From: Polytrichum commune
Taxonomy: Eukaryota; Streptophyta; Polytrichopsida; Polytrichales; Polytrichaceae
Assembly: GCA_950295325.1 (NCBI GenBank)
Contig: OX485805.1
Span: 36,505,501-36,569,500 of the forward strand
Direction of reading: 5' to 3'
DNA: 64,000 nucleotides
A program made the translations under genes and the position numbers. Below are positions 1 to 64,000 of this stretch, in pieces. Position 1 is the stretch's first letter; each line of letters opens with the position of its first letter. The notes beneath the pieces are model-generated. The model was not told the origin of the DNA. It made no database searches and saw only the letters and a list, made by a program, of their open reading frames with translations.

Positions 1-362
1 GTAGCTAAGCATGAAACCCAAACATTGCATGCCCTCATTCAACCTGAAGCTATCAACTTGACCTCAAATCAAACTTAAAACCCCTAGGCCTTGTCCAAAG
101 TGGCCATATATGCCGAGACCGAACATGAAATCTAAGCCGTTGGGCATGTCAAGACCCAAATTAAAACCAATGATTTGAGGTCAAATTTATAACCATGGTT
201 ATAGGTTCCTCAACCACGGTTATAGGTTATTTTTGTCAAAAAAATTGTCAAAAAATATTTCAATATTTAGCTCTACACCGCGGTCATAGGGCATGTTTCA
301 CCACACAAAATTTCAATATTCTAGAAAACTTACCGCTCACCGCTCGCAAAATAGTTTTTCCC
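1..362. mobile_element. Right-hand end of another copy of the SWIM-type transposon
   Basis: AT-rich DNA with no credible gene. The last 23 bp (340-362) read CCGCTCGCAAAATAG followed by TTTTTCCC, and match the right-hand ends at 43391-43413 and 51255-51277 and the inverted left end at 12469-12491 at the same spacing. Upstream are repeats of the form CGGTTATAGG/CGGTCATAGG (near 200, 220 and 282) that recur before the other two right ends (near 43316 and 51120). The rest of this copy would lie to the left of the window. Assignment rests only on the terminal match. Confidence 0.45.
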
Positions 363-539
363 TCTCTACCTGCAGGACACAACATCATGTTCTAATAAGG
401 ACCAATACATATATTGGTCCAATAAGAACCAATACAGTGTATGCCTATATGACCAAATACCGAAGCTATTAGAGGTTTAGTTTAGGTTCAGGCCATAAAC
501 ACAAGTATTAGAGAATTGTATTTGTTTCAGAAACTTCGC
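363..539. other. No gene seen
   Basis: AT-rich spacer with short local repeats of ACCAATACA. No reading frame or known element is recognised. Confidence 0.5.
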
Positions 540-1402
540 TTTCTCTGTCTGGGGACCGAGACAGAGTTAGGCACATATTTGAATTAGGCCCACATCACAT
601 AAGAAGCACAGATATTAGATTTCTTTTTTATTCAGACCCAAACCACATCACATCAGAAGCTCTTGTATTAGCATTTTTTTTTGTTTCAAAATCATCATTT
701 TATTTGTTTGGGGACCGACACAGACTTAGGCCCATATCTGACTTAGGCATGTCTCTCTTTGAAGCAAGTATATTAGAGTTTGATTTTTGGTTCATACCCA
801 AACCACATCACATCAGAAGCACACGTATTAGATTTTTTTTGTTTCAAAATCATCATTTTGTTTGACTCGGGACCAAGGCAGAGTTAGGCCCATATCTGAA
901 TTATGCCTGTCTCTTTTTGAATCACATATATTAGAATTTGATTTTTGGATCAGACCTAAACCACATCACATCAGAAGCACATGTATAAGAGTTTTTTGTG
1001 GTTTCAAAATCATCATTTTGTTACTCTCGGGACCGAGACAGACTTTGGCCCATATCTGACTTAGGAATGTCTCTTTTTGAAGCACATATATTAGAGTTTG
1101 ATTTTTGGTTCAGACCCAAACCACATCACATCAGAAGCTCTTGTATTAGCGTTTTTTTTTTGTTCAGATGCAACCCACATCACATCAGAAGCACATGTAT
1201 TAGATTTCTTTTTGGTTCAGATCCACACTACATTACATCAGAAGCACATGTATTAGATGTTTTTTTTGGTTTCAAAATCATCATTTTGTTTGTCTCGGGA
1301 CCGAGGCAGAGTTAGGCCCATATCTGAATTATGCCTGTCTCTTTTTGAATCACATATATTAGAATTTGATTTTGGATCAGACCTAAACCACATCACATCA
1401 GA
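540..1402. repeat. Tandem array, ~158-bp unit (block 1)
   Basis: Diverged tandem repeat. The landmark ATCATCATTTT recurs at about 691, 849, 1009 and 1277, and each unit also carries CACATCACATCAGAAGCAC and CTCGGGACCGAG, a short inverted repeat. Short open frames here are artefacts of the repeat. The array continues at 2324-2761; removing the solo LTR between restores the period (1277 to 2362 minus 926 bp is 159). It lies left of exon 3 of the divergent companion gene (5046), so it probably sits within that gene's next intron. Confidence 0.8.
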
Positions 1403-2323
1403 TGTCGCGCACCTCTCCATGAGGAGTGCCCGAAACACCATGGGCACAAGGGGGACCCCGGAGTGACACCCGGGACTTGTGGCGCCGTTGGTGAGAGGGC
1501 CCAAGTGATCCTAGTGTGGGTGAGGACCCCGGGCGTTGGGAACGCCTCCCACCCACGAAGATTAGGAGGCACAAGGGTAAGACCATGAGTTAGCTCATGA
1601 CGTGGTGATTCTAGAAAGCTCAAGAACACCTCAATCGGAGGTGTGAGCTAGGAGTTATGGCCATTTGAGTGATTCCCGGGACTGCCAAGGTTCAAACAGG
1701 CATAACTTCCCCAAGACTTGCTCAAATGGGGCAAGTGAGGAGTCCATCGGCATCTACGTGAATCGTAGATGAGGATGGAGTGGTTGGTTGTTATGATCAG
1801 ACATCATACAAGGAAGTTATGATGGTCTGAAGCTGCTGGGGGGGTTCTAGGCCCAGCAGCGAAAGGAAAATGTCCACTTGGCCCCAACTCTTGGTAGAGA
1901 GACAAGAGGTTGGTTGACGGTGGGGTAGGGGCCCCGCGTGAAGTCCTAGAGGCTTATATGGGTGAGGTGGTGTGGCCTCACCCACCCGAGGCCAAATGGC
2001 AAGGCGTCCATGGGCATTGGCCCAATGTGAGGCCATAGTTGCCTAGTATGGTTCGGGTTGTTGTAGTGTTGCTCCGGCAATGCGATGATCAACATAGGAT
2101 TGGACTTCCATGGATGAAAGTCCACATCTAAGGAATGATTACCGATTAAGGGGTGAGTCCCAAAAGCAAAGTAGGAGGGTTGGTTCCCTCCTATGAACTA
2201 TAAGGTCCGGGGTAGGAGGAGCTAACCATTAGCATGGCGGAATGTGAATGGTTAGCGCTCGTAACCTTTGCTAAAATTGAAAATTGGCAAGATTGTCAAG
2301 GGGGCTTAGCAAGGGTTGCGACA
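1403..2323 (+). mobile_element. Solo LTR, gypsy family A (921 bp)
   Basis: Starts TGTCGC and ends GCGACA, and is flanked by the perfect 5-bp duplication TCAGA (1398-1402 and 2324-2328). It is the same LTR as at 14182, 19514, 20498, 29218 and 35527. It is shorter because a ~47-bp segment around the palindrome CTGTCCCGGGACAG is missing, at a point where GAGTG repeats flank the lost piece in the other copies. No internal retrotransposon sequence remains, so it arose by LTR-LTR recombination. Confidence 0.93.
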
Positions 2324-2761
2324 TCAGAAGCACATGTATAAGAGTTTTTTGTGGTTTCAAAATCATCATTTTGTTTGTCTCGGGACCGAGGCAAAGTAAG
2401 GCCCATATCTGACTTAGGCATGTCTCTCTTTGAAGCAAGTACATTAGAGTTTGATTTTTGGTTCATACCCAAACCACATCACATCAAAATCACACGTATT
2501 AGATTTTTTTTGTTTCAAAATCATCATTTTATTTGTCTCGGGACCGAGGCAGAGTAAGGCCCATATCTGGCTTATGCTTGTGTCTCTTTGAAGCACATAT
2601 ATTAGAGATTGTTTTTTGGATCAGACCCAACCCTCACCACATCAGAAGCACATGTATTAGATTGATTTTTGGTTCATATCCAAACTACATCAAATCAGAT
2701 CACATGTATAACCGTTTTTTTGTATTCAAAATCATCATTCTGTTAGTCTCGGGACCGAGAC
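2324..2761. repeat. Tandem array, ~158-bp unit (block 2)
   Basis: Continuation of the array at 540-1402 with ATCATCATT landmarks at about 2362, 2520 and 2731. It ends at the family-B element whose target duplication GAGAC (2757-2761) lies within a unit. Confidence 0.8.
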
Positions 2762-4369
2762 TGTGAGCCCAAAAGGGTGCCCACATTTAGTCTTAGACCC
2801 TTGAAACGTTAGTTGATGCACTTTGAAGTAGCATGTTACTTCACAAAAATATAAAAAGAGTGAAATGTTAGTCTTAGAAGTACCATGTTGTAAGAGGCTG
2901 GGATGTGAGTTGTTATTGTGTTTTTACCTTCGGAAGGATTTGAGTGAATGAGGATAGGTAAGGAGAACTTGGATTGAGTAGTTAGTGAGTAGGCTAGTAC
3001 AAATGGATGGAGACAACCAAAGTGACTCAAGAGGCAAGTGCATTGGAATTGGGATGAATGGAGGATCACATGGAGCGCACAAGTGGACCACCTCATCATG
3101 GCCACTTAATGGGGAAGGCCCAAAGAAGAATGCAAGGTGGAGGATAAGCAAATTCTCAAAGTACCAATCAAATCACGAGTTAAGCATCGTGGTTTGAATT
3201 AAGTGGTGAGCGACGATTTGGGAAAGTAAGGGGAGAAAGTTATGGCGGCGGAAAGCGAAGGAGGCTAAGTTTGGGTTGAAGCATCCCAAGTTTGGTAAAG
3301 TGTGGTAGGTAGAAAGCCAAGGCTAGTTAAATGTTCGAATTAGGATCCTTGTTGATCATTTGAGGGAGGAAGGCTTAGAAGATAGGATTGGCGCCTACTA
3401 AGTAGGAGGAAATCTCAAGGGCTTATCGTGAGCCTTGAGGGTGCTCACCCCCTCAAGCTTACTATATAATCCCTCATTCTTCCCTCACTCATCCTCTCTT
3501 TCCTTTGTGCTCCAAGGCACCCCACGAGTTATAAGTGTGGGTGTGGGAAGCCATATTGGAGCACATGTGTGTGCTTAGTTTTTAGTTTGAGAGCCAAGGC
3601 TTGTTAGCCTTGAAGAGGGCTTGACCTCTTGGTAGAATTAGTGTTGACGTGAAGGATTTTAAAGTTAATTCATGATTCCAATTTGTGGTACTTAAAGTTC
3701 ATGTTTTGAATACACGTGGTTGCAAGTTCCATGTTTAAGAGTTGAGCACTTGATGTTGTGATGAGTGCAAAAATATACTTGTGTGGATTAGTTAGTCTTA
3801 GTGAAGTTAGGAAATTCTCTCTCCCCCTCTCCTCTCTAGGATTTTAGGATTTTAGGATTAGAGAAGAATTGTGTGATTAGAAAGGGGTTGTTAGTAGAAT
3901 TAGGGAAATTAGGTAGGAAGATTAGTTAAGGGCTTGAATAATTAGTGAGGTAGTTGGGGATTACAACTACAAAGTTGTGGGTTCATGAAGGAGCTGGGTT
4001 TATGAAGGAGCTGGGTTTGTTTAGTTAGAAAGTAAAGAGCTGGGTTTATGAAGGAGCTGGGTTTGTCTAGTTAGAAAGTAAAGAGCTGGGTTTATGAAGG
4101 ACCTGAGTTTGTTTAGTTAGAAGCTAAGGAGCTGGGTTCATGAAGGAGCTGGGTTTATGAAGGAGCTGGGTTTGTTTAGTTAGAAGCTAAGAAGCTGGGT
4201 TTATGAAGGAGCTGGGTTTATGAAGGAGCTAGTTGAATCCAAGACCACTTGAAGGGTGAACCTTGCACTATGGACTCATCCAAGTCCAAATCCAATACCG
4301 CGGAGGAATGTGAGCCCAAACCCACTACTCGGACTACGGATGCTTAAGGGTGGGGGGTTTGGCCTCACA
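2762..4369 (+). mobile_element. Family-B LTR-like element (1608 bp)
   Basis: Begins TGTGAGCCCAAA and ends GGCCTCACA, with TG...CA ends and the 5-bp duplication GAGAC on both sides (2757-2761 and 4370-4374). It resembles the elements at 47885-50201 and 8892-8964/45513-46623, which suggests solo LTRs of one retrotransposon family. A pyrimidine-rich stretch lies near 3820, and degenerate repeats of GAGCTGGGTTTATGAAG fill about 3980-4240, explaining the size differences between copies. A 25-codon frame near the right end is listed separately. No PBS or polyprotein is seen, so a TRIM-type element is an alternative. Confidence 0.8.
4270..4347 (+). CDS. Short conserved frame at the right end of family-B element
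   Basis: A 25-residue frame beginning MDSSK and ending PKPTTRTTDA. The longer family-B element has a 70-residue version (49967-50179) with the same start context (CTTGCACTATGGACTCA) and the same C-terminal residues. This copy has lost an internal stretch while keeping the frame. It could be the start of a gag-like protein or chance conservation of LTR sequence. No function can be assigned. Confidence 0.3.
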   Translation: MDSSKSKSNTAEECEPKPTTRTTDA

Positions 4370-5045
4370 GAGACAGACTTAGGCCCATATTTGTCTTAGG
4401 CCAATCTCTCTTTTGAATCACAGATATTAGATTTTGAATTTTGGTTCAGACCCAAACTAAGACACATCAGGACACAAGTATTTGAGTTTTTTTTGGTTCA
4501 GAATCATCGCTTTGTTACTCTCTGTTCCGATACAGACTTCGGACGATCTCTCTTGGAATCACAGATATTGGATTTCTTGTTTTGGACCCATCCTAACTCA
4601 AATCAAAACACTGCTATTAAAGTCTTGTATGGAATCATCGTTGTGTTTGTCTCGGTCCCGAGACAAACAGATGCTCATTTTATTTCGGCCCATCTCATCT
4701 TCTTATTTCAATCCCTCTTGTTCAGAGATCTCTCGGTCGCCTGGAAAACTGATAATGATGCAGCCAATCTTTCATTCCCAATCGAAACCATTATTCTCAA
4801 AACCAAAATTCCTTATCTGAAACCCTAACACACACTAATATGATGATTTATGTTGATTTATGGTGAGTTCTGTGACTTCTTTGATTCCCCGAAACTGTTT
4901 CTTGAATAAACCTAAAGCAGCGATATGGACAAACAATCTCCAACAATGAAATATAACAACTTAAGTCCGTAATTGTTGCATCTGCAAACCCTTCAACAAG
5001 AAACACATGCAAGGAACGCCGCAGGTTTAGGGTGGGAGAGCCTAC
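4370..5045. repeat. Degenerate end of the ~158-bp array, and intron DNA
   Basis: From 4370 to about 4700 diverged repeat units continue (AGACAGACTTAGGCCCATAT, CTCGGTCCCGAG). From there to 5045 is unique AT-rich sequence that would be the intron after exon 3 of the companion gene on the minus strand. No independent gene is recognised. Confidence 0.55.
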
Positions 5046-5801
5046 CTCTTCCCCGAATTGCAGCTCTTCATTACCCATGTTACCTTCGCAGAGGTCAACA
5101 ACATCAGCGTCGCAATCGAATTCTCCTACGCTCTGTGAAGTAGAAATGTCCTTTGCTCAGTAGCTATGAAGTTGCCTTAAGAATCTATTAGCATTGAAAA
5201 GGAACCTTACCCTAAACCCTAAACCCTACAACTCACAAATTCAAAACAATCTTTACATACCTGTTGCTCGCTATGATCTGATGTTGAGGCACTCGAGGCT
5301 GCCCCAGGTTGAAGCTGTGTCTGAGTCATTCCCTGTTCCAGATGCCGAGGCCACATCGATGTCACATTCGAACACCGAATATTGAAAAAACCATAAATGA
5401 GCTGATAACATTGCCCACACAACAAGGTAATTTAATGGGTCGCTACTGTTCTAACTTTCCGTGTTAGTTGTTAACATTACAATTGCAAATAAAAATATAT
5501 CATTAGGTATGTAGATAAACAACACCTCACTGCCCCCTTTGTCAACTAAGTTGTCTTCCTCTGGTACTGGAAATAAAACGATTGGAGCTACCACTGAGAC
5601 ATCAAACGTCTTTTCCCCTTTGGAACCTCTACCTGTACCCCTAGAAGAATTAACCGCCCGTCTACCCATTGTTGACCGCAAGCTGTACGGCGTCACTAAG
5701 CTCTCTATTGATTCTAACCTTTTCCTTCTCTCAATACGCCTCTGTTTTTCTATAGTCCTCCTAACTTCTCTATCTGCTCTTGCTCTCGACCTAGTTATCA
5801 T
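5046..5801 (-). CDS. Companion gene of the SWIM transposon, first three exons (partial)
   Basis: Three exons fit on the minus strand: 5801-5526 (92 codons), 5401-5261 (47 codons) and 5132-5046 (29 codons). Each has a whole number of codons and all junctions are phase 0 (donors GAG|GTGTTG, CAACAG|GTATGT and GAAGAG|GTAGGC; acceptors ending CAG). Exon 1 starts MITRSRARADREVRR and is strongly basic, with RRIERRKR; later exons are Ser/Gln-rich and then acidic. The gene diverges from the Cys/His and transposase genes. An exon in the same relative place (25637-25996, plus strand) exists beside the inverted copy and leads toward the ParB/methyltransferase-like gene. I infer this is the 5' part of an equivalent gene whose remaining exons lie left of the array, outside the window. 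Confidence 0.5.
5209..5228. repeat. Interstitial telomere-like tract
   Basis: Three contiguous CCCTAAA-type units inside intron 2 of the companion gene. This is the Arabidopsis-type plant telomere unit. A second tract lies at 40291-40310. Confidence 0.7.
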
Positions 5802-6213
5802 CTCTTACAATACTGAAGCAAACAGATCTTATATATCATTGTCAAGTCTATCATCGTTAACATCTATGCTCAATCATTATGTCCACATTATCTAAGATTT
5901 GGACAATTAATTTAGAATTTTTGGAATTATTAGAGGGTTCATCCTCACTGCAATAATAAACTATAAATGCCTGCGCCAATACCTAATTTACATAATCGTC
6001 ATGTCATGTCGATTATTTTGTGGCGATAAAGTAATGACTATTATTGTAGTACATTCTAATCCTTGATGAACAGGTTGTCCAGAATTGACGTTAATACATA
6101 TTGACTATTAATTGATCTATCATAGATTCTTGCATTGGTGTCTACCCTATGTGTATATAATACCCAACTACTTGTACCCATTTCTTCATCTCATCTCATC
6201 ATATTCTTCTTCA
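5802..6213. promoter_or_regulatory. Divergent intergenic region between companion gene and Cys/His gene
   Basis: A 412-bp AT-rich interval between the minus-strand start at 5801 and the plus-strand start at 6214; promoters of both genes should lie here. GTGTATATAATACCC near 6150 is a TATA-like candidate about 60 bp before the plus-strand ATG, and the same TATATAATACCC-type sequence precedes the homologous gene in the inverted copy (near 25030). Assignment is by position and this one shared motif. Confidence 0.45.
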
Positions 6214-6642
6214 ATGGGTGCTGACTCAAGTCTCCCAAGCCTTGTTCCTTTAGGGTCTACTAGTTCATCTCAAATTCACTGCACGTTATCGAATGATGGT
6301 TTTTCGGACGTCAACAACAAGAAGATTGCCAACCCACCTGACTCCTCAGTTACTCCGGCGGTCGTGGTTCACATTTCACATGCACGGACTCCATCTTTGC
6401 AAGCGGATGTTTCAACGCTGATACAGGACAAGTCTACTTTACAGAGTCATGCCTATTCTAGAGTAGGGGTTATTAAACCAGACACTTACTCTAGATCTCT
6501 ATTAAGGAGCGCCCCACGTCCCATAGATTAGAAACTCGGTTGCGCAGGATGCACTGCAGTTCATAGTTTAGGGATTGACCATTGTCATAAACATGACGAT
6601 GACAAAAATGGCAAAGGGCCCCATAAGCGTCTTCGTCGTTAA
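6214..6642 (+). pseudogene. Small Cys/His-rich protein of the SWIM transposon (premature stop)
   Basis: The start MGADSS matches the intact homologue at 24978-24559, and the frame shows PAVVVH, TPSLQADV, AYSR and VGVIKP as in that copy. The C terminus has the likely metal-binding pattern C-x2-C-x3-H-x5-H-C-H-x-H followed by a basic tail (KGPHKRLRR). Relative to the intact copy a ~9-nt insertion near 6520 brings an in-frame TAG (6529-6531), after which the same frame continues to the proper stop at 6642. The product would lose the Cys/His module unless the stop is spliced out or read through. I do not recognise the family; conservation beside two transposases suggests an accessory transposition protein. 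Confidence 0.6.
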
Positions 6643-7084
6643 ACACAATGTGGCATTCTACATTTTAGTCTTCATTGTTGCCGAGCTACTATCATGTTCT
6701 CCACATTATTCGTGGCGGCCGTCATTCTTATGGCCTTGTTTGCCAATAATGTTTAGAATGTTTGTTTGTTTTTGGAATTTACTATTTGAAAACAGGTAAA
6801 CATAACAACTTGTCAGTGTCTATGATACGCCCACATCTTTTGCTTTGTTTATATTGGAATATTATGTTTGAAATAGATATCGGTTTCTTACATATCTCGG
6901 ACTTACATCTAAAGTTGGGTTTTGAGCCGTCTTTCAGCTTGCTCTGCATGAATCTCTATTAACTTTTGAAATTTCCATTACTGGGACATAATTACCTGTT
7001 TGCACTGTAATTTCTTTTCTGTTATATATTCATGCCATTTCAATGTTCATAGTACTTGTTTTGTTCAGAGTCCTTTGGAATACT
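6643..7084. other. Spacer before the transposase start
   Basis: AT-rich spacer between the Cys/His gene and the transposase. Small open frames here have no similarity between the two transposon copies that I can see. It could hold a 5' UTR or intron of the transposase. Confidence 0.4.
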
Positions 7085-8891
7085 ATGGCCCTGCTTCGTG
7101 CTGAACATCATTCTGTTCCGGTCCTCTTTCCATTAGGTGAAGACGGTCATGCTATAGTCACTTGCACAACATTAGGTTTGAAGTTTCAGTATCGTGAGGT
7201 CACTATCTTTGTCGAAGAAGAGGTTTTTGACGATCATATCGGTCTAGTTTCACATGCAATTCGTCAGACTAGAGTAGAGAATGACGTCGGTGCGTTCTGG
7301 TTGCTGAAGCCTGGAAAATATCGTGTATATGGAGTCTCGGAGTCTATGTTAGAGTGTTCGACTGAACTTATTACACCTAGGGAGTCGTCCACTGTTAGCG
7401 TTGAGAGACCTGTGTTGTCTAAGGTCAAAATTGAGCCCAGTCTAAATACAATTTATGAGTTGAGTGATGATTCCGATGGCAATGTTGAATTCCTAAAATC
7501 AGAGAGGAAAGTCCCAGCTTCGCTCTCTACAGAAGCAGTTTGCAAGGAAACAACTCCTCCTGCTAGTCCGTCTCGTAATCCTGGTCAGTCCAAGGTTGTC
7601 GCAAGTCCTGTTGTCAGCATCGTTCATTCATTGATGCGCCTTGGAGCTTGTAAGCGGTCCAAAAGTGTGTTATCTCGTATTAACTTTGATGCCATCCGAC
7701 TCCAACATGTTGATTACCTTCCCCCTCGTTACGATGGGGACGTTATCTTCGAATTTCCACCTTTAGGTGACCATGGCCAGAATACAAAGGCCAAGCTGCT
7801 TCGTGGAATGGATAGAAGGTACGATGGCCATGCTTGGTCTCGCACAATTACATCCAATATTCAGAATGATCTCAAGCTTTTGTTTCGTACATCTTCTTGT
7901 TTGGGCCACCTCCGTTGCGACAATCCTGCTTGTGAGTATCTTCAGCGAGACCACATGACTTCCAAAGTGAATGAAACAAAGTGGGAAGGATTGTCTGAGA
8001 AATTGTTTGAAGTAGGGTCCAAGCCTCCCACTGGTTCAACCGTTGTTTGCAAATCCTGTAACGTCCCTCCCACCTGTGTTGCTCTGTACACTGCCAAGAT
8101 CAACTATGTTACTGGGACACCTCACATGACGAGGGTTTGTGTGCACTTGGGATCTCATGCCCATCCTGTCAAGTCAGGTGATCATCGGGACTTCATCGAT
8201 TTGACAGACAGCTTGATTGGGGATCAAGTCGAACGCACCCCATCAGCCACTCGCTCCGCTATTGTGCTCGAAACTGCAAAGGAAATACTGGGCCCACTCC
8301 TCCTTGCTAAAGAAGGTGAACCGCAGAAGATCTTGGAGCAGGACGAGCTGCAAGTTATTTTCGATCGGTGTAAGCACCTCACCTCGCCCAACATTCGTAA
8401 CGCAGTCACCACTTTCAGGACTATGCATCGCTTTGGAGTCATGGACAGTATTACCAAGTTACGCGGTGCTAGCAATTGGAGGTTCGTGCAGCAGAATAGG
8501 TTTCCAGGGCAAGGAGCGGACATGGACAAGGTATTTGTCTTCAAGATGTCTGAAGTTGGACCGGGTAGCGGAGTCGACCTGGTCAAACGAATGCAACCCG
8601 GTGGTGACTTGGAGAACTCCTGGATAATGTTTGACCATGTCAAACGGGTCAGGTCGTGGACGACAATGGCTTGCCATGTGTACGATTGTACGTATTGCCG
8701 TGTCATGACCATCGCAGTATGCGACATGCAGTCTGAAGATGTTGCAGCCCAGTCAGTCGTATGGAAGAACCTGAACGCTCTCATGGCTCAACATGGAGTG
8801 GACAAAGTCAATTTTAAAGGTTTCATGGCCGACAGTGCCCAAGCCAACTGGAATGTTGTTCGAATCATATACGGAAGTGGAGATGCGTCTG
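7085..8891 (+). pseudogene. SWIM/MULE-like transposase, plus copy, segment 1 (N-terminal half)
   Basis: An open frame of 602 codons starting MALLRAEHH. In order it has an N-terminal region conserved with the inverted copy (KYRVYG), a SUMO-acceptor-like VKIEP followed by an acidic ELSDDSD patch, Cys/His modules (CDNPAC; CKSC; then HLGSHAHPVKSGDHRD, like a WRKY-GCM1/FLYWCH finger), and the start of a DDE-like domain. Candidate catalytic Asp residues are in VYDCTYCRV (8684-8686) and FMADSAQANW (8831-8833). The segment ends at GTCTG (8887-8891), the duplication of a 37.7-kb insertion, and resumes in frame at 46629. Segments 7085-8891, 46629-46912, 47016-47884 and 50207-50822 join to 1191 codons without a stop. 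MULE membership is inferred from the motif layout. Confidence 0.75.
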
Positions 8892-8964
8892 TGTGAGCCC
8901 AAAATGATGCCCACATGTGTTGTTAATACTTGTAAAACGTTACAAGTGATGTTTTTATGATTTA
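8892..8964 (+). mobile_element. Family-B LTR-like element, left fragment
   Basis: Begins TGTGAGCCCAAAATGATGCC like the other family-B elements, directly after the duplication GTCTG. It is interrupted after 73 bp by a DNA transposon and continues at 45513-46623. Read across that transposon, with TTA counted once, the junction ATTTATTCACAAAAATAT matches the uninterrupted family-B copies. Confidence 0.8.
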
Positions 8965-9229
8965 ACACTATATTCGTTAAATTGAGACTTTTTGGGCATT
9001 TTGAGACATTCACAGAAATAAGAACAAAGATAAATGGAACACATATTGGTGAAAGTTGTAAGATGCGAACACTTTGAAGCGGCTGTTTAGACCAAGAACC
9101 CCATTAATAATTCATATTTGTGATGGTATAGGGTGGGCAATCGAAACCTTAGACCAAATTGAAGGGGACATCTTAAAACATTCATATTAATGCACACAAA
9201 ATATGAGAGCTTGAATTTTATGACTATTA

Positions 9230-9259
9230 ACACTATATTCGGTAATTGGAGACTTTTTG
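9230..9259 (+). repeat. Internal second copy of the DNA transposon left end
   Basis: ACACTATATTCGGTAATTGG then AGACTTTTTG, preceded by TTA, repeats the terminus at 8965 in the same orientation 265 bp further in. The following sequences are also weakly alike, so this is either a subterminal duplication or the remnant of another element. Confidence 0.6.
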
Positions 9260-9700
9260 TTGATTATGAGACTATATAAGGATGCACATTTCAAAATTGG
9301 ACCAGTAATGACGACTAAAAATCCCATATGTATAATGGTATGCTACTATTATTATACATAAAGGCATGAAAGTGAACAAAAATGTGAGGCATACATGAAA
9401 ATAGTTGCGTATGAAATGGCAACTCGTTATGAATGGAAGGGAAGATGCGAAGAATGAATGGAAGTTGAATGAATTAATTGGGATTGAAATACAATTATAA
9501 TGGAGATACCATCAATGTCTTGAGTAACTTGGAATAGCATAGAAAGTAAGCACTTAAATATGTTCTACACCTAAGCCCATTTAGGGAGTCCGTCCCACTA
9601 GTACGCTTCTAGTCACACTAGTCCGACCCACTATTTTTTTTTGCGGCTAAGTCCTTTTTTTTGGCGGCCTCCATGGCTCTAAAAATCTCAGTCCCACGAC
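9260..9700. other. AT-rich stretch without a gene
   Basis: Low-complexity AT-rich DNA belonging to the left arm of the DNA transposon, with a sharp change to GC-rich sequence near 9640. No gene is recognised. Confidence 0.5.
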
Positions 9701-10594
9701 CTAATCCTTGTGTGTTGCCTGGATAGGAATATGTGTCGTTCTTGCATGTTTCAGGACGCGCTCCCGAATTGTACGAGGTGGTATTATAAGTAGAATACGA
9801 GGGCGTTTGCGAAAGGGAACGTCTTGCGCTTCTCCGGAGGGCCAGACAACGATCGGACTCGGAAGATGCGGCCTTGAGGGCGTGCCTATCCAAGGAGGAC
9901 GTGGAGGAGGGCCGGGCACCAAGCGAGCGGGTAGCCACCTGCGAAACAACGTCATAGGAAGATAAGAATAGGAATGGAGTGGGGAAAATAATGAGGGCGG
10001 TTTGGGATGGGCGCTCGTAAAGAGAACGGCACGCACACGGAAGACAACCAAAGCAAAAGCGGGAAAGGGGTTCAGGGTTGAGGAGGGCACCTTGGCTTTG
10101 GGGACGTCCATGCGGGGAACGGTGGGAACGAGGGGGGCGTCGACGGGAGCATCTGGAGCCGATGGAACTATTGCAATTATGTTGGATGGCGGGGGGGAGT
10201 CGAGGCGTGGAGGGCCCACGATCGCGGAGGACGTTGCGGGGGGAGGAACGGAGTCGGCGGGGGAGGTGTGGCAACAGGGGCCTTCCATGCGGAGACGCCG
10301 GCTCGGCCCGCGACGAGCGACGGCGTCGTCCCTCGAGGGCGAGAGGTGTCCCAAACGAACGAGCGTCCGTTTCTCCTTGGAGAGGGGGGAGGGCGACGGG
10401 GCGTACGCGCGGGGGACAAGTGGTGGGGGCGGGCTGTTGACGACGCCGTCGTCGATGCCGACGTCGCGGGAGTAATCCACGGCCGAGGCCGCGTCGACCG
10501 CCGAGAAGTGGTAGAGGGATGGCATTTGGAAGTCCGTGACGTCGCGGGAAGGGGAGGCAGGGGGCGAGAGGGGACGGGAAGGGCCGTCGACCAC
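9701..10594 (-). CDS. Hypothetical proline-rich protein
   Basis: A 297-codon minus-strand frame starting MVDGPSRPLSPP in markedly GC-rich DNA. It is rich in Pro, Ser and Arg and has no recognisable domain. It lies downstream of the FCP1/NIF-like frame on the same strand and may be a separate captured gene fragment. Overlapping frames on both strands are also long because the region is GC-rich, so coding status is uncertain. Confidence 0.3.
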   Translation of the reverse strand: MVDGPSRPLSPPASPSRDVTDFQMPSLYHFSAVDAASAVDYSRDVGIDDGVVNSPPPPLVPRAYAPSPSPLSKEKRTLVRLGHLSPSRDDAVARRGPSRRLRMEGPCCHTSPADSVPPPATSSAIVGPPRLDSPPPSNIIAIVPSAPDAPVDAPLVPTVPRMDVPKAKVPSSTLNPFPAFALVVFRVRAVLFTSAHPKPPSLFSPLHSYSYLPMTLFRRWLPARLVPGPPPRPPWIGTPSRPHLPSPIVVWPSGEAQDVPFRKRPRILLIIPPRTIRERVLKHARTTHIPIQATHKD

Positions 10595-10626
10595 GGGGGC
10601 GTCTCATATGGGGGCAGACTATGGGC

Positions 10627-10662
10627 AAGAACAACAACAACAACAATCACAACAACAAAAGA
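10627..10662. repeat. CAA/AAC microsatellite
   Basis: A run of AAC triplets with minor interruptions, between the proline-rich frame and the FCP1-like frame. Confidence 0.7.
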
Positions 10663-10730
10663 CATCCAAAAACGGAGCAAGCATTAGTAAATGTGAACCA
10701 CATGATACAAAGCAAAGACATGGAGGCATT

Positions 10731-11498
10731 TCAAATCAATTTATTGAGTTTGGCGAGCCTCATGATGCTCTTGAATACATTATCACGGGGGCTTAAACCC
10801 ACATTGCCTATGGGGTTGGACCTAACAAAAAATGGTATGCTACCGGCGTGGACAACAAGCCTTCTAAGGTAAGGCGCTAGCGTATCGACCAAAAACGTGT
10901 CGTTCCTATCGCCGGTCCAAGTGGCGGGGAAGATGACGTTCCCCGGGGGGTTCAAGACGCTTTTGGTGGGGTTGTTGTCGACGAGGACGGTGTTCTCGGG
11001 GGTCGGCCACCACCCGTGGGGTACCCCCTGCAGCCGGGGGATGCCCCGCCACAGTCTTGACCTCAGGACCTTGAGGAATTGTTGTCCTCCGCCACGACCG
11101 CCGAACTTTGGAACCGGCATACCCTTTTCGTCAAGCAATTCATCGCAATCCTCTTGGCCGAGGATGAGGCAAGGGCTCGGAAGATCGCGGAAGAGGAAGT
11201 CGACGATTGGCTCGGTGTTCTCCATGACCATGGAGCTCCACACAATGACGTGAGCTACATCGAGCACCTCTCGAAGGAAGTCACGCAGGCCGGGACGGGC
11301 GCGGACAACCTTGCGGTTAATGAGAGTGTCGAGCTCTCCGTCGTAGTCCCTTTCGTCGGGGTGACGGAAGGGACGCGTGGGGACCCGGGGGATGTGTTCG
11401 GTGTGACACAACACCCCGTTCAAGTCGAACACGACGAACGGTTTGTTTCGGGTAAGACGTCCACTGGTCGAGGGTTTCCGACCTATCTCCGGGGGATC
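10731..11498 (-). CDS. FCP1/NIF-type HAD-family protein, probable last exon
   Basis: The frame reads KPFVVFDLNGVLCHT, a HAD motif I as in FCP1/SCP (CTD-phosphatase-like) domains, then RPGLRDFLREV and VIVWSSMVMENTE (motif II region), and VLVDNNPTKSVLNPPGN (motif III/IV region). The length of about 255 residues covers one whole FCP1 homology domain. The second Asp of DxD is Asn (DLNG), so phosphatase activity is doubtful. The frame begins at a good acceptor (TTAATCACAG|GAT, intron upstream of 11498) and ends at TGA 10731. It lies in GC-rich DNA between transposon ends, so it looks like a captured host gene fragment. Whether it is expressed cannot be judged. Confidence 0.65.
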   Translation of the reverse strand, partial: DPPEIGRKPSTSGRLTRNKPFVVFDLNGVLCHTEHIPRVPTRPFRHPDERDYDGELDTLINRKVVRARPGLRDFLREVLDVAHVIVWSSMVMENTEPIVDFLFRDLPSPCLILGQEDCDELLDEKGMPVPKFGGRGGGQQFLKVLRSRLWRGIPRLQGVPHGWWPTPENTVLVDNNPTKSVLNPPGNVIFPATWTGDRNDTFLVDTLAPYLRRLVVHAGSIPFFVRSNPIGNVGLSPRDNVFKSIMRLAKLNKLI

Positions 11499-11614
11499 CT
11501 GTGATTAACAACTCGACTAGTTTAATTCTATGATCCAATAAATAACATTGCATTAAGGAAAAGACGATTATGCGAGGAAAATAGTGCAAGGAGAATGTGG
11601 TCAAGTGCAGACTT

Positions 11615-12136
11615 GCGAACGAGCGTTCGTGAATGAAGGCTGGGGTGGCGCACCATTTACGAACACTCGTTCGTGAAGGAGGTGGACAGATGGTCGCACC
11701 CTTTTGCGAACGGGCGCTCGTTAATGAGGTGGGTGTGAAAGTGTAATGATGCGCATGAACATACATAATACAAGATGCGATACGATACAATAAGTTTGGG
11801 AGATGCGACGCAGAGATCATCTGCTCATATATTAATTCGGTGAATATTTACAATTGTCTCACGTGATAATTTTTCACAGTTTCCTATGGCAAATACATGC
11901 CGTGTTCTACAAAATTTATCGGGCTAAGGGTCCACGTAGAGAAGGGTCCTCGCACGCCTCGTGATGCTGATGGACAGGAACCGCCAAGAACACAACGCGC
12001 ATGGGTTAGTGGTTACGAACGCGCGTTCGTCAAATGAGTGGTATTCTCAGAGGAGAGTTACCTCGTCATCGGGGGGAGGGGCAGCGGTGCTGGACCGAGC
12101 AGTTCCCTCCTCTTCGATTAACGAACGCGCGTTCGT
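11615..12136. repeat. Cluster of five dyad-symmetric 16-bp motifs
   Basis: ACGAACGCGCGTTCGT occurs perfectly at 12015-12030 and 12121-12136. Variants occur at 11615-11630 (GCGAACGAGCGTTCGT), 11659-11674 (ACGAACACTCGTTCGT) and 11706-11721 (GCGAACGGGCGCTCGT). The consensus is RCGAACRNNCGYTCGT. Three lie in the presumed intron upstream of the FCP1-like exon and two in or beside the acidic frame. They could be protein-binding sites; no factor is assigned. Confidence 0.6.
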
Positions 12137-12442
12137 AATCCCCATTGGTCCAGCCGCCTCTGTTTCCATGGCATATGTGGCACGCTCCGACTGTGACGCC
12201 CGGGTCTGCACAATGTGGTCCGCGTTGTCGTCGTCGTCGTCTCAGCCCAGGTCGAGAGTGTCCATGCGGACATCCTCCATCTCCGCGGATGGATGTCGTC
12301 CCAGGTCAGGGCTCTCAACGTCCATTCCTTGGACAGCTGCCGCGTCATTGGGGCTCCCCTGCGTTTCCTCCACAATGACCATGTCAGTGTGTTGCGCATA
12401 TTCATCGCCCTGCCTATCCACTACCCTCGGGACGACTGTCAA
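12047..12442 (-). pseudogene. Acidic frame upstream of the FCP1-like exon (one in-frame stop)
   Basis: A 131-codon minus-strand frame rich in Asp/Glu (GMDVESPDLG, EMEDVRMDTLDLG, then a run of five Asp, later PPPDDE). It is interrupted by one TGA at 12242-12244, after which the same frame continues. There is no ATG at its beginning, where TTTGACAG|TC could be a splice acceptor. Position and strand suit an upstream exon of the FCP1-like gene, but that link is inference. The stop suggests decay after capture. Confidence 0.4.
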
Positions 12443-12468
12443 AGAGGCGGTGTCAGTGGCTGAGGCCA

Positions 12469-12520
12469 GGACGAGACTTGTATGTGAGCGTAGAGCGTAG
12501 ATTTGGAGAGCGGAGAGCGT
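12469..12520 (+). repeat. Left terminal inverted repeat of the SWIM transposon, minus copy
   Basis: Starts GGACGAGACTTG, continues TATGTGAGCG, then GAGCGTAGATTTGGAGAGCG. The inverse of 43370-43413 aligns with it (GGGGAAAGTTAG, TATGCGAGCG, GATTTGGGGAGCGGAG). The first 23 bp also align with the termini at 340-362 and 51255-51277. Similarity may extend outward by GAGRCCA at both ends. I could not find a clean target-site duplication. Confidence 0.55.
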
Positions 12521-13238
12521 AGATGAAATAAAAATAGTAAACTTGCAAGACTAAAATTAGGATATTTCAAAAATAGACAAGAATATACTTGGAATATTCC
12601 AGAATCTGCCAGTAATAGTAAAAAATTGGACCTATTTCCATGGGATGTATATGTCATAAAATTTAAAAAATGGCCCTGAATTTGGAATGGTCTCATTAAG
12701 TTTGGAAACCGTGAGGTGGTTGAATTATTAAAACCAAGGATGATCACAAGAAAAAATCAATGAAAATGGATTTTCGGATATTGGTATAATTGAAGAATGA
12801 GTCAATCAAAATACAAAGGAATCAAAATAATGAACTTCCTTCGTTTTTATTCATCACTTTTCTCTTTGTCTTATATGTGAGTCTACTCTATAGCTTGGAC
12901 TTTAGCAATTATCGTATGTGGCCGTGCGGAGTGAAGCTACAGATGAAGAGTCACTTGAATGCGCTGGAGGCCGAAGAGAAACGTCATGTATCTTAAATTG
13001 TTGATGCTTGAATGTATTTACAGAAAATTTAGGCAGTCTTGTAAATAATTATTTTCTGCCTAAGCTGCTAGTAACATGCGGTAGCCGTGCATAGTCTATA
13101 TAGTCTGAATGACAAAACACTTTTTATTGAAAAAAACAATATGAATATTGTCTTGCTGACTCAGTACATGTAATGACAAGGGAATTTTGAGTGGCCACCG
13201 TCCATTGAAAAGAATCTAGGTTGTTTGTAGGTTGGCTC
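12521..13238. other. Subterminal DNA of the minus copy, no gene
   Basis: AT-rich sequence between the left terminus and the end of the transposase reading frame on the minus strand. It presumably includes the 3' UTR of the transposase. No further gene is seen. Confidence 0.5.
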
Positions 13239-14181
13239 CTAGTTGTTCGCCAAATGGTGAGTCAAGAGTCCGCTTTCTAGGACTAGCTTGACCTCATTGA
13301 AACTAAAGGTAGGCGCGTGAATGAAAAACTCTGCCTCGGGATCACGGTGGCAAACCTTCAAAAGAATGAAGTACACATGCTTGCAATAAGAGAATTGGGT
13401 CCTCCCTCTGAACTTAGTCATCGTCTTCTTGAATGCAGGGCAAGTGCAACCCACGAAAGAGCTGATGGTGACCTGATACTGTGTGATGGCAGGAGAAACA
13501 CCCGAATCTAGCCCGATGATGCAGCCATGTCCTGGATAAGGTATCATAGTGATGGAACGGATGCAAGCTTTCAGAGAGTCGGAGGAGGCCATGGAGAGTC
13601 GCTGCGCGGGATTTGGGCGAGTGGCAGTGCGTTTGACCATCTTGCCGTCTCTCTTGCCAGGGTAGCGGTCTGCTTCTGCAAGAATGGGCACTGCGCTAAG
13701 ATTTGCAGGTGGTGGGGCAGAAGAGAACAATCGTCTTGGAGAGACCGGCTTCTTAAGTGGGAGTTGGAATCCAGCTGCTTCAAGTGCAAGAATTTCGGTA
13801 GGCTTGAGGTTTGTGCCTAGCTTCACCGGCCAAACGTCTGGTATCGGCGGCATTTCATGGTCTGCTGAGTGCTTAGCAACCCATTTGCGCCTTGTGCCCT
13901 TCACACAGCGGTCGATGTCATCGGAACAAAAGAAGAATTCTGTCCTCTCTGATAAATTCATGCGTATGTTAGTCCAAACTCCGGTGTAGGTAGGCGCGGC
14001 GGTCGAATTGGCACCCCTCACAATTCTCTCTGTACATTTCTTCTTCGTGACAGCTCTCTGGGCCCAACAGCACTTCGCCGAGGTCTTGGGAAGTCTTGAT
14101 ATGTGCCACTCCTTGACGTTAACCTTCGTTTCTTCGACAGCACTGACATGACGGATCCCCCCCTCGTTGGGCGGGGACGCA
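13239..14181 (-). pseudogene. SWIM transposase, minus copy, C-terminal segment
   Basis: The minus-strand frame from the target duplication ACGCA (14177-14181) to the stop at 13239 encodes EWHISRLPKTSAK, FFFCSDDIDRCVKGT, WPVKLGTN, and a SWIM-type finger CTCPAF...YCKH. The plus copy has the same blocks (47640-47880 and 50230-50820). Joined across the gypsy and solo-LTR insertions to the frame ending DSIPA (at 21471), it reads on in frame as SPPNEGGIRHV. Frames that run upstream into the LTR are artefacts of the insertion. Confidence 0.8.
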
Positions 14182-15158
14182 TGTCGCGCACCTCTCCATG
14201 AGGAGTGCCCGAAACACCATGGGCACAAGGGGGACCCCGGAGTGACACCCGGGACTTGTGGCGCCATTGGTGAGAGGGCCCAAGTGATCCTAGTGTGGGT
14301 GAGGGCCCCGGGCGTTGGGAACGCCTCCCACCCACGGAGACTAGGAGGCACAAGGGTAAGGCCATGAGCTATGCGTAGCTCATGGCGTGGTGATTCTAGA
14401 ATGCTCAAGATCACCTCAATCGGAGGTGTGAGCTAGGAGTTATGGCCATTTGAGTGGGGTGCTGTCCCGGGACAGCGCCCTGGTACAGCAGTGCCTGGGA
14501 GTGATTCCCGGGACTGCCAAGGTTCAAACAGGCATAACTTCCTCAACACTTGCCCGAATGGGGCAAGTGAGGAGTCCATCGGCATCTACGTGAAGCGTAG
14601 ATGAGGATGGAGGGGTTGGTTGTTATGATCAGACATCATACAAGGAAGTTATGATGGTCTGAAGCTGCTGGGCGGGTTCTAGGCCCAGCAGCTAAGGGAA
14701 AATGTCCACTTGGCCCCAACTCTTGGTAGAGAGACAAGAGGTTGGTTGGCGGTGGGATAGGGGCTCCGTGTAGAGTCCTAGAGGCTTATATGGGTGAGGT
14801 GGTGTGGCCTCACCCACCCGAGGCCGAACGGCAAGGCCTCCATGGGCATTGGCCCATTGTGAGGCCATAGTTGCCTAGTATGGTTCGGGTTGTTGTAGTG
14901 TTGCTCCGGCAACGCGATGATCAACATAAGATTGGACTTCCATGGATGGAAGTCAACATCTAAGGAGTGGTTACCGATTAAAGGGGTGAGTCCCGAAATC
15001 AAAGTAGGAGGGTTGGTTCCCCTCCTATGAACTAATGGTCCGGGGTTAGAGGAGCTAACCATTAGCATGGCGGTATGCGAAGGGTTAGCGACTCGTAACC
15101 TTTGCTAGAATTGAAAATTGGCAAGATGGTCAAGGGGGGGCTAGCAAGGGTTGCGACA
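14182..15158 (+). repeat. 5' LTR of gypsy A1
   Basis: 977 bp, TGTCGC...GCGACA. It carries the CTGTCCCGGGACAG palindrome near 14466 and ends directly before the PBS. Confidence 0.95.
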
Positions 15159-15160
15159 CG

Positions 15161-15174
15161 TGGTATCAGAGCAG
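15161..15174 (+). other. Primer binding site of gypsy A1
   Basis: TGGTATCAGAGCAGG begins two bases after the 5' LTR and is complementary to the 3' end of initiator tRNA-Met, the usual primer of plant LTR elements. Confidence 0.9.
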
Positions 15175-15849
15175 GTTTCCAATATTTGAGCTAGCACTTT
15201 GAGGGAAGCATGGCTATCAAATAAGCGGGTTATGATGGTGGCCCGGGGTTTCCAAAAGGTTGTGAGGCTCAAATTGGAACAAGGATCATGTGCAAATGGA
15301 GTTTGACCATACCATTGATTTTAATGGTAATGGTGGGCATGAGGGTGGATTCGGTGAGGAAAATGGAGGTGTCCTTTGAAAAGGGCTCCCGCAAACCTCA
15401 AATAGTATTTGGGGCCAAGAATACCGAATGCACCCAAAACCTTGGAGGGTATTAATGTTGGATTGAAATTTCAATTCGAGATGCTTCGAAGGTTCGGATG
15501 TTGAAATGAACTTGGTGCTAATGAGGCACCCGGGGCCTCTGAAGGCCTATGTGCGCTATTCAAACGCACAAATGAAGGATACACCTAAAACGGACGAGCT
15601 TTCTAAGAAATGCATCGTTTTAGGTGGGGTTTTAAAAGCGGGTGGTGGATGCCTTGTTTAAGTCCCCAAGGCTTCTTGAGGACATGGTGGGGATCATCAA
15701 GTTTGCAAGATCATTGAATCCGATGGTCCCGAAGAAAAGTTTGGCGGCGCATCACCACAAGTGGCTTTAGCCAAAGTTGGTCCCAAAGAAATGAGTGCAA
15801 ATTGTTTGGTTCATTTTACTTAGGCAAAATATGTTGGTGCCGCTAACGG

Positions 15850-16150
15850 AATGTTGAAAGGTGGCTTTATGCTTCCAAGGCAAATCATACTCATGCCGTG
15901 GACGGAATGTTGGAAGGTGGGTTTGTCCTACCAAGGCAATTCATGTTCGTGCCGCATACGGAGTGTGGGAAGGTGGCTTTGTGCTATCAAGGGAAAACAT
16001 GTTTGTTTTGTGGACAAATTATTGGAAATTGCTTTTGTGGCACTAAACCAATTCGTCCCATGGACGAAATGTTAAAAGTTGGCTTTGCGGACCGAGCCAA
16101 AACATATTGTTGCGGTGGACGGAGAATTAGATGGTGGCTTTGTGGCCAAG
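15850..16150 (+). repeat. Short tandem repeats in gag region of gypsy A1
   Basis: Degenerate 55-70-bp units of the type AAGGTGGCTTTATGCTTCC are repeated about five times. Some frames give Cys-rich peptides (CYQGKTCLFCGQ), which may descend from a gag zinc knuckle. Gypsy A2 has the same array inverted at 34530-34870. Confidence 0.6.
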
Positions 16151-16980
16151 GCTAGTAGCCTTAAGCCAAGGCCAAGTCATGTATACCTTGAGGCTCAAAT
16201 GAATGGGAGATATGTCTCATGAGTTGTCAAAGAGGCAACGGACTCTTTCATGAGCCGAAAGCTCACAAGGGAGTTGGGGCTTGCCGATTGATAGAGTGGG
16301 CGAGCCCACCAAGGTGCGGTTTGAAAATGGCGAACCGCATGAGACAAAGGAGGCCGCGATGCATGTAACCTTTCAATGTGGGACATTGGATATTTGTCAA
16401 AATTTCACACCATGTGAAATAGATGAAATGCATGTCATTGTGAAGGCTGCCTTCTTTGAAACTCACATGATAGATGTGAGGTGCAAGCCGGTGTGCTTGC
16501 GGTGCATTTGTGATGTGCCATGATGGCAAAGAATTGAAGTTCAAATTGACAAGGACTCCTATGGTAGGAGGACCCAAGTTGAATTTGGTCTCAATGGACC
16601 AAATGAAAAAAATGGTAAACATAATGGTCGTGGTTCAATTGGAGCAATTCCAAGGAACTCATGGGGAGGCTAGGAAAGATGGGCCTCCCCCAAACCATAC
16701 TTGTGGGATGTTGGTGAGATACAAGGATGTATTCACCAATGTGTTGCTCAAAATGTTACCGCCAAGGAGTGAATTGTAACTTTGCTCAAGAATAAATTGA
16801 GTTCTTGAGGCATGTGGTGACAAAGGAAGTTGGTGGATAAACATGAAGAATATCAAGGCAATCCAAGAGGAGAATTGGCCCTTGACTCAAAAAGGCTTAG
16901 GTCATTGGTTGGCCTAGCCAACTACTACCACCACTTCATTCTAGATTTGTTTTAAGATTGCTAGGACCTTACTCAGCTTA

Positions 16981-17385
16981 TTGAAGAAATGGCTATCCCA
17001 AGAGTGGGATGAGCCTTGTCACCAAGCCTTTGGGAAGCTCAAGAGCAAGTTCCCTTCACAAGATGTGGTTAAGTTTCTGGGTTTTCATAAGCATTTTGAG
17101 GTGCACATGAAGACGAAGGACTTCACCATTGGCGGATGTTGATCCAAGATGGATGACCATTGCTTATGAGAGCATTAAGCTCCATGGTTGTCGAACCTTG
17201 TCCAGCTTGTGCAAGAAATGGCTATCCCAAGAGTGGGATGAGCCGTGCCACCAAGCCATTGGGGAGCTTAAGAGCAAGTTGTCTTTGCCGCCCGTGCTCA
17301 AGTTCGCGGAGCTTGACAAACCTTGTGAGATGCATACGGGGGTGAACGACTTTCCAATGGTGGATTATGTGTAATTGGATGGCCA
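16981..17385 (+). repeat. Tandem duplication of the RT/RNase H junction segment in gypsy A1 (2 units)
   Basis: The segment encoding KKWLSQEWDEPCHQA...VLKF occurs twice with a period of 230 bp (GAAATGGCTATCCC at 16985 and 17215). Gypsy A2 carries four units. Normal gypsy elements have this junction once. Confidence 0.85.
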
Positions 17386-18720
17386 TTGCATATGGGAGCA
17401 TGAAGCTCGATGGTTGTCAAAGAAGACAACCAACTCATGACAAAGAATTTCTTTGCCGTAGTGCATTGCTTGAAGATGTGGCGACACTATTTGGGGTTGC
17501 ACAAAGCAAAGGTCTACATGGACAATGTGTCCTAAAAGAATTTTGACATTCAAGTGCAAGTGAGCGCCAAGTCATTGCGGTGGCATGATAGTTTGGCGCT
17601 TATGAAGGTGGATTTGATCCACAAACCGGACCGTGGAAATGTGGTGCCGGATGCACGAAGTAGACCGGAAAAATTCCAAGCAATGAAAACCATCCAAACC
17701 TTGTGGCTAATGTGTGCCGGCGAAGGAAACTTGTGATGCAAGATACGGGAGGGATAAATTAACTACCCCGAGGCACAAAAGCTTTTAGGTGAGCTTCGCA
17801 AGAGCAAGGTGCTCAAAGAGGTTAAGTTGGTGGACGGATTGTTCAAGTGCAAGCAAAGTTGGGTGTATGTGACACAAGGCAAGTTGAGGGTATCGGTTTT
17901 GAAGGAGGAATTTGATAGTCCTATTGCCGGCCTTAGGAATGGTATCATGGATGTACCATTGGCGGTGCATAAAGGAAGATATAGCCTACTTTGTGAAGGC
18001 TTGAAACAAAGTGCCAAGTGAACCGAGCCTCTTACCAAAAGCAAGGCGGCTTCAACCTATTAACCTAGCTCTCGAGGGGGCACATTCAACACTAGAGTTC
18101 AACCAAGATGGTGAGGATTTGGCCAAGGATGGTGAATAAGTCTTGGAGATGACCAAGTTGTTGGTGGAGAAAGCCCGAAGGTGCTATGGAGTGCAAGTCA
18201 ATGCCGGAAGACGCGAAGTGGAGAATGAGGTGGGCCAAAAGGTGTTGTTGAATGTAAACAACTTCACTTAGCCGAAAGGCCTCACTCCAAAGTTCATGTC
18301 CAAAATTGGAGCTTTGTTTTCCATTGTGGAACAAGTGTTCAAGGACATGTATAGATTGGAATTACTGCCGGAGATCAAAGTGCATCCGACATTTCATGTC
18401 TCATTACGAAAGTCATTTTAGGACGACACCTTGTGGCCCGAACACAAGCAAGTGATTAGGCCACGTCCCGACCTTGTGGATGTCATTTGGAACATGAGGT
18501 AGGAGGGCATCCTCAAGTGTAGGAAGCCCAAGTGAAAAGGAAAGAAAATGTACAAAGGAGTAGTTGGTGAAATGGTGAGGATACCATGAGAAAGAAGCCG
18601 TTTGGGTAGCGGCAAGAGACATGATGAACGGCAAGGAATTGGTAAAGCACTTTGAAGAAACTAAGGCTAGACACTCCAATGAAATGAAGCGTAGGCATTG
18701 ATGAGGACATCAATCTCCTT

Positions 18721-19513
18721 TAGTGGGGGAGAGACGCTAGTAGCATACTTAGCTTCGAGGTTAATTACTCCACAACATGTACTTGTTCTTTGGCTTGAGG
18801 AAATAAAGTCCAAACTTTAGTGGTGCAAAGAGAAAAGTATGAGATGAGGTCCTAGTCTTGTACTTGTGCTTGGTTAATGGAAGAGGGGGAATAGATATGC
18901 CAAACTAGGTTGGGTAAGCCGAGTAATTGGGGGCCATGGCTTGGAGGGGCCTTGGATAAAACCAAGAAACTTCTTAGTTGTGGGCTTGTCCGGGCGGGGA
19001 CAAGGTGATGGCGCGTGCTCATAAAAGTGCTACCCGCGAGCTAACGAGAGTTGGCGCATGGGAGTCATGAACCCATGTCTCGAAAGAGCAAAGTGGGAAC
19101 CGAGTCGGGCGGGACTTGGCATCACCCCCGTGCGATCGAGGCGTGGCTTAACAATGGAAAGCCATCTCGGAGTTGCAACCGAGACAACTTAGTGGAAGCG
19201 TTGAGGTCTCGCCTAGATGTGTCATGTTAGGCTAGTGGAGCCTAACGGGGGAGGCCCCAAAGGAGGGGCAACCCAAGTGATTCCCAAAGTAGGTGGGTCT
19301 AGTATAGGTTAGGTCCTTGGAGGAGTTCCAAGGTCGCTAACGGAACACCTAGTAACGACACCTTTGGGACTATGCCAAATTTGAAGATGCATTGTGGGGG
19401 TCGCGCCCTAAGGTAAACACAATGCCGCACCATAGAGGATGGCAACTTGAGAATTGGTGTGCCGACTACGAGTATAGTCGATGAGGGCATCGACTCCGTT
19501 TGGTGGGGGTGAG
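18721..19513 (+). other. 3' untranslated region and polypurine tract of gypsy A1
   Basis: Non-coding after the chromodomain remnant. The last bases TTGGTGGGGGTGAG (19500-19513) directly before the 3' LTR are the probable polypurine tract. The same sequence sits beside the 3' LTR of gypsy A2, inverted at 30191. Confidence 0.7.
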
Positions 19514-20490
19514 TGTCGCGCACCTCTCCATGAGGAGTGCCCGAAACACCATGGGCACAAGGGGGACCCCGGAGTGACACCCGGGACTTGTGGCGCCATT
19601 GGTGAGAGGGCCCAAGTGATCCTAGTGTGGGTGAGGGCCCCGGGCGTTGGGAACGCCTCCCACCCACGGAGACTAGGAGGCACAAGGGTAAGGCCATGAG
19701 CTATGCGTAGCTCATGGCGTGGTGATTCTAGAATGCTCAAGATCACCTCAATCGGAGGTGTGAGCTAGGAGTTATGGCCATTTGAGTGGGGTGCTGTCCC
19801 GGGACAGCGCCCTGGTACAGCAGTGCCTGGGAGTGATTCCCGGGACTGCCAAGGTTCAAACAGGCATAACTTCCTCAACACTTGCCCGAATGGGGCAAGT
19901 GAGGAGTCCATCGGCATCTACGTGAAGCGTAGATGAGGATGGAGGGGTTGGTTGTTATGATCAGACATCATACAAGGAAGTTATGATGGTCTGAAGCTGC
20001 TGGGCGGGTTCTAGGCCCAGCAGCTAAGGGAAAATGTCCACTTGGCCCCAACTCTTGGTAGAGAGACAAGAGGTTGGTTGGCGGTGGGATAGGGGCTCCG
20101 TGTAGAGTCCTAGAGGCTTATATGGGTGAGGTGGTGTGGCCTCACCCACCCGAGGCCGAACGGCAAGGCCTCCATGGGCATTGGCCCATTGTGAGGCCAT
20201 AGTTGCCTAGTATGGTTCGGGTTGTTGTAGTGTTGCTCCGGCAACGCGATGATCAACATAAGATTGGACTTCCATGGATGGAAGTCAACATCTAAGGAGT
20301 GGTTACCGATTAAAGGGGTGAGTCCCGAAATCAAAGTAGGAGGGTTGGTTCCCCTCCTATGAACTAATGGTCCGGGGTTAGAGGAGCTAACCATTAGCAT
20401 GGCGGTATGCGAAGGGTTAGCGACTCGTAACCTTTGCTAGAATTGAAAATTGGCAAGATGGTCAAGGGGGGGCTAGCAAGGGTTGCGACA
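19514..20490 (+). repeat. 3' LTR of gypsy A1
   Basis: 977 bp and the same sequence as the 5' LTR where compared. It is followed by the duplication ACGCA. Confidence 0.95.
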
Positions 20491-20497
20491 ACGCAGG

Positions 20498-21470
20498 TGT
20501 CGCGCACCTCTCCATGAGGAGTGCCCGAAACACCATGGGCACAAGGGGGACCCCGGAGTGACACCCGGGACTTGTGGCGCCGTTGGTGAGAGGGCCCAAG
20601 TGATCCTAGTGTGGGTGAGGGCCCCGGGCGTTGGGAACGCCTCCCACCCACGAAGATTAGGAGGCACAAGGGTAAGGCCATGAGTTATGCGTAGCTCATG
20701 GCGTGGTGATTCTAGAAAGCTCAAGAACACCTCAATCGGAGGTGTGAGCTAGGAGTTATGGCCATTTGAGTGGGGCGCTGTCCCGGGACAGCGCCCTGGT
20801 ACAGCAGTGCCTGGGAGTGATTCCCGGGACTGCCAAGGTTCAAACAGGCATAACTTCCTCAAGACTTGCTCAAATGGAGCAAGTGAGGAGTCCATTGGCA
20901 TCTACGTGAAGCGTAGATGAACATGGAGTGGTTGGGTGTTATGATCAGACATCATACAAGGAAGTTATGATGGTCTGAAGCTGCTGGGGGGGTTCTAGGC
21001 CCAGCAGCTAAAGGAAAATGTCCACTTGGCCCCAACTCTTGGTAGAGAGACAAGAGGTTGGTTGACGGTGGGGTAGGGGCCCCGCGTGAAGTCCTAGAGG
21101 CTTATATGGGTGAGGTGGTGTGGCCTCACCCACCCGAGGCCGAACGGCACGGCCTCCACGGGCATTGGCCCAATGTGAGGCCATAGTTGCCTAGTATGGT
21201 TCGGGTTGTTGTAGTGTTGCTCCGGCAACGCGATGATCAACATGGGATTGGACTTCCATGGATGGAAGTCCACATCTAGGAATGGGTTACCGATTAAGGG
21301 GTGAGTCCCTAAAGCAAAGTAGGAGGGTTGGTTCCCTCCTATGAACTATAAGGTCCGGGGTAGGAGGAGCTAACCATTAGCATGGCGGAATGCGAATGGT
21401 TAGCGCTCGTAACCTTTGCTAGAATTGAAAATTGGCAAGATTGCTAAGGGGGTTAGCAAGGGTTGCGACA
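20498..21470 (+). mobile_element. Solo LTR, gypsy family A (973 bp)
   Basis: TGTCGC...GCGACA with duplication GCAGG (20493-20497 and 21471-21475). It lies 7 bp from the end of gypsy A1; the two duplications overlap in the original target ACGCAGG, so two insertions hit the same spot. It keeps the perfect palindrome around CTGTCCCGGGACAG (20774-20795). Confidence 0.93.
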
Positions 21471-24192
21471 GCAGGGATGCTATCAGGCTCAGGCTGAGGA
21501 TGAATTTCTTGGACGTCAGTATCATCTTCAGTATCTTCAAGAATGATGGGCATCTGTACATGACGAGCCCTCAGAGCACGACCTGAACCTCTTGGATGTG
21601 AGAAGTTAACCTTGTCAGGCCGATGAGACTCCTCTTCAGCTCCAAGAGGTAGATCTGCCTTCTGCTTCGTGGACCCGAATACCTCTTCTCCAGCCATGCA
21701 AGGAACACGGGTACAAAACTCTTCTGCTCCAGGCATGTCCAACATGGGGTCTTCAAGGACTAAAGGATTACCTGTTTGCTTCGCCCTGCGCTATGCCATC
21801 CTTAGTTTGAGCTCTTTTTTCGTAGGGCCTGTACCGCCGACGTCACCTTTCAAGAACTGGTAGTAATTGACAACCTGTAAGAAGCCTCGAACGAAGTCGT
21901 CAACTGTAGCAACGTAGAGGTCACCGCCGCTGTTTCCAGACGCTTGAAGCCACTTGTTGTGTATTGTTTCAGCTAGATTACATGAAGGCATTTCTGCTAG
22001 TTCTTCTTCTGAAAATTTCTGCAAGTACATAGTGCAAGTAAGTAGAGATTAGAGAAGAGTTCTTTCAGATTGGAGTAATGTGAAAAGAAAGAAAACAATA
22101 TGAAGTGTATTGGAAAAACATACCCCAGTCATGAAGCCTCCCCATTGGCGATAACGGAAGTGCCAGAATGCAAGCCAGAGCTCTAGTTTGTTTAGGGCAT
22201 TCTCTGTCACTGCCCCGGCCGACACCCACCATGCACGTAGCCCGTGGTACATACTCTCCGCTTCGTCCATGGTCCTCGCCGTCCTATACTGGTGGCACAT
22301 CTTCTTGTGCTGCTCCCAGAGTTCTTCGGGAATGTACTTCTCCGTATACTTAACCATAGACTGGGTCCAGTGAAATTGACAGGTTCTCTCGCGGTCGTCC
22401 ATGCGGTCCTCCTTCTTCCCGTTGCCATATATGACCTGAACTGCATTCTAGTTGGCCTGGGCGCTGTCGGTCATGAAACCCTTGAAGTTGGGCTTGACAA
22501 CGCCATTTCTTTCCATGACAACATTGAGATTTTTCCAGAAAACGATCTGGGCATCAGAATCCTCAGATTGCATGTCACAACTTGCAATGGTCATGACACG
22601 ACAATATGTGGAGTCGTACACGTGGCATGCCATGGTGGTCCATTGTTTTACACGTTTCACATGGTCGAACATCATCCAGGCATTCTCCAGATCTTCCCCA
22701 GGCTGCATACGCTTCACCAAATCTACCCCACTACCAGGCCCGACTTTCGACATCTTGAAGACAAAAACCTTGTCAAGATCAGCCCCTTGACCGGGAAATT
22801 TGTTCTCCTGAACAAAGGCCCATAAACTAATTCCACGAAGTTTGGTGATAGAGTCCATGACACCATATCTTCTAAGGAAACGGAAACTCATGACCTTGTT
22901 GCGGATGTTTGGGGAAGCCATGTCCTTGCAGCGGTCAAGTACAGGAACAAGTTCCTCTGGAGTAAGCTTCTTTGGTGGCGCGTCATCGGGTTGAAGAAGA
23001 TAGTTGCCAATTAGAACTTTGCTAGCCTCCAACACCACTGCACTCTTGGTAGCCTAGGGAGTCTTCTCGATCTGTTCTTCAATTAGGCCACTGATCTCAG
23101 CCTTAGTGTCTCTGTAGTCGCCCACCTTGACTGGGTGATCATGTGTTCCTATGTGGATACATGCTCTTGTATGGTTGATTTTCCCAGCAACATAATAAAT
23201 CTTAGCTCCACATGTGGAAATACATGCCGGGGGTTCTTTACATACCTTGCAAACAAGCGTGGACTCAGTTGGGGGTGTTTGATCCACTACAAAGGCTTGG
23301 AAGGTACAACCTTCAAACTCTGTCTCGTTGACTTCGAAAATACGAGGTCGGCGGAACAGATATTCACACTCCTTGTTCTTGCAACGCATGCGGAAGAACG
23401 GAAGGACAAACCAAAGTCGTTTGTGATGTTGGTGGTGATGGTCTTGGTCCACACATGGCCGTCGTAACGCTTGTCCATTCCCTGTATAGACTTGGCCTGT
23501 GACCGTGCGGCCGTGTGACCAACGGGTGGCAACTCGAAGATGACAGCACCATCGAACAGAGCAGGAAGGTACTCTACCCTCTCGTGTCTAATCACCGAGT
23601 AGTCTATTTTTTTAAGAATGTTTTTTTTTCCCGGCATTGCTGCAAGTTGTTTTAATAATGGTACTATGCTAACAGTATCTTGCGACAAAGGATGTACTTT
23701 AGGAGCGTCCCCACCAACTATAACCTGAGGCAGGGGCTTGGTGGGACTGACCTCGTCATCTGAAGAAAGTGTAATTACAGATTCTACTCTAGAGTTGTCT
23801 ACAATAGGCGTCTCGAGACCGGGTTCGAGCTTGACCTTCACATCACGTGGCATAGGAGTTTGAATGGTGCAGGTAGAGAAAGAGCGAGGAGTGAGGATCT
23901 CAGTAGAAGCAGCCATCTGAGATTCAGTGAGGCCATAGACTCGGTAACTACCTGGATGAAGAGTCCAAAACATGTTATTGTTCTCATCACGATGCGAAAT
24001 GCGACCTAGGGTATGTGTAAGCTCAGACGTGACAACAATAGTGTCCACTCTGAAACCGAACCGAATACTTAGAAGTTGGGACGTCACGTAAGCTAGTCCG
24101 TTGTCATCCATGCGAAAGGTAAGTGGGACTCTCTCTCCATCGGCTCTGAGGATTGCCATACCGACTTCTCCGTTAGCAGGCACATGAGCCAT
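21471..24192 (-). pseudogene. SWIM/MULE-like transposase, minus copy, N-terminal and central part
   Basis: Starts MAHVPANGEVG at 24192 and matches the plus copy through WTLHPGSYRVYG, VKLEPG, VITLSSDDE, ITTNITNDF, the Cys/His modules, CHVYDSTYCRVMTIASCDMQ, GFMTDSAQAN, WHFRYRQWGGF and PSCNLAETIHNKW. An intron matches that of the plus copy (acceptor ACTTGCAG|AAATTTTC near 22023). The copy is dead: a ~10-bp deletion shifts the frame near 23390, and TAG codons lie at 23054-23056, 22448-22450 (Trp in the plus copy) and 21791-21793. The frame then meets the solo LTR at 21470 and resumes at 14181. In layout and motifs it is the same gene as 7085-50822. Confidence 0.8.
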
Positions 24193-24558
24193 GATGAGGG
24201 GAATGAGGCCTTGCGCGGTGATGGAAATATGGAAGAGGTTTCTCAACATTGTGGGAAACCTATTTATTGGAAATGAATGGCCAAAGACAACAATGATGGA
24301 CAGATCCAAATGACGGATGAAAGATGAAGGAAAACATGAATAAATACTTCTAAAAATGACCCACCCTAAACCGAGTCTGAAAGGGAGCAGAAAGGCTGTC
24401 AAGATATACCAAATTATATCAGTCAAGTCATGGTAGACATTCTACTTGACAAGATAGTATTTATTTTCAAATAGTAGAATCCAATAACATGCATATATAC
24501 TAAACATGATAGTACCTCATGAATAGGAAATTCCAAACATTAGAATGCAACATTGTTA
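24193..24558. other. Spacer between transposase and Cys/His gene, minus copy
   Basis: AT-rich spacer equivalent to 6643-7084 of the plus copy. It may contain the transposase 5' UTR. No gene. Confidence 0.4.
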
Positions 24559-24978
24559 TTAACGACGAATACGCTTATGGGGCCCTTTGCCATATTTGTC
24601 ACCGTCATGTTTATGACAATGGTCAATCCCCAAACTATGAACTGCAGTGCATGCTGCGCAATCGAGTTTATGACCTTTGGCATTCCTAAACAGGGATCTG
24701 GAGTAAGTGCCCGGTTTAATAACCCCTGCTCTAGAATAGGCATGAGTTTGTAAAGTAGACTTGTCCTCTTTCAGCGTTGCAACATCTGCCTGCAAAGATG
24801 GAGTATGTGGTTGAGGAGTGTGAACGACGACAGCCGGAGGAACTGAGCAGTCATGTGGGTTGGCAATCTTAATGATGTTGACGTCTGAAGAACCATCGAT
24901 GGTCAACTTGGTGTGAATTCCAGAGGAACTAGGAGCACTTGACGGAGGAAGGTTGGGGGGACTTGCGTCAGTACCCAT
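24559..24978 (-). CDS. Small Cys/His-rich protein of the SWIM transposon, intact copy
   Basis: 139 codons from MGTDASPPN to a stop, without interruption. The N-terminal half is Ser/Pro-rich; a middle block (PAVVVH, TPSLQADVATL, AYSRAGVIKPGTYSR) is conserved with the plus copy. The C terminus has C-x2-C-x3-H-x5-H-C-H-x-H then KYGKGPHKRIRR, a probable zinc module with a basic, nuclear-localisation-like tail. It is transcribed in the same direction as, and upstream of, the transposase. I chose the ATG at 24978 because the plus copy has its ATG at the same place; an upstream start at 25041 is less likely. Function unknown; a DNA-binding transposition accessory protein fits. Confidence 0.65.
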   Translation of the reverse strand: MGTDASPPNLPPSSAPSSSGIHTKLTIDGSSDVNIIKIANPHDCSVPPAVVVHTPQPHTPSLQADVATLKEDKSTLQTHAYSRAGVIKPGTYSRSLFRNAKGHKLDCAACTAVHSLGIDHCHKHDGDKYGKGPHKRIRR

Positions 24979-25636
24979 TTGAGAAGAATATGAGTAGATT
25001 ACATGAAGGAATGGGTACAAGTAATCGGGTATTATATACACTTAGGGTAGACACCAATGCACTTAGAATATTTGATAACCTGTTAGATCAATATAGAGTC
25101 AATATGTATTTATGTAAATTGTGACAAACTGTAGCATGAAGGATTAGAATGTATTACAATGGAAATATGAAAGAGGAATCTCAACATTGTGGGCTACCTA
25201 TTTATTAGGAATGTGCTGCCAAAAGAGAACTGCGATGCACAAGCTCCACATGACGGAGGTACTCTAAACGAGAGTAACATTAATATTTTTAAAATTTGTA
25301 ACGCTGTCACGATATACTAAATAAGAGAGTCCAAGTCATGGTAGACATACTACTTGACAGGCAATTACATATTATTAGTTGGCGCCGATATAAAGCCTGA
25401 AATCATAATTAGGCATGACGTTTCAGGACAGGAATAGGAAGTATAATGAAATCCCAATTAGGCATTAAATAAAGGAATGTCACACCTGGAAAGTCTTGTC
25501 TTAGATTTCGTGAAACTCATATCCTTTCACTTAGTGTCAAAAGTTATGAATTTCATGAGAGGCGTAAGACGTGTTTGATTGACGGGAGGGTTTGCGAGTG
25601 TTGGAGTAGACATGCACAGGAAGGGTGACACGTGAC
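24979..25636. promoter_or_regulatory. Divergent intergenic region, minus copy
   Basis: 658 bp between the minus-strand Cys/His gene and the plus-strand companion exon. The TATATAATACCC-type motif seen before the Cys/His gene in the plus copy recurs here, inverted (near 25030). Otherwise AT-rich and unassigned. Confidence 0.45.
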
Positions 25637-25996
25637 ATGCAGGCCCCTATCAAGAGGAGAAAGAAGAGAGGGAAGTTATATTTCAGTAGCACTAAGAAAT
25701 TGAAGTCGAGCAGGATGGGGAGGAAGAAGGTGGCGCCTGAAACATATGACACTAGTGGAATTAACAAAGTTTTAGATTTTGACGACACTGAGGAGAACAG
25801 AACATTATCGACGATAGACGAATCTCTGGGTCCCTCAAAATCCAAGAGCCCAGGATCACAGTGTCGAGAAGCATCAAAGGATGTGGGGACAGAATCCAAT
25901 CCCGCATCCAATCCAGCATCGCAGGAGGAGAGTGGCGAGGAAGAGGTTGAAGAGACGAGCTTGATGGAACCAGAAGGTTGGTTCCTCGGACCCTAA
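25637..25996 (+). CDS. Companion gene, probable first exon, minus copy
   Basis: A 119-codon frame starting MQAPIKRRKKRGK, very basic at first (KRRKKRGK, KKLKSSRMGRKK) and then acidic and Ser-rich (DFDDTEENR, EESGEEEVEE). It diverges from the Cys/His and transposase genes exactly as the exon at 5801-5526 does in the other copy. Both have a basic start, a MGR(R/K) stretch and an acidic continuation. The reading direction is the same as the ParB/methyltransferase-like exons at 36834-41861, so this may be exon 1 of that gene; intervening exons could not be placed. Confidence 0.4.
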   Translation: MQAPIKRRKKRGKLYFSSTKKLKSSRMGRKKVAPETYDTSGINKVLDFDDTEENRTLSTIDESLGPSKSKSPGSQCREASKDVGTESNPASNPASQEESGEEEVEETSLMEPEGWFLGP

Positions 25997-26379
25997 ACTT
26001 GACAATTTTGAAAGAATTTAGACGCGGAATAGAAGTTAGCCCAAAAAGTGGTGGGCTTAGAGTAGCCAAAGAATAGGACCCGTCAAGGGCACCCCTCCGG
26101 AAGTGATTGTATGGCTTAGTAGTGCAGTCAAATTTCGATATTGAGGGAATCTTTCTAGAGCCCTAGGGTGCACCCGAGTGGGTCCAAAGGTTTACGGGTT
26201 TAGGGTTTGAAGGTACAGCCAAGGAGTGAAGTCAACTTTCAAAATTGAGGGAATCTTTTGGAGCTCTAGGGTGCCCCCGAGGGTGTGGAAGGGTTTTGTT
26301 CTTGAGGGTTTGATTGTAAGGTGAGGTAGGATTTGGAGGCCGAGGATGGAACCCGAAGTGTCCAGCGGAGACTCAGGTT
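25997..26379. repeat. Non-coding stretch with a 104-bp duplication
   Basis: Two copies of a segment with ATTGAGGGAATCTTT and CTAGGGTGC start at about 26127 and 26231. No gene is seen. It is probably intron of the companion gene. Confidence 0.55.
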
Positions 26380-29217
26380 CATATATTCGGACCCCCTAAG
26401 TTCAATTTGGTCTTGGTTGAAGGACAGAACATGATGCTTGATATGCTAGTGAAGTTCGGATTGTGAGGATAGAATGTGGTGCCCCCGAGAGGTGCCGCTA
26501 ACGGCACCCCCCTCGGGGGTCTTTTTTTTATTACTTTGGTGCTTGAAAATGGCCTGTCTACACACTGCAGGGTTGAGGATGAGTCAATATGGCCAGAAAT
26601 TTCAAGTGCCTCATATATTCGGATCCCCTGAAGTTGATATTGGTCTTCGTTGAAGGTCATATAAGGATGGATAATATACTCATAAATATCAGATTGTGAG
26701 GTTATAATAAGGTGCCCCCGAGAGGTGCCGTTAACGGCACCCCCCTCGGGGGTCTTTTTTTTATTACTTTGGTGCTTGAAAATGGCCTGTCTACACACTG
26801 CAAGGTTGAGGATGAGTCAATATGGCTAGAAATTGCAGGTGGGTCATATACTCGGACCCCCTAAGTTCATTTTGGTCTTGGTTGAAGGACAGGACAAGGT
26901 GCTTGATATGAGAGTGAAGTTCAGATTGTGAGGATAAAAAGTGGTGGCCCCGAGAGGTGCTGTTAACGGCACCCCCTCGGGGGTCTTTTTCTTATTTTTT
27001 TGGTGCCTGAAAATGCCCTGTCTACACACTGCAGGGTTGAGGATGAGTCAATATGGCTAGAAATTTTAGGTGCCTCATATATTCGGACCCCCTGAAGTTG
27101 ATTTTGGTCTTGGTTGAAGGTCATATATGGATGCATAATATACTCATACATATCAGATTGTGAGGTTATAATGTGGTGCCCCCGAGGGGTGCCGTTAACG
27201 TCACCCCCTCGGGGGCTTTTTTTTCTGTTTTTTTTTTGTGCTTGAATATGGCCTGTGTAGACACTGTAAGGTTAAGGATGAGTCAATATGGCTAGAATTT
27301 TCAGGTGGGTTATATATTCGGATCCCCTTAAGTTCATTTTGGTCTTGGTTGAAGGTCATATAAGGATGCATAATATACTCATAAATATCAGATTGTGAGG
27401 ATAAACTGTGGTGCCCCCAAGGGGTGCCGTTAACGGCACCCCCCTCGGGGGCTTTTTATTTTTATTTTTTTGGTGCTTGAATATGGCCTGTCTACACACT
27501 GTAAAGTTGAGGATGAGTCAATATGGCTAGAATTTTCAGGTGAGTTATATATTCGGACCCCTTTAAGTTCATTTTGGTCTTGGTTGAAGGTCATATAAGG
27601 ATGCATAATATACTCATAAATATCAGATTGTGAGGATAAACTGTGGTGCCCCCAAGGGGTGCCGTTAACGGCACCCCCCTCGGGGGCTCTTTATTTTTAT
27701 TTTTTTGGTGCTTGAATATGGCATGTCTACACACTGTAAGGTTGAGGATGAGTCAATATGGCTAGAATTTTCAGGTGAGTTATATATTCGGACCCCCTTA
27801 AGTTGATTTTGGTCTTGGTTGAAGGTCATATAAGGATGCATAATATACTCATAAATATCAGATTGTGAGGATAAACTGTGGTGCCCCCGAGGAGTGCCTT
27901 CAACGGCACCCCCTTTGAGGGTCTGTTCTTTTATTTTTTTGGTGCTTGAAAATGGCTTGTTTATTCACTCTAAGGTTGAGGGTAAGTCAATATGGCTAGA
28001 AATTGCTCGTTGGTCATATATTCGGACCCCCTTAAGTGGATTTTGGTCTTGGTTGAAGGTCATATAAGGATGCATAATATACTCATAAATATCAGATTGT
28101 GAGGATAAACTGTGGTGCCCCCGAGAGGTGCCGTTAACGGCACCCCCCTCGGGGGTTTTTTTTTTCATTTTTTTGGTGCTTGAAAATGGCATGATTATGA
28201 ACTCTAAGGTTGAGGGTAAGTCAATATGGCTAGAAATTGCAGGTGGGTCATATATTCGGACCCCCTTAAGTTCATTTTGGTCTTGGTTGGAGGTCATATA
28301 AGGATGCATAATATACTCATAAATATCAGATTTTGAGGTTGTAATGTGGTGCCCCCGAGAGGTGCCGTTAACGGCACCCCCCTCGGGGGTCTTTTTTTGA
28401 TTACTTTGTTGCTTGAAAATGGCCTGTCTACACACTGCAAGGTTGAGGATGAGTCAATATGGCCAGAAATTTCAAGTGCCTCATATATTCGGACCCCCTG
28501 AAGTTGATATTGGTCTTCGTTGAAGGTCATATAAGGATGGATAATATACTCATAAATATCAGATTGTGAGGTTATAATAAGGTGCCCCCGAGAGGTGCCG
28601 TTAACGCGCGGCACCCCCCTCGGGGGTCTTTTTTTTCATTTTTTTGGTGCTTGAAAATGGCATGTTTATGCACTCTAAGGTTGAGGGTAAGTCAATATGG
28701 CCAGAAATTGTAGGTGGGTCATATACTCGGACCCCTTTAAGTTCATTTTGGTCTTGGTTGAAGGTCATATAAGGATGCATAATATACTCATAAATATCAG
28801 ATTGTGAGGATAAATTGTGGTGCCCCCGAAGGGTGCCGTCAACGGCACCCTCTTTGGGGGTCTGTTCTTTTATTTTTTTGGTGCTTCAAAATGGCCTGTA
28901 TATGCGCTCTAAGGTTGAGGATAAGTCAATATGGCTAGAATTTTCAGGTGAGTTATATATTCGGACCCCTTTAAGTTCATTTTGGTCTTGGTTGAAGGTC
29001 ATATAAGGATGCATCATATACTCATAAATATCAGATTGTAAGGATAAAGTGTGGTGCCCTCGAGAGGTGCCGTTAACGGCACCCCCTTGGGGGTTTTTTT
29101 TTTTGATTTTTTTGGTGCTTGAATGTGGCCTGTCTACACACTGTAAGGTTTAGGATGAGTGAATATGGCTAGAATTTTCAGGTGGGTCATATACTCGGAC
29201 CCCCTTAAGTTGATTTT
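26380..29217. repeat. Hairpin satellite array, ~233-bp unit, block 1 (12 units)
   Basis: Tandem units of 229-236 bp with centres (GTTAAC or variant) near 26497, 26728, 26960, 27193, 27427, 27661, 27897, 28132, 28367, 28600, 28836 and 29065. Each contains GGTGCCGTTAACGGCACC, a perfect 18-bp palindrome extended by CCCCCGAG and CTCGGGGG arms into a stem of roughly 39 bp, followed by a T-run. In several units both sides of the palindrome changed or were lost together. Frames running through the units are artefacts. The array is interrupted by gypsy A2 and continues for one unit at 36500. Confidence 0.92.
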
Positions 29218-30190
29218 TGTCGCAACCCATGCTAGGTCCCTTAATAATCTTGCCAATTTTCAATTCTAGCAAAGGTTACGAGTCGCTAACCCTTCGCATT
29301 CCGCCATGCTAATGGATAGCTCCTCTTACCCCGGACCAATAGTTCATAGGAGGGAACCAACCCTCCTACTTTGCTTTCGGGACTCACCCCTTAATCGGTA
29401 ACCCATTTCCCCAATGTGGACTTCCATCCATGGAAGTCCAATCCTATGTTGATCATCGCGTTGCCGGAGCAACACTACAACAACCCGAACCATACTAGGC
29501 AACTATGGCCTCACAATAGGCCAAAGCCCATGGAGGCCTTGCCGTTCGGCCTCGGGTGGGTGAGGCCACACCACCTCACCCATATAAGCCTCTAGGACTC
29601 TACGCGGGACCCCTACCCCACCGTCAAGAGACCTCTTGTCTCTCTACCAAGAGTTGGGGCCAAGTGGACATTTTCCCTTAGCTGCTGGGCCTAGAAGCCC
29701 CTAGCAGCTTCAGACCATCATAACTTCCTTGTTTGGTGTCTGATCTTAACAACCAACCACTCCATCTTCATCTACGCTTCACGTAGATGCCGATGGACTC
29801 CTCACTTGCCCCATTTGGGCAAGTACTGACGAAGTTATGCCTGTTTGAACCTTGGCAGTCCCGGGAATCACTCCCAGGCACTGCAGTACCAGGGCGCTGT
29901 CCCGGGACAGCGCCCCACTTAAATGGCCATAACTCCTAGCTCACACCTCCGATTGAGGTGTTCTTGAGCATTCTAGAATCACCACGCCATGAGCTACGCA
30001 TAGCTCATGGCCTTACCCTTGTGCCTCCTAGTCTCCGTGGGTGGGAGGCGTTCCCAACGCCCGGGGCCCTCACCCACACTAGGATCACTTGGGCCCTCTC
30101 ACCAACGGCGCCACAAGTCCCGGGTGTCACTCCGGGGTCCCCCTTGTGCCCATGGTGTTTCGGGCACTCCTCATGGAGAGGTGCGCGACA
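29218..30190 (-). repeat. 3' LTR of gypsy A2
   Basis: 973 bp, read on the minus strand as TGTCGCGCACC...GGGTTGCGACA. The adjoining CTCACCCCCACCAAA (30191-30205) is the inverted polypurine tract. Confidence 0.95.
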
Positions 30191-32838
30191 CTCACCCCCA
30201 CCAAACGGAGTCGATGCCCTCATCGACTATACTCGTAGTCGGCACACCAATTCTCAAGTTGCCATCCTCTATGGTGCGGCATTGTGTTTACCTTAGGGCG
30301 CGACCCCCACAATGCATCTTCAAATTTGGCATAGTCCCAAAGGTGTCGTTCCTAGGTGGTCCGTTAGCGACCTTGGATCTCTCATCCAAGGACCTAACCT
30401 ATACTAGACCCACCTACTTTAGGACTCACTTGGGTTGCCCCTCCTTTGGGGCCTCCCCCGTTAGGCTCCACTAGCCTAACGTGACACATCTAGGCGAGAC
30501 CTCAACGCTTCCACTAAGTTGTCTCGGTTGCAACTCCGAGATGGCTTTCCATTGTTAAGCCACGCCTCGATCGCACGGGAGTGATGCCAAGTCCCGCCCG
30601 ACTCGGTTCCCACTTTGCTCTTTCGAGACATGGGTTCATGACTCCCATGCGCCAACTTTCATTAGCTCACGGGTAGCACTTTTATGAGCACGCGCCATCA
30701 CCTTGTCCCCGCCCGGACAAGCCCACAACTAAGAAGTTTCTTGGTTTTATCCAAGGCCCCTCCAAGCCATGGCCCCCAATTACTCGGCTTACCCAACCTA
30801 GTTTGGCATATCTATTCCCCCTCTTCCATTAACCAAGCACAAGTACAAGACTAGGACCTCATCTCATACTTTTCTCTTTGCACCACTAAAGTTTGGACTT
30901 TATTCCCTCAAGCCAAAGAACAAGTTAATGTTGTGGAGTAATTAACCTCGAAGCTAAGTGTGCTACTAGCGTCTCTCCCCCACTAAAGGAGATTGATGTC
31001 CTCATCAATGCCTACGCTTCATTTTATTGGAATCCTTAGCCTTAGTTTCTCCAAAGTGCTTCACCAATTCATTGGTGTTGACCATGTCTCTTGCCGCCAC
31101 CCAAGCGGTTTCTTTCTCATGGTATCCTCACCATTTCACCAAGTACTCCTTTGTATTTTTTCTTTCCTTTTCACTTGGGCTTCCTACACTTGAGGATGCC
31201 CTCTTACCTCATGTTCCAAATGACCTCCACAAGGTGGGGAGGTGGCCTAATCACTTGCTTGTGATCGGGCCACAAGGTGTCGTCCTAAAATGACTTTCGT
31301 AATGAGACATGAAATGTCGGATGCACTTTGATCTCCGGCGGTAATTCCAACTTATATATGTCCTTGACCACTTGTTCCACAATGGGAAACGGAGCTCCAA
31401 TTTTGGACATGAACTTTGGAGTGAGGCCTTCCAGCTAAGTGAAGTTGTTCACATTCAACAACACCTTTTGGCCCACCTCATTCTCCACTTCGCGTCTTCC
31501 GGCATTGACTTGCACTCCGTAGCACCTTCGGGTTTTCTCCACCAACAACTTGGTCATCTCCAAGACTTGTTTACATTCTTGGCCAAGTCCTCACCATCTT
31601 GGTTGAACTCTAGTGTTGAATGTGCCCCCTCGAGAGCTAGGTTAATAGGTTGGAGCGCATCCACTCCATAAGCCACCACCAAAGACCACCCCTTGGTAGC
31701 CAAGTGCGTGGCTACATTGCAATTACACTCCGCTCGACCCACATAGTCCGCCCAATCTCCTTGGTCCGCCCCCACCAAGTTCCTCAAGTATTGCTTCAAG
31801 ACTCCATTCACACGTTCCGATTTCCCATTCATTTGGGAATGCAAGGTCGTGCTAAACCTTAGTTTCATTCCGACCTCCTTAGAGAAATGCATTGAAAATG
31901 CACTTGTGAACTTTGGATCTTGATCCCACACAATCACTCTTGGCAACCCGTGGTGCCTCAACCATCCTTTGAGAAAAGGCTATGCGGTCTCCAACGCGGT
32001 GGCGGTTCCCACAATCGGCACCATGTGTGCCCACTTGGCAAACCGCTCTACCATCAACAAGATGGCATCATACCCATGTGACTCCGGCAAACTTGTGATC
32101 AAGTCCATGCACATACCATGCCATGGCGCCAACGGGATAGGCAACGGTTGCAAGAAGCCGCCTTGCTTTTGGTAAGAGGCTCGGTTCACTTTGCACTTTG
32201 ATTCAAGCCTTCACAAAGTGGGCTATATCTTCCTTTATGCACCGCCAATGGTACCTCTTTGACACCATTCTATGGCGGTTTTTTCTTTCTCCTCTATGGC
32301 CGGCAATAGGACTATCATATTCCTCCTTCAAAACCGATAGCCTCAACTTGCCTTGTGGCACATATACCCGACTTTGTTTGCACTTGAACAATCCGTCCAC
32401 CAACTTAACCTCTTTGAGCACCTTGCTCTTGCGAAGCTCACCTAAAAGCTTTTGTGCTTTGGGGTAGTTAATTTACCCCTCCCGTATCTTGCATCACAAG
32501 TTTCCTTTGCCGGCACACATTAGCCACAAGGTTTGGATGGTTCTCATTGCTTGGAACTCTTCCGGTCTACTTCGCGCATCCGGCACCACATTTCCACGGT
32601 CCGGTTTGTGGATTAAATCCACCTTCATAAGCGCCAAACTATCATGCCTCCGCAATGACTTGGCGTTCACTTATGCTTGTATGTCAAAATACTTTTAGGA
32701 CACATTGTCCATGTAGACCTTTGCTTTGTGCGACCCCATATAATGTCGCCACATCTTCAAGCAATGCACTACGGCAAAGAAGTTCTTTGTCATGAGTTGG
32801 TTGTCTTCTTTGACAACCATCGAGCTTCATGCTCCCAT

Positions 32839-33730
32839 ATGCAAAGGCCATCCATCTTACACAAAATCCACCATTGGCAAAGTCATTCACCCCCGTATGC
32901 ATCTCAAAAGGTTTGTCAAGCTCCGCGAACTTGAGCACGGGCGGCGAAGAGAACTTGCTCTTAAGCTCCCCAAAGACTTGGTGACAAGGCTCATCCCATT
33001 CTTGGGATAGCCATTTCTTTCACGAGTCACACAAGGTCGGACAACCATCGAGCTTCATGCTCCCATATACAATGGTCATTCATCGTGCATCAACATCCAC
33101 CAATGGTAAAGTCACTCGCCCCCGTATGCACCTCAAAAGGTTTGTCAAACTCCAAAAACTTGAGCACGGGTGGCGAATAGAACTTGGTCTTAAGCTCCTC
33201 AAAGACTTGGTGGCAAGGCTCATCCCACTCTTGGGATAGCCATTTCTTGCACAAGTTGGACAAGGTTGAACAACCATCAAGCTTCATGCTCTTATATGCA
33301 ATGGCCATCCATTTTGCCTTAACATCCGCCAATGGTAAAGTCACCCGCCCCCGTATGCACCTCAAAGGTTTGCCAACTCCACGAACTTGAGCACGGGCGG
33401 CGAAGAGAACTTGGTCTTAAGCTTCCCGAAGGCTTTGTGGCAAGGCTCATCCCACTCTTGGGATAACCATTTCTTGCACACGCCGGACAAGGTTCAACAA
33501 CCATGGAGGTTAATGCTTCCATAAGCAATGGTCATCCATCTTGGATCAACATCCGCCAATGGTAAAGTCCTTCGCCTCCATGTGCACCTCAAAATGCTTA
33601 CGAAAATCTGGAAACTTAACCACATCTTGTGAAGAGAACTTGCTCTTGAGCTCCCCAAAGGCTTGGTGACAAGGCTCATCCCACTCTTGGGATAGCCATT
33701 TTCCTCAATAAGTTGATTAAGGTCCTAGCA
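32839..33730 (-). repeat. Tandem array of the RT/RNase H junction segment in gypsy A2 (4 units)
   Basis: Units of about 227-231 bp at 32839-33069, 33070-33296, 33297-33526 and 33527-33730, each encoding variants of KKWLSQEWDEPCHQ and PPVLKF on the minus strand. Units differ from one another and some have frame changes. Confidence 0.85.
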
Positions 33731-34529
33731 ACCTTCAAAAACTCTTGAATGAAGTGGTGGTAGTAGTTGGCTAGGCCAACAAATGACCTAAGCATTTTTT
33801 GAATGAAGGGCCAATTCTCCTTTTGGATTGCTTTGACATTCTTCATGTTCATCCACCAACGTCCTTTGTCACCACATACCTCAAGAACTCAATCTCTCGT
33901 TGAGCAAAGTTATTTTTCACTCCTTGGCGGTAATGTTTTTGGGCAACACATTGGTGAATACATCCTTCTATCTCACCAACATCCCACCAATGTGATTTGG
34001 GGGAGGCCCATCTTTCCTCGCCTCCCCATACGTTCTTTGGAGTTGCTCCAATTGAACCACGACAATTATGTTTATATTTTGCATTTGGTCCATTAAGACC
34101 AAATTCAACTTGGGTCCTCCTACCATAGGAGTCCTTGTCAATTTGAACTTCAATTCTTTGCTATTATGACACATCATAATGCATTGCAAACACCCGGCTT
34201 GCACCTCACATCTATCATGTGAGTTTCAAAGAAGGCGGCCTTCACAATGACATGCATTTCATCTATTTCACTTGGTGTGAAATTTTGACAAAAATCCAAT
34301 GTCCCACATTGAAAGGTTACATGCATCGCGGCCTCCTTTGTTTCATGCGGTTCGCCCTTTCCAAACCGCACCTTGGTGGGCTTGCCCGCTCTATCAATTG
34401 GCAAGCCCCAACTCCCTTGTGAGTTTTGGGCTCATGAAAGAGTCCATTGCCTCTTTGTCAACTCATGAGACATATCTCCCATTCATTTGAGCCTCAAGGT
34501 ACAAAAGACTTGGCCTCGGCTTAAGGCTA

Positions 34530-34870
34530 CTAGCCTTGGCCACAATGCCATCGTCTTACATTTGGTCCTCGGCAACTTGGCTTGGCTTGGTCCGCAAAGC
34601 CAACTTCAAACATTTCGTGCGCGGGACAAATTGGTTTGGTGCCACAAAACCAATTTCTAATAGTTTGTCCGCAAAACAAACATGTTTTGCCTTGGTAGCA
34701 CAAAGCCACCTTCCCACACTCCGTCCGCGGCACGAACATGAATTGCCTTGGTAGGACAAACCCACCTCCCAACATTCTGTCCGCGGCACAAGTATGATTT
34801 GCTTTGGAAGCATAAAGCCACCTTTCAACATTCCATCTGCGGCACCAACATGTTTTGCCTAAGTAAAATG
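34530..34870 (-). repeat. Short tandem repeats in gag region of gypsy A2
   Basis: Inverted counterpart of 15850-16150: degenerate units of about 55-70 bp with AAGGTGGCTTTRTGC on the minus strand, giving Cys-rich peptides in some frames. Confidence 0.6.
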
Positions 34871-35510
34871 GACCAAACAATTTGCACTCATTTCTTTGGG
34901 ACCTAATTTGGCTAAAGCCACTTGTGGTGATGCGCCGCCAAACTTCTCTTTGGGACCATCGGCTTCAATGCTCTTGCAAATTTGATGGTCCCCACCATGT
35001 CCTCAAGAAGCCTTGGGGACTTAAACAAGGCATCCACCACCCGCTTTTAAAACCCCACCTAAAAGGATGCATTTCTTAGAAAGCTCGTCCGTTTTAGGTG
35101 TATCCTTCATTTGTGCGTTTGAATAGCGCACATAGGCCTTAAGAAGCCCCGGGTGCCTCATTAGCACCAAATTTATTCCAACATCAATACCTTCCAAGCA
35201 TTTCGAATTGGAATTTCAATCCAACATTAATGCCCTCCAAGGTTTTGGGTCCTTTCGGTATTCTAGGCCCCAAATGTTTTTTTGAGGTTTGAGGGAGCCT
35301 TTTTCAAAGCACTCCTCCATTTTTCTTACCGAATCCACCTTAGTGCCCACCATTGTCATTAGAACCAATGGTATGGTTAAATTCCATTTACACATGATCT
35401 TTGTTCCAATTTGAGCCTTACAACCTTTTGGAAAACCCGGGCTCACCATAATAACCCTCAGGTTTGATAGCCATGTCTCCCTCAAAGTGCTAGCTCAAAA
35501 TATTGGAACC

Positions 35511-35524
35511 CTGCTCTGATACCA
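35511..35524 (-). other. Primer binding site of gypsy A2
   Basis: TGGTATCAGAGCAGG on the minus strand, two bases from the 5' LTR; initiator tRNA-Met type. Confidence 0.9.
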
Positions 35525-35526
35525 AG

Positions 35527-36499
35527 TGTCGCAACCCATGCTAGGTCCCTTAATAATCTTGCCAATTTTCAATTCTAGCAAAGGTTACGAGTCGCTAACC
35601 CTTCGCATTCCGCCATGCTAATGGATAGCTCCTCTTACCCCGGACCAATAGTTCATAGGAGGGAACCAACCCTCCTACTTTGCTTTCGGGACTCACCCCT
35701 TAATCGGTAACCCATTTCCCCAATGTGGACTTCCATCCATGGAAGTCCAATCCTATGTTGATCATCGCGTTGCCGGAGCAACACTACAACAACCCGAACC
35801 ATACTAGGCAACTATGGCCTCACAATAGGCCAAAGCCCATGGAGGCCTTGCCGTTCGGCCTCGGGTGGGTGAGGCCACACCACCTCACCCATATAAGCCT
35901 CTAGGACTCTACGCGGGACCCCTACCCCACCGTCAAGAGACCTCTTGTCTCTCTACCAAGAGTTGGGGCCAAGTGGACATTTTCCCTTAGCTGCTGGGCC
36001 TAGAAGCCCCTAGCAGCTTCAGACCATCATAACTTCCTTGTTTGGTGTCTGATCTTAACAACCAACCACTCCATCTTCATCTACGCTTCACGTAGATGCC
36101 GATGGACTCCTCACTTGCCCCATTTGGGCAAGTACTGACGAAGTTATGCCTGTTTGAACCTTGGCAGTCCCGGGAATCACTCCCAGGCACTGCAGTACCA
36201 GGGCGCTGTCCCGGGACAGCGCCCCACTTAAATGGCCATAACTCCTAGCTCACACCTCCGATTGAGGTGTTCTTGAGCATTCTAGAATCACCACGCCATG
36301 AGCTACGCATAGCTCATGGCCTTACCCTTGTGCCTCCTAGTCTCCGTGGGTGGGAGGCGTTCCCAACGCCCGGGGCCCTCACCCACACTAGGATCACTTG
36401 GGCCCTCTCACCAACGGCGCCACAAGTCCCGGGTGTCACTCCGGGGTCCCCCTTGTGCCCATGGTGTTTCGGGCACTCCTCATGGAGAGGTGCGCGACA
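35527..36499 (-). repeat. 5' LTR of gypsy A2
   Basis: 973 bp, matching the 3' LTR at 29218-30190 where compared. Confidence 0.95.
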
Positions 36500-36833
36500 A
36501 TTTTAGTATTGGTTGAAGGTCATATAAGGATGCATAATATACTTATAAATATCAGATTTTGAGGTTATAATGTGGTGCCCCCGAGAGGTGCCGTTAACGG
36601 CACCCCTCGGGGGTATTGTTTTTTATTTTTTTGTTGCTTGTATGGTTTGAGGTTTTTCGTTGCGCTTACAGGTGGCCTCAATGGGTTTTTTTTCTTTGTT
36701 TGATTATGAAGCTACAGGTTTTGGTTATTGATCTGATTTTAAAGTTTAGGAGTGCGCTTTAGTTCAATTATTTGGAGTTAAGGACAAGTTCTTATCACTT
36801 CTAATGTATTTTGATGCTGAGACCTTTGTTCAG
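36500..36833. repeat. Last satellite unit of block 1, then intron end
   Basis: 36500-36640 completes the array unit cut by gypsy A2 (hairpin centre near 36590). The rest is AT-rich and ends in TTTGTTCAG, a good splice acceptor at 36833. Confidence 0.75.
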
Positions 36834-39180
36834 ATGAAGTCCGCCTTACAGATGGACAGTTGAAACTCAAGCTTCACGACCTTGCCATTAAGGAGAGCGT
36901 TCCAACTGCATCTAGGCTTGAGAAACTTAAATGGCAACCAAAACAAAAGGGTCGTCTCTTTATCCCTCTTTGTCGCATGATGCCTCTTCCTGTTGTGAGA
37001 CCGTTTCTTAAAAATGATGTATCTCAATTTGCTACTCATTTTATGATTGATGGCTACATGGAAGGGTGTGGTTTCTTTTATGTGGCATTGGAGGACCACC
37101 ATGGACACACCAATGACGTGACACCCAATGTGGTTGCCAAGTGGTCTTCGGAGTGGAAGGAGGTGAATGACGAATTTGAGAAGAAGCTTCTTTCAGATGA
37201 CGATTTGAAGATATTTTCTAATAAGATGTTCATGGTTTGGGATGGGAACCATCGGCTTCAAGCATGGATGCCTATCATTGAGCAAGTTCACACTCATGAT
37301 ATTATTTGGCATTTCTGTGTTGAGGGTGTAATCCTTGAACCTAGAGGAGACGTTCCATCCGTGATAGCCGCTCTGCACGAAGTTAATTGGTAAGATCCTA
37401 ATCCCTGGTTTTGAATTTTGCTTTTAGTCATGCATCATTCTAATATATATTTTGGTTTTCCAGGAAGAATAAAAAATCACACGTCACCACAAACCTAGTT
37501 CACAAGCTATTTCGCATACAGAATCTAGCACCCCAGCCACTGTCCTACTTTGAGGGTTTAGTATCTCCGACTATGTTGGAGGCTGCAAGGAAGAAGCAGG
37601 CTGGGAAAAATCGCACATCACCCTCACCGTTGAAGGTCTCAATGCGGTCCTTTACCAGGTAATCTCAACCTCTAATATTATCGTGTCATTTGAATTATGC
37701 ATATACAATTCATGTAACTGATTGTATTGTTTGTTTGACCTATAGCAAGAGATTGCAGAAGCTGCCCATGCCGCTGAGGACAAGTACAAGATGAAGAACC
37801 CAGATTCTAGCAATTGGACGGAGCGTAATGCACAGGAATGGATTAGGAAAGCTGTGAAGAAGGTGGAGGATAAGCTTGTCGCGGAGCTCAAGAAGCATTT
37901 GCCTGTCGCGGATCCCAAATTAACTCCTGCTTTTCTAGAGAAAGTGAAGGCTCATTATGAGAAGTTTGATAAACCTGAGATGCTTAAAGAGAAATTGTAT
38001 ATGCTAGCTACTTCAGCGATGCCTTCAAGAATGATGGTTAAGTGGCTCCAGAGGTGGAACTCCTCTGCGGCAATCCGGGATGCGCATCGCTTTCCCAAGA
38101 CTGCCTTCGCCGACTCCAAGTTCCCGGAATGGCTTAATCGTGCAACATGGTGGGCGCAGGTGAGCATTCATCTCAAAGTTCATGTTGTCATTTGCATGTC
38201 CAGTAATGAGCTATGGAAATCAACCTTAACCTTTCATACTATATCTAATTGCGCATGGCATCAGATTGCGGTGGAGGCTGAGGAGCTCTTCTCGGGTGTT
38301 CTCACAGATCTTGGAGAAGTTGTTGACTACAATCCCCATGGCGAAGATCCGATCCTAACTATTTTCGATTACGTGGAGGCTATGAGGTGTCAACTTTGGG
38401 AGATTGCATCCTTTGTTGAATTAGGTGGAGATAACGGCGCTCACAAGAACAACCCCCCGGACAAGCAACCTTTTCTTCGTTCAAGCTGTCCGCATGGTCC
38501 TTTACAGGTACTTTCGGTACGTTCTCCTGCCGAGGAAGGCCATCTCTAAGGTACCCGTTTTCTTCCCTAACTACTTGGATATCGAAAGCCCTGATTCCAT
38601 GTTCACTACTGCAATTATAAGGACATGGGATCCAATCTATTTTCAACAGTGCGGATGGCATTTGGATTGTCCGTTCAAGAAGCCTCCTCCATTTGACATC
38701 GCACTCAGGGACTCCATCCAACCTCTCTTACCTTCTCCCGCCGCATCAATTTCTGTCTCACAGTCTCCTACACCTCCTATGGGTGGCTCCTCCAAAAGCA
38801 AGACAGCTACTACAGGGAGTAGGCCTCGGGTATCTAAGCGGAAGGCTGCTGAGGTGGTTGAGGAGCCAATGGACGAAGATATTCAAGTAACAGAGGATAT
38901 CGGTGATCAACCTGATTCACTTGCGGACCTTCTTATCTCACATACTCCGCGGGAACCTGCTCTAAAGCGTATTCGCCTAGGAGTTGCTGGTGAATCCAAT
39001 CCCATCAGATTCATCCCACCTGCTGTCAAGACAATGTCTTCATCCCAGGCATACAACTCCTCCTCTGCTTCTCCTCGGGTTCTTTTACTTAATGACTCCT
39101 TCCACAGGATGTTAGATTATAAGACAAAGCACAACAAATTCCCTTCAACTTACGATAACATGGTTGCTTTTCTCAATGAG
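36834..39180 (+). pseudogene. ParB/sulfiredoxin-like N-terminal exons of the ParB-methyltransferase-like gene
   Basis: Exons 36834-37389, 37464-37658, 37746-38159 and 38265-39180 have consensus borders. The first has FIPLCRMMPLPVVRPFLKND and then MVWDGNHRLQAW (37234-37269), the pattern of ParB/Srx-fold domains (a box like G-E/N-H-R-L-x-A). Charged helical stretches (AVKKVEDKLVAELKKHL) and a Ser/Pro-rich basic linker (PRVSKRKAAEVV) follow. Two single-base indels are likely: in GGGAAAAA at 37602-37610 (the other frame reads KSHITLTVEGLNAVLYQ into the next exon) and near 38470 (the frame switches to FFVQAVRMVLYRYFRYV). The first exon starts in phase 1, so upstream exons exist, possibly 25637-25996. 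The two indels make this copy non-functional unless they are sequence errors. Confidence 0.6.
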
Positions 39181-40867
39181 GTAAATATTCTGCTTAATTC
39201 CCATTCAATTCGGCTCACCTTCCTCTATTCACCAAATGCATCTTCCCTTAACGCCATGGTCTGCTTAGGATGTTTAATATGCAAATGAAAATCTCATTTT
39301 AAGGTTATAATGTGGTGCCCCCAAGAGGTGCCGTTAAAGGCACCCCCCTCGGATGACTTTTTTTTAATTTATCTGGTGCTTGTAAATGGCCTGGTTATAC
39401 ACTATATGGTTAAGGATGACTCAATATAGTTAGAAATTTCAGGTTATAATGTCGTGCCCCCGAGAGGTGCCGTTAACGGCACCCCCCTCGGGGATTTTTT
39501 TTTTGATTTTTTTGGTGCTTGAAAATGGCCTGTCTACACACTCTAAGGTTGAGGATGAGTCAATATGGCTAGAAATTGCTCGTTGGTCATATATTCGGAC
39601 CCCCTTAAGTTGATGTTGGTCTTGGTTGAAGGTCATATAAGGATGCATAATATACTCATAAATATCAGATTTTGAGGTTATAATGTGGTGCCCCCGCGAG
39701 GTGCCGTTAACGGCACCCCCCTCGGGGGGTTTTTTTTGGATTTTTCGGTGCTTGAAAGTGGCCTGTTTATGCACTCTAAGGTTGAGAGTAAGTCAATATG
39801 GCTAGAAATTGCTGGTTGGTCATATATTCGGACCCCCTTAAGTTGATGTTGGTCTTGGTTGTAGGTCATATAAGGATGCATAATATACTCATAAATATCA
39901 GATTTTGAGGTTATAATGTGGTGCCCCCGATAGGTGCCGTTAACGGCACCCCCCTCGGGGGTTTTTAAAAAAAAAATTTTGGTGCTTGAAAATGGCCTGT
40001 CTACACACTGTAAGGTTGAGGATGAGTCAATATGGCCATAAATTTCAGGTGCGTCATATATTCGGACCCCCTTAAGTTCATTTTGGTCTTGGTTGAAGGT
40101 CATATAAGGATGCATAATATACTCATAAATATCAGATTTTGAGGTTATAATGTGGTGCCCCCGAGAGGTGCCCTTAACGGCACCCCCTATGGGGGTCTGT
40201 TTTTTTATTTTGTTGGTGCTTGAAAATGGCCTGTTTATGCATTCTAAGGTTGAGGCGAAGTCAATATGGCTAGAAATTGCAGGTGGGTCATAGGGTTTAG
40301 GGTTTAGGGTCATATAAGGATGCATAATATACCCATAAACCAGATTTTGAGGTTATAATGTGGTGCCCCCGAGAGGTGCCGTTAACGGCACCCCCCTCGG
40401 GGGTTTTTTTTTTAACTTTTTTGGTGCTTGAAAGTGGCCTGTTTATGCACTCTAAGGTTGAGAGTAAGTCAATATGGCTGGAAATTGCTCGTTGGTCATA
40501 TACTCGGACCCGTTACGGTCATTTAAAGCTTGGTTAATGGTCATATTAGGATGCATAATACACTCATAAATATAAGATTTTGAGGTTAATATGTGGTGCC
40601 CCCGAGAGTTGCCGTTCACGGCACCCCCCTCGGGGGACTTTTTTTTTGATTTTTTTGGTGCTCATATATGGCCTGGATATGCACTAATAGGTTTAGGATG
40701 ACCGAATATGGTTAGAAATTTCAGGTTGGTCATATAGGTGGACCCGCTACGTTCATTTAATTCTTGGTTAATGGTCATATTAGGATGCTTGATATGGTAA
40801 TGAAAATCAAATTTTTCGATAACGGCACCCTCTCGAGATATGCCGTTCACGGGTTTTTTCTTTTTAG
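39181..40867. repeat. Hairpin satellite array, block 2 (8 units), inside an intron
   Basis: The donor GAG|GTAAAT at 39181 and acceptor TTTTTAG at 40867 enclose eight units of the same satellite, with hairpin centres near 39332, 39470, 39706, 39940, 40172, 40380, 40612 and 40845 (the last degenerate). The flanking exons join in phase 0. At 40291-40310 part of one unit is replaced by TTTAGGG repeats. Confidence 0.88.
40291..40310. repeat. Interstitial telomere-like tract in the satellite
   Basis: TAGGGTTTAGGGTTTAGGGT stands in place of about 45 bp of a satellite unit, between GGGTCA and CATATAAGG. Confidence 0.8.
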
Positions 40868-41861
40868 GTTGGAGCATCCAGGGAATTCTTCTTCTCCGGC
40901 AAGGTGTTGCATAAGGCTGCGGTGGACCTCGTCATTGCAGAGTATCCTGATGGTTTGCATGTCCCAGGAGTTTCTGAATTCCCGGGGCAAGTTCCAAATT
41001 GGAATAAGCAGGTTCCGAACTTTATCAAGTTCACCATTGGTTTTTGTCAGGGCTATCTTCACGACGATGGCGCACTCCTCTTATTTTATCCTGACAGTGT
41101 GCAAATCAAGAAGGAGGTCTTGAGCTTTCTCTACAACAACAACTTGGAGGTCAAGGAGGAATGGACCATCGTTAATTCTCTACACCTCACTCACCCTATG
41201 CATAACTCTAAGCGGGTGAGTAATTGTAGCCATTTCCCACTCTTCAAGTTCGAAGTCATTCATACTTTCAATCACATTGCTAACAATTCGAGGCCTATGT
41301 TTGATGTCCAGACTCTGAAATTCAAAGCAATCGTGTTGGTTCGATCTTTCTCCACACCTTTGCTTAGGCCACCCAAGGAGTTTGTTATTTCTTCCAGTGA
41401 CAAATTTGAAGATGTTGACCTTGCAAATGATGACGTTCTTTTCAACATTGTCACCTCTGATACTGCACTCAAGCGCAACGACGGTGACACATTCTGGAGG
41501 GGCCCTAAAGAGAAGGCAGTGTCCCTGCTCCAGCTTCTAATCAGTGGCCTTAGCCCTCCAGGCGGGATTATATGTGACCTCACTGCTGGAACTGGTATGA
41601 GTAATTTGTGTAACATTCCCATGCCTCTAGACTTAGGCAATTCAATCACCTTCTACTAATTCATTTGTTTTGCTCTTTGTAGGTGCCTCGGTTCTTGCAG
41701 CACAATCTACTAACAGGGCAATAGTGGCACTTGAGGGAGACAAGGAATTGTACGAAGAAATTTTGCACCCAATACAGGTCGCAGCCTCGGAGTCTCTAGG
41801 GGTCGATCCAACTCACGTTGTAGACCTTGGCGAGGACGACGACGATGCCCTCCCTCAATAG
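40868..41861 (+). CDS. Class-beta DNA methyltransferase-like C-terminal exons
   Basis: Exons 40868-41594 and 41683-41861 join as ICDLTAGTG|ASVLAAQS. PKEKAVSLLQLLISGL resembles motif X, and DLTAGTGASVLAAQSTNRAI then VALEGDKELYEEI resembles motif I and the following IGIE-D-Y segment of N6-adenine/N4-cytosine methyltransferases, whose class-beta order puts the catalytic motif before motif X. The candidate catalytic stretch is VDLVIAEYPDG (40921-40953), where active enzymes have [DNS]PP[YFW], so this one may be inactive. GALLLFYPDS (41074-41103) fits the strand after motif IV. GTGAGT...CAG at 41216-41311 (96 bp, frame-neutral) may be an extra intron. The C terminus is acidic (GEDDDDALPQ). The frame is intact here and continues in phase from the ParB-like exons. 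Confidence 0.6.
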
Positions 41862-42175
41862 GGTGCAGTTAATCTATGTGAGTAAGTTTGTTGTCATCTT
41901 AAACTTAATGTTGAGTATGTTGCATTTGATTGGAAGTATTCTAACAATCGTAATTTCTCCTCTGTTGGTGCAGTCTGATGGATCAATACTTCGGCTCGCC
42001 GACTAGTCCTACCATGCGACTTCCTTCTTATGCCGAGGATATGGCAGTAGCTTATGCCAAATACTCCTCCCATAGCTCTAGTGCCTCTTCTAGTCCACGT
42101 GAGAGATACGATCCAAGAGTACTTAGATACATAGATCAAAGTGCTTCGGAGAGTGAGGATGAGTTTATTCCTTGA
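41862..42175 (+). CDS. Possible extra 3' exon with acidic Ser-rich tail
   Basis: After the stop at 41861, CTATG|TGAGTAAG and TTGGTGCAG (41972) could bound another intron. The next frame, 41978-42175, encodes MDQYFGSPTSPT and ends ASESEDEFIP. It could be an alternative C terminus or a downstream gene. Weak support. Confidence 0.3.
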
Positions 42176-43390
42176 ACTCCATTTTGTATTGGATTGTATT
42201 ATTTTTGGCTTTTAGATTTCCGACGCAAGTCTCATACTTGCTCTTCTTTATTTCATTCCCATAATGTCAACCCGCATTGCATTTTTCAATTATTATTGTA
42301 AATATTTTTAGTTTGTGGATTAGCCCTTAAGTATAGTTCAAGTATCCCTAAACGGTATGCCTCTCACAATCTTAACCGCTAATGTAGCATCCACCCATTC
42401 AAATATAAAGTTGGTGCCTCACACACCTCCTCCTTGTTTCACTAAATCATAAATACTCAATAATACTTAAGTTGCACACCACACAACACTTTCTATAATG
42501 TTCACCCTCAAATGTTAACCCTCGGGAAACGATCATAGTTAACATTTATTAAGGTGTTAACAGTTACCAATTATAAAATTGTTTTATCGACCAATATACA
42601 AATCTTCACATTTATTAATATAAGCATTTTTGAAGAGTCCTTGTGAGAGAATACCATTCATAAAATTGCAAACCCAATCAAAACTTTATTCAATATGAAG
42701 TTTAGAAATCATGGGTGAAGTATGAATCATGGGCATGCACAACTTGCAAATATTTCTCAATTTGCACCAACAAACCCACATACTTGGACACCCACATGAA
42801 CGTGTTTCCATGTACCTTCTAATGGAAGTTCTCATGTGCCTCCATTCTTACACTTCCGTCACTAGAACTAAACGTAGCCAAACGTAGTCTTTCCAAAGAG
42901 TAGTTATGGTTGCATTTCATTCGTTAACATATATAGAGTCAAATTTAAAAGTGTGCAATATGTGGGGAGTAGAATAAAGTTAACAATTAGAAAGGGTTAA
43001 CATTTATAGGTGTAACATTAATAGAGTGGACTATATGTGGGGAATTCTTTTCATATACCTCCTTCGTGTTTCCTTCATATAGTAATTTTTATTTGATTTA
43101 CAGTGATATGTACTATAGTACACAAGTTTGGTAATTGTATTTATGACGTAATAGTGATGTAAGCCCTAATTTTGTATTTTATTATAATATATATATGTTT
43201 CAAAACTATGTAAACGTTTCAAATGGGGAAATGTTGTCCTATTTCCATGGTAATAGAGACCCTAACTCATAAAAATTTCTAAAAATAGCTCTACCCTAAA
43301 CCCATAATCTCACGGTTATAGGTGCATTTTCCCTCTCAATTCATGTCTCAAATGGAGTTCTCCGCTCCCCAAATCGCTGCTCTCCGCTCT
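42176..43390. other. AT-rich right arm of the minus copy, no gene
   Basis: Long AT-rich stretch between the ParB-methyltransferase-like gene and the transposon terminus. CACGGTTATAGG near 43313 is the subterminal motif also found near 200 and 51120. No gene is seen. Confidence 0.55.
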
Positions 43391-43413
43391 CCGCTCGCAT
43401 ACTAACTTTCCCC
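43391..43413 (-). repeat. Right terminus of the SWIM transposon, minus copy
   Basis: CCGCTCGCATACTAAC then TTTCCCC, preceded by ATCGCTGCTCTCCGCTCT. It is the inverse of the left end at 12469 and aligns at the same spacing with 340-362 and 51255-51277. Confidence 0.55.
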
Positions 43414-43585
43414 TGGTCTCTTCAAGTTGCCCGTGGCTGTCACAAGTTCGTATGAAATCACAACGACGTGTTCAAAGTCTATCAAATTTTCTTGAGTGTG
43501 TTTGGCAAATGTTCAACTCCATACATCCATTTAGTAGTTATTCCATTTCATCCAATTTTGTTCACGCATCATTTGTTTTTTCCAG

Positions 43586-45090
43586 ATATGATTGCGCATG
43601 GCCATGGGGATGTTAAGTATGCCCATTATGGTTTGGATTTTTACCCTGGAGATGCTAACCACACGGTGGGTTCATTTGCAAGACTCTTGCGCGATCTTGA
43701 GCAGCCACCGGTACATTCCTCCCGTGCACTTTTTGATGGTTGTGGAACGACACCCCTTTATGAGGCAGTGCTTGCGGGGAGGGAGGTTTGTATGTCGTCA
43801 TTACGGGAAGCACCTAGAGAACCCATTTGTGCAAAACCATTGCCTCCAACTCTCCACGTTCAACTAGACAATTGTGCGAAGGACAACAAATGTCGATACG
43901 TATTTTGTTTTTGGTCATTACTCGTGGCAAAAGGAATCTTCAAAGAGGTGTTTGTGTCTTTCTTGATGGTGGGACACACACATGACGACATTGATGCGTC
44001 ATTTGGCCGTTGGAGCATGAAGTTGCATGAGGAAGATTTTCCGACAATACCACTTCTTATGAAATCATATATGGATTTAGACCATATGCCGGTGATACCG
44101 CACATGATTGAGGAAGTACCAAATTTCAAGGCCTTCATCAAGCCATACATGTTGAAGGGAGTGGACCGTTTGGTGGGACATACCAAAGCACAATAATTCC
44201 GATTCTATATGAGGGATGATGGTGTCCTGGCCATGCAGTTCAAGCTTTTGTGCACATCTCCTAATTGGGGCCCGGATGATGGTATACTCGTATGGCGTCA
44301 AGACAAGGATGGGAAATGTTTGGTCCCGGATGGGGAACCAAAGCCTTGCAAACCGGAACCCATGAGGAATGGGCCGGAAATCATCAAAGGCATATCCGGA
44401 TTCATTGAATATTGGAAAGAGTTGTGCGAGGAGGACATCACAAACGTGTTAGAGATACCCATGAACCGTTGATCGCGTATTGGGATCGCATTCGCTCAGC
44501 CTTGATGACACTTGGTGGCGACACCCGTACGACATTGACACAAGGATTTTGGCCACAAAGTCGTTTGACGGTTGTTGAGTCCGATACTATGTTTTTCAGC
44601 AATGGAGACGTTCGTGAAGAATTCGCAATGGACAAGCATTACGTTGGCCCTGCCCGCAATCGACCGGCACCGTCGTTTCGTGTAGGTGTTGATTGCCATG
44701 AAGGTTATTTGGTCCTCGTACGAGCAGGGGATGAGGAGCATCCCAAGCCAATTTGGTTGGTGAAAGCATTGTCTTCACCCAATTTTGTTCGAACTAGCCC
44801 CAACTTTCGTCAAATTGAGGTGGAATATTGTCGTCCAAGCACTAAAGACCAGAACGTGCTCCGCACTTATTTAGGTTGGGACACCAAAAAGAATTTTAAG
44901 TGGACAGTGGACTCAGCGTACACACCGGTTTGGATAAACACGGATACTATACTTTGTGCTTGGAAGCCGCGCAAAGGTTCCAACACAGAAACAATGACCA
45001 TCCCCCCAAAAACATATAGATTTTGCCAAAGACAACTTGGCACGTATTGCAGTTGCGGAAAATGACGCCGAGAATGGATATGAAGCGGAA
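43586..45090 (+). pseudogene. DUF7869-type transposon protein (C-terminal part, broken)
   Basis: Follows a good acceptor (TTTTTTCCAG|AT). The frame shows LHVQLDNCAKDNKCRYVF and FLMVGHTHDDIDASFGRW, the D-N-C...N-K-x-R-Y and G-H-T-H-x-D-I-D signatures of an uncharacterised eukaryotic domain (I believe Pfam DUF7869) often met in transposon-like proteins and probably RNase H-like. An in-frame TAA lies at 44194-44196. Frames change near 44460 (to AYWDRIRSALM) and near 45010 (to AKDNLARIAV). The N-terminal half is absent. Its place next to the right ACACTATATTCG end suggests it is the remnant transposase of that DNA transposon, which is inference. Confidence 0.6.
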
Positions 45091-45479
45091 GATGGAGATG
45101 GGTAAACATAACATAGGTGAAAGTTAACGGCGGGAAAAAACATTAGTGCTTAGTAGTCTTGGTTTTTAATAGACTTAGTAGACTTGTCACACTCCATTGT
45201 GGTATACGTTTGGGATGTGCCATCTAAAACCATAAGAACCTTACTTATGGGATGCGCACCCCAAACTCTATAATGACATAAACCATTTGTTTTTTAGATT
45301 CGCTTGTTATTTTCCACATGGAGTTCATGTTTTCATTATAATTATAATTTTCTATTTTTAGTATTACGAATATTCTTTACGTAAGAATGTTTAAATTGTC
45401 ATGTTCTTGATGTTCCCAATATTCCATATGCCCACAATATTGGCATCCCAAACTATGGGCATATTTTATTTTGAGACTT
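45091..45479. other. AT-rich right arm of the DNA transposon
   Basis: No gene. Just inside the terminus, GAGACTTTCAAAAGTCTC (45473-45490) is a short hairpin overlapping the inverted repeat. Confidence 0.5.
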
Positions 45480-45512
45480 TCAAAAGTCTCCGATTAACGA
45501 ATATAGTGTTTA

Positions 45513-46623
45513 TTCACAAAAATATAAAAAGAGTGAAGCTTGAAGAAAACTAAGTTTAAGCATTAGGCTTGTGTAGAGTGGATTGAATAAGTTTAATAGT
45601 GTGAGGACATGACCTTGGTGCAAAGTGTAGTAGGTAAAAAGCCAAGGATAGTTAAATATTTGAATTAGGATCTTTGTTGATCGTTTGAGGGAGGAAGGCT
45701 TAGGAGATAAGATGAGAGCCTACAAAGTATGAGGAGATTTCGAAGGCTTATCGTGAGCCTTGAGGTTGCTCACCTCCTCAAACTCACTATTTAAGACCTC
45801 GTTCTTCCTTCATTCATCCTCTCTTTCCTTCGTGCTCCTTGGCACCCCAGGTGTTATAAGTGTGGGTGCGTGAGAAACAAGATAGGAGCACGTGTGTGTG
45901 TATGGGTGTAAGGTTAGGAGCCATGGCTAGTTGGCCTTAAAGAGGGCTTGACCTCTTGTTAGTAATAGTTGGGCGTGAATGATTTAAAGTTCAATTTATG
46001 GCTTTGTTTGAATACTTGGATTTACATTGATTAGCCTTATACTTATGCGGATGTACAAAGTCTCTTATGGGAATATTTAGTTTTGTTCGACTTACAAAGT
46101 TACATTATTGAAGTAAGTGAGCTTGTGTGTGTGTGGAGTAAAAGAGAGGCACGTAGGTATGCGAGGTTATAAGGTGAAGAGTCATGATCAATTAGTCTTG
46201 AAGATTAGCCTTATATTATTAGATTTGATTTAGACTCAATGCATTCATTATTGTATATTCATGTAGAGGACTTCATTACCTACCCATAGATACCAAGAAC
46301 TCATTTTTTGGACTTCATATGAATTTTTGAGAGCCAAAAAACCGAGACTATGTCCAAACTTCCAAAAAAAATAGTAACACATTCTTATAGTTTTTGACTT
46401 ATGATGTTTAGACTTAAAGTGTTGGATTCATTAGGTAGGAAGGGGTGTGTGTAACTTTTGAATGTATTGGTGATTGACCATTGAGGTAAGTGTTTTTAAA
46501 CACTCGCACTCTTTTGGTTGAAATAATTATACATTGAAATATCAAGAAGAAGTTACTACGTGTCATTCCAACATTTTCCACTCAGGCTAGGACGAAATTA
46601 AGGGTGGCGAACTTTGGGTGACA
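45513..46623 (+). mobile_element. Family-B LTR-like element, right fragment
   Basis: Continues the element begun at 8892. Shared blocks with 2762-4369 include CACAAAAATATAAAAAGAG, a stretch like AGCCAAGG..AGTTAAAT, and a GTTGATCRTTTGAGGGAGG block. It ends GGGTGACA followed by the duplication GTCTG (46624-46628). Without the inner DNA transposon the element is about 1184 bp. Confidence 0.78.
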
Positions 46624-46628
46624 GTCTG

Positions 46629-46912
46629 AGAAGATGGTGGACAGAGAGAGGACTTGTCTTTTCCATTGGACCCAGTCCTTGGAGAAACATACCAAGGCCG
46701 ATATCCGTCAAGACCTGCAATATCAGAATCGAATACTATGCCAGCAATACAAGAATGCGAAATCGATGGCGGAGGCCGAAACAAAGTTTCTGGCAATTCG
46801 GGCATGGTGGATGTCATCCGGTGCAGCAACTGAACAAGCTCTACCTCGACTGGAGCTCTGGCTGGTCTTCTGGCATTTCCGTTACCGCCAATGGGGTGGA
46901 TTTATGGAGTTG
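46629..46912 (+). pseudogene. SWIM transposase, plus copy, segment 2a
   Basis: Resumes in frame from 8891 (…GDAS|EKMVDRERTC), with FHWTQS, AIRAWWMSSGAATEQAL and LVFWHFRYRQWGGF, each conserved in the minus copy (22390-22130). It ends at the donor TTG|GTAAGT (46913). Confidence 0.8.
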
Positions 46913-47015
46913 GTAAGTCTATACTTGCCAAACATTTTCCTGTATATTTCACTCTTTATAGTTCAACTACATTGATATCCCCTAAAACCTAAATCGAACT
47001 CTATGGGCATTGCAG

Positions 47016-47884
47016 GATCTAAGTGAAGCTGAATTAGCGGAAATGCCATCCTGTAACCTTGCTGAATCTATCCATAACAAGTGGAAGCAGCAATCCGGCG
47101 ATCGAGGCAGCGACCTTTATGTGGCAACAGTCGATGATTTCGTGCGTGCTTTCATGCAGTGCTCAGCATATTCCCAATTCCTGAAGGGAGACAACCCTGG
47201 AACTGGACCGTCAAAGGAGGAATTGAAGCTGAGGCGTGCTCAAAGGTCTGCCGCAAAAACAGGAATATCGAAACCGCTGCATGAGGCCATCTTGAAGATG
47301 CCTGGCGGTGACGAGTGGTGCACCAGGACTCCCCACCTCGAAGGGGGAGAGGTATTTGTTTCTCTGAAGCGTAAACCAGACATTGCTTTCGGTGACGAAC
47401 GTGAATCTCACAGGCCAGACAAAATCAGTAAATCCCGACCTCGCGTCCAAACCAAATTTGCCCGACTTGACGTTTCTCCACCTCCAGTGACAATTCCAGA
47501 TTCTCCCACCACTCCAGATTCTCCCACAAGTCCACATTCTCCCACAACTCCAGATGAAGAGCAGCCGCAACTTCCAACACACGACGCTCCGCAGCAGGTG
47601 GATCGACACCACGTCACCGCGATTGAGGAGACATTATGCAACCCTGCCCAGTGGCACATCGCACGGCTGCCTAAGACATCTGCAAAGGCTTGCTTTGCTC
47701 TACAAGCAATCACCAAGAAGAAGTGCGTCGCTCGGATTGTACAAGACGGGAAGAGCACCGCTGCACCTACCTACTCAGGCCTCATGGATAACTTTCGGAA
47801 AAAGAGATTGGACCCTCAAGACTTCTTTTTCTGCAATGACGACATTGAGAGATGTGTTAAGGGGACAAAAAGGAGATGGGTGGT
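47016..47884 (+). pseudogene. SWIM transposase, plus copy, segment 2b
   Basis: Starts after the acceptor CATTGCAG. PSCNLAESIHNKW carries the likely third catalytic residue (Glu, 47064-47066), analogous to the N-x-x-ES-x-H motif of MULE transposases. A Pro/Ser/Thr linker with repeats of DSPTTP follows, then EWHIARLPKTSAK-like and FFFCNDDIERCVKGTKRRWV blocks. It is cut at the duplication GTGGT (47880-47884) by a family-B element and continues at 50207. Confidence 0.8.
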
Positions 47885-50201
47885 TGTGAGCCCAAAGCGG
47901 TGCCCACATTTAGTCTTAGCGTTAGAAAATATTAGTTGGTGTGCGTTGAAGTGGTGTATCACTTCACAAAAATATAAAAAGAGTGAAATGTTAGCCTTAG
48001 AAGTACAATGTTGTAAGAGGCTAGCATGTGAGTGGTTATTGTATTTTTACCTTAGAAAAGGATTGGAGTGAAGTAGGGTAGATAAGAAAGGCTTAAATCA
48101 AATAGTTAGTGAGTAGGCTAGTACAATGGATGGAGACAACCAAGGTGACTCAAGAAGCAAGTGCATTCGAATTGGGATGAATGGAGGATCACATTGAGCG
48201 CACAAGTGGACCACCTCATCGTGGCCACTTAATGGGGAAGGTCCAAGGAAGAATGCAAGATGGAGGATAAGCAAATTCTAAAAGCACCAATCAAATTACG
48301 ATTTAAGCATCGTGGTTTGAATTAAAGTGGTGAGTGACAATTTGGGAAGGTAAGGGGAGAAAGTTATGGAGGCGGAAAGTGGAGGAGGCTAAGTTTGGGT
48401 TGAGCACTCCCAAGGGGGTCCGAGGTAAGGTGGGGGATTGCTCTCATTCTCGCTCTCTCTTGTTGATGTTAGGAAGTGAAGCTCTTAGAGCTCATGAGGA
48501 GGATGTGACTTAGTTAGTAGGAAAAACTCTTGTACTTAGAGGCAATGTGTGGGAAATTAGTGGGGTGAATTAGTGTAGTTAGTTAGTCTCTCTCTCTTGG
48601 CTCTCTTTTCTTCTTGCCCTCTTGGCACCTCATGTGGTGTGTGTGGGTGTGTGTGGAGCAAGAAGGGTGCACGTGTGGTGCAAGGTTCTAGGTAGAGAAC
48701 CGAGGCAAACTAGTTTTTAGATTGGTTTTGCATTGCTTAGATATAGTATTTGACTTAAGGCATTTAGTGATAGTGTTTAGTTCATAGTGTTCACCTCATA
48801 GCATTTAGTTTATAGAGCTTAGTTTGAACCATTAAATTGGCGCACTCAGTTGGTATTAGATGATGGTACTTATTTTGAATGGTTTAATATTTGGCCAAAG
48901 GCCTGAATTGTTGAAGAAGGAGCAGGACTTTTGGAGAAGGTGCTGGGAGTCCGAGACTGGGTAAGCTGTAAGCTGGGATTAGCTCTGCAGCTGGGCCTAG
49001 TTAGCTGCAGTTGCTGGTCAAGGCCACTTCACACATGAGCCAAGAGCCGTGACCTTGTAATGTTGAGCCGAGACTGTTGGTGGCAACTGAAGCCGAGACT
49101 GGGAACTGCATTAATTAAATCAAGGGAGCTGCACTAACCAAGCTGAGATCAAAGGAATCACCAGACGGCAGCTAATTAGGGGAAGGTGGCTATGATCGGG
49201 GAGAACCGGCAGTTGGTTACAAATTGTTTAAAGGACATCTAGGCCAATCATGAGCCATGCTAATTAGGAGATAGGTTAATTGCGAGTTGAGCTAACTAAG
49301 GAGCTGGCAAATTAGAAGCCGGACTATTTGAAGTTAGGCCAGAGAGGAGCTAGCTACGTAGGAGCTGGCTAATCAAGGCCAAGCAAATCAGGAGCTAGCT
49401 ACCGTACTTAGGAGCAGCTTAATTAAGGGCCGAGCAAAGCAGGAGCTAGCTAATTCGAAGCTAGCCTAACTAGAGGAGGGCTAACAAGGAGCTGGTCTCT
49501 GTCTACGGGGAACAGGTGCCTCAAGGAAGAAAGTGACGGGCGATGACGGGCGGAACAATTGGAGAACAACGCAAAATTACACCCGGAGATTTGAGACTGA
49601 GACCTCGGGAATGGTCTTGTTGGAGACTGCCGAGGTTCTTCTATGGGGGAATCTACTCACCTTGAATGAAAAAAATGGAGGAAAATAGAAAAATGAGGAT
49701 TTGGTGATTGTGATGGACCAAGAGCCACATTCCTAAGTTTTTGAGGTTGGGGTGGTTGTGTTTAAGTGATTGGTAGGGTAGGAAGCTTGAGGAGTAGACT
49801 CGTTGGGCTTGATGCTTTGATTGTGAGACAATAAGCCTTGGAGAAAAGTATTTCTTAATACTATTCACTTGGATTGTCAAATAAAGATTTGTGTGTTTGG
49901 ATGCTTCCATACCATGCATGGTGTATTGAATTATTAAGTAGAGGTTAAAAAGTTGATCCTTGCACTATGGACTCAACAACCAAACCTAGTGAGGAGCTCA
50001 AGGACCCTAAAGAAGTGAAGGTAACCATTGGTAAAAGGAAGAAGGGAATATCCGCTTGGGCTTGCGCGTACAAGGCAAGGAATTGGACACTTGAGTCATC
50101 AAAGGACACATCCGAGCCTAAGGCCAATGCCACGGAGGAATGTGAGCCCAAACCCACTACTCGGACTACGAACGCTTAAGGGTGGGGGGTTTGGCCTCAC
50201 A
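47885..50201 (+). mobile_element. Family-B LTR-like element (2317 bp) inside the transposase
   Basis: TGTGAGCCCAAAGCGG...GGCCTCACA with duplication GTGGT (47880-47884 and 50202-50206). It contains CT-rich and TG-rich stretches (48440-48680), a region of repeated GGAGCTGGCTAAT/GGAGCTAGCTA motifs (about 48950-49500), and a 70-codon frame at 49967-50179. No PBS, polyprotein or internal LTR is seen. Excision restores the transposase codon GT|C exactly. Confidence 0.82.
49967..50179 (+). CDS. Small lysine-rich protein frame at the right end of family-B element
   Basis: 70 codons starting MDSTTKPSEELKD and ending KPTTRTTNA, charged throughout (GKRKKG). The element at 2762-4369 keeps a 25-codon version. 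The stop is followed by GGGTGGGGGG, which resembles a polypurine tract 12-20 bp before the element end. It may be a gag N terminus or a small LTR-encoded peptide. Function unknown. Confidence 0.35.
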   Translation: MDSTTKPSEELKDPKEVKVTIGKRKKGISAWACAYKARNWTLESSKDTSEPKANATEECEPKPTTRTTNA

Positions 50202-50206
50202 GTGGT

Positions 50207-50822
50207 CTCAGTCCCGAACGTTCCGGAGGTATGGCCGGTTAAGTTGGGGACCAACTTAACCTGCAAAGAGATCCTCTCTTTAGAAAACGCAGGCTTTAGA
50301 CTGCCCCAGCGGAAGGAAATGACACCTTCCAGAATTTTTCAGGACCACCCGTTACCTTTGGACTTGGCAAGCTACACGACACCTGCATATCCCGATGAGT
50401 TTCCCACCCGGCGTTCAGGGAAGTTGATTAGGCGCAACAAGAAGGCCCCATCAACAAAACACGCCAATAATTGTGCCTCAGCCCTATCACTGAAAGCCAA
50501 AGTGCACAAATTGTGCTTGCTTCCAGCCCCTGCCTTAGGATGCATAGTCTCGTTGGATTCCGGCACGCCCCCAAAGGTTCAGCAATACTACTTGACGATT
50601 TCGCAGCTGCCAGCATGCACTTGTCCTAACTTCAAGGAGATGGCAACTAAGGCAATTGGAAAACGGGGTCAATGGGCCAACTGTAAGCATTTGTACTATT
50701 TGTTTACTGTACTGTGTGGTTTGGACTCAGATTCAGACACGTTCATTCATGCAGCAAGTTTTAGCTTCAACGAAGTGAAGCGATTTTTGGAGGCCGGTTT
50801 ATTGAAGTACCTTGACTCTTAG
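50207..50822 (+). pseudogene. SWIM transposase, plus copy, C-terminal segment
   Basis: Continues SVPNVPEVWPVKLGTN..., conserved with 13950-13239 of the minus copy. The SWIM-type finger is CTCPNF (50616-50633) with CKH (50692-50700). The conserved end FIHAASFSFNEVKRFLEAGLL precedes the TAG at 50820-50822. Confidence 0.8.
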
Positions 50823-51254
50823 AGTTTTCTGTTTCTTTAAAGAAACATATGTATGCAAGATTTTTTATAATCATGATGTAGTGAGACTAAAAGGGCCACT
50901 ACAAGACATTTGACGCACCACATGTATTTTTCTTTTCCAAAGTTGCGTGACCCTTTTGGAGTACCACTAATTCTCATTATACTGAAACAGTACGTGTTTG
51001 ACTTGACCTAAACCCATATTTATTACTGATATTAGTTCCAAATGTTCAATTTAACACCCTAACCCATATTTTTCACTGATACAATAACATTTTTTCCTGT
51101 ATCAGAGCCCTTAATTGTCCACGGTCATAGGTCCCACTGTTTACTAAGTTTAGAAAATTTTACTAAAAATATATTTAGTCCAAAAATACCGTAAACTTAC
51201 TGCTTAAAATAACATTTTAATAAAAATATCTCGGAAGTTACCGCTCACCGCTCA
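50823..51254. other. Subterminal DNA of the plus copy
   Basis: AT-rich, no gene. Contains CCACGGTCATAGG (51119) shared with the other right arms, and two copies of a CTAAACCCATATTTATTACTGATA-like segment near 51010 and 51060. Confidence 0.5.
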
Positions 51255-51277
51255 CCGCTCGCAAAATAGCTTCGTCC
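51255..51277 (-). repeat. Right terminus of the SWIM transposon, plus copy
   Basis: CCGCTCGCAAAATAGC then TTCGTCC, preceded by further CCGCTCA units. It is the same terminus as at 340-362 and 43391-43413. Confidence 0.55.
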
Positions 51278-52347
51278 GCACTAGAGGTGAGAAAATGATT
51301 GATGGAGATACTTTCGAGGATGGGGTACCAACAGAAGACCTCTAGATTAAAGTTGCATTGCTCATTCCTCGGTATCCACGGGTAGACTCTCATGGGTGGG
51401 CTAGATGGTTGACACCATCTAGCCTGTTTGGTGCTCAATTTTAATTTTGTGAGCATTAATTAGAGAGCTATAGACATTGACATTTGTCCCAAAAATGTTC
51501 AAATTACCACTTTTAAAGGCATTTTTTTTTGTGAATTTTCATGTGCATTGTCATATTAGCCAACATGTTTAATATGTGGGAGTCCTCCAATGTGCATGGT
51601 GGGAACAATTAGTCCACGGGTGTTCACCCATGGAGTGTAGGCACAATCCTTTTGTCTTCCTTGATGGGATCCTCCATATTACAATTGATTGTTTGCCCGG
51701 TTTCATTGGAACACTTGGTTTGTGGTCCCTAAAACCTCTACGGGTATTCTCTCCTACAAAAAAAGCAATCATTGCGTTCCCATCACGTTCCCCACATTAA
51801 AATGAGCGGACCATTTGTCTCATTTTAGTTAATATCCCCATCATCATAAAGACACAGGTTTAAAAGAGATTGGACTACGTCTTCAAATCTTAATAACGAA
51901 TCTACACTCAATAGTGAACACAATTGGAATGACCCATGTATTTAGTTAGGAAATCAACACTTGCACTTTTGATAACCGTAACTAAAGAAAGAGAGGTCCA
52001 ATTTTGGATCCAACTTTCACATAAGATTCAACATGGATTTGGTAATGGAACACATAACATTATTCAGATCTATAACAATGTTATGTGGAACTGGTAATAT
52101 TCTATAGAATATTCCCACATTCAATCTGATTGTGGTAAATATTCCGCAAAAAACTGTCAACCCCACAGAGAATATGAGTACTCTTATGCACAAACTTTGT
52201 TGTGTAAATTAATTTGGTAGAAGCTGAAGAACATGAGAAAGAAACCAAATAACACCCACATACTTTCCAGCCACTTTCTGTCAGAGCCTCGGTGCTTATT
52301 ATTTTAATGTCAGGAGTTTGAGTCCTCCACAGTCGGCACAAGTTGAG
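51278..52347. other. Intergenic sequence with a small hairpin, no gene
   Basis: No credible gene. GGCTAGATGGT and ACCATCTAGCC form an 11-bp perfect stem with a TGAC loop at 51399-51424. Confidence 0.5.
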
Positions 52348-52359
52348 ATAAGATACTAG

Positions 52360-52460
52360 GGTAGACGATATCATACCCCCTACGAGCGTTTGTAGGGGGG
52401 CTTTGACAGCTCCGAAACTGCCCAGACTCCCTGCCCGTTTGGTGACCGGCGCGACCGGTC
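52360..52460 (+). repeat. Left terminal inverted repeat of the Ulp1-MULE
   Basis: Pairs with 63002-63102. Within it CCCCCTAC and GTAGGGGG around GAGCGTTT form their own 8-bp foldback (52376-52399). Confidence 0.85.
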
Positions 52461-53748
52461 AACGCGACGACGACGGATGATGGCGCTGGATGATAGTCCG
52501 CTCGAGGCCAGGAAGGACACGGTCAGGTCACTCATTTTGCTTGTGTTCGTCGAGGTGCAGTGTCCCCATGTCATTCGTCTTAGACAAGTCTAATCGTGTA
52601 GTGCATCATCTGTAATGAGTGTAGAAGATTGTTGTAGTGATTGCGGCCGCGAGGAGGGCAGATTCGGCAAGGTGATTGCGAATCCACTTCGCGGCGAGTG
52701 ATTTGATTGTGAGACTCATTGCAGGTATGATGCAGGGTCCCATCGCTTCAACGTTGATGGATCTGATGATTAGGGTTTAGGGTGATCTGTTGCCATGTAC
52801 GAGTTCGCCACGTCCATGGGGCTGGTTTGCACCTTCGTTGCGTCCATTCAAGGGTTTTTCTAGCATCTTTCCTGCACTCTTCTCCATTGTCGAAACTGGG
52901 CGGATTGCTCCTGCTTGCTCCTGCTTTCTACTCCGCATTGCTCCTGCTTGCAATCTTGTTGACGCCTATCCTGCCGCTCCTTAGCGTTCCTCCGTTGTTT
53001 TAGGGGTTTAAGGGTTTGGGGATACTGCTATTGCAATCATCCCTATGTGGCTTGACGCGTTGTTTCCCCGCAATCCTCCTGCGCTATTTCCCCGCAATCC
53101 GCAATCCTCCTGAGCTATTTCCCCGCAATCCGCAATCCTCCTGCGCTATTTCCCTGCAATCCTCCTGCCATAGTGTTGATGCAATCATGCTGACCTCGCC
53201 GCCCTAAACCCTTACACTTCTGTTGCTCCGTTGATGTCCTTGCTATTCTTGCGTTGTGTGGAGCGTGACTTCCCCACACTCCACCTGCACTCTTCTAGTT
53301 GTATTCTTGGTGCTGAAAACATTCGGCAATTGTGTGCAGACTTTAAGGACAGGGAGTTTTCCATTACTACTGCTCCATCTACACGATCTCCTCTGCCATA
53401 CCTCTTGCATTCGACGTGCTTCCTCTGCACTCCTTCTGCACATATGCATGCTCTGTCGCTCCTGTCGTCAACATAGACTACTGAATTTTCATTTATTTAC
53501 TGCTGCATAGTATATTCAATGCTGCAAGCAGGGTTTACTCAGTATGTAGTTTCCAATTACCTCATAATTATGGTTTAGGGTTTTTTTTGTGCCACTTCGT
53601 GTCTGTTTGCAATCAGGTGTGTAGGGTTAGTGAGTGAGTTGAGAGGTATATTGCTCTCAGTGCCTTCAGATTTTAGTTCTCCTGCCATTAAGGTGTGTTT
53701 AGGATTACTAATTTTGTGTATAGTTGTTATTGCAGGGTTTAGGGTGGT
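52461..53748. other. 5' non-coding region of the Ulp1 gene
   Basis: Probably promoter and 5' UTR with introns. 53065-53170 contains three to four degenerate ~33-bp repeats of the type GCAATCCTCCTGCGCTATTT. No convincing separate gene. Confidence 0.5.
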
Positions 53749-56700
53749 ATGGCGTCCAACAAATCTCCAGTGGTTTCTACCAATGTGCAGCAGCATGTGC
53801 TGCCATGGACGACCGCCAAGCTTGTTCCTGAATTGCTCGACTACAATTTCCATGTAGTGGAGGATGAAGACATGATCAGGTGGTTGGGAAGAGAAACTTT
53901 TGTGCACACCTGCATCAATGGGCCTCTCGGTTGGCAAGACAAGGTACAATTACATCTTTTGATTCATGCACCTCCCTCTTCTCATAACATAAACCCATTT
54001 TGGCTAAAACAATTGATATAGGTTGTATGTGAGTTGTACATGCATTCCCTGCACTGAATTGGTGCGTTGTGTAGACAAGACAATTCCTACAGCATGTTCT
54101 GCAAATCTGTACATGCCATTCTAACACCAGGACATATGAATATTTATGTCCTTCACAGATGGGTTTTGGGTTTTTGACAACAACTCCATGTTATGCAGGT
54201 TTTGGGGGGGGGATGATGGGAAGTCACGCGTTTTTAGGAGCACTATGACCCATAACCGGAAACAATGCATTGCTCTTTACTTGGAGGAGGAGTACGAACA
54301 GCTGGTCCTCGAGTGTTCCTGGATTGCCCGTGCAAGAGTGAAGATGGCCAACAACAGGTACAGATTCATTTGCATACACTGTAAAGAATCACACAAAGAT
54401 AAGAACACTACGTCCTACCACAGGATGTTCCAACTGTGTAAGGTTTATGAAGGTACGAAGCCCCTGAAGATGTACCCAACTTGGGACAAAAGTGAACAGG
54501 GTGAGAAGCAACGTATTGGCTTGAAGTTCGGAAAACGTGACTCTCCACCAACTTCCAGTAGCCCATCACCGGCCACACGTCCACCACCTCTCAACCTTGA
54601 CGAGGAGGCAGCGTCCACCGATTGCCCTGATGTCGTATCTGCAGCGGAGACTTCTCCGCCTCAACGGATGTCCCGAAAACGTCCTCTTGTGGAGCGTGTC
54701 GCCGATCAGTGTGTTGCACCTCCAAGGAAGTATGTCACCAAGTCAATTGGCACTAAGGACAAGTCCACCCCTACAGGATCAACCACACCTCCACCCAGGA
54801 AGGTCCGCGCACCCAAGCCGCCTCTACAGCCCACCAGATTGTGTGTTCTGTCTGAAGAACAACCACATGCAGTGATTTCCCCCAGCGTGTCTAAGTCCCA
54901 GAGTGTGGACTTTGCTCCCAGTTCACCCACCTCCAATTCTCCCGTTCAGGCAGTGGACTTCAGGGTAGTCAAACACAGGGATGTGAGTCAGTCTGCCACA
55001 ACACCGCCCAGTACGAGGCAGGAGGTCGAACGCCAAGCATGGGCCGAGGCCAAGCGACTTTTTTTTCCAACAAATCAAAGTGCTAGTCCCCCACCTCATC
55101 AGCCCATCAATGGACTGTATATCCTCATTGCAGAAACTGATGACCAATGGGCGCCCAGAGAGCTCCTCAACGATCCTCACGAATGCATGCAATATCTGCA
55201 CGCGCAACTGGAGGATGGGACGATTGGCAAACGTATTGGGAATGCGTTCAGACAATGGTATCTGTATGGCAACCCCACGGTATGTCATTCACGTACTTCT
55301 GGAGCTTCATCCAGTTTATTTGTTGTGGTGCTTATTACGATTCCATTATATATAACATTCTGGTCATTGAATTACATATTTGTCATTGTGATTGACTGTG
55401 TTCTGGCCACATCGTTTCTACAGAGTACTCGCACACCTGAAGAACACACTGCTCTCGTAGAAAGGATGAAATCCCAGGTCAGGTGTTTCAAATCTAATTC
55501 GGACGTCCAGAGGTACGAAGAGCTTAAAGGCCTTAAGGACTACTTACATTACCATATTGCGTGTACTGAATACGAAACCCAGCTTGCAACCGCAGCTGTC
55601 ACCGTGGACGATATGCGTAGGAAGCATGTTGATGCTCAACTTTTGAAATTTGACCTTGCTGTGAAGGAGCGAGAGGAGGCACAGAAGTGGCATTGGTCCC
55701 CCGTCTTTCAAATTTTTAAGAAATGGCCACTCCCCAATTTTCCAGGTGCTCCCTGGGACCACACAGAGTCAGAATGGGTGGAATTATCGGCTGTTCTATT
55801 GGAGAACACAAAATCTGAGTCGCTGTCCCTTGAAACCCAATGTCCACATATCCTGAGAGCTTTGTTGTGTTTAGTTAGAACACTCGAAGGCAACAAACGC
55901 CCACTCGCACATCCCATCAAAGGATTGGGATTGCATTACATTCTTGAGCTTGCACGAAGCAAAGATTACTCTGTTGCTTTATGCGTGATTGTGCAGAGTC
56001 TACCGCATCAGGGTTGGTCTACATTCCCTGGAATACATGGGGCGCTGGACACTTTCAGCGAGCTTCATGCCGACACCGTTGCTTTGCTCGGCTACGACCC
56101 TTCCAATCAGGTAAGGGTGCTGGAAAAAATTCAAGCATTTCTAGGGAGGTTGGCACACAGGGCGGTAGCTGATATGGTGCGCATGCATCGTCACGAGCAG
56201 CTTGCTCAAATGTGGTTCAAGCCCGACACATCTGATCATATGAGGCAGAAATGCGAAGATGTAAGTTGACGCATCATTTGTCTAATGTTTGAGTAAATTG
56301 TTCTGCATTTGTGGTCTGCACTTATGTTCTGCACATGTGGTATGCACATGTCGTCTACTTGGTATTCTAAAATGTAGGACAGAACATCGTTTATGCACGT
56401 CATATGTGTTATGCACATGTGTTTTGCAAGTTAGGACATAACGGCTTTGTCAGTTGTCTTTTGCAAATGTGTTCTGCAGTGTAGGACATAACATCATTTA
56501 TGCAAGTCAGTTGTGTTCTGCTAATGTTTAGGGGGTATAGAGTTTTAGGATCATTTATGTTCTGCATTATCCTAAGTCTCTGATCATCCACTGTAATGTA
56601 TTGTCATGCAGGTTGTCTCTTCCTCCTTGACATTCCGCGAAGACATGGACATTGGGTCAGTTTTGGTGGGCGACCTCCACAAAAAAACAAGTGCTTGCAA

Positions 56701-58470
56701 ATGCGGGTTGCAGAGGTGCAAGACGGACTCATCCATTTGAGAAGGACGCAGCTACATCTATTCTATTGTGGGTTGGGTTTGGAAGAGCCAACCGACGACA
56801 TTACATCAGACGTGCCGTGTGTACGTTCGTTATTGGGTGAATTCCCTGCAGTGGATGCAGCCAGGCGGTCACCCACCTCGCTTGGATTCGTGGCCGACGT
56901 ACAAGAAGCGTTGAGTTTGGACAGCCTAGATGGTATTCCAATGCCATCGCAAACTGAAGGGATCAGCACACAAGATGGTGGTATGTTGCAGTTCAACGCC
57001 GGTCAATGTTCTCCTGCCCCCCTGGTATCCCATGCACCTCCACCTCCACTGTCCCCGCACGGGCTTCTTTGCAGCATGCATGCGAATAACCCATGTACAC
57101 CAACATCAATTCGTGAAGGACTAGGACAAGGTCCATGGTTCTCAAGAACCCCCTCCTTGACATTGCCACGTGAGTTGAAATTCAAGAACCATGTTCCAAT
57201 ACAGAGTTCAAAGGACATTAGCGGGTGTGGCACAGAGACTCCGCAACATGATGGAATGCCCACAGAGAGCGAAGCTGCATCTGAGGTTGTAGAACATCCT
57301 CGCGAGTCGCGTGACAAGTCTCCAGTGCATCCTACATATCTGGACGTATCGCTTGACGACGTCTTGGCAAAGACAACTCACAAGTCAGATGGACGGTATG
57401 AGTTCCTTCTTGTTATTTTTTGTCATTCACGAATGTGTTGTTATATTTTGGCGTGGGTTGAGTGGCTAACTCCTACAATTATGTCCTGCAGGTTGGAAGA
57501 ACTTGTGAACACTATCTGTACACAAGCAGGTGCGACCATGGTTCGGAGTTTTGATTTTCTGTATCATGGTGAATATTTAAATTTAGGCTGGACAGGTGAT
57601 GTGTTGCCTTTAACCCAGTTCTATGGGGAGTTGTCTAACCACCTGATGGACTGGATTCGAGCTTGGTTCAATCCCCAGATTGAGGACATCAAATGCTATG
57701 TGTGCAGTCCTTACCTAATTGGTCTGCTCACGTCGCATGTGCGTGGTGCCACGTCTAGTGGTGTAGAGGTCTACACAGAGTTTATTCGAGACAAGTACAC
57801 CACACTTCCAGCGTTGGAGGTAACAACGCTTATCGTGCCTTACACATGCGGGAAGCACTGGACTGTATACGCAGTAGGAGAGGAAGGTTTCTTTCATTTT
57901 GACTCATTGCCTGGATCGGGTCTCCATTCCGATCGGACAATACGCACTTCTCTTGCCAAGCTGTGGGCAGCGAGGACTACCTGTTCAGAGAATTCTGACA
58001 GATGGTTGCAAGCACAGTCCCCGCATGCGTGGATTCAACCATCCGTACCACAGCAAAATTCTGGGTGGGCGTGTGGTTTCTATGTCTTGAAGAACATCAT
58101 GGAGTTTGCAAAGGCCATGAGACATAGACCCCATTCGTTGGGTGAGGTTAGTGATAAACTCAAACAATTAGGTTTGTCCAAATATAGAATGCGCAACTGA
58201 ATGACATTAGTCACCAAGTAATACGAGTGTTATTCTGGTATAATATTGATAAACGATGATCTGTTGCAGGGATTTCAGCTACATTACAGTCGGAGCAATG
58301 CGATACAAACAAGGACAATCATTTGTGATGCGTTAACTCGTGTCATTGAAGCTGGAACTCGTGGACATACTGACTGGAACGTTACGGTCGTGATGGCGAC
58401 AAACGAAGAACACTCCACGGATGCAAAGAAACGGTGCAGACAGAGCCATAGAAGGAACAAGATGATATAG
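53749..58470 (+). CDS. Ulp1-like (C48) cysteine protease carried by the MULE
   Basis: Suggested exons: 53749-53943 (MASNKSPVVS), 54200-55279, 55423-56260, 56612-57396, 57492-58140, and a last basic exon 58269-58470 ending KKRCRQSHRRNKMI; borders follow GT-AG but are approximate. The long N-terminal part has a CIHC/Cys-His patch (RFICIHCKES) and a Pro/Ser-rich basic linker. The C-terminal domain has the C48 triad: His in GKHWTVYAV (57856-57858), Asp in FHFDSLPG (57901-57903), the oxyanion Gln in PQQNSGWACGF, and Cys (58072-58074). Such domains cleave SUMO-like modifiers; in MULEs the role is unknown. It is convergent with the transposase. All active-site residues are present. Confidence 0.82.
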
Positions 58471-59009
58471 GTTGAAGGTTGTATGTTTTCTGCTGTAGAT
58501 AAGTTCAGGATGTACAGAATGTACATATAGAAATTTTGGCGTCGTCCAGGGTAGTTTTTACGAAGACATTACATGTTTTCATGTCATATGAAATGCATTC
58601 ACGTGCATTCAGATTTATAAAGTTCTTTATGAACAATCTTTTGTATCATTCAACATGTGGGTCAGTATGAGGTCACTGTGGAACATTGAATGCCTATGTT
58701 TGATTTGATATAGCTTGAATGACACATATATTATGTTATTCATGTTAAACTTGCCAGTAGAGTCTGCAGAGATACATAAAGAACACCACATGAAAACGAA
58801 GTATAGTTTATACTGGACTACGCTGAAAGACACTGATGTCACTGCTAAGTTTAGCAGTAATTGATGTGAACAGTTAATGTGTGGCATTATTTATGATGTT
58901 CCTTGCAGGATGTTGGAGTTCAAAATTGGAGAACGCAACATATCATTTTATTTAGTACGTGAAGTACATCAGATAGATACATAATGTCTGAAGGACATGA
59001 TAACAGTTA
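58471..59009. other. Intergenic region between convergent genes
   Basis: AT-rich 3' flanks of the Ulp1 and transposase genes. No gene. Confidence 0.5.
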
Positions 59010-62000
59010 CTATGTAATTTGCAGAGATAGTTTCTTCCTTCGCGTCAGAATCTCCAAGAAACTTCTATGGCGCTTGAGGGAGTTGTCACCTGTTCTTTCA
59101 GGAAACGAATTGGTGGTCGGGGACACTTGCATTGTGGCGACCCCCCGAGCAAGCAGCCGGGTTTGTTTTCCCCGTATGTGTTTCAAGTCTGCAAGTAAGT
59201 ATTCATCAGCCGTCTTTGTGAGGTCCGTGTATATGTCGTGTGCCTTAGTCCTTGGCCCAGATTGCGACAGTTGCTCCTGTGATACGCATATTGGGTTTCC
59301 GGCTTCTCCCAACTGCACTTCCCCATGCCGTCTTCCAATGTCACCTGGATCCTGAGATTCAATTAGGATTGGGTCTGTAGACCCACCGGTTCCGTGTCCT
59401 TCATCGTCACTAATATGAATAACAACGTCCTGCAGGTCAGCGATGATGGACGTAACGGGGGGTTGGGTGGACCTCAACTCCAGATGAGCATGTTCTTCAG
59501 CAGGTTTGGAAAAGCACTGCGACAACAGAGTTTCACGGTCTATGCCGTGTTTGGTGCCAGCTTTACGGAAGATGACACCGTCCTCGACATCCGGGTGGAG
59601 CATCTTGAAGACCTTCACTGTGTGTTTGCATATCATGCCTTCTCTTGCAACAGGACAATCACATTGTGCCCACTCAGAGTCAGGAGAGTGAATGGTCCAC
59701 ACCTTTGGACGGTTGTTAATGGATCCCACATAAGCAACATCATCATCCAAGCAAATGAGAACGTTTGTATCAGGTATTGCATTGGCCCTAATGATCGCTG
59801 TTACAACAATATCTTCTTGTTTTGTGTTCCGTATAAACCCAAAAGCTTTGCATTGCACACCGTACCAGTAGTGTGTTAGAACGTCTCCCATGAGATGATA
59901 TATTAGCCAATCCATGCGCCTGCCAACAAATCTCTCCTTTGAGGAATTTAGAATACTTTTCAAATTCGAGTGATATGATTCAATTGCAGCATTGGTGTTT
60001 TGACCAGCATGAGGAATGCGACGCGCTCCAACACACCACATTGCTGTTTTGGACCTCCAAGAGTCATTCATGTACTTCATGAAGGCCACAGCTTGCGGCC
60101 TGGTGTTTGTTATTATGTCGAGTTGTCGGACTGCCCATATGACAGGGTCATCATCAACAACGCATCCCTTACCGTACATTATGTCTCCGAGCATCTGAAG
60201 GACAGTGGCCCTCTCTGTAGCCGCAGATATCTTCTTCACTGCGTTCTCCGCCCAAGACTTCCGGACATGCCATAGACATAAGAGTATCTTGGCATCTGGC
60301 CATACAATGCTGTCCACAAAGAACACAAATGCAACCCATGTAATTGGCATAAAACGTATGTAATACACATATGTGACAAGTGACGTATGCAAGAAGGATT
60401 GCACACAATGAATACCTCAAGGTGTTGATTTCTGCTTGTGCATTGTCGACAATGATGGAAGAAGGAGACCAATCTGTCTTGAGGCTGTGAACTCGCTGGT
60501 GAAGGGCGTGAAGGACAGGGTGCAAATCTTGTTCGCGAGTGCGGGATATCACAAAGAACGCAACAGGTATGCCATTTCTCCATTCATCAAATGCCATTAT
60601 TGTGTATAGGGGATACTGCATCTCCCGGCACGTAACATCAATAACATGATCCGAAGACATTCATGACATGAAAAAACATCAAATGACATGAAATATTCTT
60701 GAAGGACACTGAGTTGTGACTTACCCTAGTTTGGCTTGTCCCAAAGGTAGCATCAATAGACAAAGCACTTCTGTGTCCAAATTTGATCATGATTTGCAGC
60801 TGCCACTCAGACTGGACACCAAGAGTGAAAGGGGAGTCATTTTGTACTTGTGAATTGATGTCGAGCATCGAGTGTTCTTGATAATAGAACACATTTTCAG
60901 GGTTTTCCATGACCCACATACGAACACTGACTGGGTCAGATGGGTGTTTCTCCCACAGCTCCTCTGCCCGCTTCCGACAGATGTTCCTCACATCCACCGG
61001 CAATAAAAAAATATCGCGAGTGACAACACCGTTGGCAATGGCCAGCTCTCGCACCTCTTTTGTGTGTTGTTGCATGATTTGAGCGGGCGAGAGACCAAAG
61101 GCATGCATTTGCGCTATTTTCATTTTCAGTTCTTCTGAAAGTCCAGCCCCTAATGCGTACCTAGTCCCTTGCACCATTGTGCCGTGGCACAACTCACCTT
61201 GGGTATTCAAGTGTTCAGTGTTCTCATATATCAAGATACACAACGAACCATCAAGGTATGGTTTCTTTGCAACAAACGCCCGTTGACAACCACGCTTGAT
61301 TGAGTTTCCCGCCAACGTTTTTCCTATGCGCTTCACCTTTGCCACAACTGCTTTGTTCACTGGAAAAGAGTCATACTCAGGTACGACCTTCTTACCTTGT
61401 TTTTTCTTGTGGATATGAAAATTATTCTTCCTTTTCCTCTGTGTGCATTTCAGTAGTGCTTGCATGTCCTGCGGCACAATTCCTGTCTTGTCTTCAGGCC
61501 CAAAGTTGCATCTGTGCGTGATAGGCCCAATGAGTACGACAAGGAAATGCATCAGTGGTGATTATTTTGTACACAATGAAGGTGAGTAATATTCATACTT
61601 GTAGTAAATGTTGCTTTGAATCGTATGTGCATGATATTTGATGTTTTTAAACCATATCAAAACAATGTACTGAATTATGTAATGAACACAGACACTGCAG
61701 TTTTTGATTGGGGTAGCAGATGTGAGTGCCATAAACCCTATACCTGATTTCCTATTTGCCTAAAGGAATGACAACAACCTGAAGGACATGGATTATCATG
61801 TGAGTTCAATATTGGGAGTGACAAACCTCACAATGAAGGTGAGTAATATTCATACTTGTAGGAAATGTTGCTTTGAATCATAAGTGCATGATATTTGATC
61901 TTTTTAAAACCCAAGACAACAGTGTACAGAATTACAATATGTAACTAAGCACATACACTGCATTGTTTAATAGGAGTAACACATGTGACTGTAGTAAACC

Positions 62001-62442
62001 CTAACCCTGATTTTCTATTCCACTAAAGGAATGACAACAATCTGAAGGACATGGATTATCATGTGAGGTCAATATTGGGAGTGACAAACCTCACAAGCAA
62101 AGCCGGATTGTTTGCACGCGGTTTCCTCAATGAATTAGGCCCATTAACCCTTATGGTTTCTTTGGTGAATTTGCAGGGATATAGAGGATGGTGTTGCTCT
62201 CCTTGTATGAAATCGTCAAGTCTATCCCAGAATATCACTGCCACCTTGGACGTCTTGTATTTTCCCTTCCCATTTGTCACCTGATCTGTCCAAACCAAGT
62301 CTTGCATGCAAAATTCACCAAGCGGAGGTTTTTGAACTCTACTTCTCAACTCCTTGATTAGGTCAGCCTGATTGGCGTGAAATGCAACAGGGTCAATTTC
62401 AATGGAATGCTGATCTGGTGAAGGAAGTCCAGCATCTGCCAT
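59010..62442 (-). CDS. MULE transposase (DDE, SWIM zinc finger)
   Basis: Minus-strand exons: about 62442-62165 (MADAGLPSPDQHS...), about 61552-60726, about 60625-60415 and about 60404-59010. DDE residues: Asp in ALSIDATFGT (60752-60754), Asp in SIIVDNAQAEINTL (60446-60448), Glu in NTNAAIESYHSNLKS (59979-59981). CLWHVRKSW and PHAGQNTNAA are typical of plant MuDR-like transposases. The SWIM finger is CDCPVAREGMICKH (about 59625-59665). Donors TCAGACR-type ACTAG|GGTAAGT (60726) and TTGAG|GTATTC (60415) are clear; other borders are less certain. The C-terminal tail holds DVVIHISDDE, a SUMO-interaction-like motif. No stop or frameshift is seen within the conserved blocks. Confidence 0.82.
61574..62090. 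repeat. Tandem duplication (257-bp period) in the first transposase intron
   Basis: CAATGAAGGTGAGTAATATT occurs at 61574 and 61831, and the units run through GGACATGGATTATCATGTGA and GGGAGTGACAAACCTCACAA. The duplication lies in the intron between the first and second transposase exons. Confidence 0.8.
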
Positions 62443-63001
62443 TGCACAAAGATGATTTCTTGAAAGGCCAGGTCATCCGTTTGGGCCTTCACTACATGAG
62501 GTGTGGAGATAGGAAAGGAAATTGCTGATTTTCACAAACCCTAAACTATGTGGCCGTGATCCCTACCCTAAATCACTTGTTGAGGAGGCACCCTGTCTAT
62601 ATGAGCATCATAATGTCGGAGGTGGCGAATGAGGTGGCTGTGAATACGCCTCAAAATGCTAAACATGCAACAAGAAGAAGCTCATCAAGCATCAAAAAGA
62701 CACTGACTGTAGTGTTCTCTAAGAAATCATGCCACCGGTCCACACAGCATGAGGGGAGGAAAAAAACCAGAAAAGACATGAAATGACAACGTGGTCTCAT
62801 TATAAAGCAGATCTTAGATCCGGAAAATTAGGAATGACATGATCTGAAGTACATGCTTGGAATGACATGATTTGGATTCTAGTATGAATGACACGGGCCT
62901 TGAGTAACAAGCGTGTTGTGATTGGATGTCGCAGGTGTTGCGGTCTTTCTGTCGTCCACTTGGATGGAGGTGAACGAAACTGTTGTGGATGTTTGTGGCT
63001 G
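62443..63001. promoter_or_regulatory. Upstream region of the MULE transposase
   Basis: 560 bp between the transposase start and the right inverted repeat. It should contain the promoter. No specific site is recognised and no separate gene is supported. Confidence 0.4.
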
Positions 63002-63102
63002 ACGTCAGCAAACGGGCAGGGGAATATCTTCGCGGCTGGGCAGTTTCGGAGCTGTCAGAGCGCCCCCTACAAACGCTCGTAGGGGGTAGGATATCGTCTG
63101 CC
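63002..63102 (-). repeat. Right terminal inverted repeat of the Ulp1-MULE
   Basis: Inverse of 52360-52460, with the same internal foldback of CCCCCTAC and GTAGGGGG (63064-63087). It is slightly longer than the left copy. Confidence 0.85.
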
Positions 63103-63110
63103 ATAAGATA

Positions 63111-64000
63111 GGCTGGAAACTGAGACGGGAGGTGGAAGACCACATGTTTACAGACAAGTCTACCCAATGAAAGAAGGGCCAAGCTTCTAGAAGGAAGGCA
63201 CATGTCAAAGGCCATTTCATTTTTTTTTCCAAAAGCGAGGTGTGTGGCCCTCCCAAGCGACGTATTTGCAAGTCGAAGGGGTGGCATGTTGACACCTTCC
63301 GGTTTTCTTTTCTTAAATTGGGGTATGTTTTGTAAATCGGTAATTTCTAAAATGATCGGTAATTTCCTTGCAGTCTTGAACTTCAACCGGTTATTTCTCA
63401 AATTCAACCGGTTCATCTATAACTAACTGCTGGTTCTCCCCAATCATAGTATAAGACGGGTATGTGGTCACACTAGGGGAACTTGCAGCTCCACAAGATA
63501 AGGTGGACGGGTCTTAAATGGTTACTTCTTCTCCGACTAGTTCAACAGATGTCACCTAATCTCAATTGAATTATAATGTCTGGATGATCCATAAAGTTTC
63601 CTTTCATTGTGGTCAACTAAACCTTGATGATGCATTGTTGCTTGAGGTGTTTGCCAATGATTTTATTTTAGCTTATTTGAGAGTGTGTCATATGAATATT
63701 TCTTTGTGTTGGTCTTTCAAATTCCTAATTTTTAGGTTCATACAATTGTCCAAATTGAGGAATAGCCAAGGAGTTGGTCATGGGAGCAAATTTTGATGAC
63801 TTACTTCGTAACACTAAGAACAAATTTCTAATATGATCAATCACAGTAATAAATTACATATTCTGCTTCATTTTGGAGTACAGTATAATATACAAACATG
63901 AATCTCTCAAAAGAATAAATGGAACATTCTCATAATGATCCTCCAAAAGGGGACAAAAAATCCATGTCTTGAGTTCAAATAAACTCTTTGTCGATACATT
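63111..64000. other. Flanking AT-rich DNA without a gene
   Basis: Short frames only, none with recognisable domains. Some repeats of AACCGGTT and CGGTAATTTC occur near 63340-63415. Confidence 0.5.

Follow-up and report, generated by a model that had tools for sequence, protein, structure and literature searches.

The window analysed here, a stretch of 64,000 nt from Polytrichum commune (GCA_950295325.1, OX485805.1, positions 36,505,501-36,569,500, forward strand), holds a Mutator-like element of family A (12469..43413, minus strand, delimited by comparison with other copies) with a transposase on the minus strand and a ParB-methyltransferase-like gene on the plus strand. Copies elsewhere in the genome showed that both genes move together as a single unit, bounded by terminal inverted repeats and flanked by target site duplications (TSDs) of 10 bp, and dN/dS estimates showed that purifying selection maintained the second gene between subfamilies A and B. 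This adds a phage-like ParB-methyltransferase architecture to the genes that a eukaryotic DNA transposon can carry, adjoining palindromic satellites that vary between families along with it.

Comparison with other copies bore out the matching inverted ends proposed in the original prediction, namely a left terminal inverted repeat beginning GGACGAGACTTGTATGTGAGCG (12469..12491, plus strand) and its counterpart, in reverse complement GGGGAAAGTTAGTATGCGAGCGG, on the right (43391..43413, minus strand). The left end, GGACGAGACTTGTATG, matches the left ends of other copies, and on the right four of the five other copies fetched align up to window positions 43411-43414 and diverge beyond, the alignment of the fifth (C1:800628) ending 24 bp earlier. 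Three later insertions are not part of the transposon: a gypsy-type LTR element with an LTR pair and the 5-bp TSD ACGCA (14182..20490, plus), a solo LTR with the TSD GCAGG (20498..21470, plus) and a second gypsy-type LTR element with the TSD ATTTT (29218..36499, minus). Manual subtraction of these three insertions leaves about 16.4 kb, as had been estimated, and the predicted contents are all present: the transposase exons, the Cys/His open reading frame, the basic/acidic exon, the ParB-like and methyltransferase-like exons and the hairpin satellites. This copy of the element is decayed; its ParB gene has two apparent frameshifts, and in-frame stops interrupt its transposase. A TSD was looked for and not found at this copy and at C1:28166677, and C1:13114747 has a 10-bp TSD with one mismatch.

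The transposase gene is read, on the minus strand, from an N-terminal and core part with in-frame stops (22130..24159, from the open reading frame and copy comparison), a TPC-part exon recognised by comparison with other copies (21608..22015) and a C-terminal part with a SWIM-like zinc finger that scored 18.4 bits, short of the cut-off of 19.6 (13257..14168); a small Cys/His protein of 139 aa is encoded nearby (24562..24978, minus, from the open reading frame and copy comparison). Acidic residues are conserved in the transposase alignment. The 1186-aa transposase protein assembled for a second, plus-strand copy in the window gave no SWIM match, nor any hit among Pfam families at E values up to 5, so that "Mutator-like" describes the look and mode of working of the element and its superfamily membership is provisional. 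A survey of Mutator-like elements (PMC6446971) describes several features shared with this one, namely a SWIM-like zinc finger (a candidate one here), a 10-bp TSD, terminal inverted repeats and an antisense second gene, the last being present in many such elements; the 10-bp TSDs, seen in 11 of 11 copies examined of family G67, fall within the 8-11 bp range given there. ParB and methyltransferase have no occurrence in the main text of that survey. What had been predicted as a new class of large transposon is better taken to be a Mutator-like element whose second gene is of a new kind.

Ownership of the second gene by the transposon, which had been proposed from position and termini, is supported by its distribution in the window's own assembly (407.8 Mb), where the ParB-like exon occurs in at least 280 places. 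Of the 122 transposase exons scored, 64 have a listed ParB exon 5' of them on the other strand, no more than 15 kb away, against 0.67 such pairs under random placement (maximum 4 in 300 trials), and pairs in other arrangements numbered 8. For 58 of the 122, no ParB exon is among the matches listed at distances up to 15 kb, and for 48 there is none up to 30 kb, so elements lacking the ParB gene may exist. With regard to relatives that share the termini and lack the gene, named in the original prediction as a contrary outcome, perfect 10-bp TSDs lie just outside the predicted termini, with both genes between them, in all 11 G67 copies, which had been selected for the listing of both genes; the ParB gene is also present in all three loci (PF, G67 and G68) chosen from the transposase side while their ParB exons were unknown, families A, B and C having been found through the ParB motif itself. 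The random-placement control and the TSD-flanked copies together reject the chance nesting of a host gene. A single-copy host locus, the other contrary outcome raised in the original prediction, is rejected by the 51 exact copies of the ParB motif pattern that are spread over seven contigs, a count that takes in the window.

Gene capture is frequent in Mutator-like elements, and the second gene could on that account be a host gene fragment acquired by transduplication with no role for the element; however, it was found in all six families sampled, it is constrained between A and B, and recent, near-identical open copies exist, all of which makes such an origin very improbable. The constraint is read from dN/dS values between A and B of 0.13-0.15 for the ParB part, 0.07-0.13 for the middle region (MID) and 0.14-0.15 for the methyltransferase-like part (MT), compared with 0.15-0.19 for the transposase core, values that are not independent of one another since five A copies were set against one B copy.

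On the plus strand, a basic and then acidic exon (25641..25973), found in the equivalent position in 5 of 10 fetched copies, splices in phase to position 36834. The predicted exon thus exists but is most simply read as exon 1 of the ParB gene and not as a separate unit, which places the satellites within introns of that gene. It is followed by the ParB-like exon, recognised by its motif and copy comparison, with GNHR in MVWDGNHRLQAW (36834..37389), exon 3 with an apparent frameshift, read from the sequence (37464..37659), and, from copy comparison, exon 4 of the middle region (37748..38158) and exon 5 with the other apparent frameshift (38265..39181). The methyltransferase-like exon, identified by profile similarity, has DLTAGTG at motif I and EYPD at the motif IV position (40870..41594), and copy comparison identified a last coding exon with an acidic end and the stop (41683..41861).

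The GNHR motif is common to A, B, C, G68, G67, PF and the lycophyte protein described below, and corresponds to GxxR, the P motif with which the ParB-CTPase fold binds NTP (PMC12704722). "ParB" is a motif-level name. In Pfam, at E values up to 5, a ParB family was hit by none of the eight rows of the ParB exon alignment A3, some of which are fragments, the window exon matched none in PHROGs and NCBIfam at E up to 1, and the best match of the exon profile in the PDB was an unrelated protein (E 0.07); we therefore call the gene ParB-like and not a ParB family member. Viral contigs scanned with the ParB exon and with P0044 yielded no relatives. An AlphaFold model of the exon, built from a two-row alignment, reached a pLDDT of 35.4, too low for the model to be of use. 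In phages the ParB-CTPase fold is often fused to an N6_N4 methyltransferase (PMC12704722), and such phage and prophage fusions share with the second gene the joining of a ParB-like module to a class-beta methyltransferase-like domain, the GxxR motif and the link to mobile elements. The second gene differs from these fusions in encoding about 1,000 aa, in its introns and long middle region, in the lack of a DPPY motif and in its location in a eukaryotic DNA transposon; the commonest eukaryotic form of the fold is said in the same source to be sulfiredoxin.

The methyltransferase-like domain resembles DpnA (E 3.8e-8) and CcrM (E 1.1e-7) over positions 25-238 of a 248-position profile and matches PF01555 at E 1.6e-5, with 25.4 bits, below the cut-off of 26.7. 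In class-beta N6/N4 DNA methyltransferases the catalytic motif IV is [DNS]PP[YFW]. This motif is absent from all six families sampled and from the lycophyte protein: the corresponding residues are EYPD in A, B and G68, DYPD in C, DLPE in G67, HIPE in PF and DFPT in the lycophyte, and two A copies deviate with EYHD and AYPD. In addition, motif I is altered in C and G68 (AST). Since the catalytic motif is replaced throughout, the domain may not methylate, and it probably serves as a structural module or one that binds DNA or a cofactor. A working enzyme that puts 6mA or 4mC on the DNA of the element itself, so as to conceal or regulate it, a marking role that has reportedly been suggested for the phage fusions, would fit the profile similarity, the purifying selection on the MT exon and the canonical-looking motif I of the lycophyte relative (DPFVGCGST), but the changes at motifs IV and I make it unlikely. 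The predicted ParB-methyltransferase fusion is thus upheld for the GxxR motif and the DpnA/CcrM similarity, and not for ParB family membership or conserved catalysis.

Among the best 8000 and 7998 word-sharing candidates scored in two protein searches, so that further relatives may exist, one homologue was found, the hypothetical protein O6H91_08G053900 (P0001) of the lycophyte Diphasiastrum complanatum, which is 21% identical to the query segment across 95% of its length. It has ParB-like and methyltransferase-like parts in the same order as the second gene and differs by an extra N-terminal Myb domain of the telomere-repeat type and by its canonical-looking motif I. P0001 alone carries the gene among the 11 matches of the second search: five of the other ten, read in sequence, have no ParB motif, and the remaining five, which have Myb domains, are listed as covering 5-6% of the query. 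Retrotransposons of dinoflagellates and charophytes also include transposable elements with acquired DNA methyltransferase genes (PMC5890265), those being C5-cytosine enzymes, unlike the ParB/class-beta protein of the DNA transposon studied here.

A new observation is that the satellites in the ParB gene introns contain improbable inverted repeats. In the window, the intron-1 satellite consists of units of about 234 bp with 11 sites within three mismatches of GGTGCCGTTAACGGCACC (26376..29216), continues beyond the gypsy-type insertion with an exact palindrome at 36587 (36505..36640), and recurs as a second array of the family A satellite, recognised by repeat comparison, in a later intron (39267..40860). 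Five subfamilies (A, B, C, G67 and PF) were covered by a shuffling test, and in four of them an improbable inverted repeat of 16-20 bp was present, its length being matched by 0 of 200 shuffles of the satellite unit in A, 0 of 200 in C, 2 of 200 in G67 and 1 of 200 in PF; the B site is an imperfect inverted repeat equalled by 105 of 200 shuffles. The palindromes were seen to differ between subfamilies. Those of A (GGTGCCGTTAACGGCACC) and C (GGTGGCCGTTAACGGCCACC, in units of about 105 bp) have a common core with arms that differ yet remain symmetric, and that of G67 looks by eye like that of PF (TGTC..GG..CC..GACA). Through such subfamily-specific palindromes the element may recognise copies of itself. 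Alternatively, they might be selfish or structural DNA, forming hairpins or affecting transcription or splicing, that has grown within long introns and for which the element encodes no trans-acting partner. Tandem satellites can expand alone, the B repeat is imperfect, and, with the palindromes lying inside the introns, linkage is expected to produce some of the agreement with the ParB tree and could produce all of it. This alternative seems improbable in view of the improbable inverted repeat in each of four families with differing units, the symmetric arm changes between A and C, and the fact that A, B and PF each have sites in at least two introns of the gene.

Family G67 keeps a transposase 95% identical to that of A (DDE), while its second gene (37% identity in the ParB part, 38% in MID and 37% in MT) and its palindrome both differ. 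In the transposase tree G67 lies with A and B, separate from PF and C (100% support), and in the second-gene tree it groups with PF (100% support). The first 45 residues of exon 1 are 78% identical to A, placing the start of exon 1 outside the exchange. With a transposase common to A and G67 but palindromes that differ between them, it was judged unlikely that the transposase alone reads the palindromes. The same comparison bears on the possibility that the second protein assists transposition as an accessory factor, MURB-like or end-bridging, with palindromes that serve synapsis or divergent-promoter control and have no effect on silencing: the divergent arrangement with the transposase and the antisense open reading frames of many Mutator-like elements (PMC6446971) are in its favour, but the partners of these 95% identical transposases are 37% identical, which argues against tight co-evolution, and the sites lie in introns away from the element ends. 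We regard this role as rather doubtful.

The reading that we favour, though at somewhat less than an even chance, draws on analogy with VANC of the Arabidopsis VANDAL elements, in that the second protein would dimerise on the palindromes of its own Mutator-like transposon, load onto that element as an NTP-dependent clamp and keep own-family copies out of host silencing. Exchange of most of the second gene, introns included, would on this reading switch the palindrome type and hence which copies are served. VANDAL/VANC shares with our element the combination of a Mutator-type element with an extra gene and short tandem-repeat motifs in the introns of that gene, of a type varying by family; VANC motifs occur as tandem repeats upstream of VANA21 and within VANC21 and VANB21 introns (PMC5735166). 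YAGTATTAY, the motif of VANC21, lacks palindromic symmetry, and a VANC-type domain was not among the Pfam matches of this element's proteins. If the protein does bind the palindromes, it would represent a solution independent of VANC for finding own copies and countering silencing.

A more specific and more tentative version of this shielding model, modelled on ParB/parS, can be outlined. Of the two divergent genes carried by the superfamily, the putative SWIM-type transposase and the fusion of a ParB-CTPase-like module (GNHR) with a class-beta methyltransferase-like domain, the latter would encode an NTP-switching ParB-like protein with a repurposed methyltransferase part that loads on the family-specific palindromes arrayed in its introns and spreads along the element, shielding it from host silencing. 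Exchange of the gene together with its introns would then re-target whole families. Binding of the palindromes by the protein would open ParB-type loading and spreading to tests on eukaryotic chromatin, and the families offer proteins paired with their sites in a natural series, in which one exchange has taken place over a transposase that hardly changed.

The plus-strand copy in the window (6214..51277, its right end near 51277 read by eye) belongs to a different family, PF, and its transposase gene is interrupted by the nested family A copy along with further insertions. Sequence comparison placed its Cys/His protein at 6214-6639 and its transposase at 7085-8890, 46646-47426 and 50220-50819 (all plus). 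It had been predicted to show the same gene order; a ParB exon was not detected in it within the window, and one PF member elsewhere in the genome does carry this exon.

The element at 12469-43413 is a Mutator-like transposon of the family that we call A; such a carrier is already known, and what is new is the second gene, ParB-methyltransferase-like and divergent from the transposase, together with its palindrome arrays. The original prediction had given this gene to the transposon, and its ownership is established by copies of the related family G67, in which both genes lie between termini with a TSD. Decisive in this respect is a G67 element of 17,134 bp (contig C4:39563415-39580548 of the same assembly), which holds both genes inside its termini and has the TSD GAGCCATTCT on both sides; at the corresponding boundaries, perfect 10-bp TSDs were also found for ten of ten further G67 copies, which had been selected for having both genes listed. 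Across the assembly (407.8 Mb, 64 contigs), there are 51 matches to the ParB motif pattern on seven contigs, the window included, and 0 to its reversed control; two exon searches combined (best 150 of 1203 and best 150 of 1135 candidates scored) gave at least 280 distinct ParB exon places. Among 122 transposase exons scored of 1721 candidates, at least 64 are accompanied by an oppositely oriented ParB exon that lies 5' of them at a distance of up to 15 kb, compared with 0.67 divergent pairs by random placement (maximum 4 in 300 trials, with sizes of contigs partly approximate), and at least 8 pairs among the matches listed are in other arrangements. An earlier count using the first ParB list alone gave at least 22 divergent pairs of 27 within 15 kb versus 1.28 by chance, and all pair counts are lower bounds, being drawn from the best-scoring candidates. 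Among the matches listed, 48 of the 122 transposase exons are without a ParB exon within 30 kb, and some elements may truly be without one. At the first ten ParB motif matches, all on contig C1 and examined with about 10 kb on either side, a divergent transposase is present at eight and absent at two, and the methyltransferase exon is missing at three; of three loci chosen from the transposase side, one per family in PF, G67 and G68, all three have both a ParB and a methyltransferase-like exon. Three copies of family C (C1:14264516, C1:17441498 and C1:24770121) have lost the transposase N-terminal half and the methyltransferase exon in common, as though a deleted form had gone on to multiply.

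The window element itself is real: in four of five other fetched copies the right end is alignable up to window 43411-43414, and in the fifth the alignment stops 24 bp earlier, while the left end GGACGAGACTTGTATG is common to the window element and other copies. Removal of two later gypsy-type insertions (14182-20490, TSD ACGCA; 29218-36499, TSD ATTTT) and a later solo LTR (20498-21470, TSD GCAGG) leaves the predicted length of about 16.4 kb. The minus strand carries a multi-exon transposase together with a small Cys/His ORF, and the plus strand the second gene, with seven exons as modelled. The basic/acidic exon reported earlier is present; in the predicted model it is exon 1 of the second gene, because the splice 25973/36834 is phase-correct. 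Exon 2 carries MVWDGNHRLQAW, the last two exons encode the methyltransferase-like domain, and the satellites sit inside introns of the predicted gene. This copy is decayed by frameshifts and stops. The surrounding plus copy, previously considered a family member, is of the same superfamily but is another element (PF), whose transposase gene hosts the nested window copy.

With regard to the second protein, a five-sequence profile of its C-terminal domain matches DpnA (E 3.8e-8) and, across nearly the whole domain, CcrM (E 1.1e-7), and the domain also matches PHROG methyltransferases; on these matches it is of class-beta DNA methyltransferase type. The motif IV position reads EYPD in A, B and G68, DYPD in C, DLPE in G67, HIPE in PF, DFPT in Diphasiastrum, and EYHD and AYPD in two decayed A copies, DPPY being absent there from every family sampled and from Diphasiastrum. 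In the ParB-like module, GNHR is found in every family sampled; GxxR has been described as the NTP-binding P motif of the ParB-CTPase fold, which in phage proteins is frequently fused to N6_N4 methyltransferases (PMC12704722). Searches of Pfam, PHROGs and NCBIfam gave no ParB family HMM match for the exon, and its AlphaFold structure was of too low quality for use (pLDDT 35). Among the best 8000 word-sharing protein candidates scored, one full-length homologue was found, the Diphasiastrum complanatum protein O6H91_08G053900, which has 1124 aa and aligns with 95% of the query segment at 21% identity. It carries an extra telomere-repeat-type Myb domain at residues 5-56, ahead of the ParB-like module, as a possible replacement DNA-binding part.

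Between five copies of subfamily A and one of subfamily B, dN/dS was 0.13-0.15 for the ParB exon, 0.07-0.13 for MID, 0.35-0.44 for MID2, 0.14-0.15 for the methyltransferase exon and 0.25-0.28 for the last exon of the second gene, and 0.15-0.19 and 0.10-0.22 for the transposase core and TPC part; A-C and B-C values were left out, their synonymous sites being close to saturation or beyond it. Since this constraint resembles that of the transposase, the methyltransferase-like domain is maintained, though probably for something other than ordinary catalysis. Within A, the ParB exon gives 0.77-2.57, from a small number of changes, and MID 0.24-3.58. Taken together, the values between and within subfamilies fit an active transposon gene, constrained in the active lineage and relaxed after insertion. 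At least four G67 ParB exons, the query's own locus included, are identical to the query and at least ten more are at 99%; judging from these, G67 was recently active. In the window copy, the C-terminal part of the transposase (13257-13844) is nearest to subfamily B (dN 0.027, as against 0.152 for an A copy), which suggests inter-subfamily recombination.

Tandem satellites lie in intron 1, and also in later introns of A, B and PF, and vary in sequence and length from family to family. Their inverted repeats are GGTGCCGTTAACGGCACC in A (unit about 234 bp), GGTGGCCGTTAACGGCCACC in C (about 105 bp), CTGTCGGATCCGACAG in G67 (about 170 bp; 19 exact, 2 slightly shorter), GTGTCTCGGTCCCGAGACAC in PF (about 295 bp) and the imperfect GGTGCCTGTAACGGCACC in B (about 211-287 bp). 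Among 200 shuffles of each unit, the number at least as symmetric as the real one was 0 for A, 0 for C, 2 for G67, 1 for PF and 105 for B. The A and C palindromes have the core CCGTTAACGG in common, with arms that are unlike yet symmetric. In a G68 element (contig C3:12053700-12063629), an assembly gap of about 5,000 N precedes the ParB exon and leaves the satellite unreadable.

A and G67 are 95% identical in their transposase cores and 37-38% in the ParB, MID and methyltransferase exons, and their palindromes differ. G67 groups with PF in the second-gene tree and with A and B, separate from PF and C, in the transposase tree, each with 100% support; over the first 45 residues of exon 1, however, A and G67 share 78% identity, and the exchange therefore would have begun downstream of this start. 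Palindrome type seems to follow the second gene, as G67 and PF palindromes, by eye, have TGTC..GG..CC..GACA in common. This agreement is partly due to linkage, because the sites lie in the second gene's introns, but linkage does not explain why symmetry is kept in different satellites. Most likely, the second protein would recognise the palindromes as a dimer and act on DNA of its own family, and the putative ParB fold suggests that it could undergo clamp loading and spreading. A role that is accessory to transposition, or in promoter control, is possible; our best guess is that the protein might serve counter-silencing of its own family's DNA, because the Arabidopsis VANDAL elements are described as using VANC proteins and motif arrays inside introns in this way (PMC5735166). 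A literature search, with most subscription papers and preprints outside its range, found no published Mutator-like or other transposable element with a ParB-methyltransferase gene, and neither 'ParB' nor 'methyltransferase' occurs in the main text of a Mutator-like element survey (PMC6446971) or of a 2026 plant gene capture review.

Further elements are present in the window. By eye, 52390-63090 is another Mutator-like element with GGGGGCGCTCTGACAGCTCCGAAACTGCCCAG-type inverted repeats at its ends; it resembles Ulp1-carrying MULEs in having a Peptidase_C48 (Ulp1) ORF (56596-58200) and long minus-strand ORFs (59010-61552). Just past the right end of the A element, an ORF with DUF7869 (43468-44196; E 2.4e-36) is probably a piece of a further transposon-like gene. 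The plus copy is interrupted by repeats starting with TGTGAGCCCAAA at 2762-3290, 47885-48414 (88% identical to each other) and from 8893 onward, perhaps a small LTR-type element.
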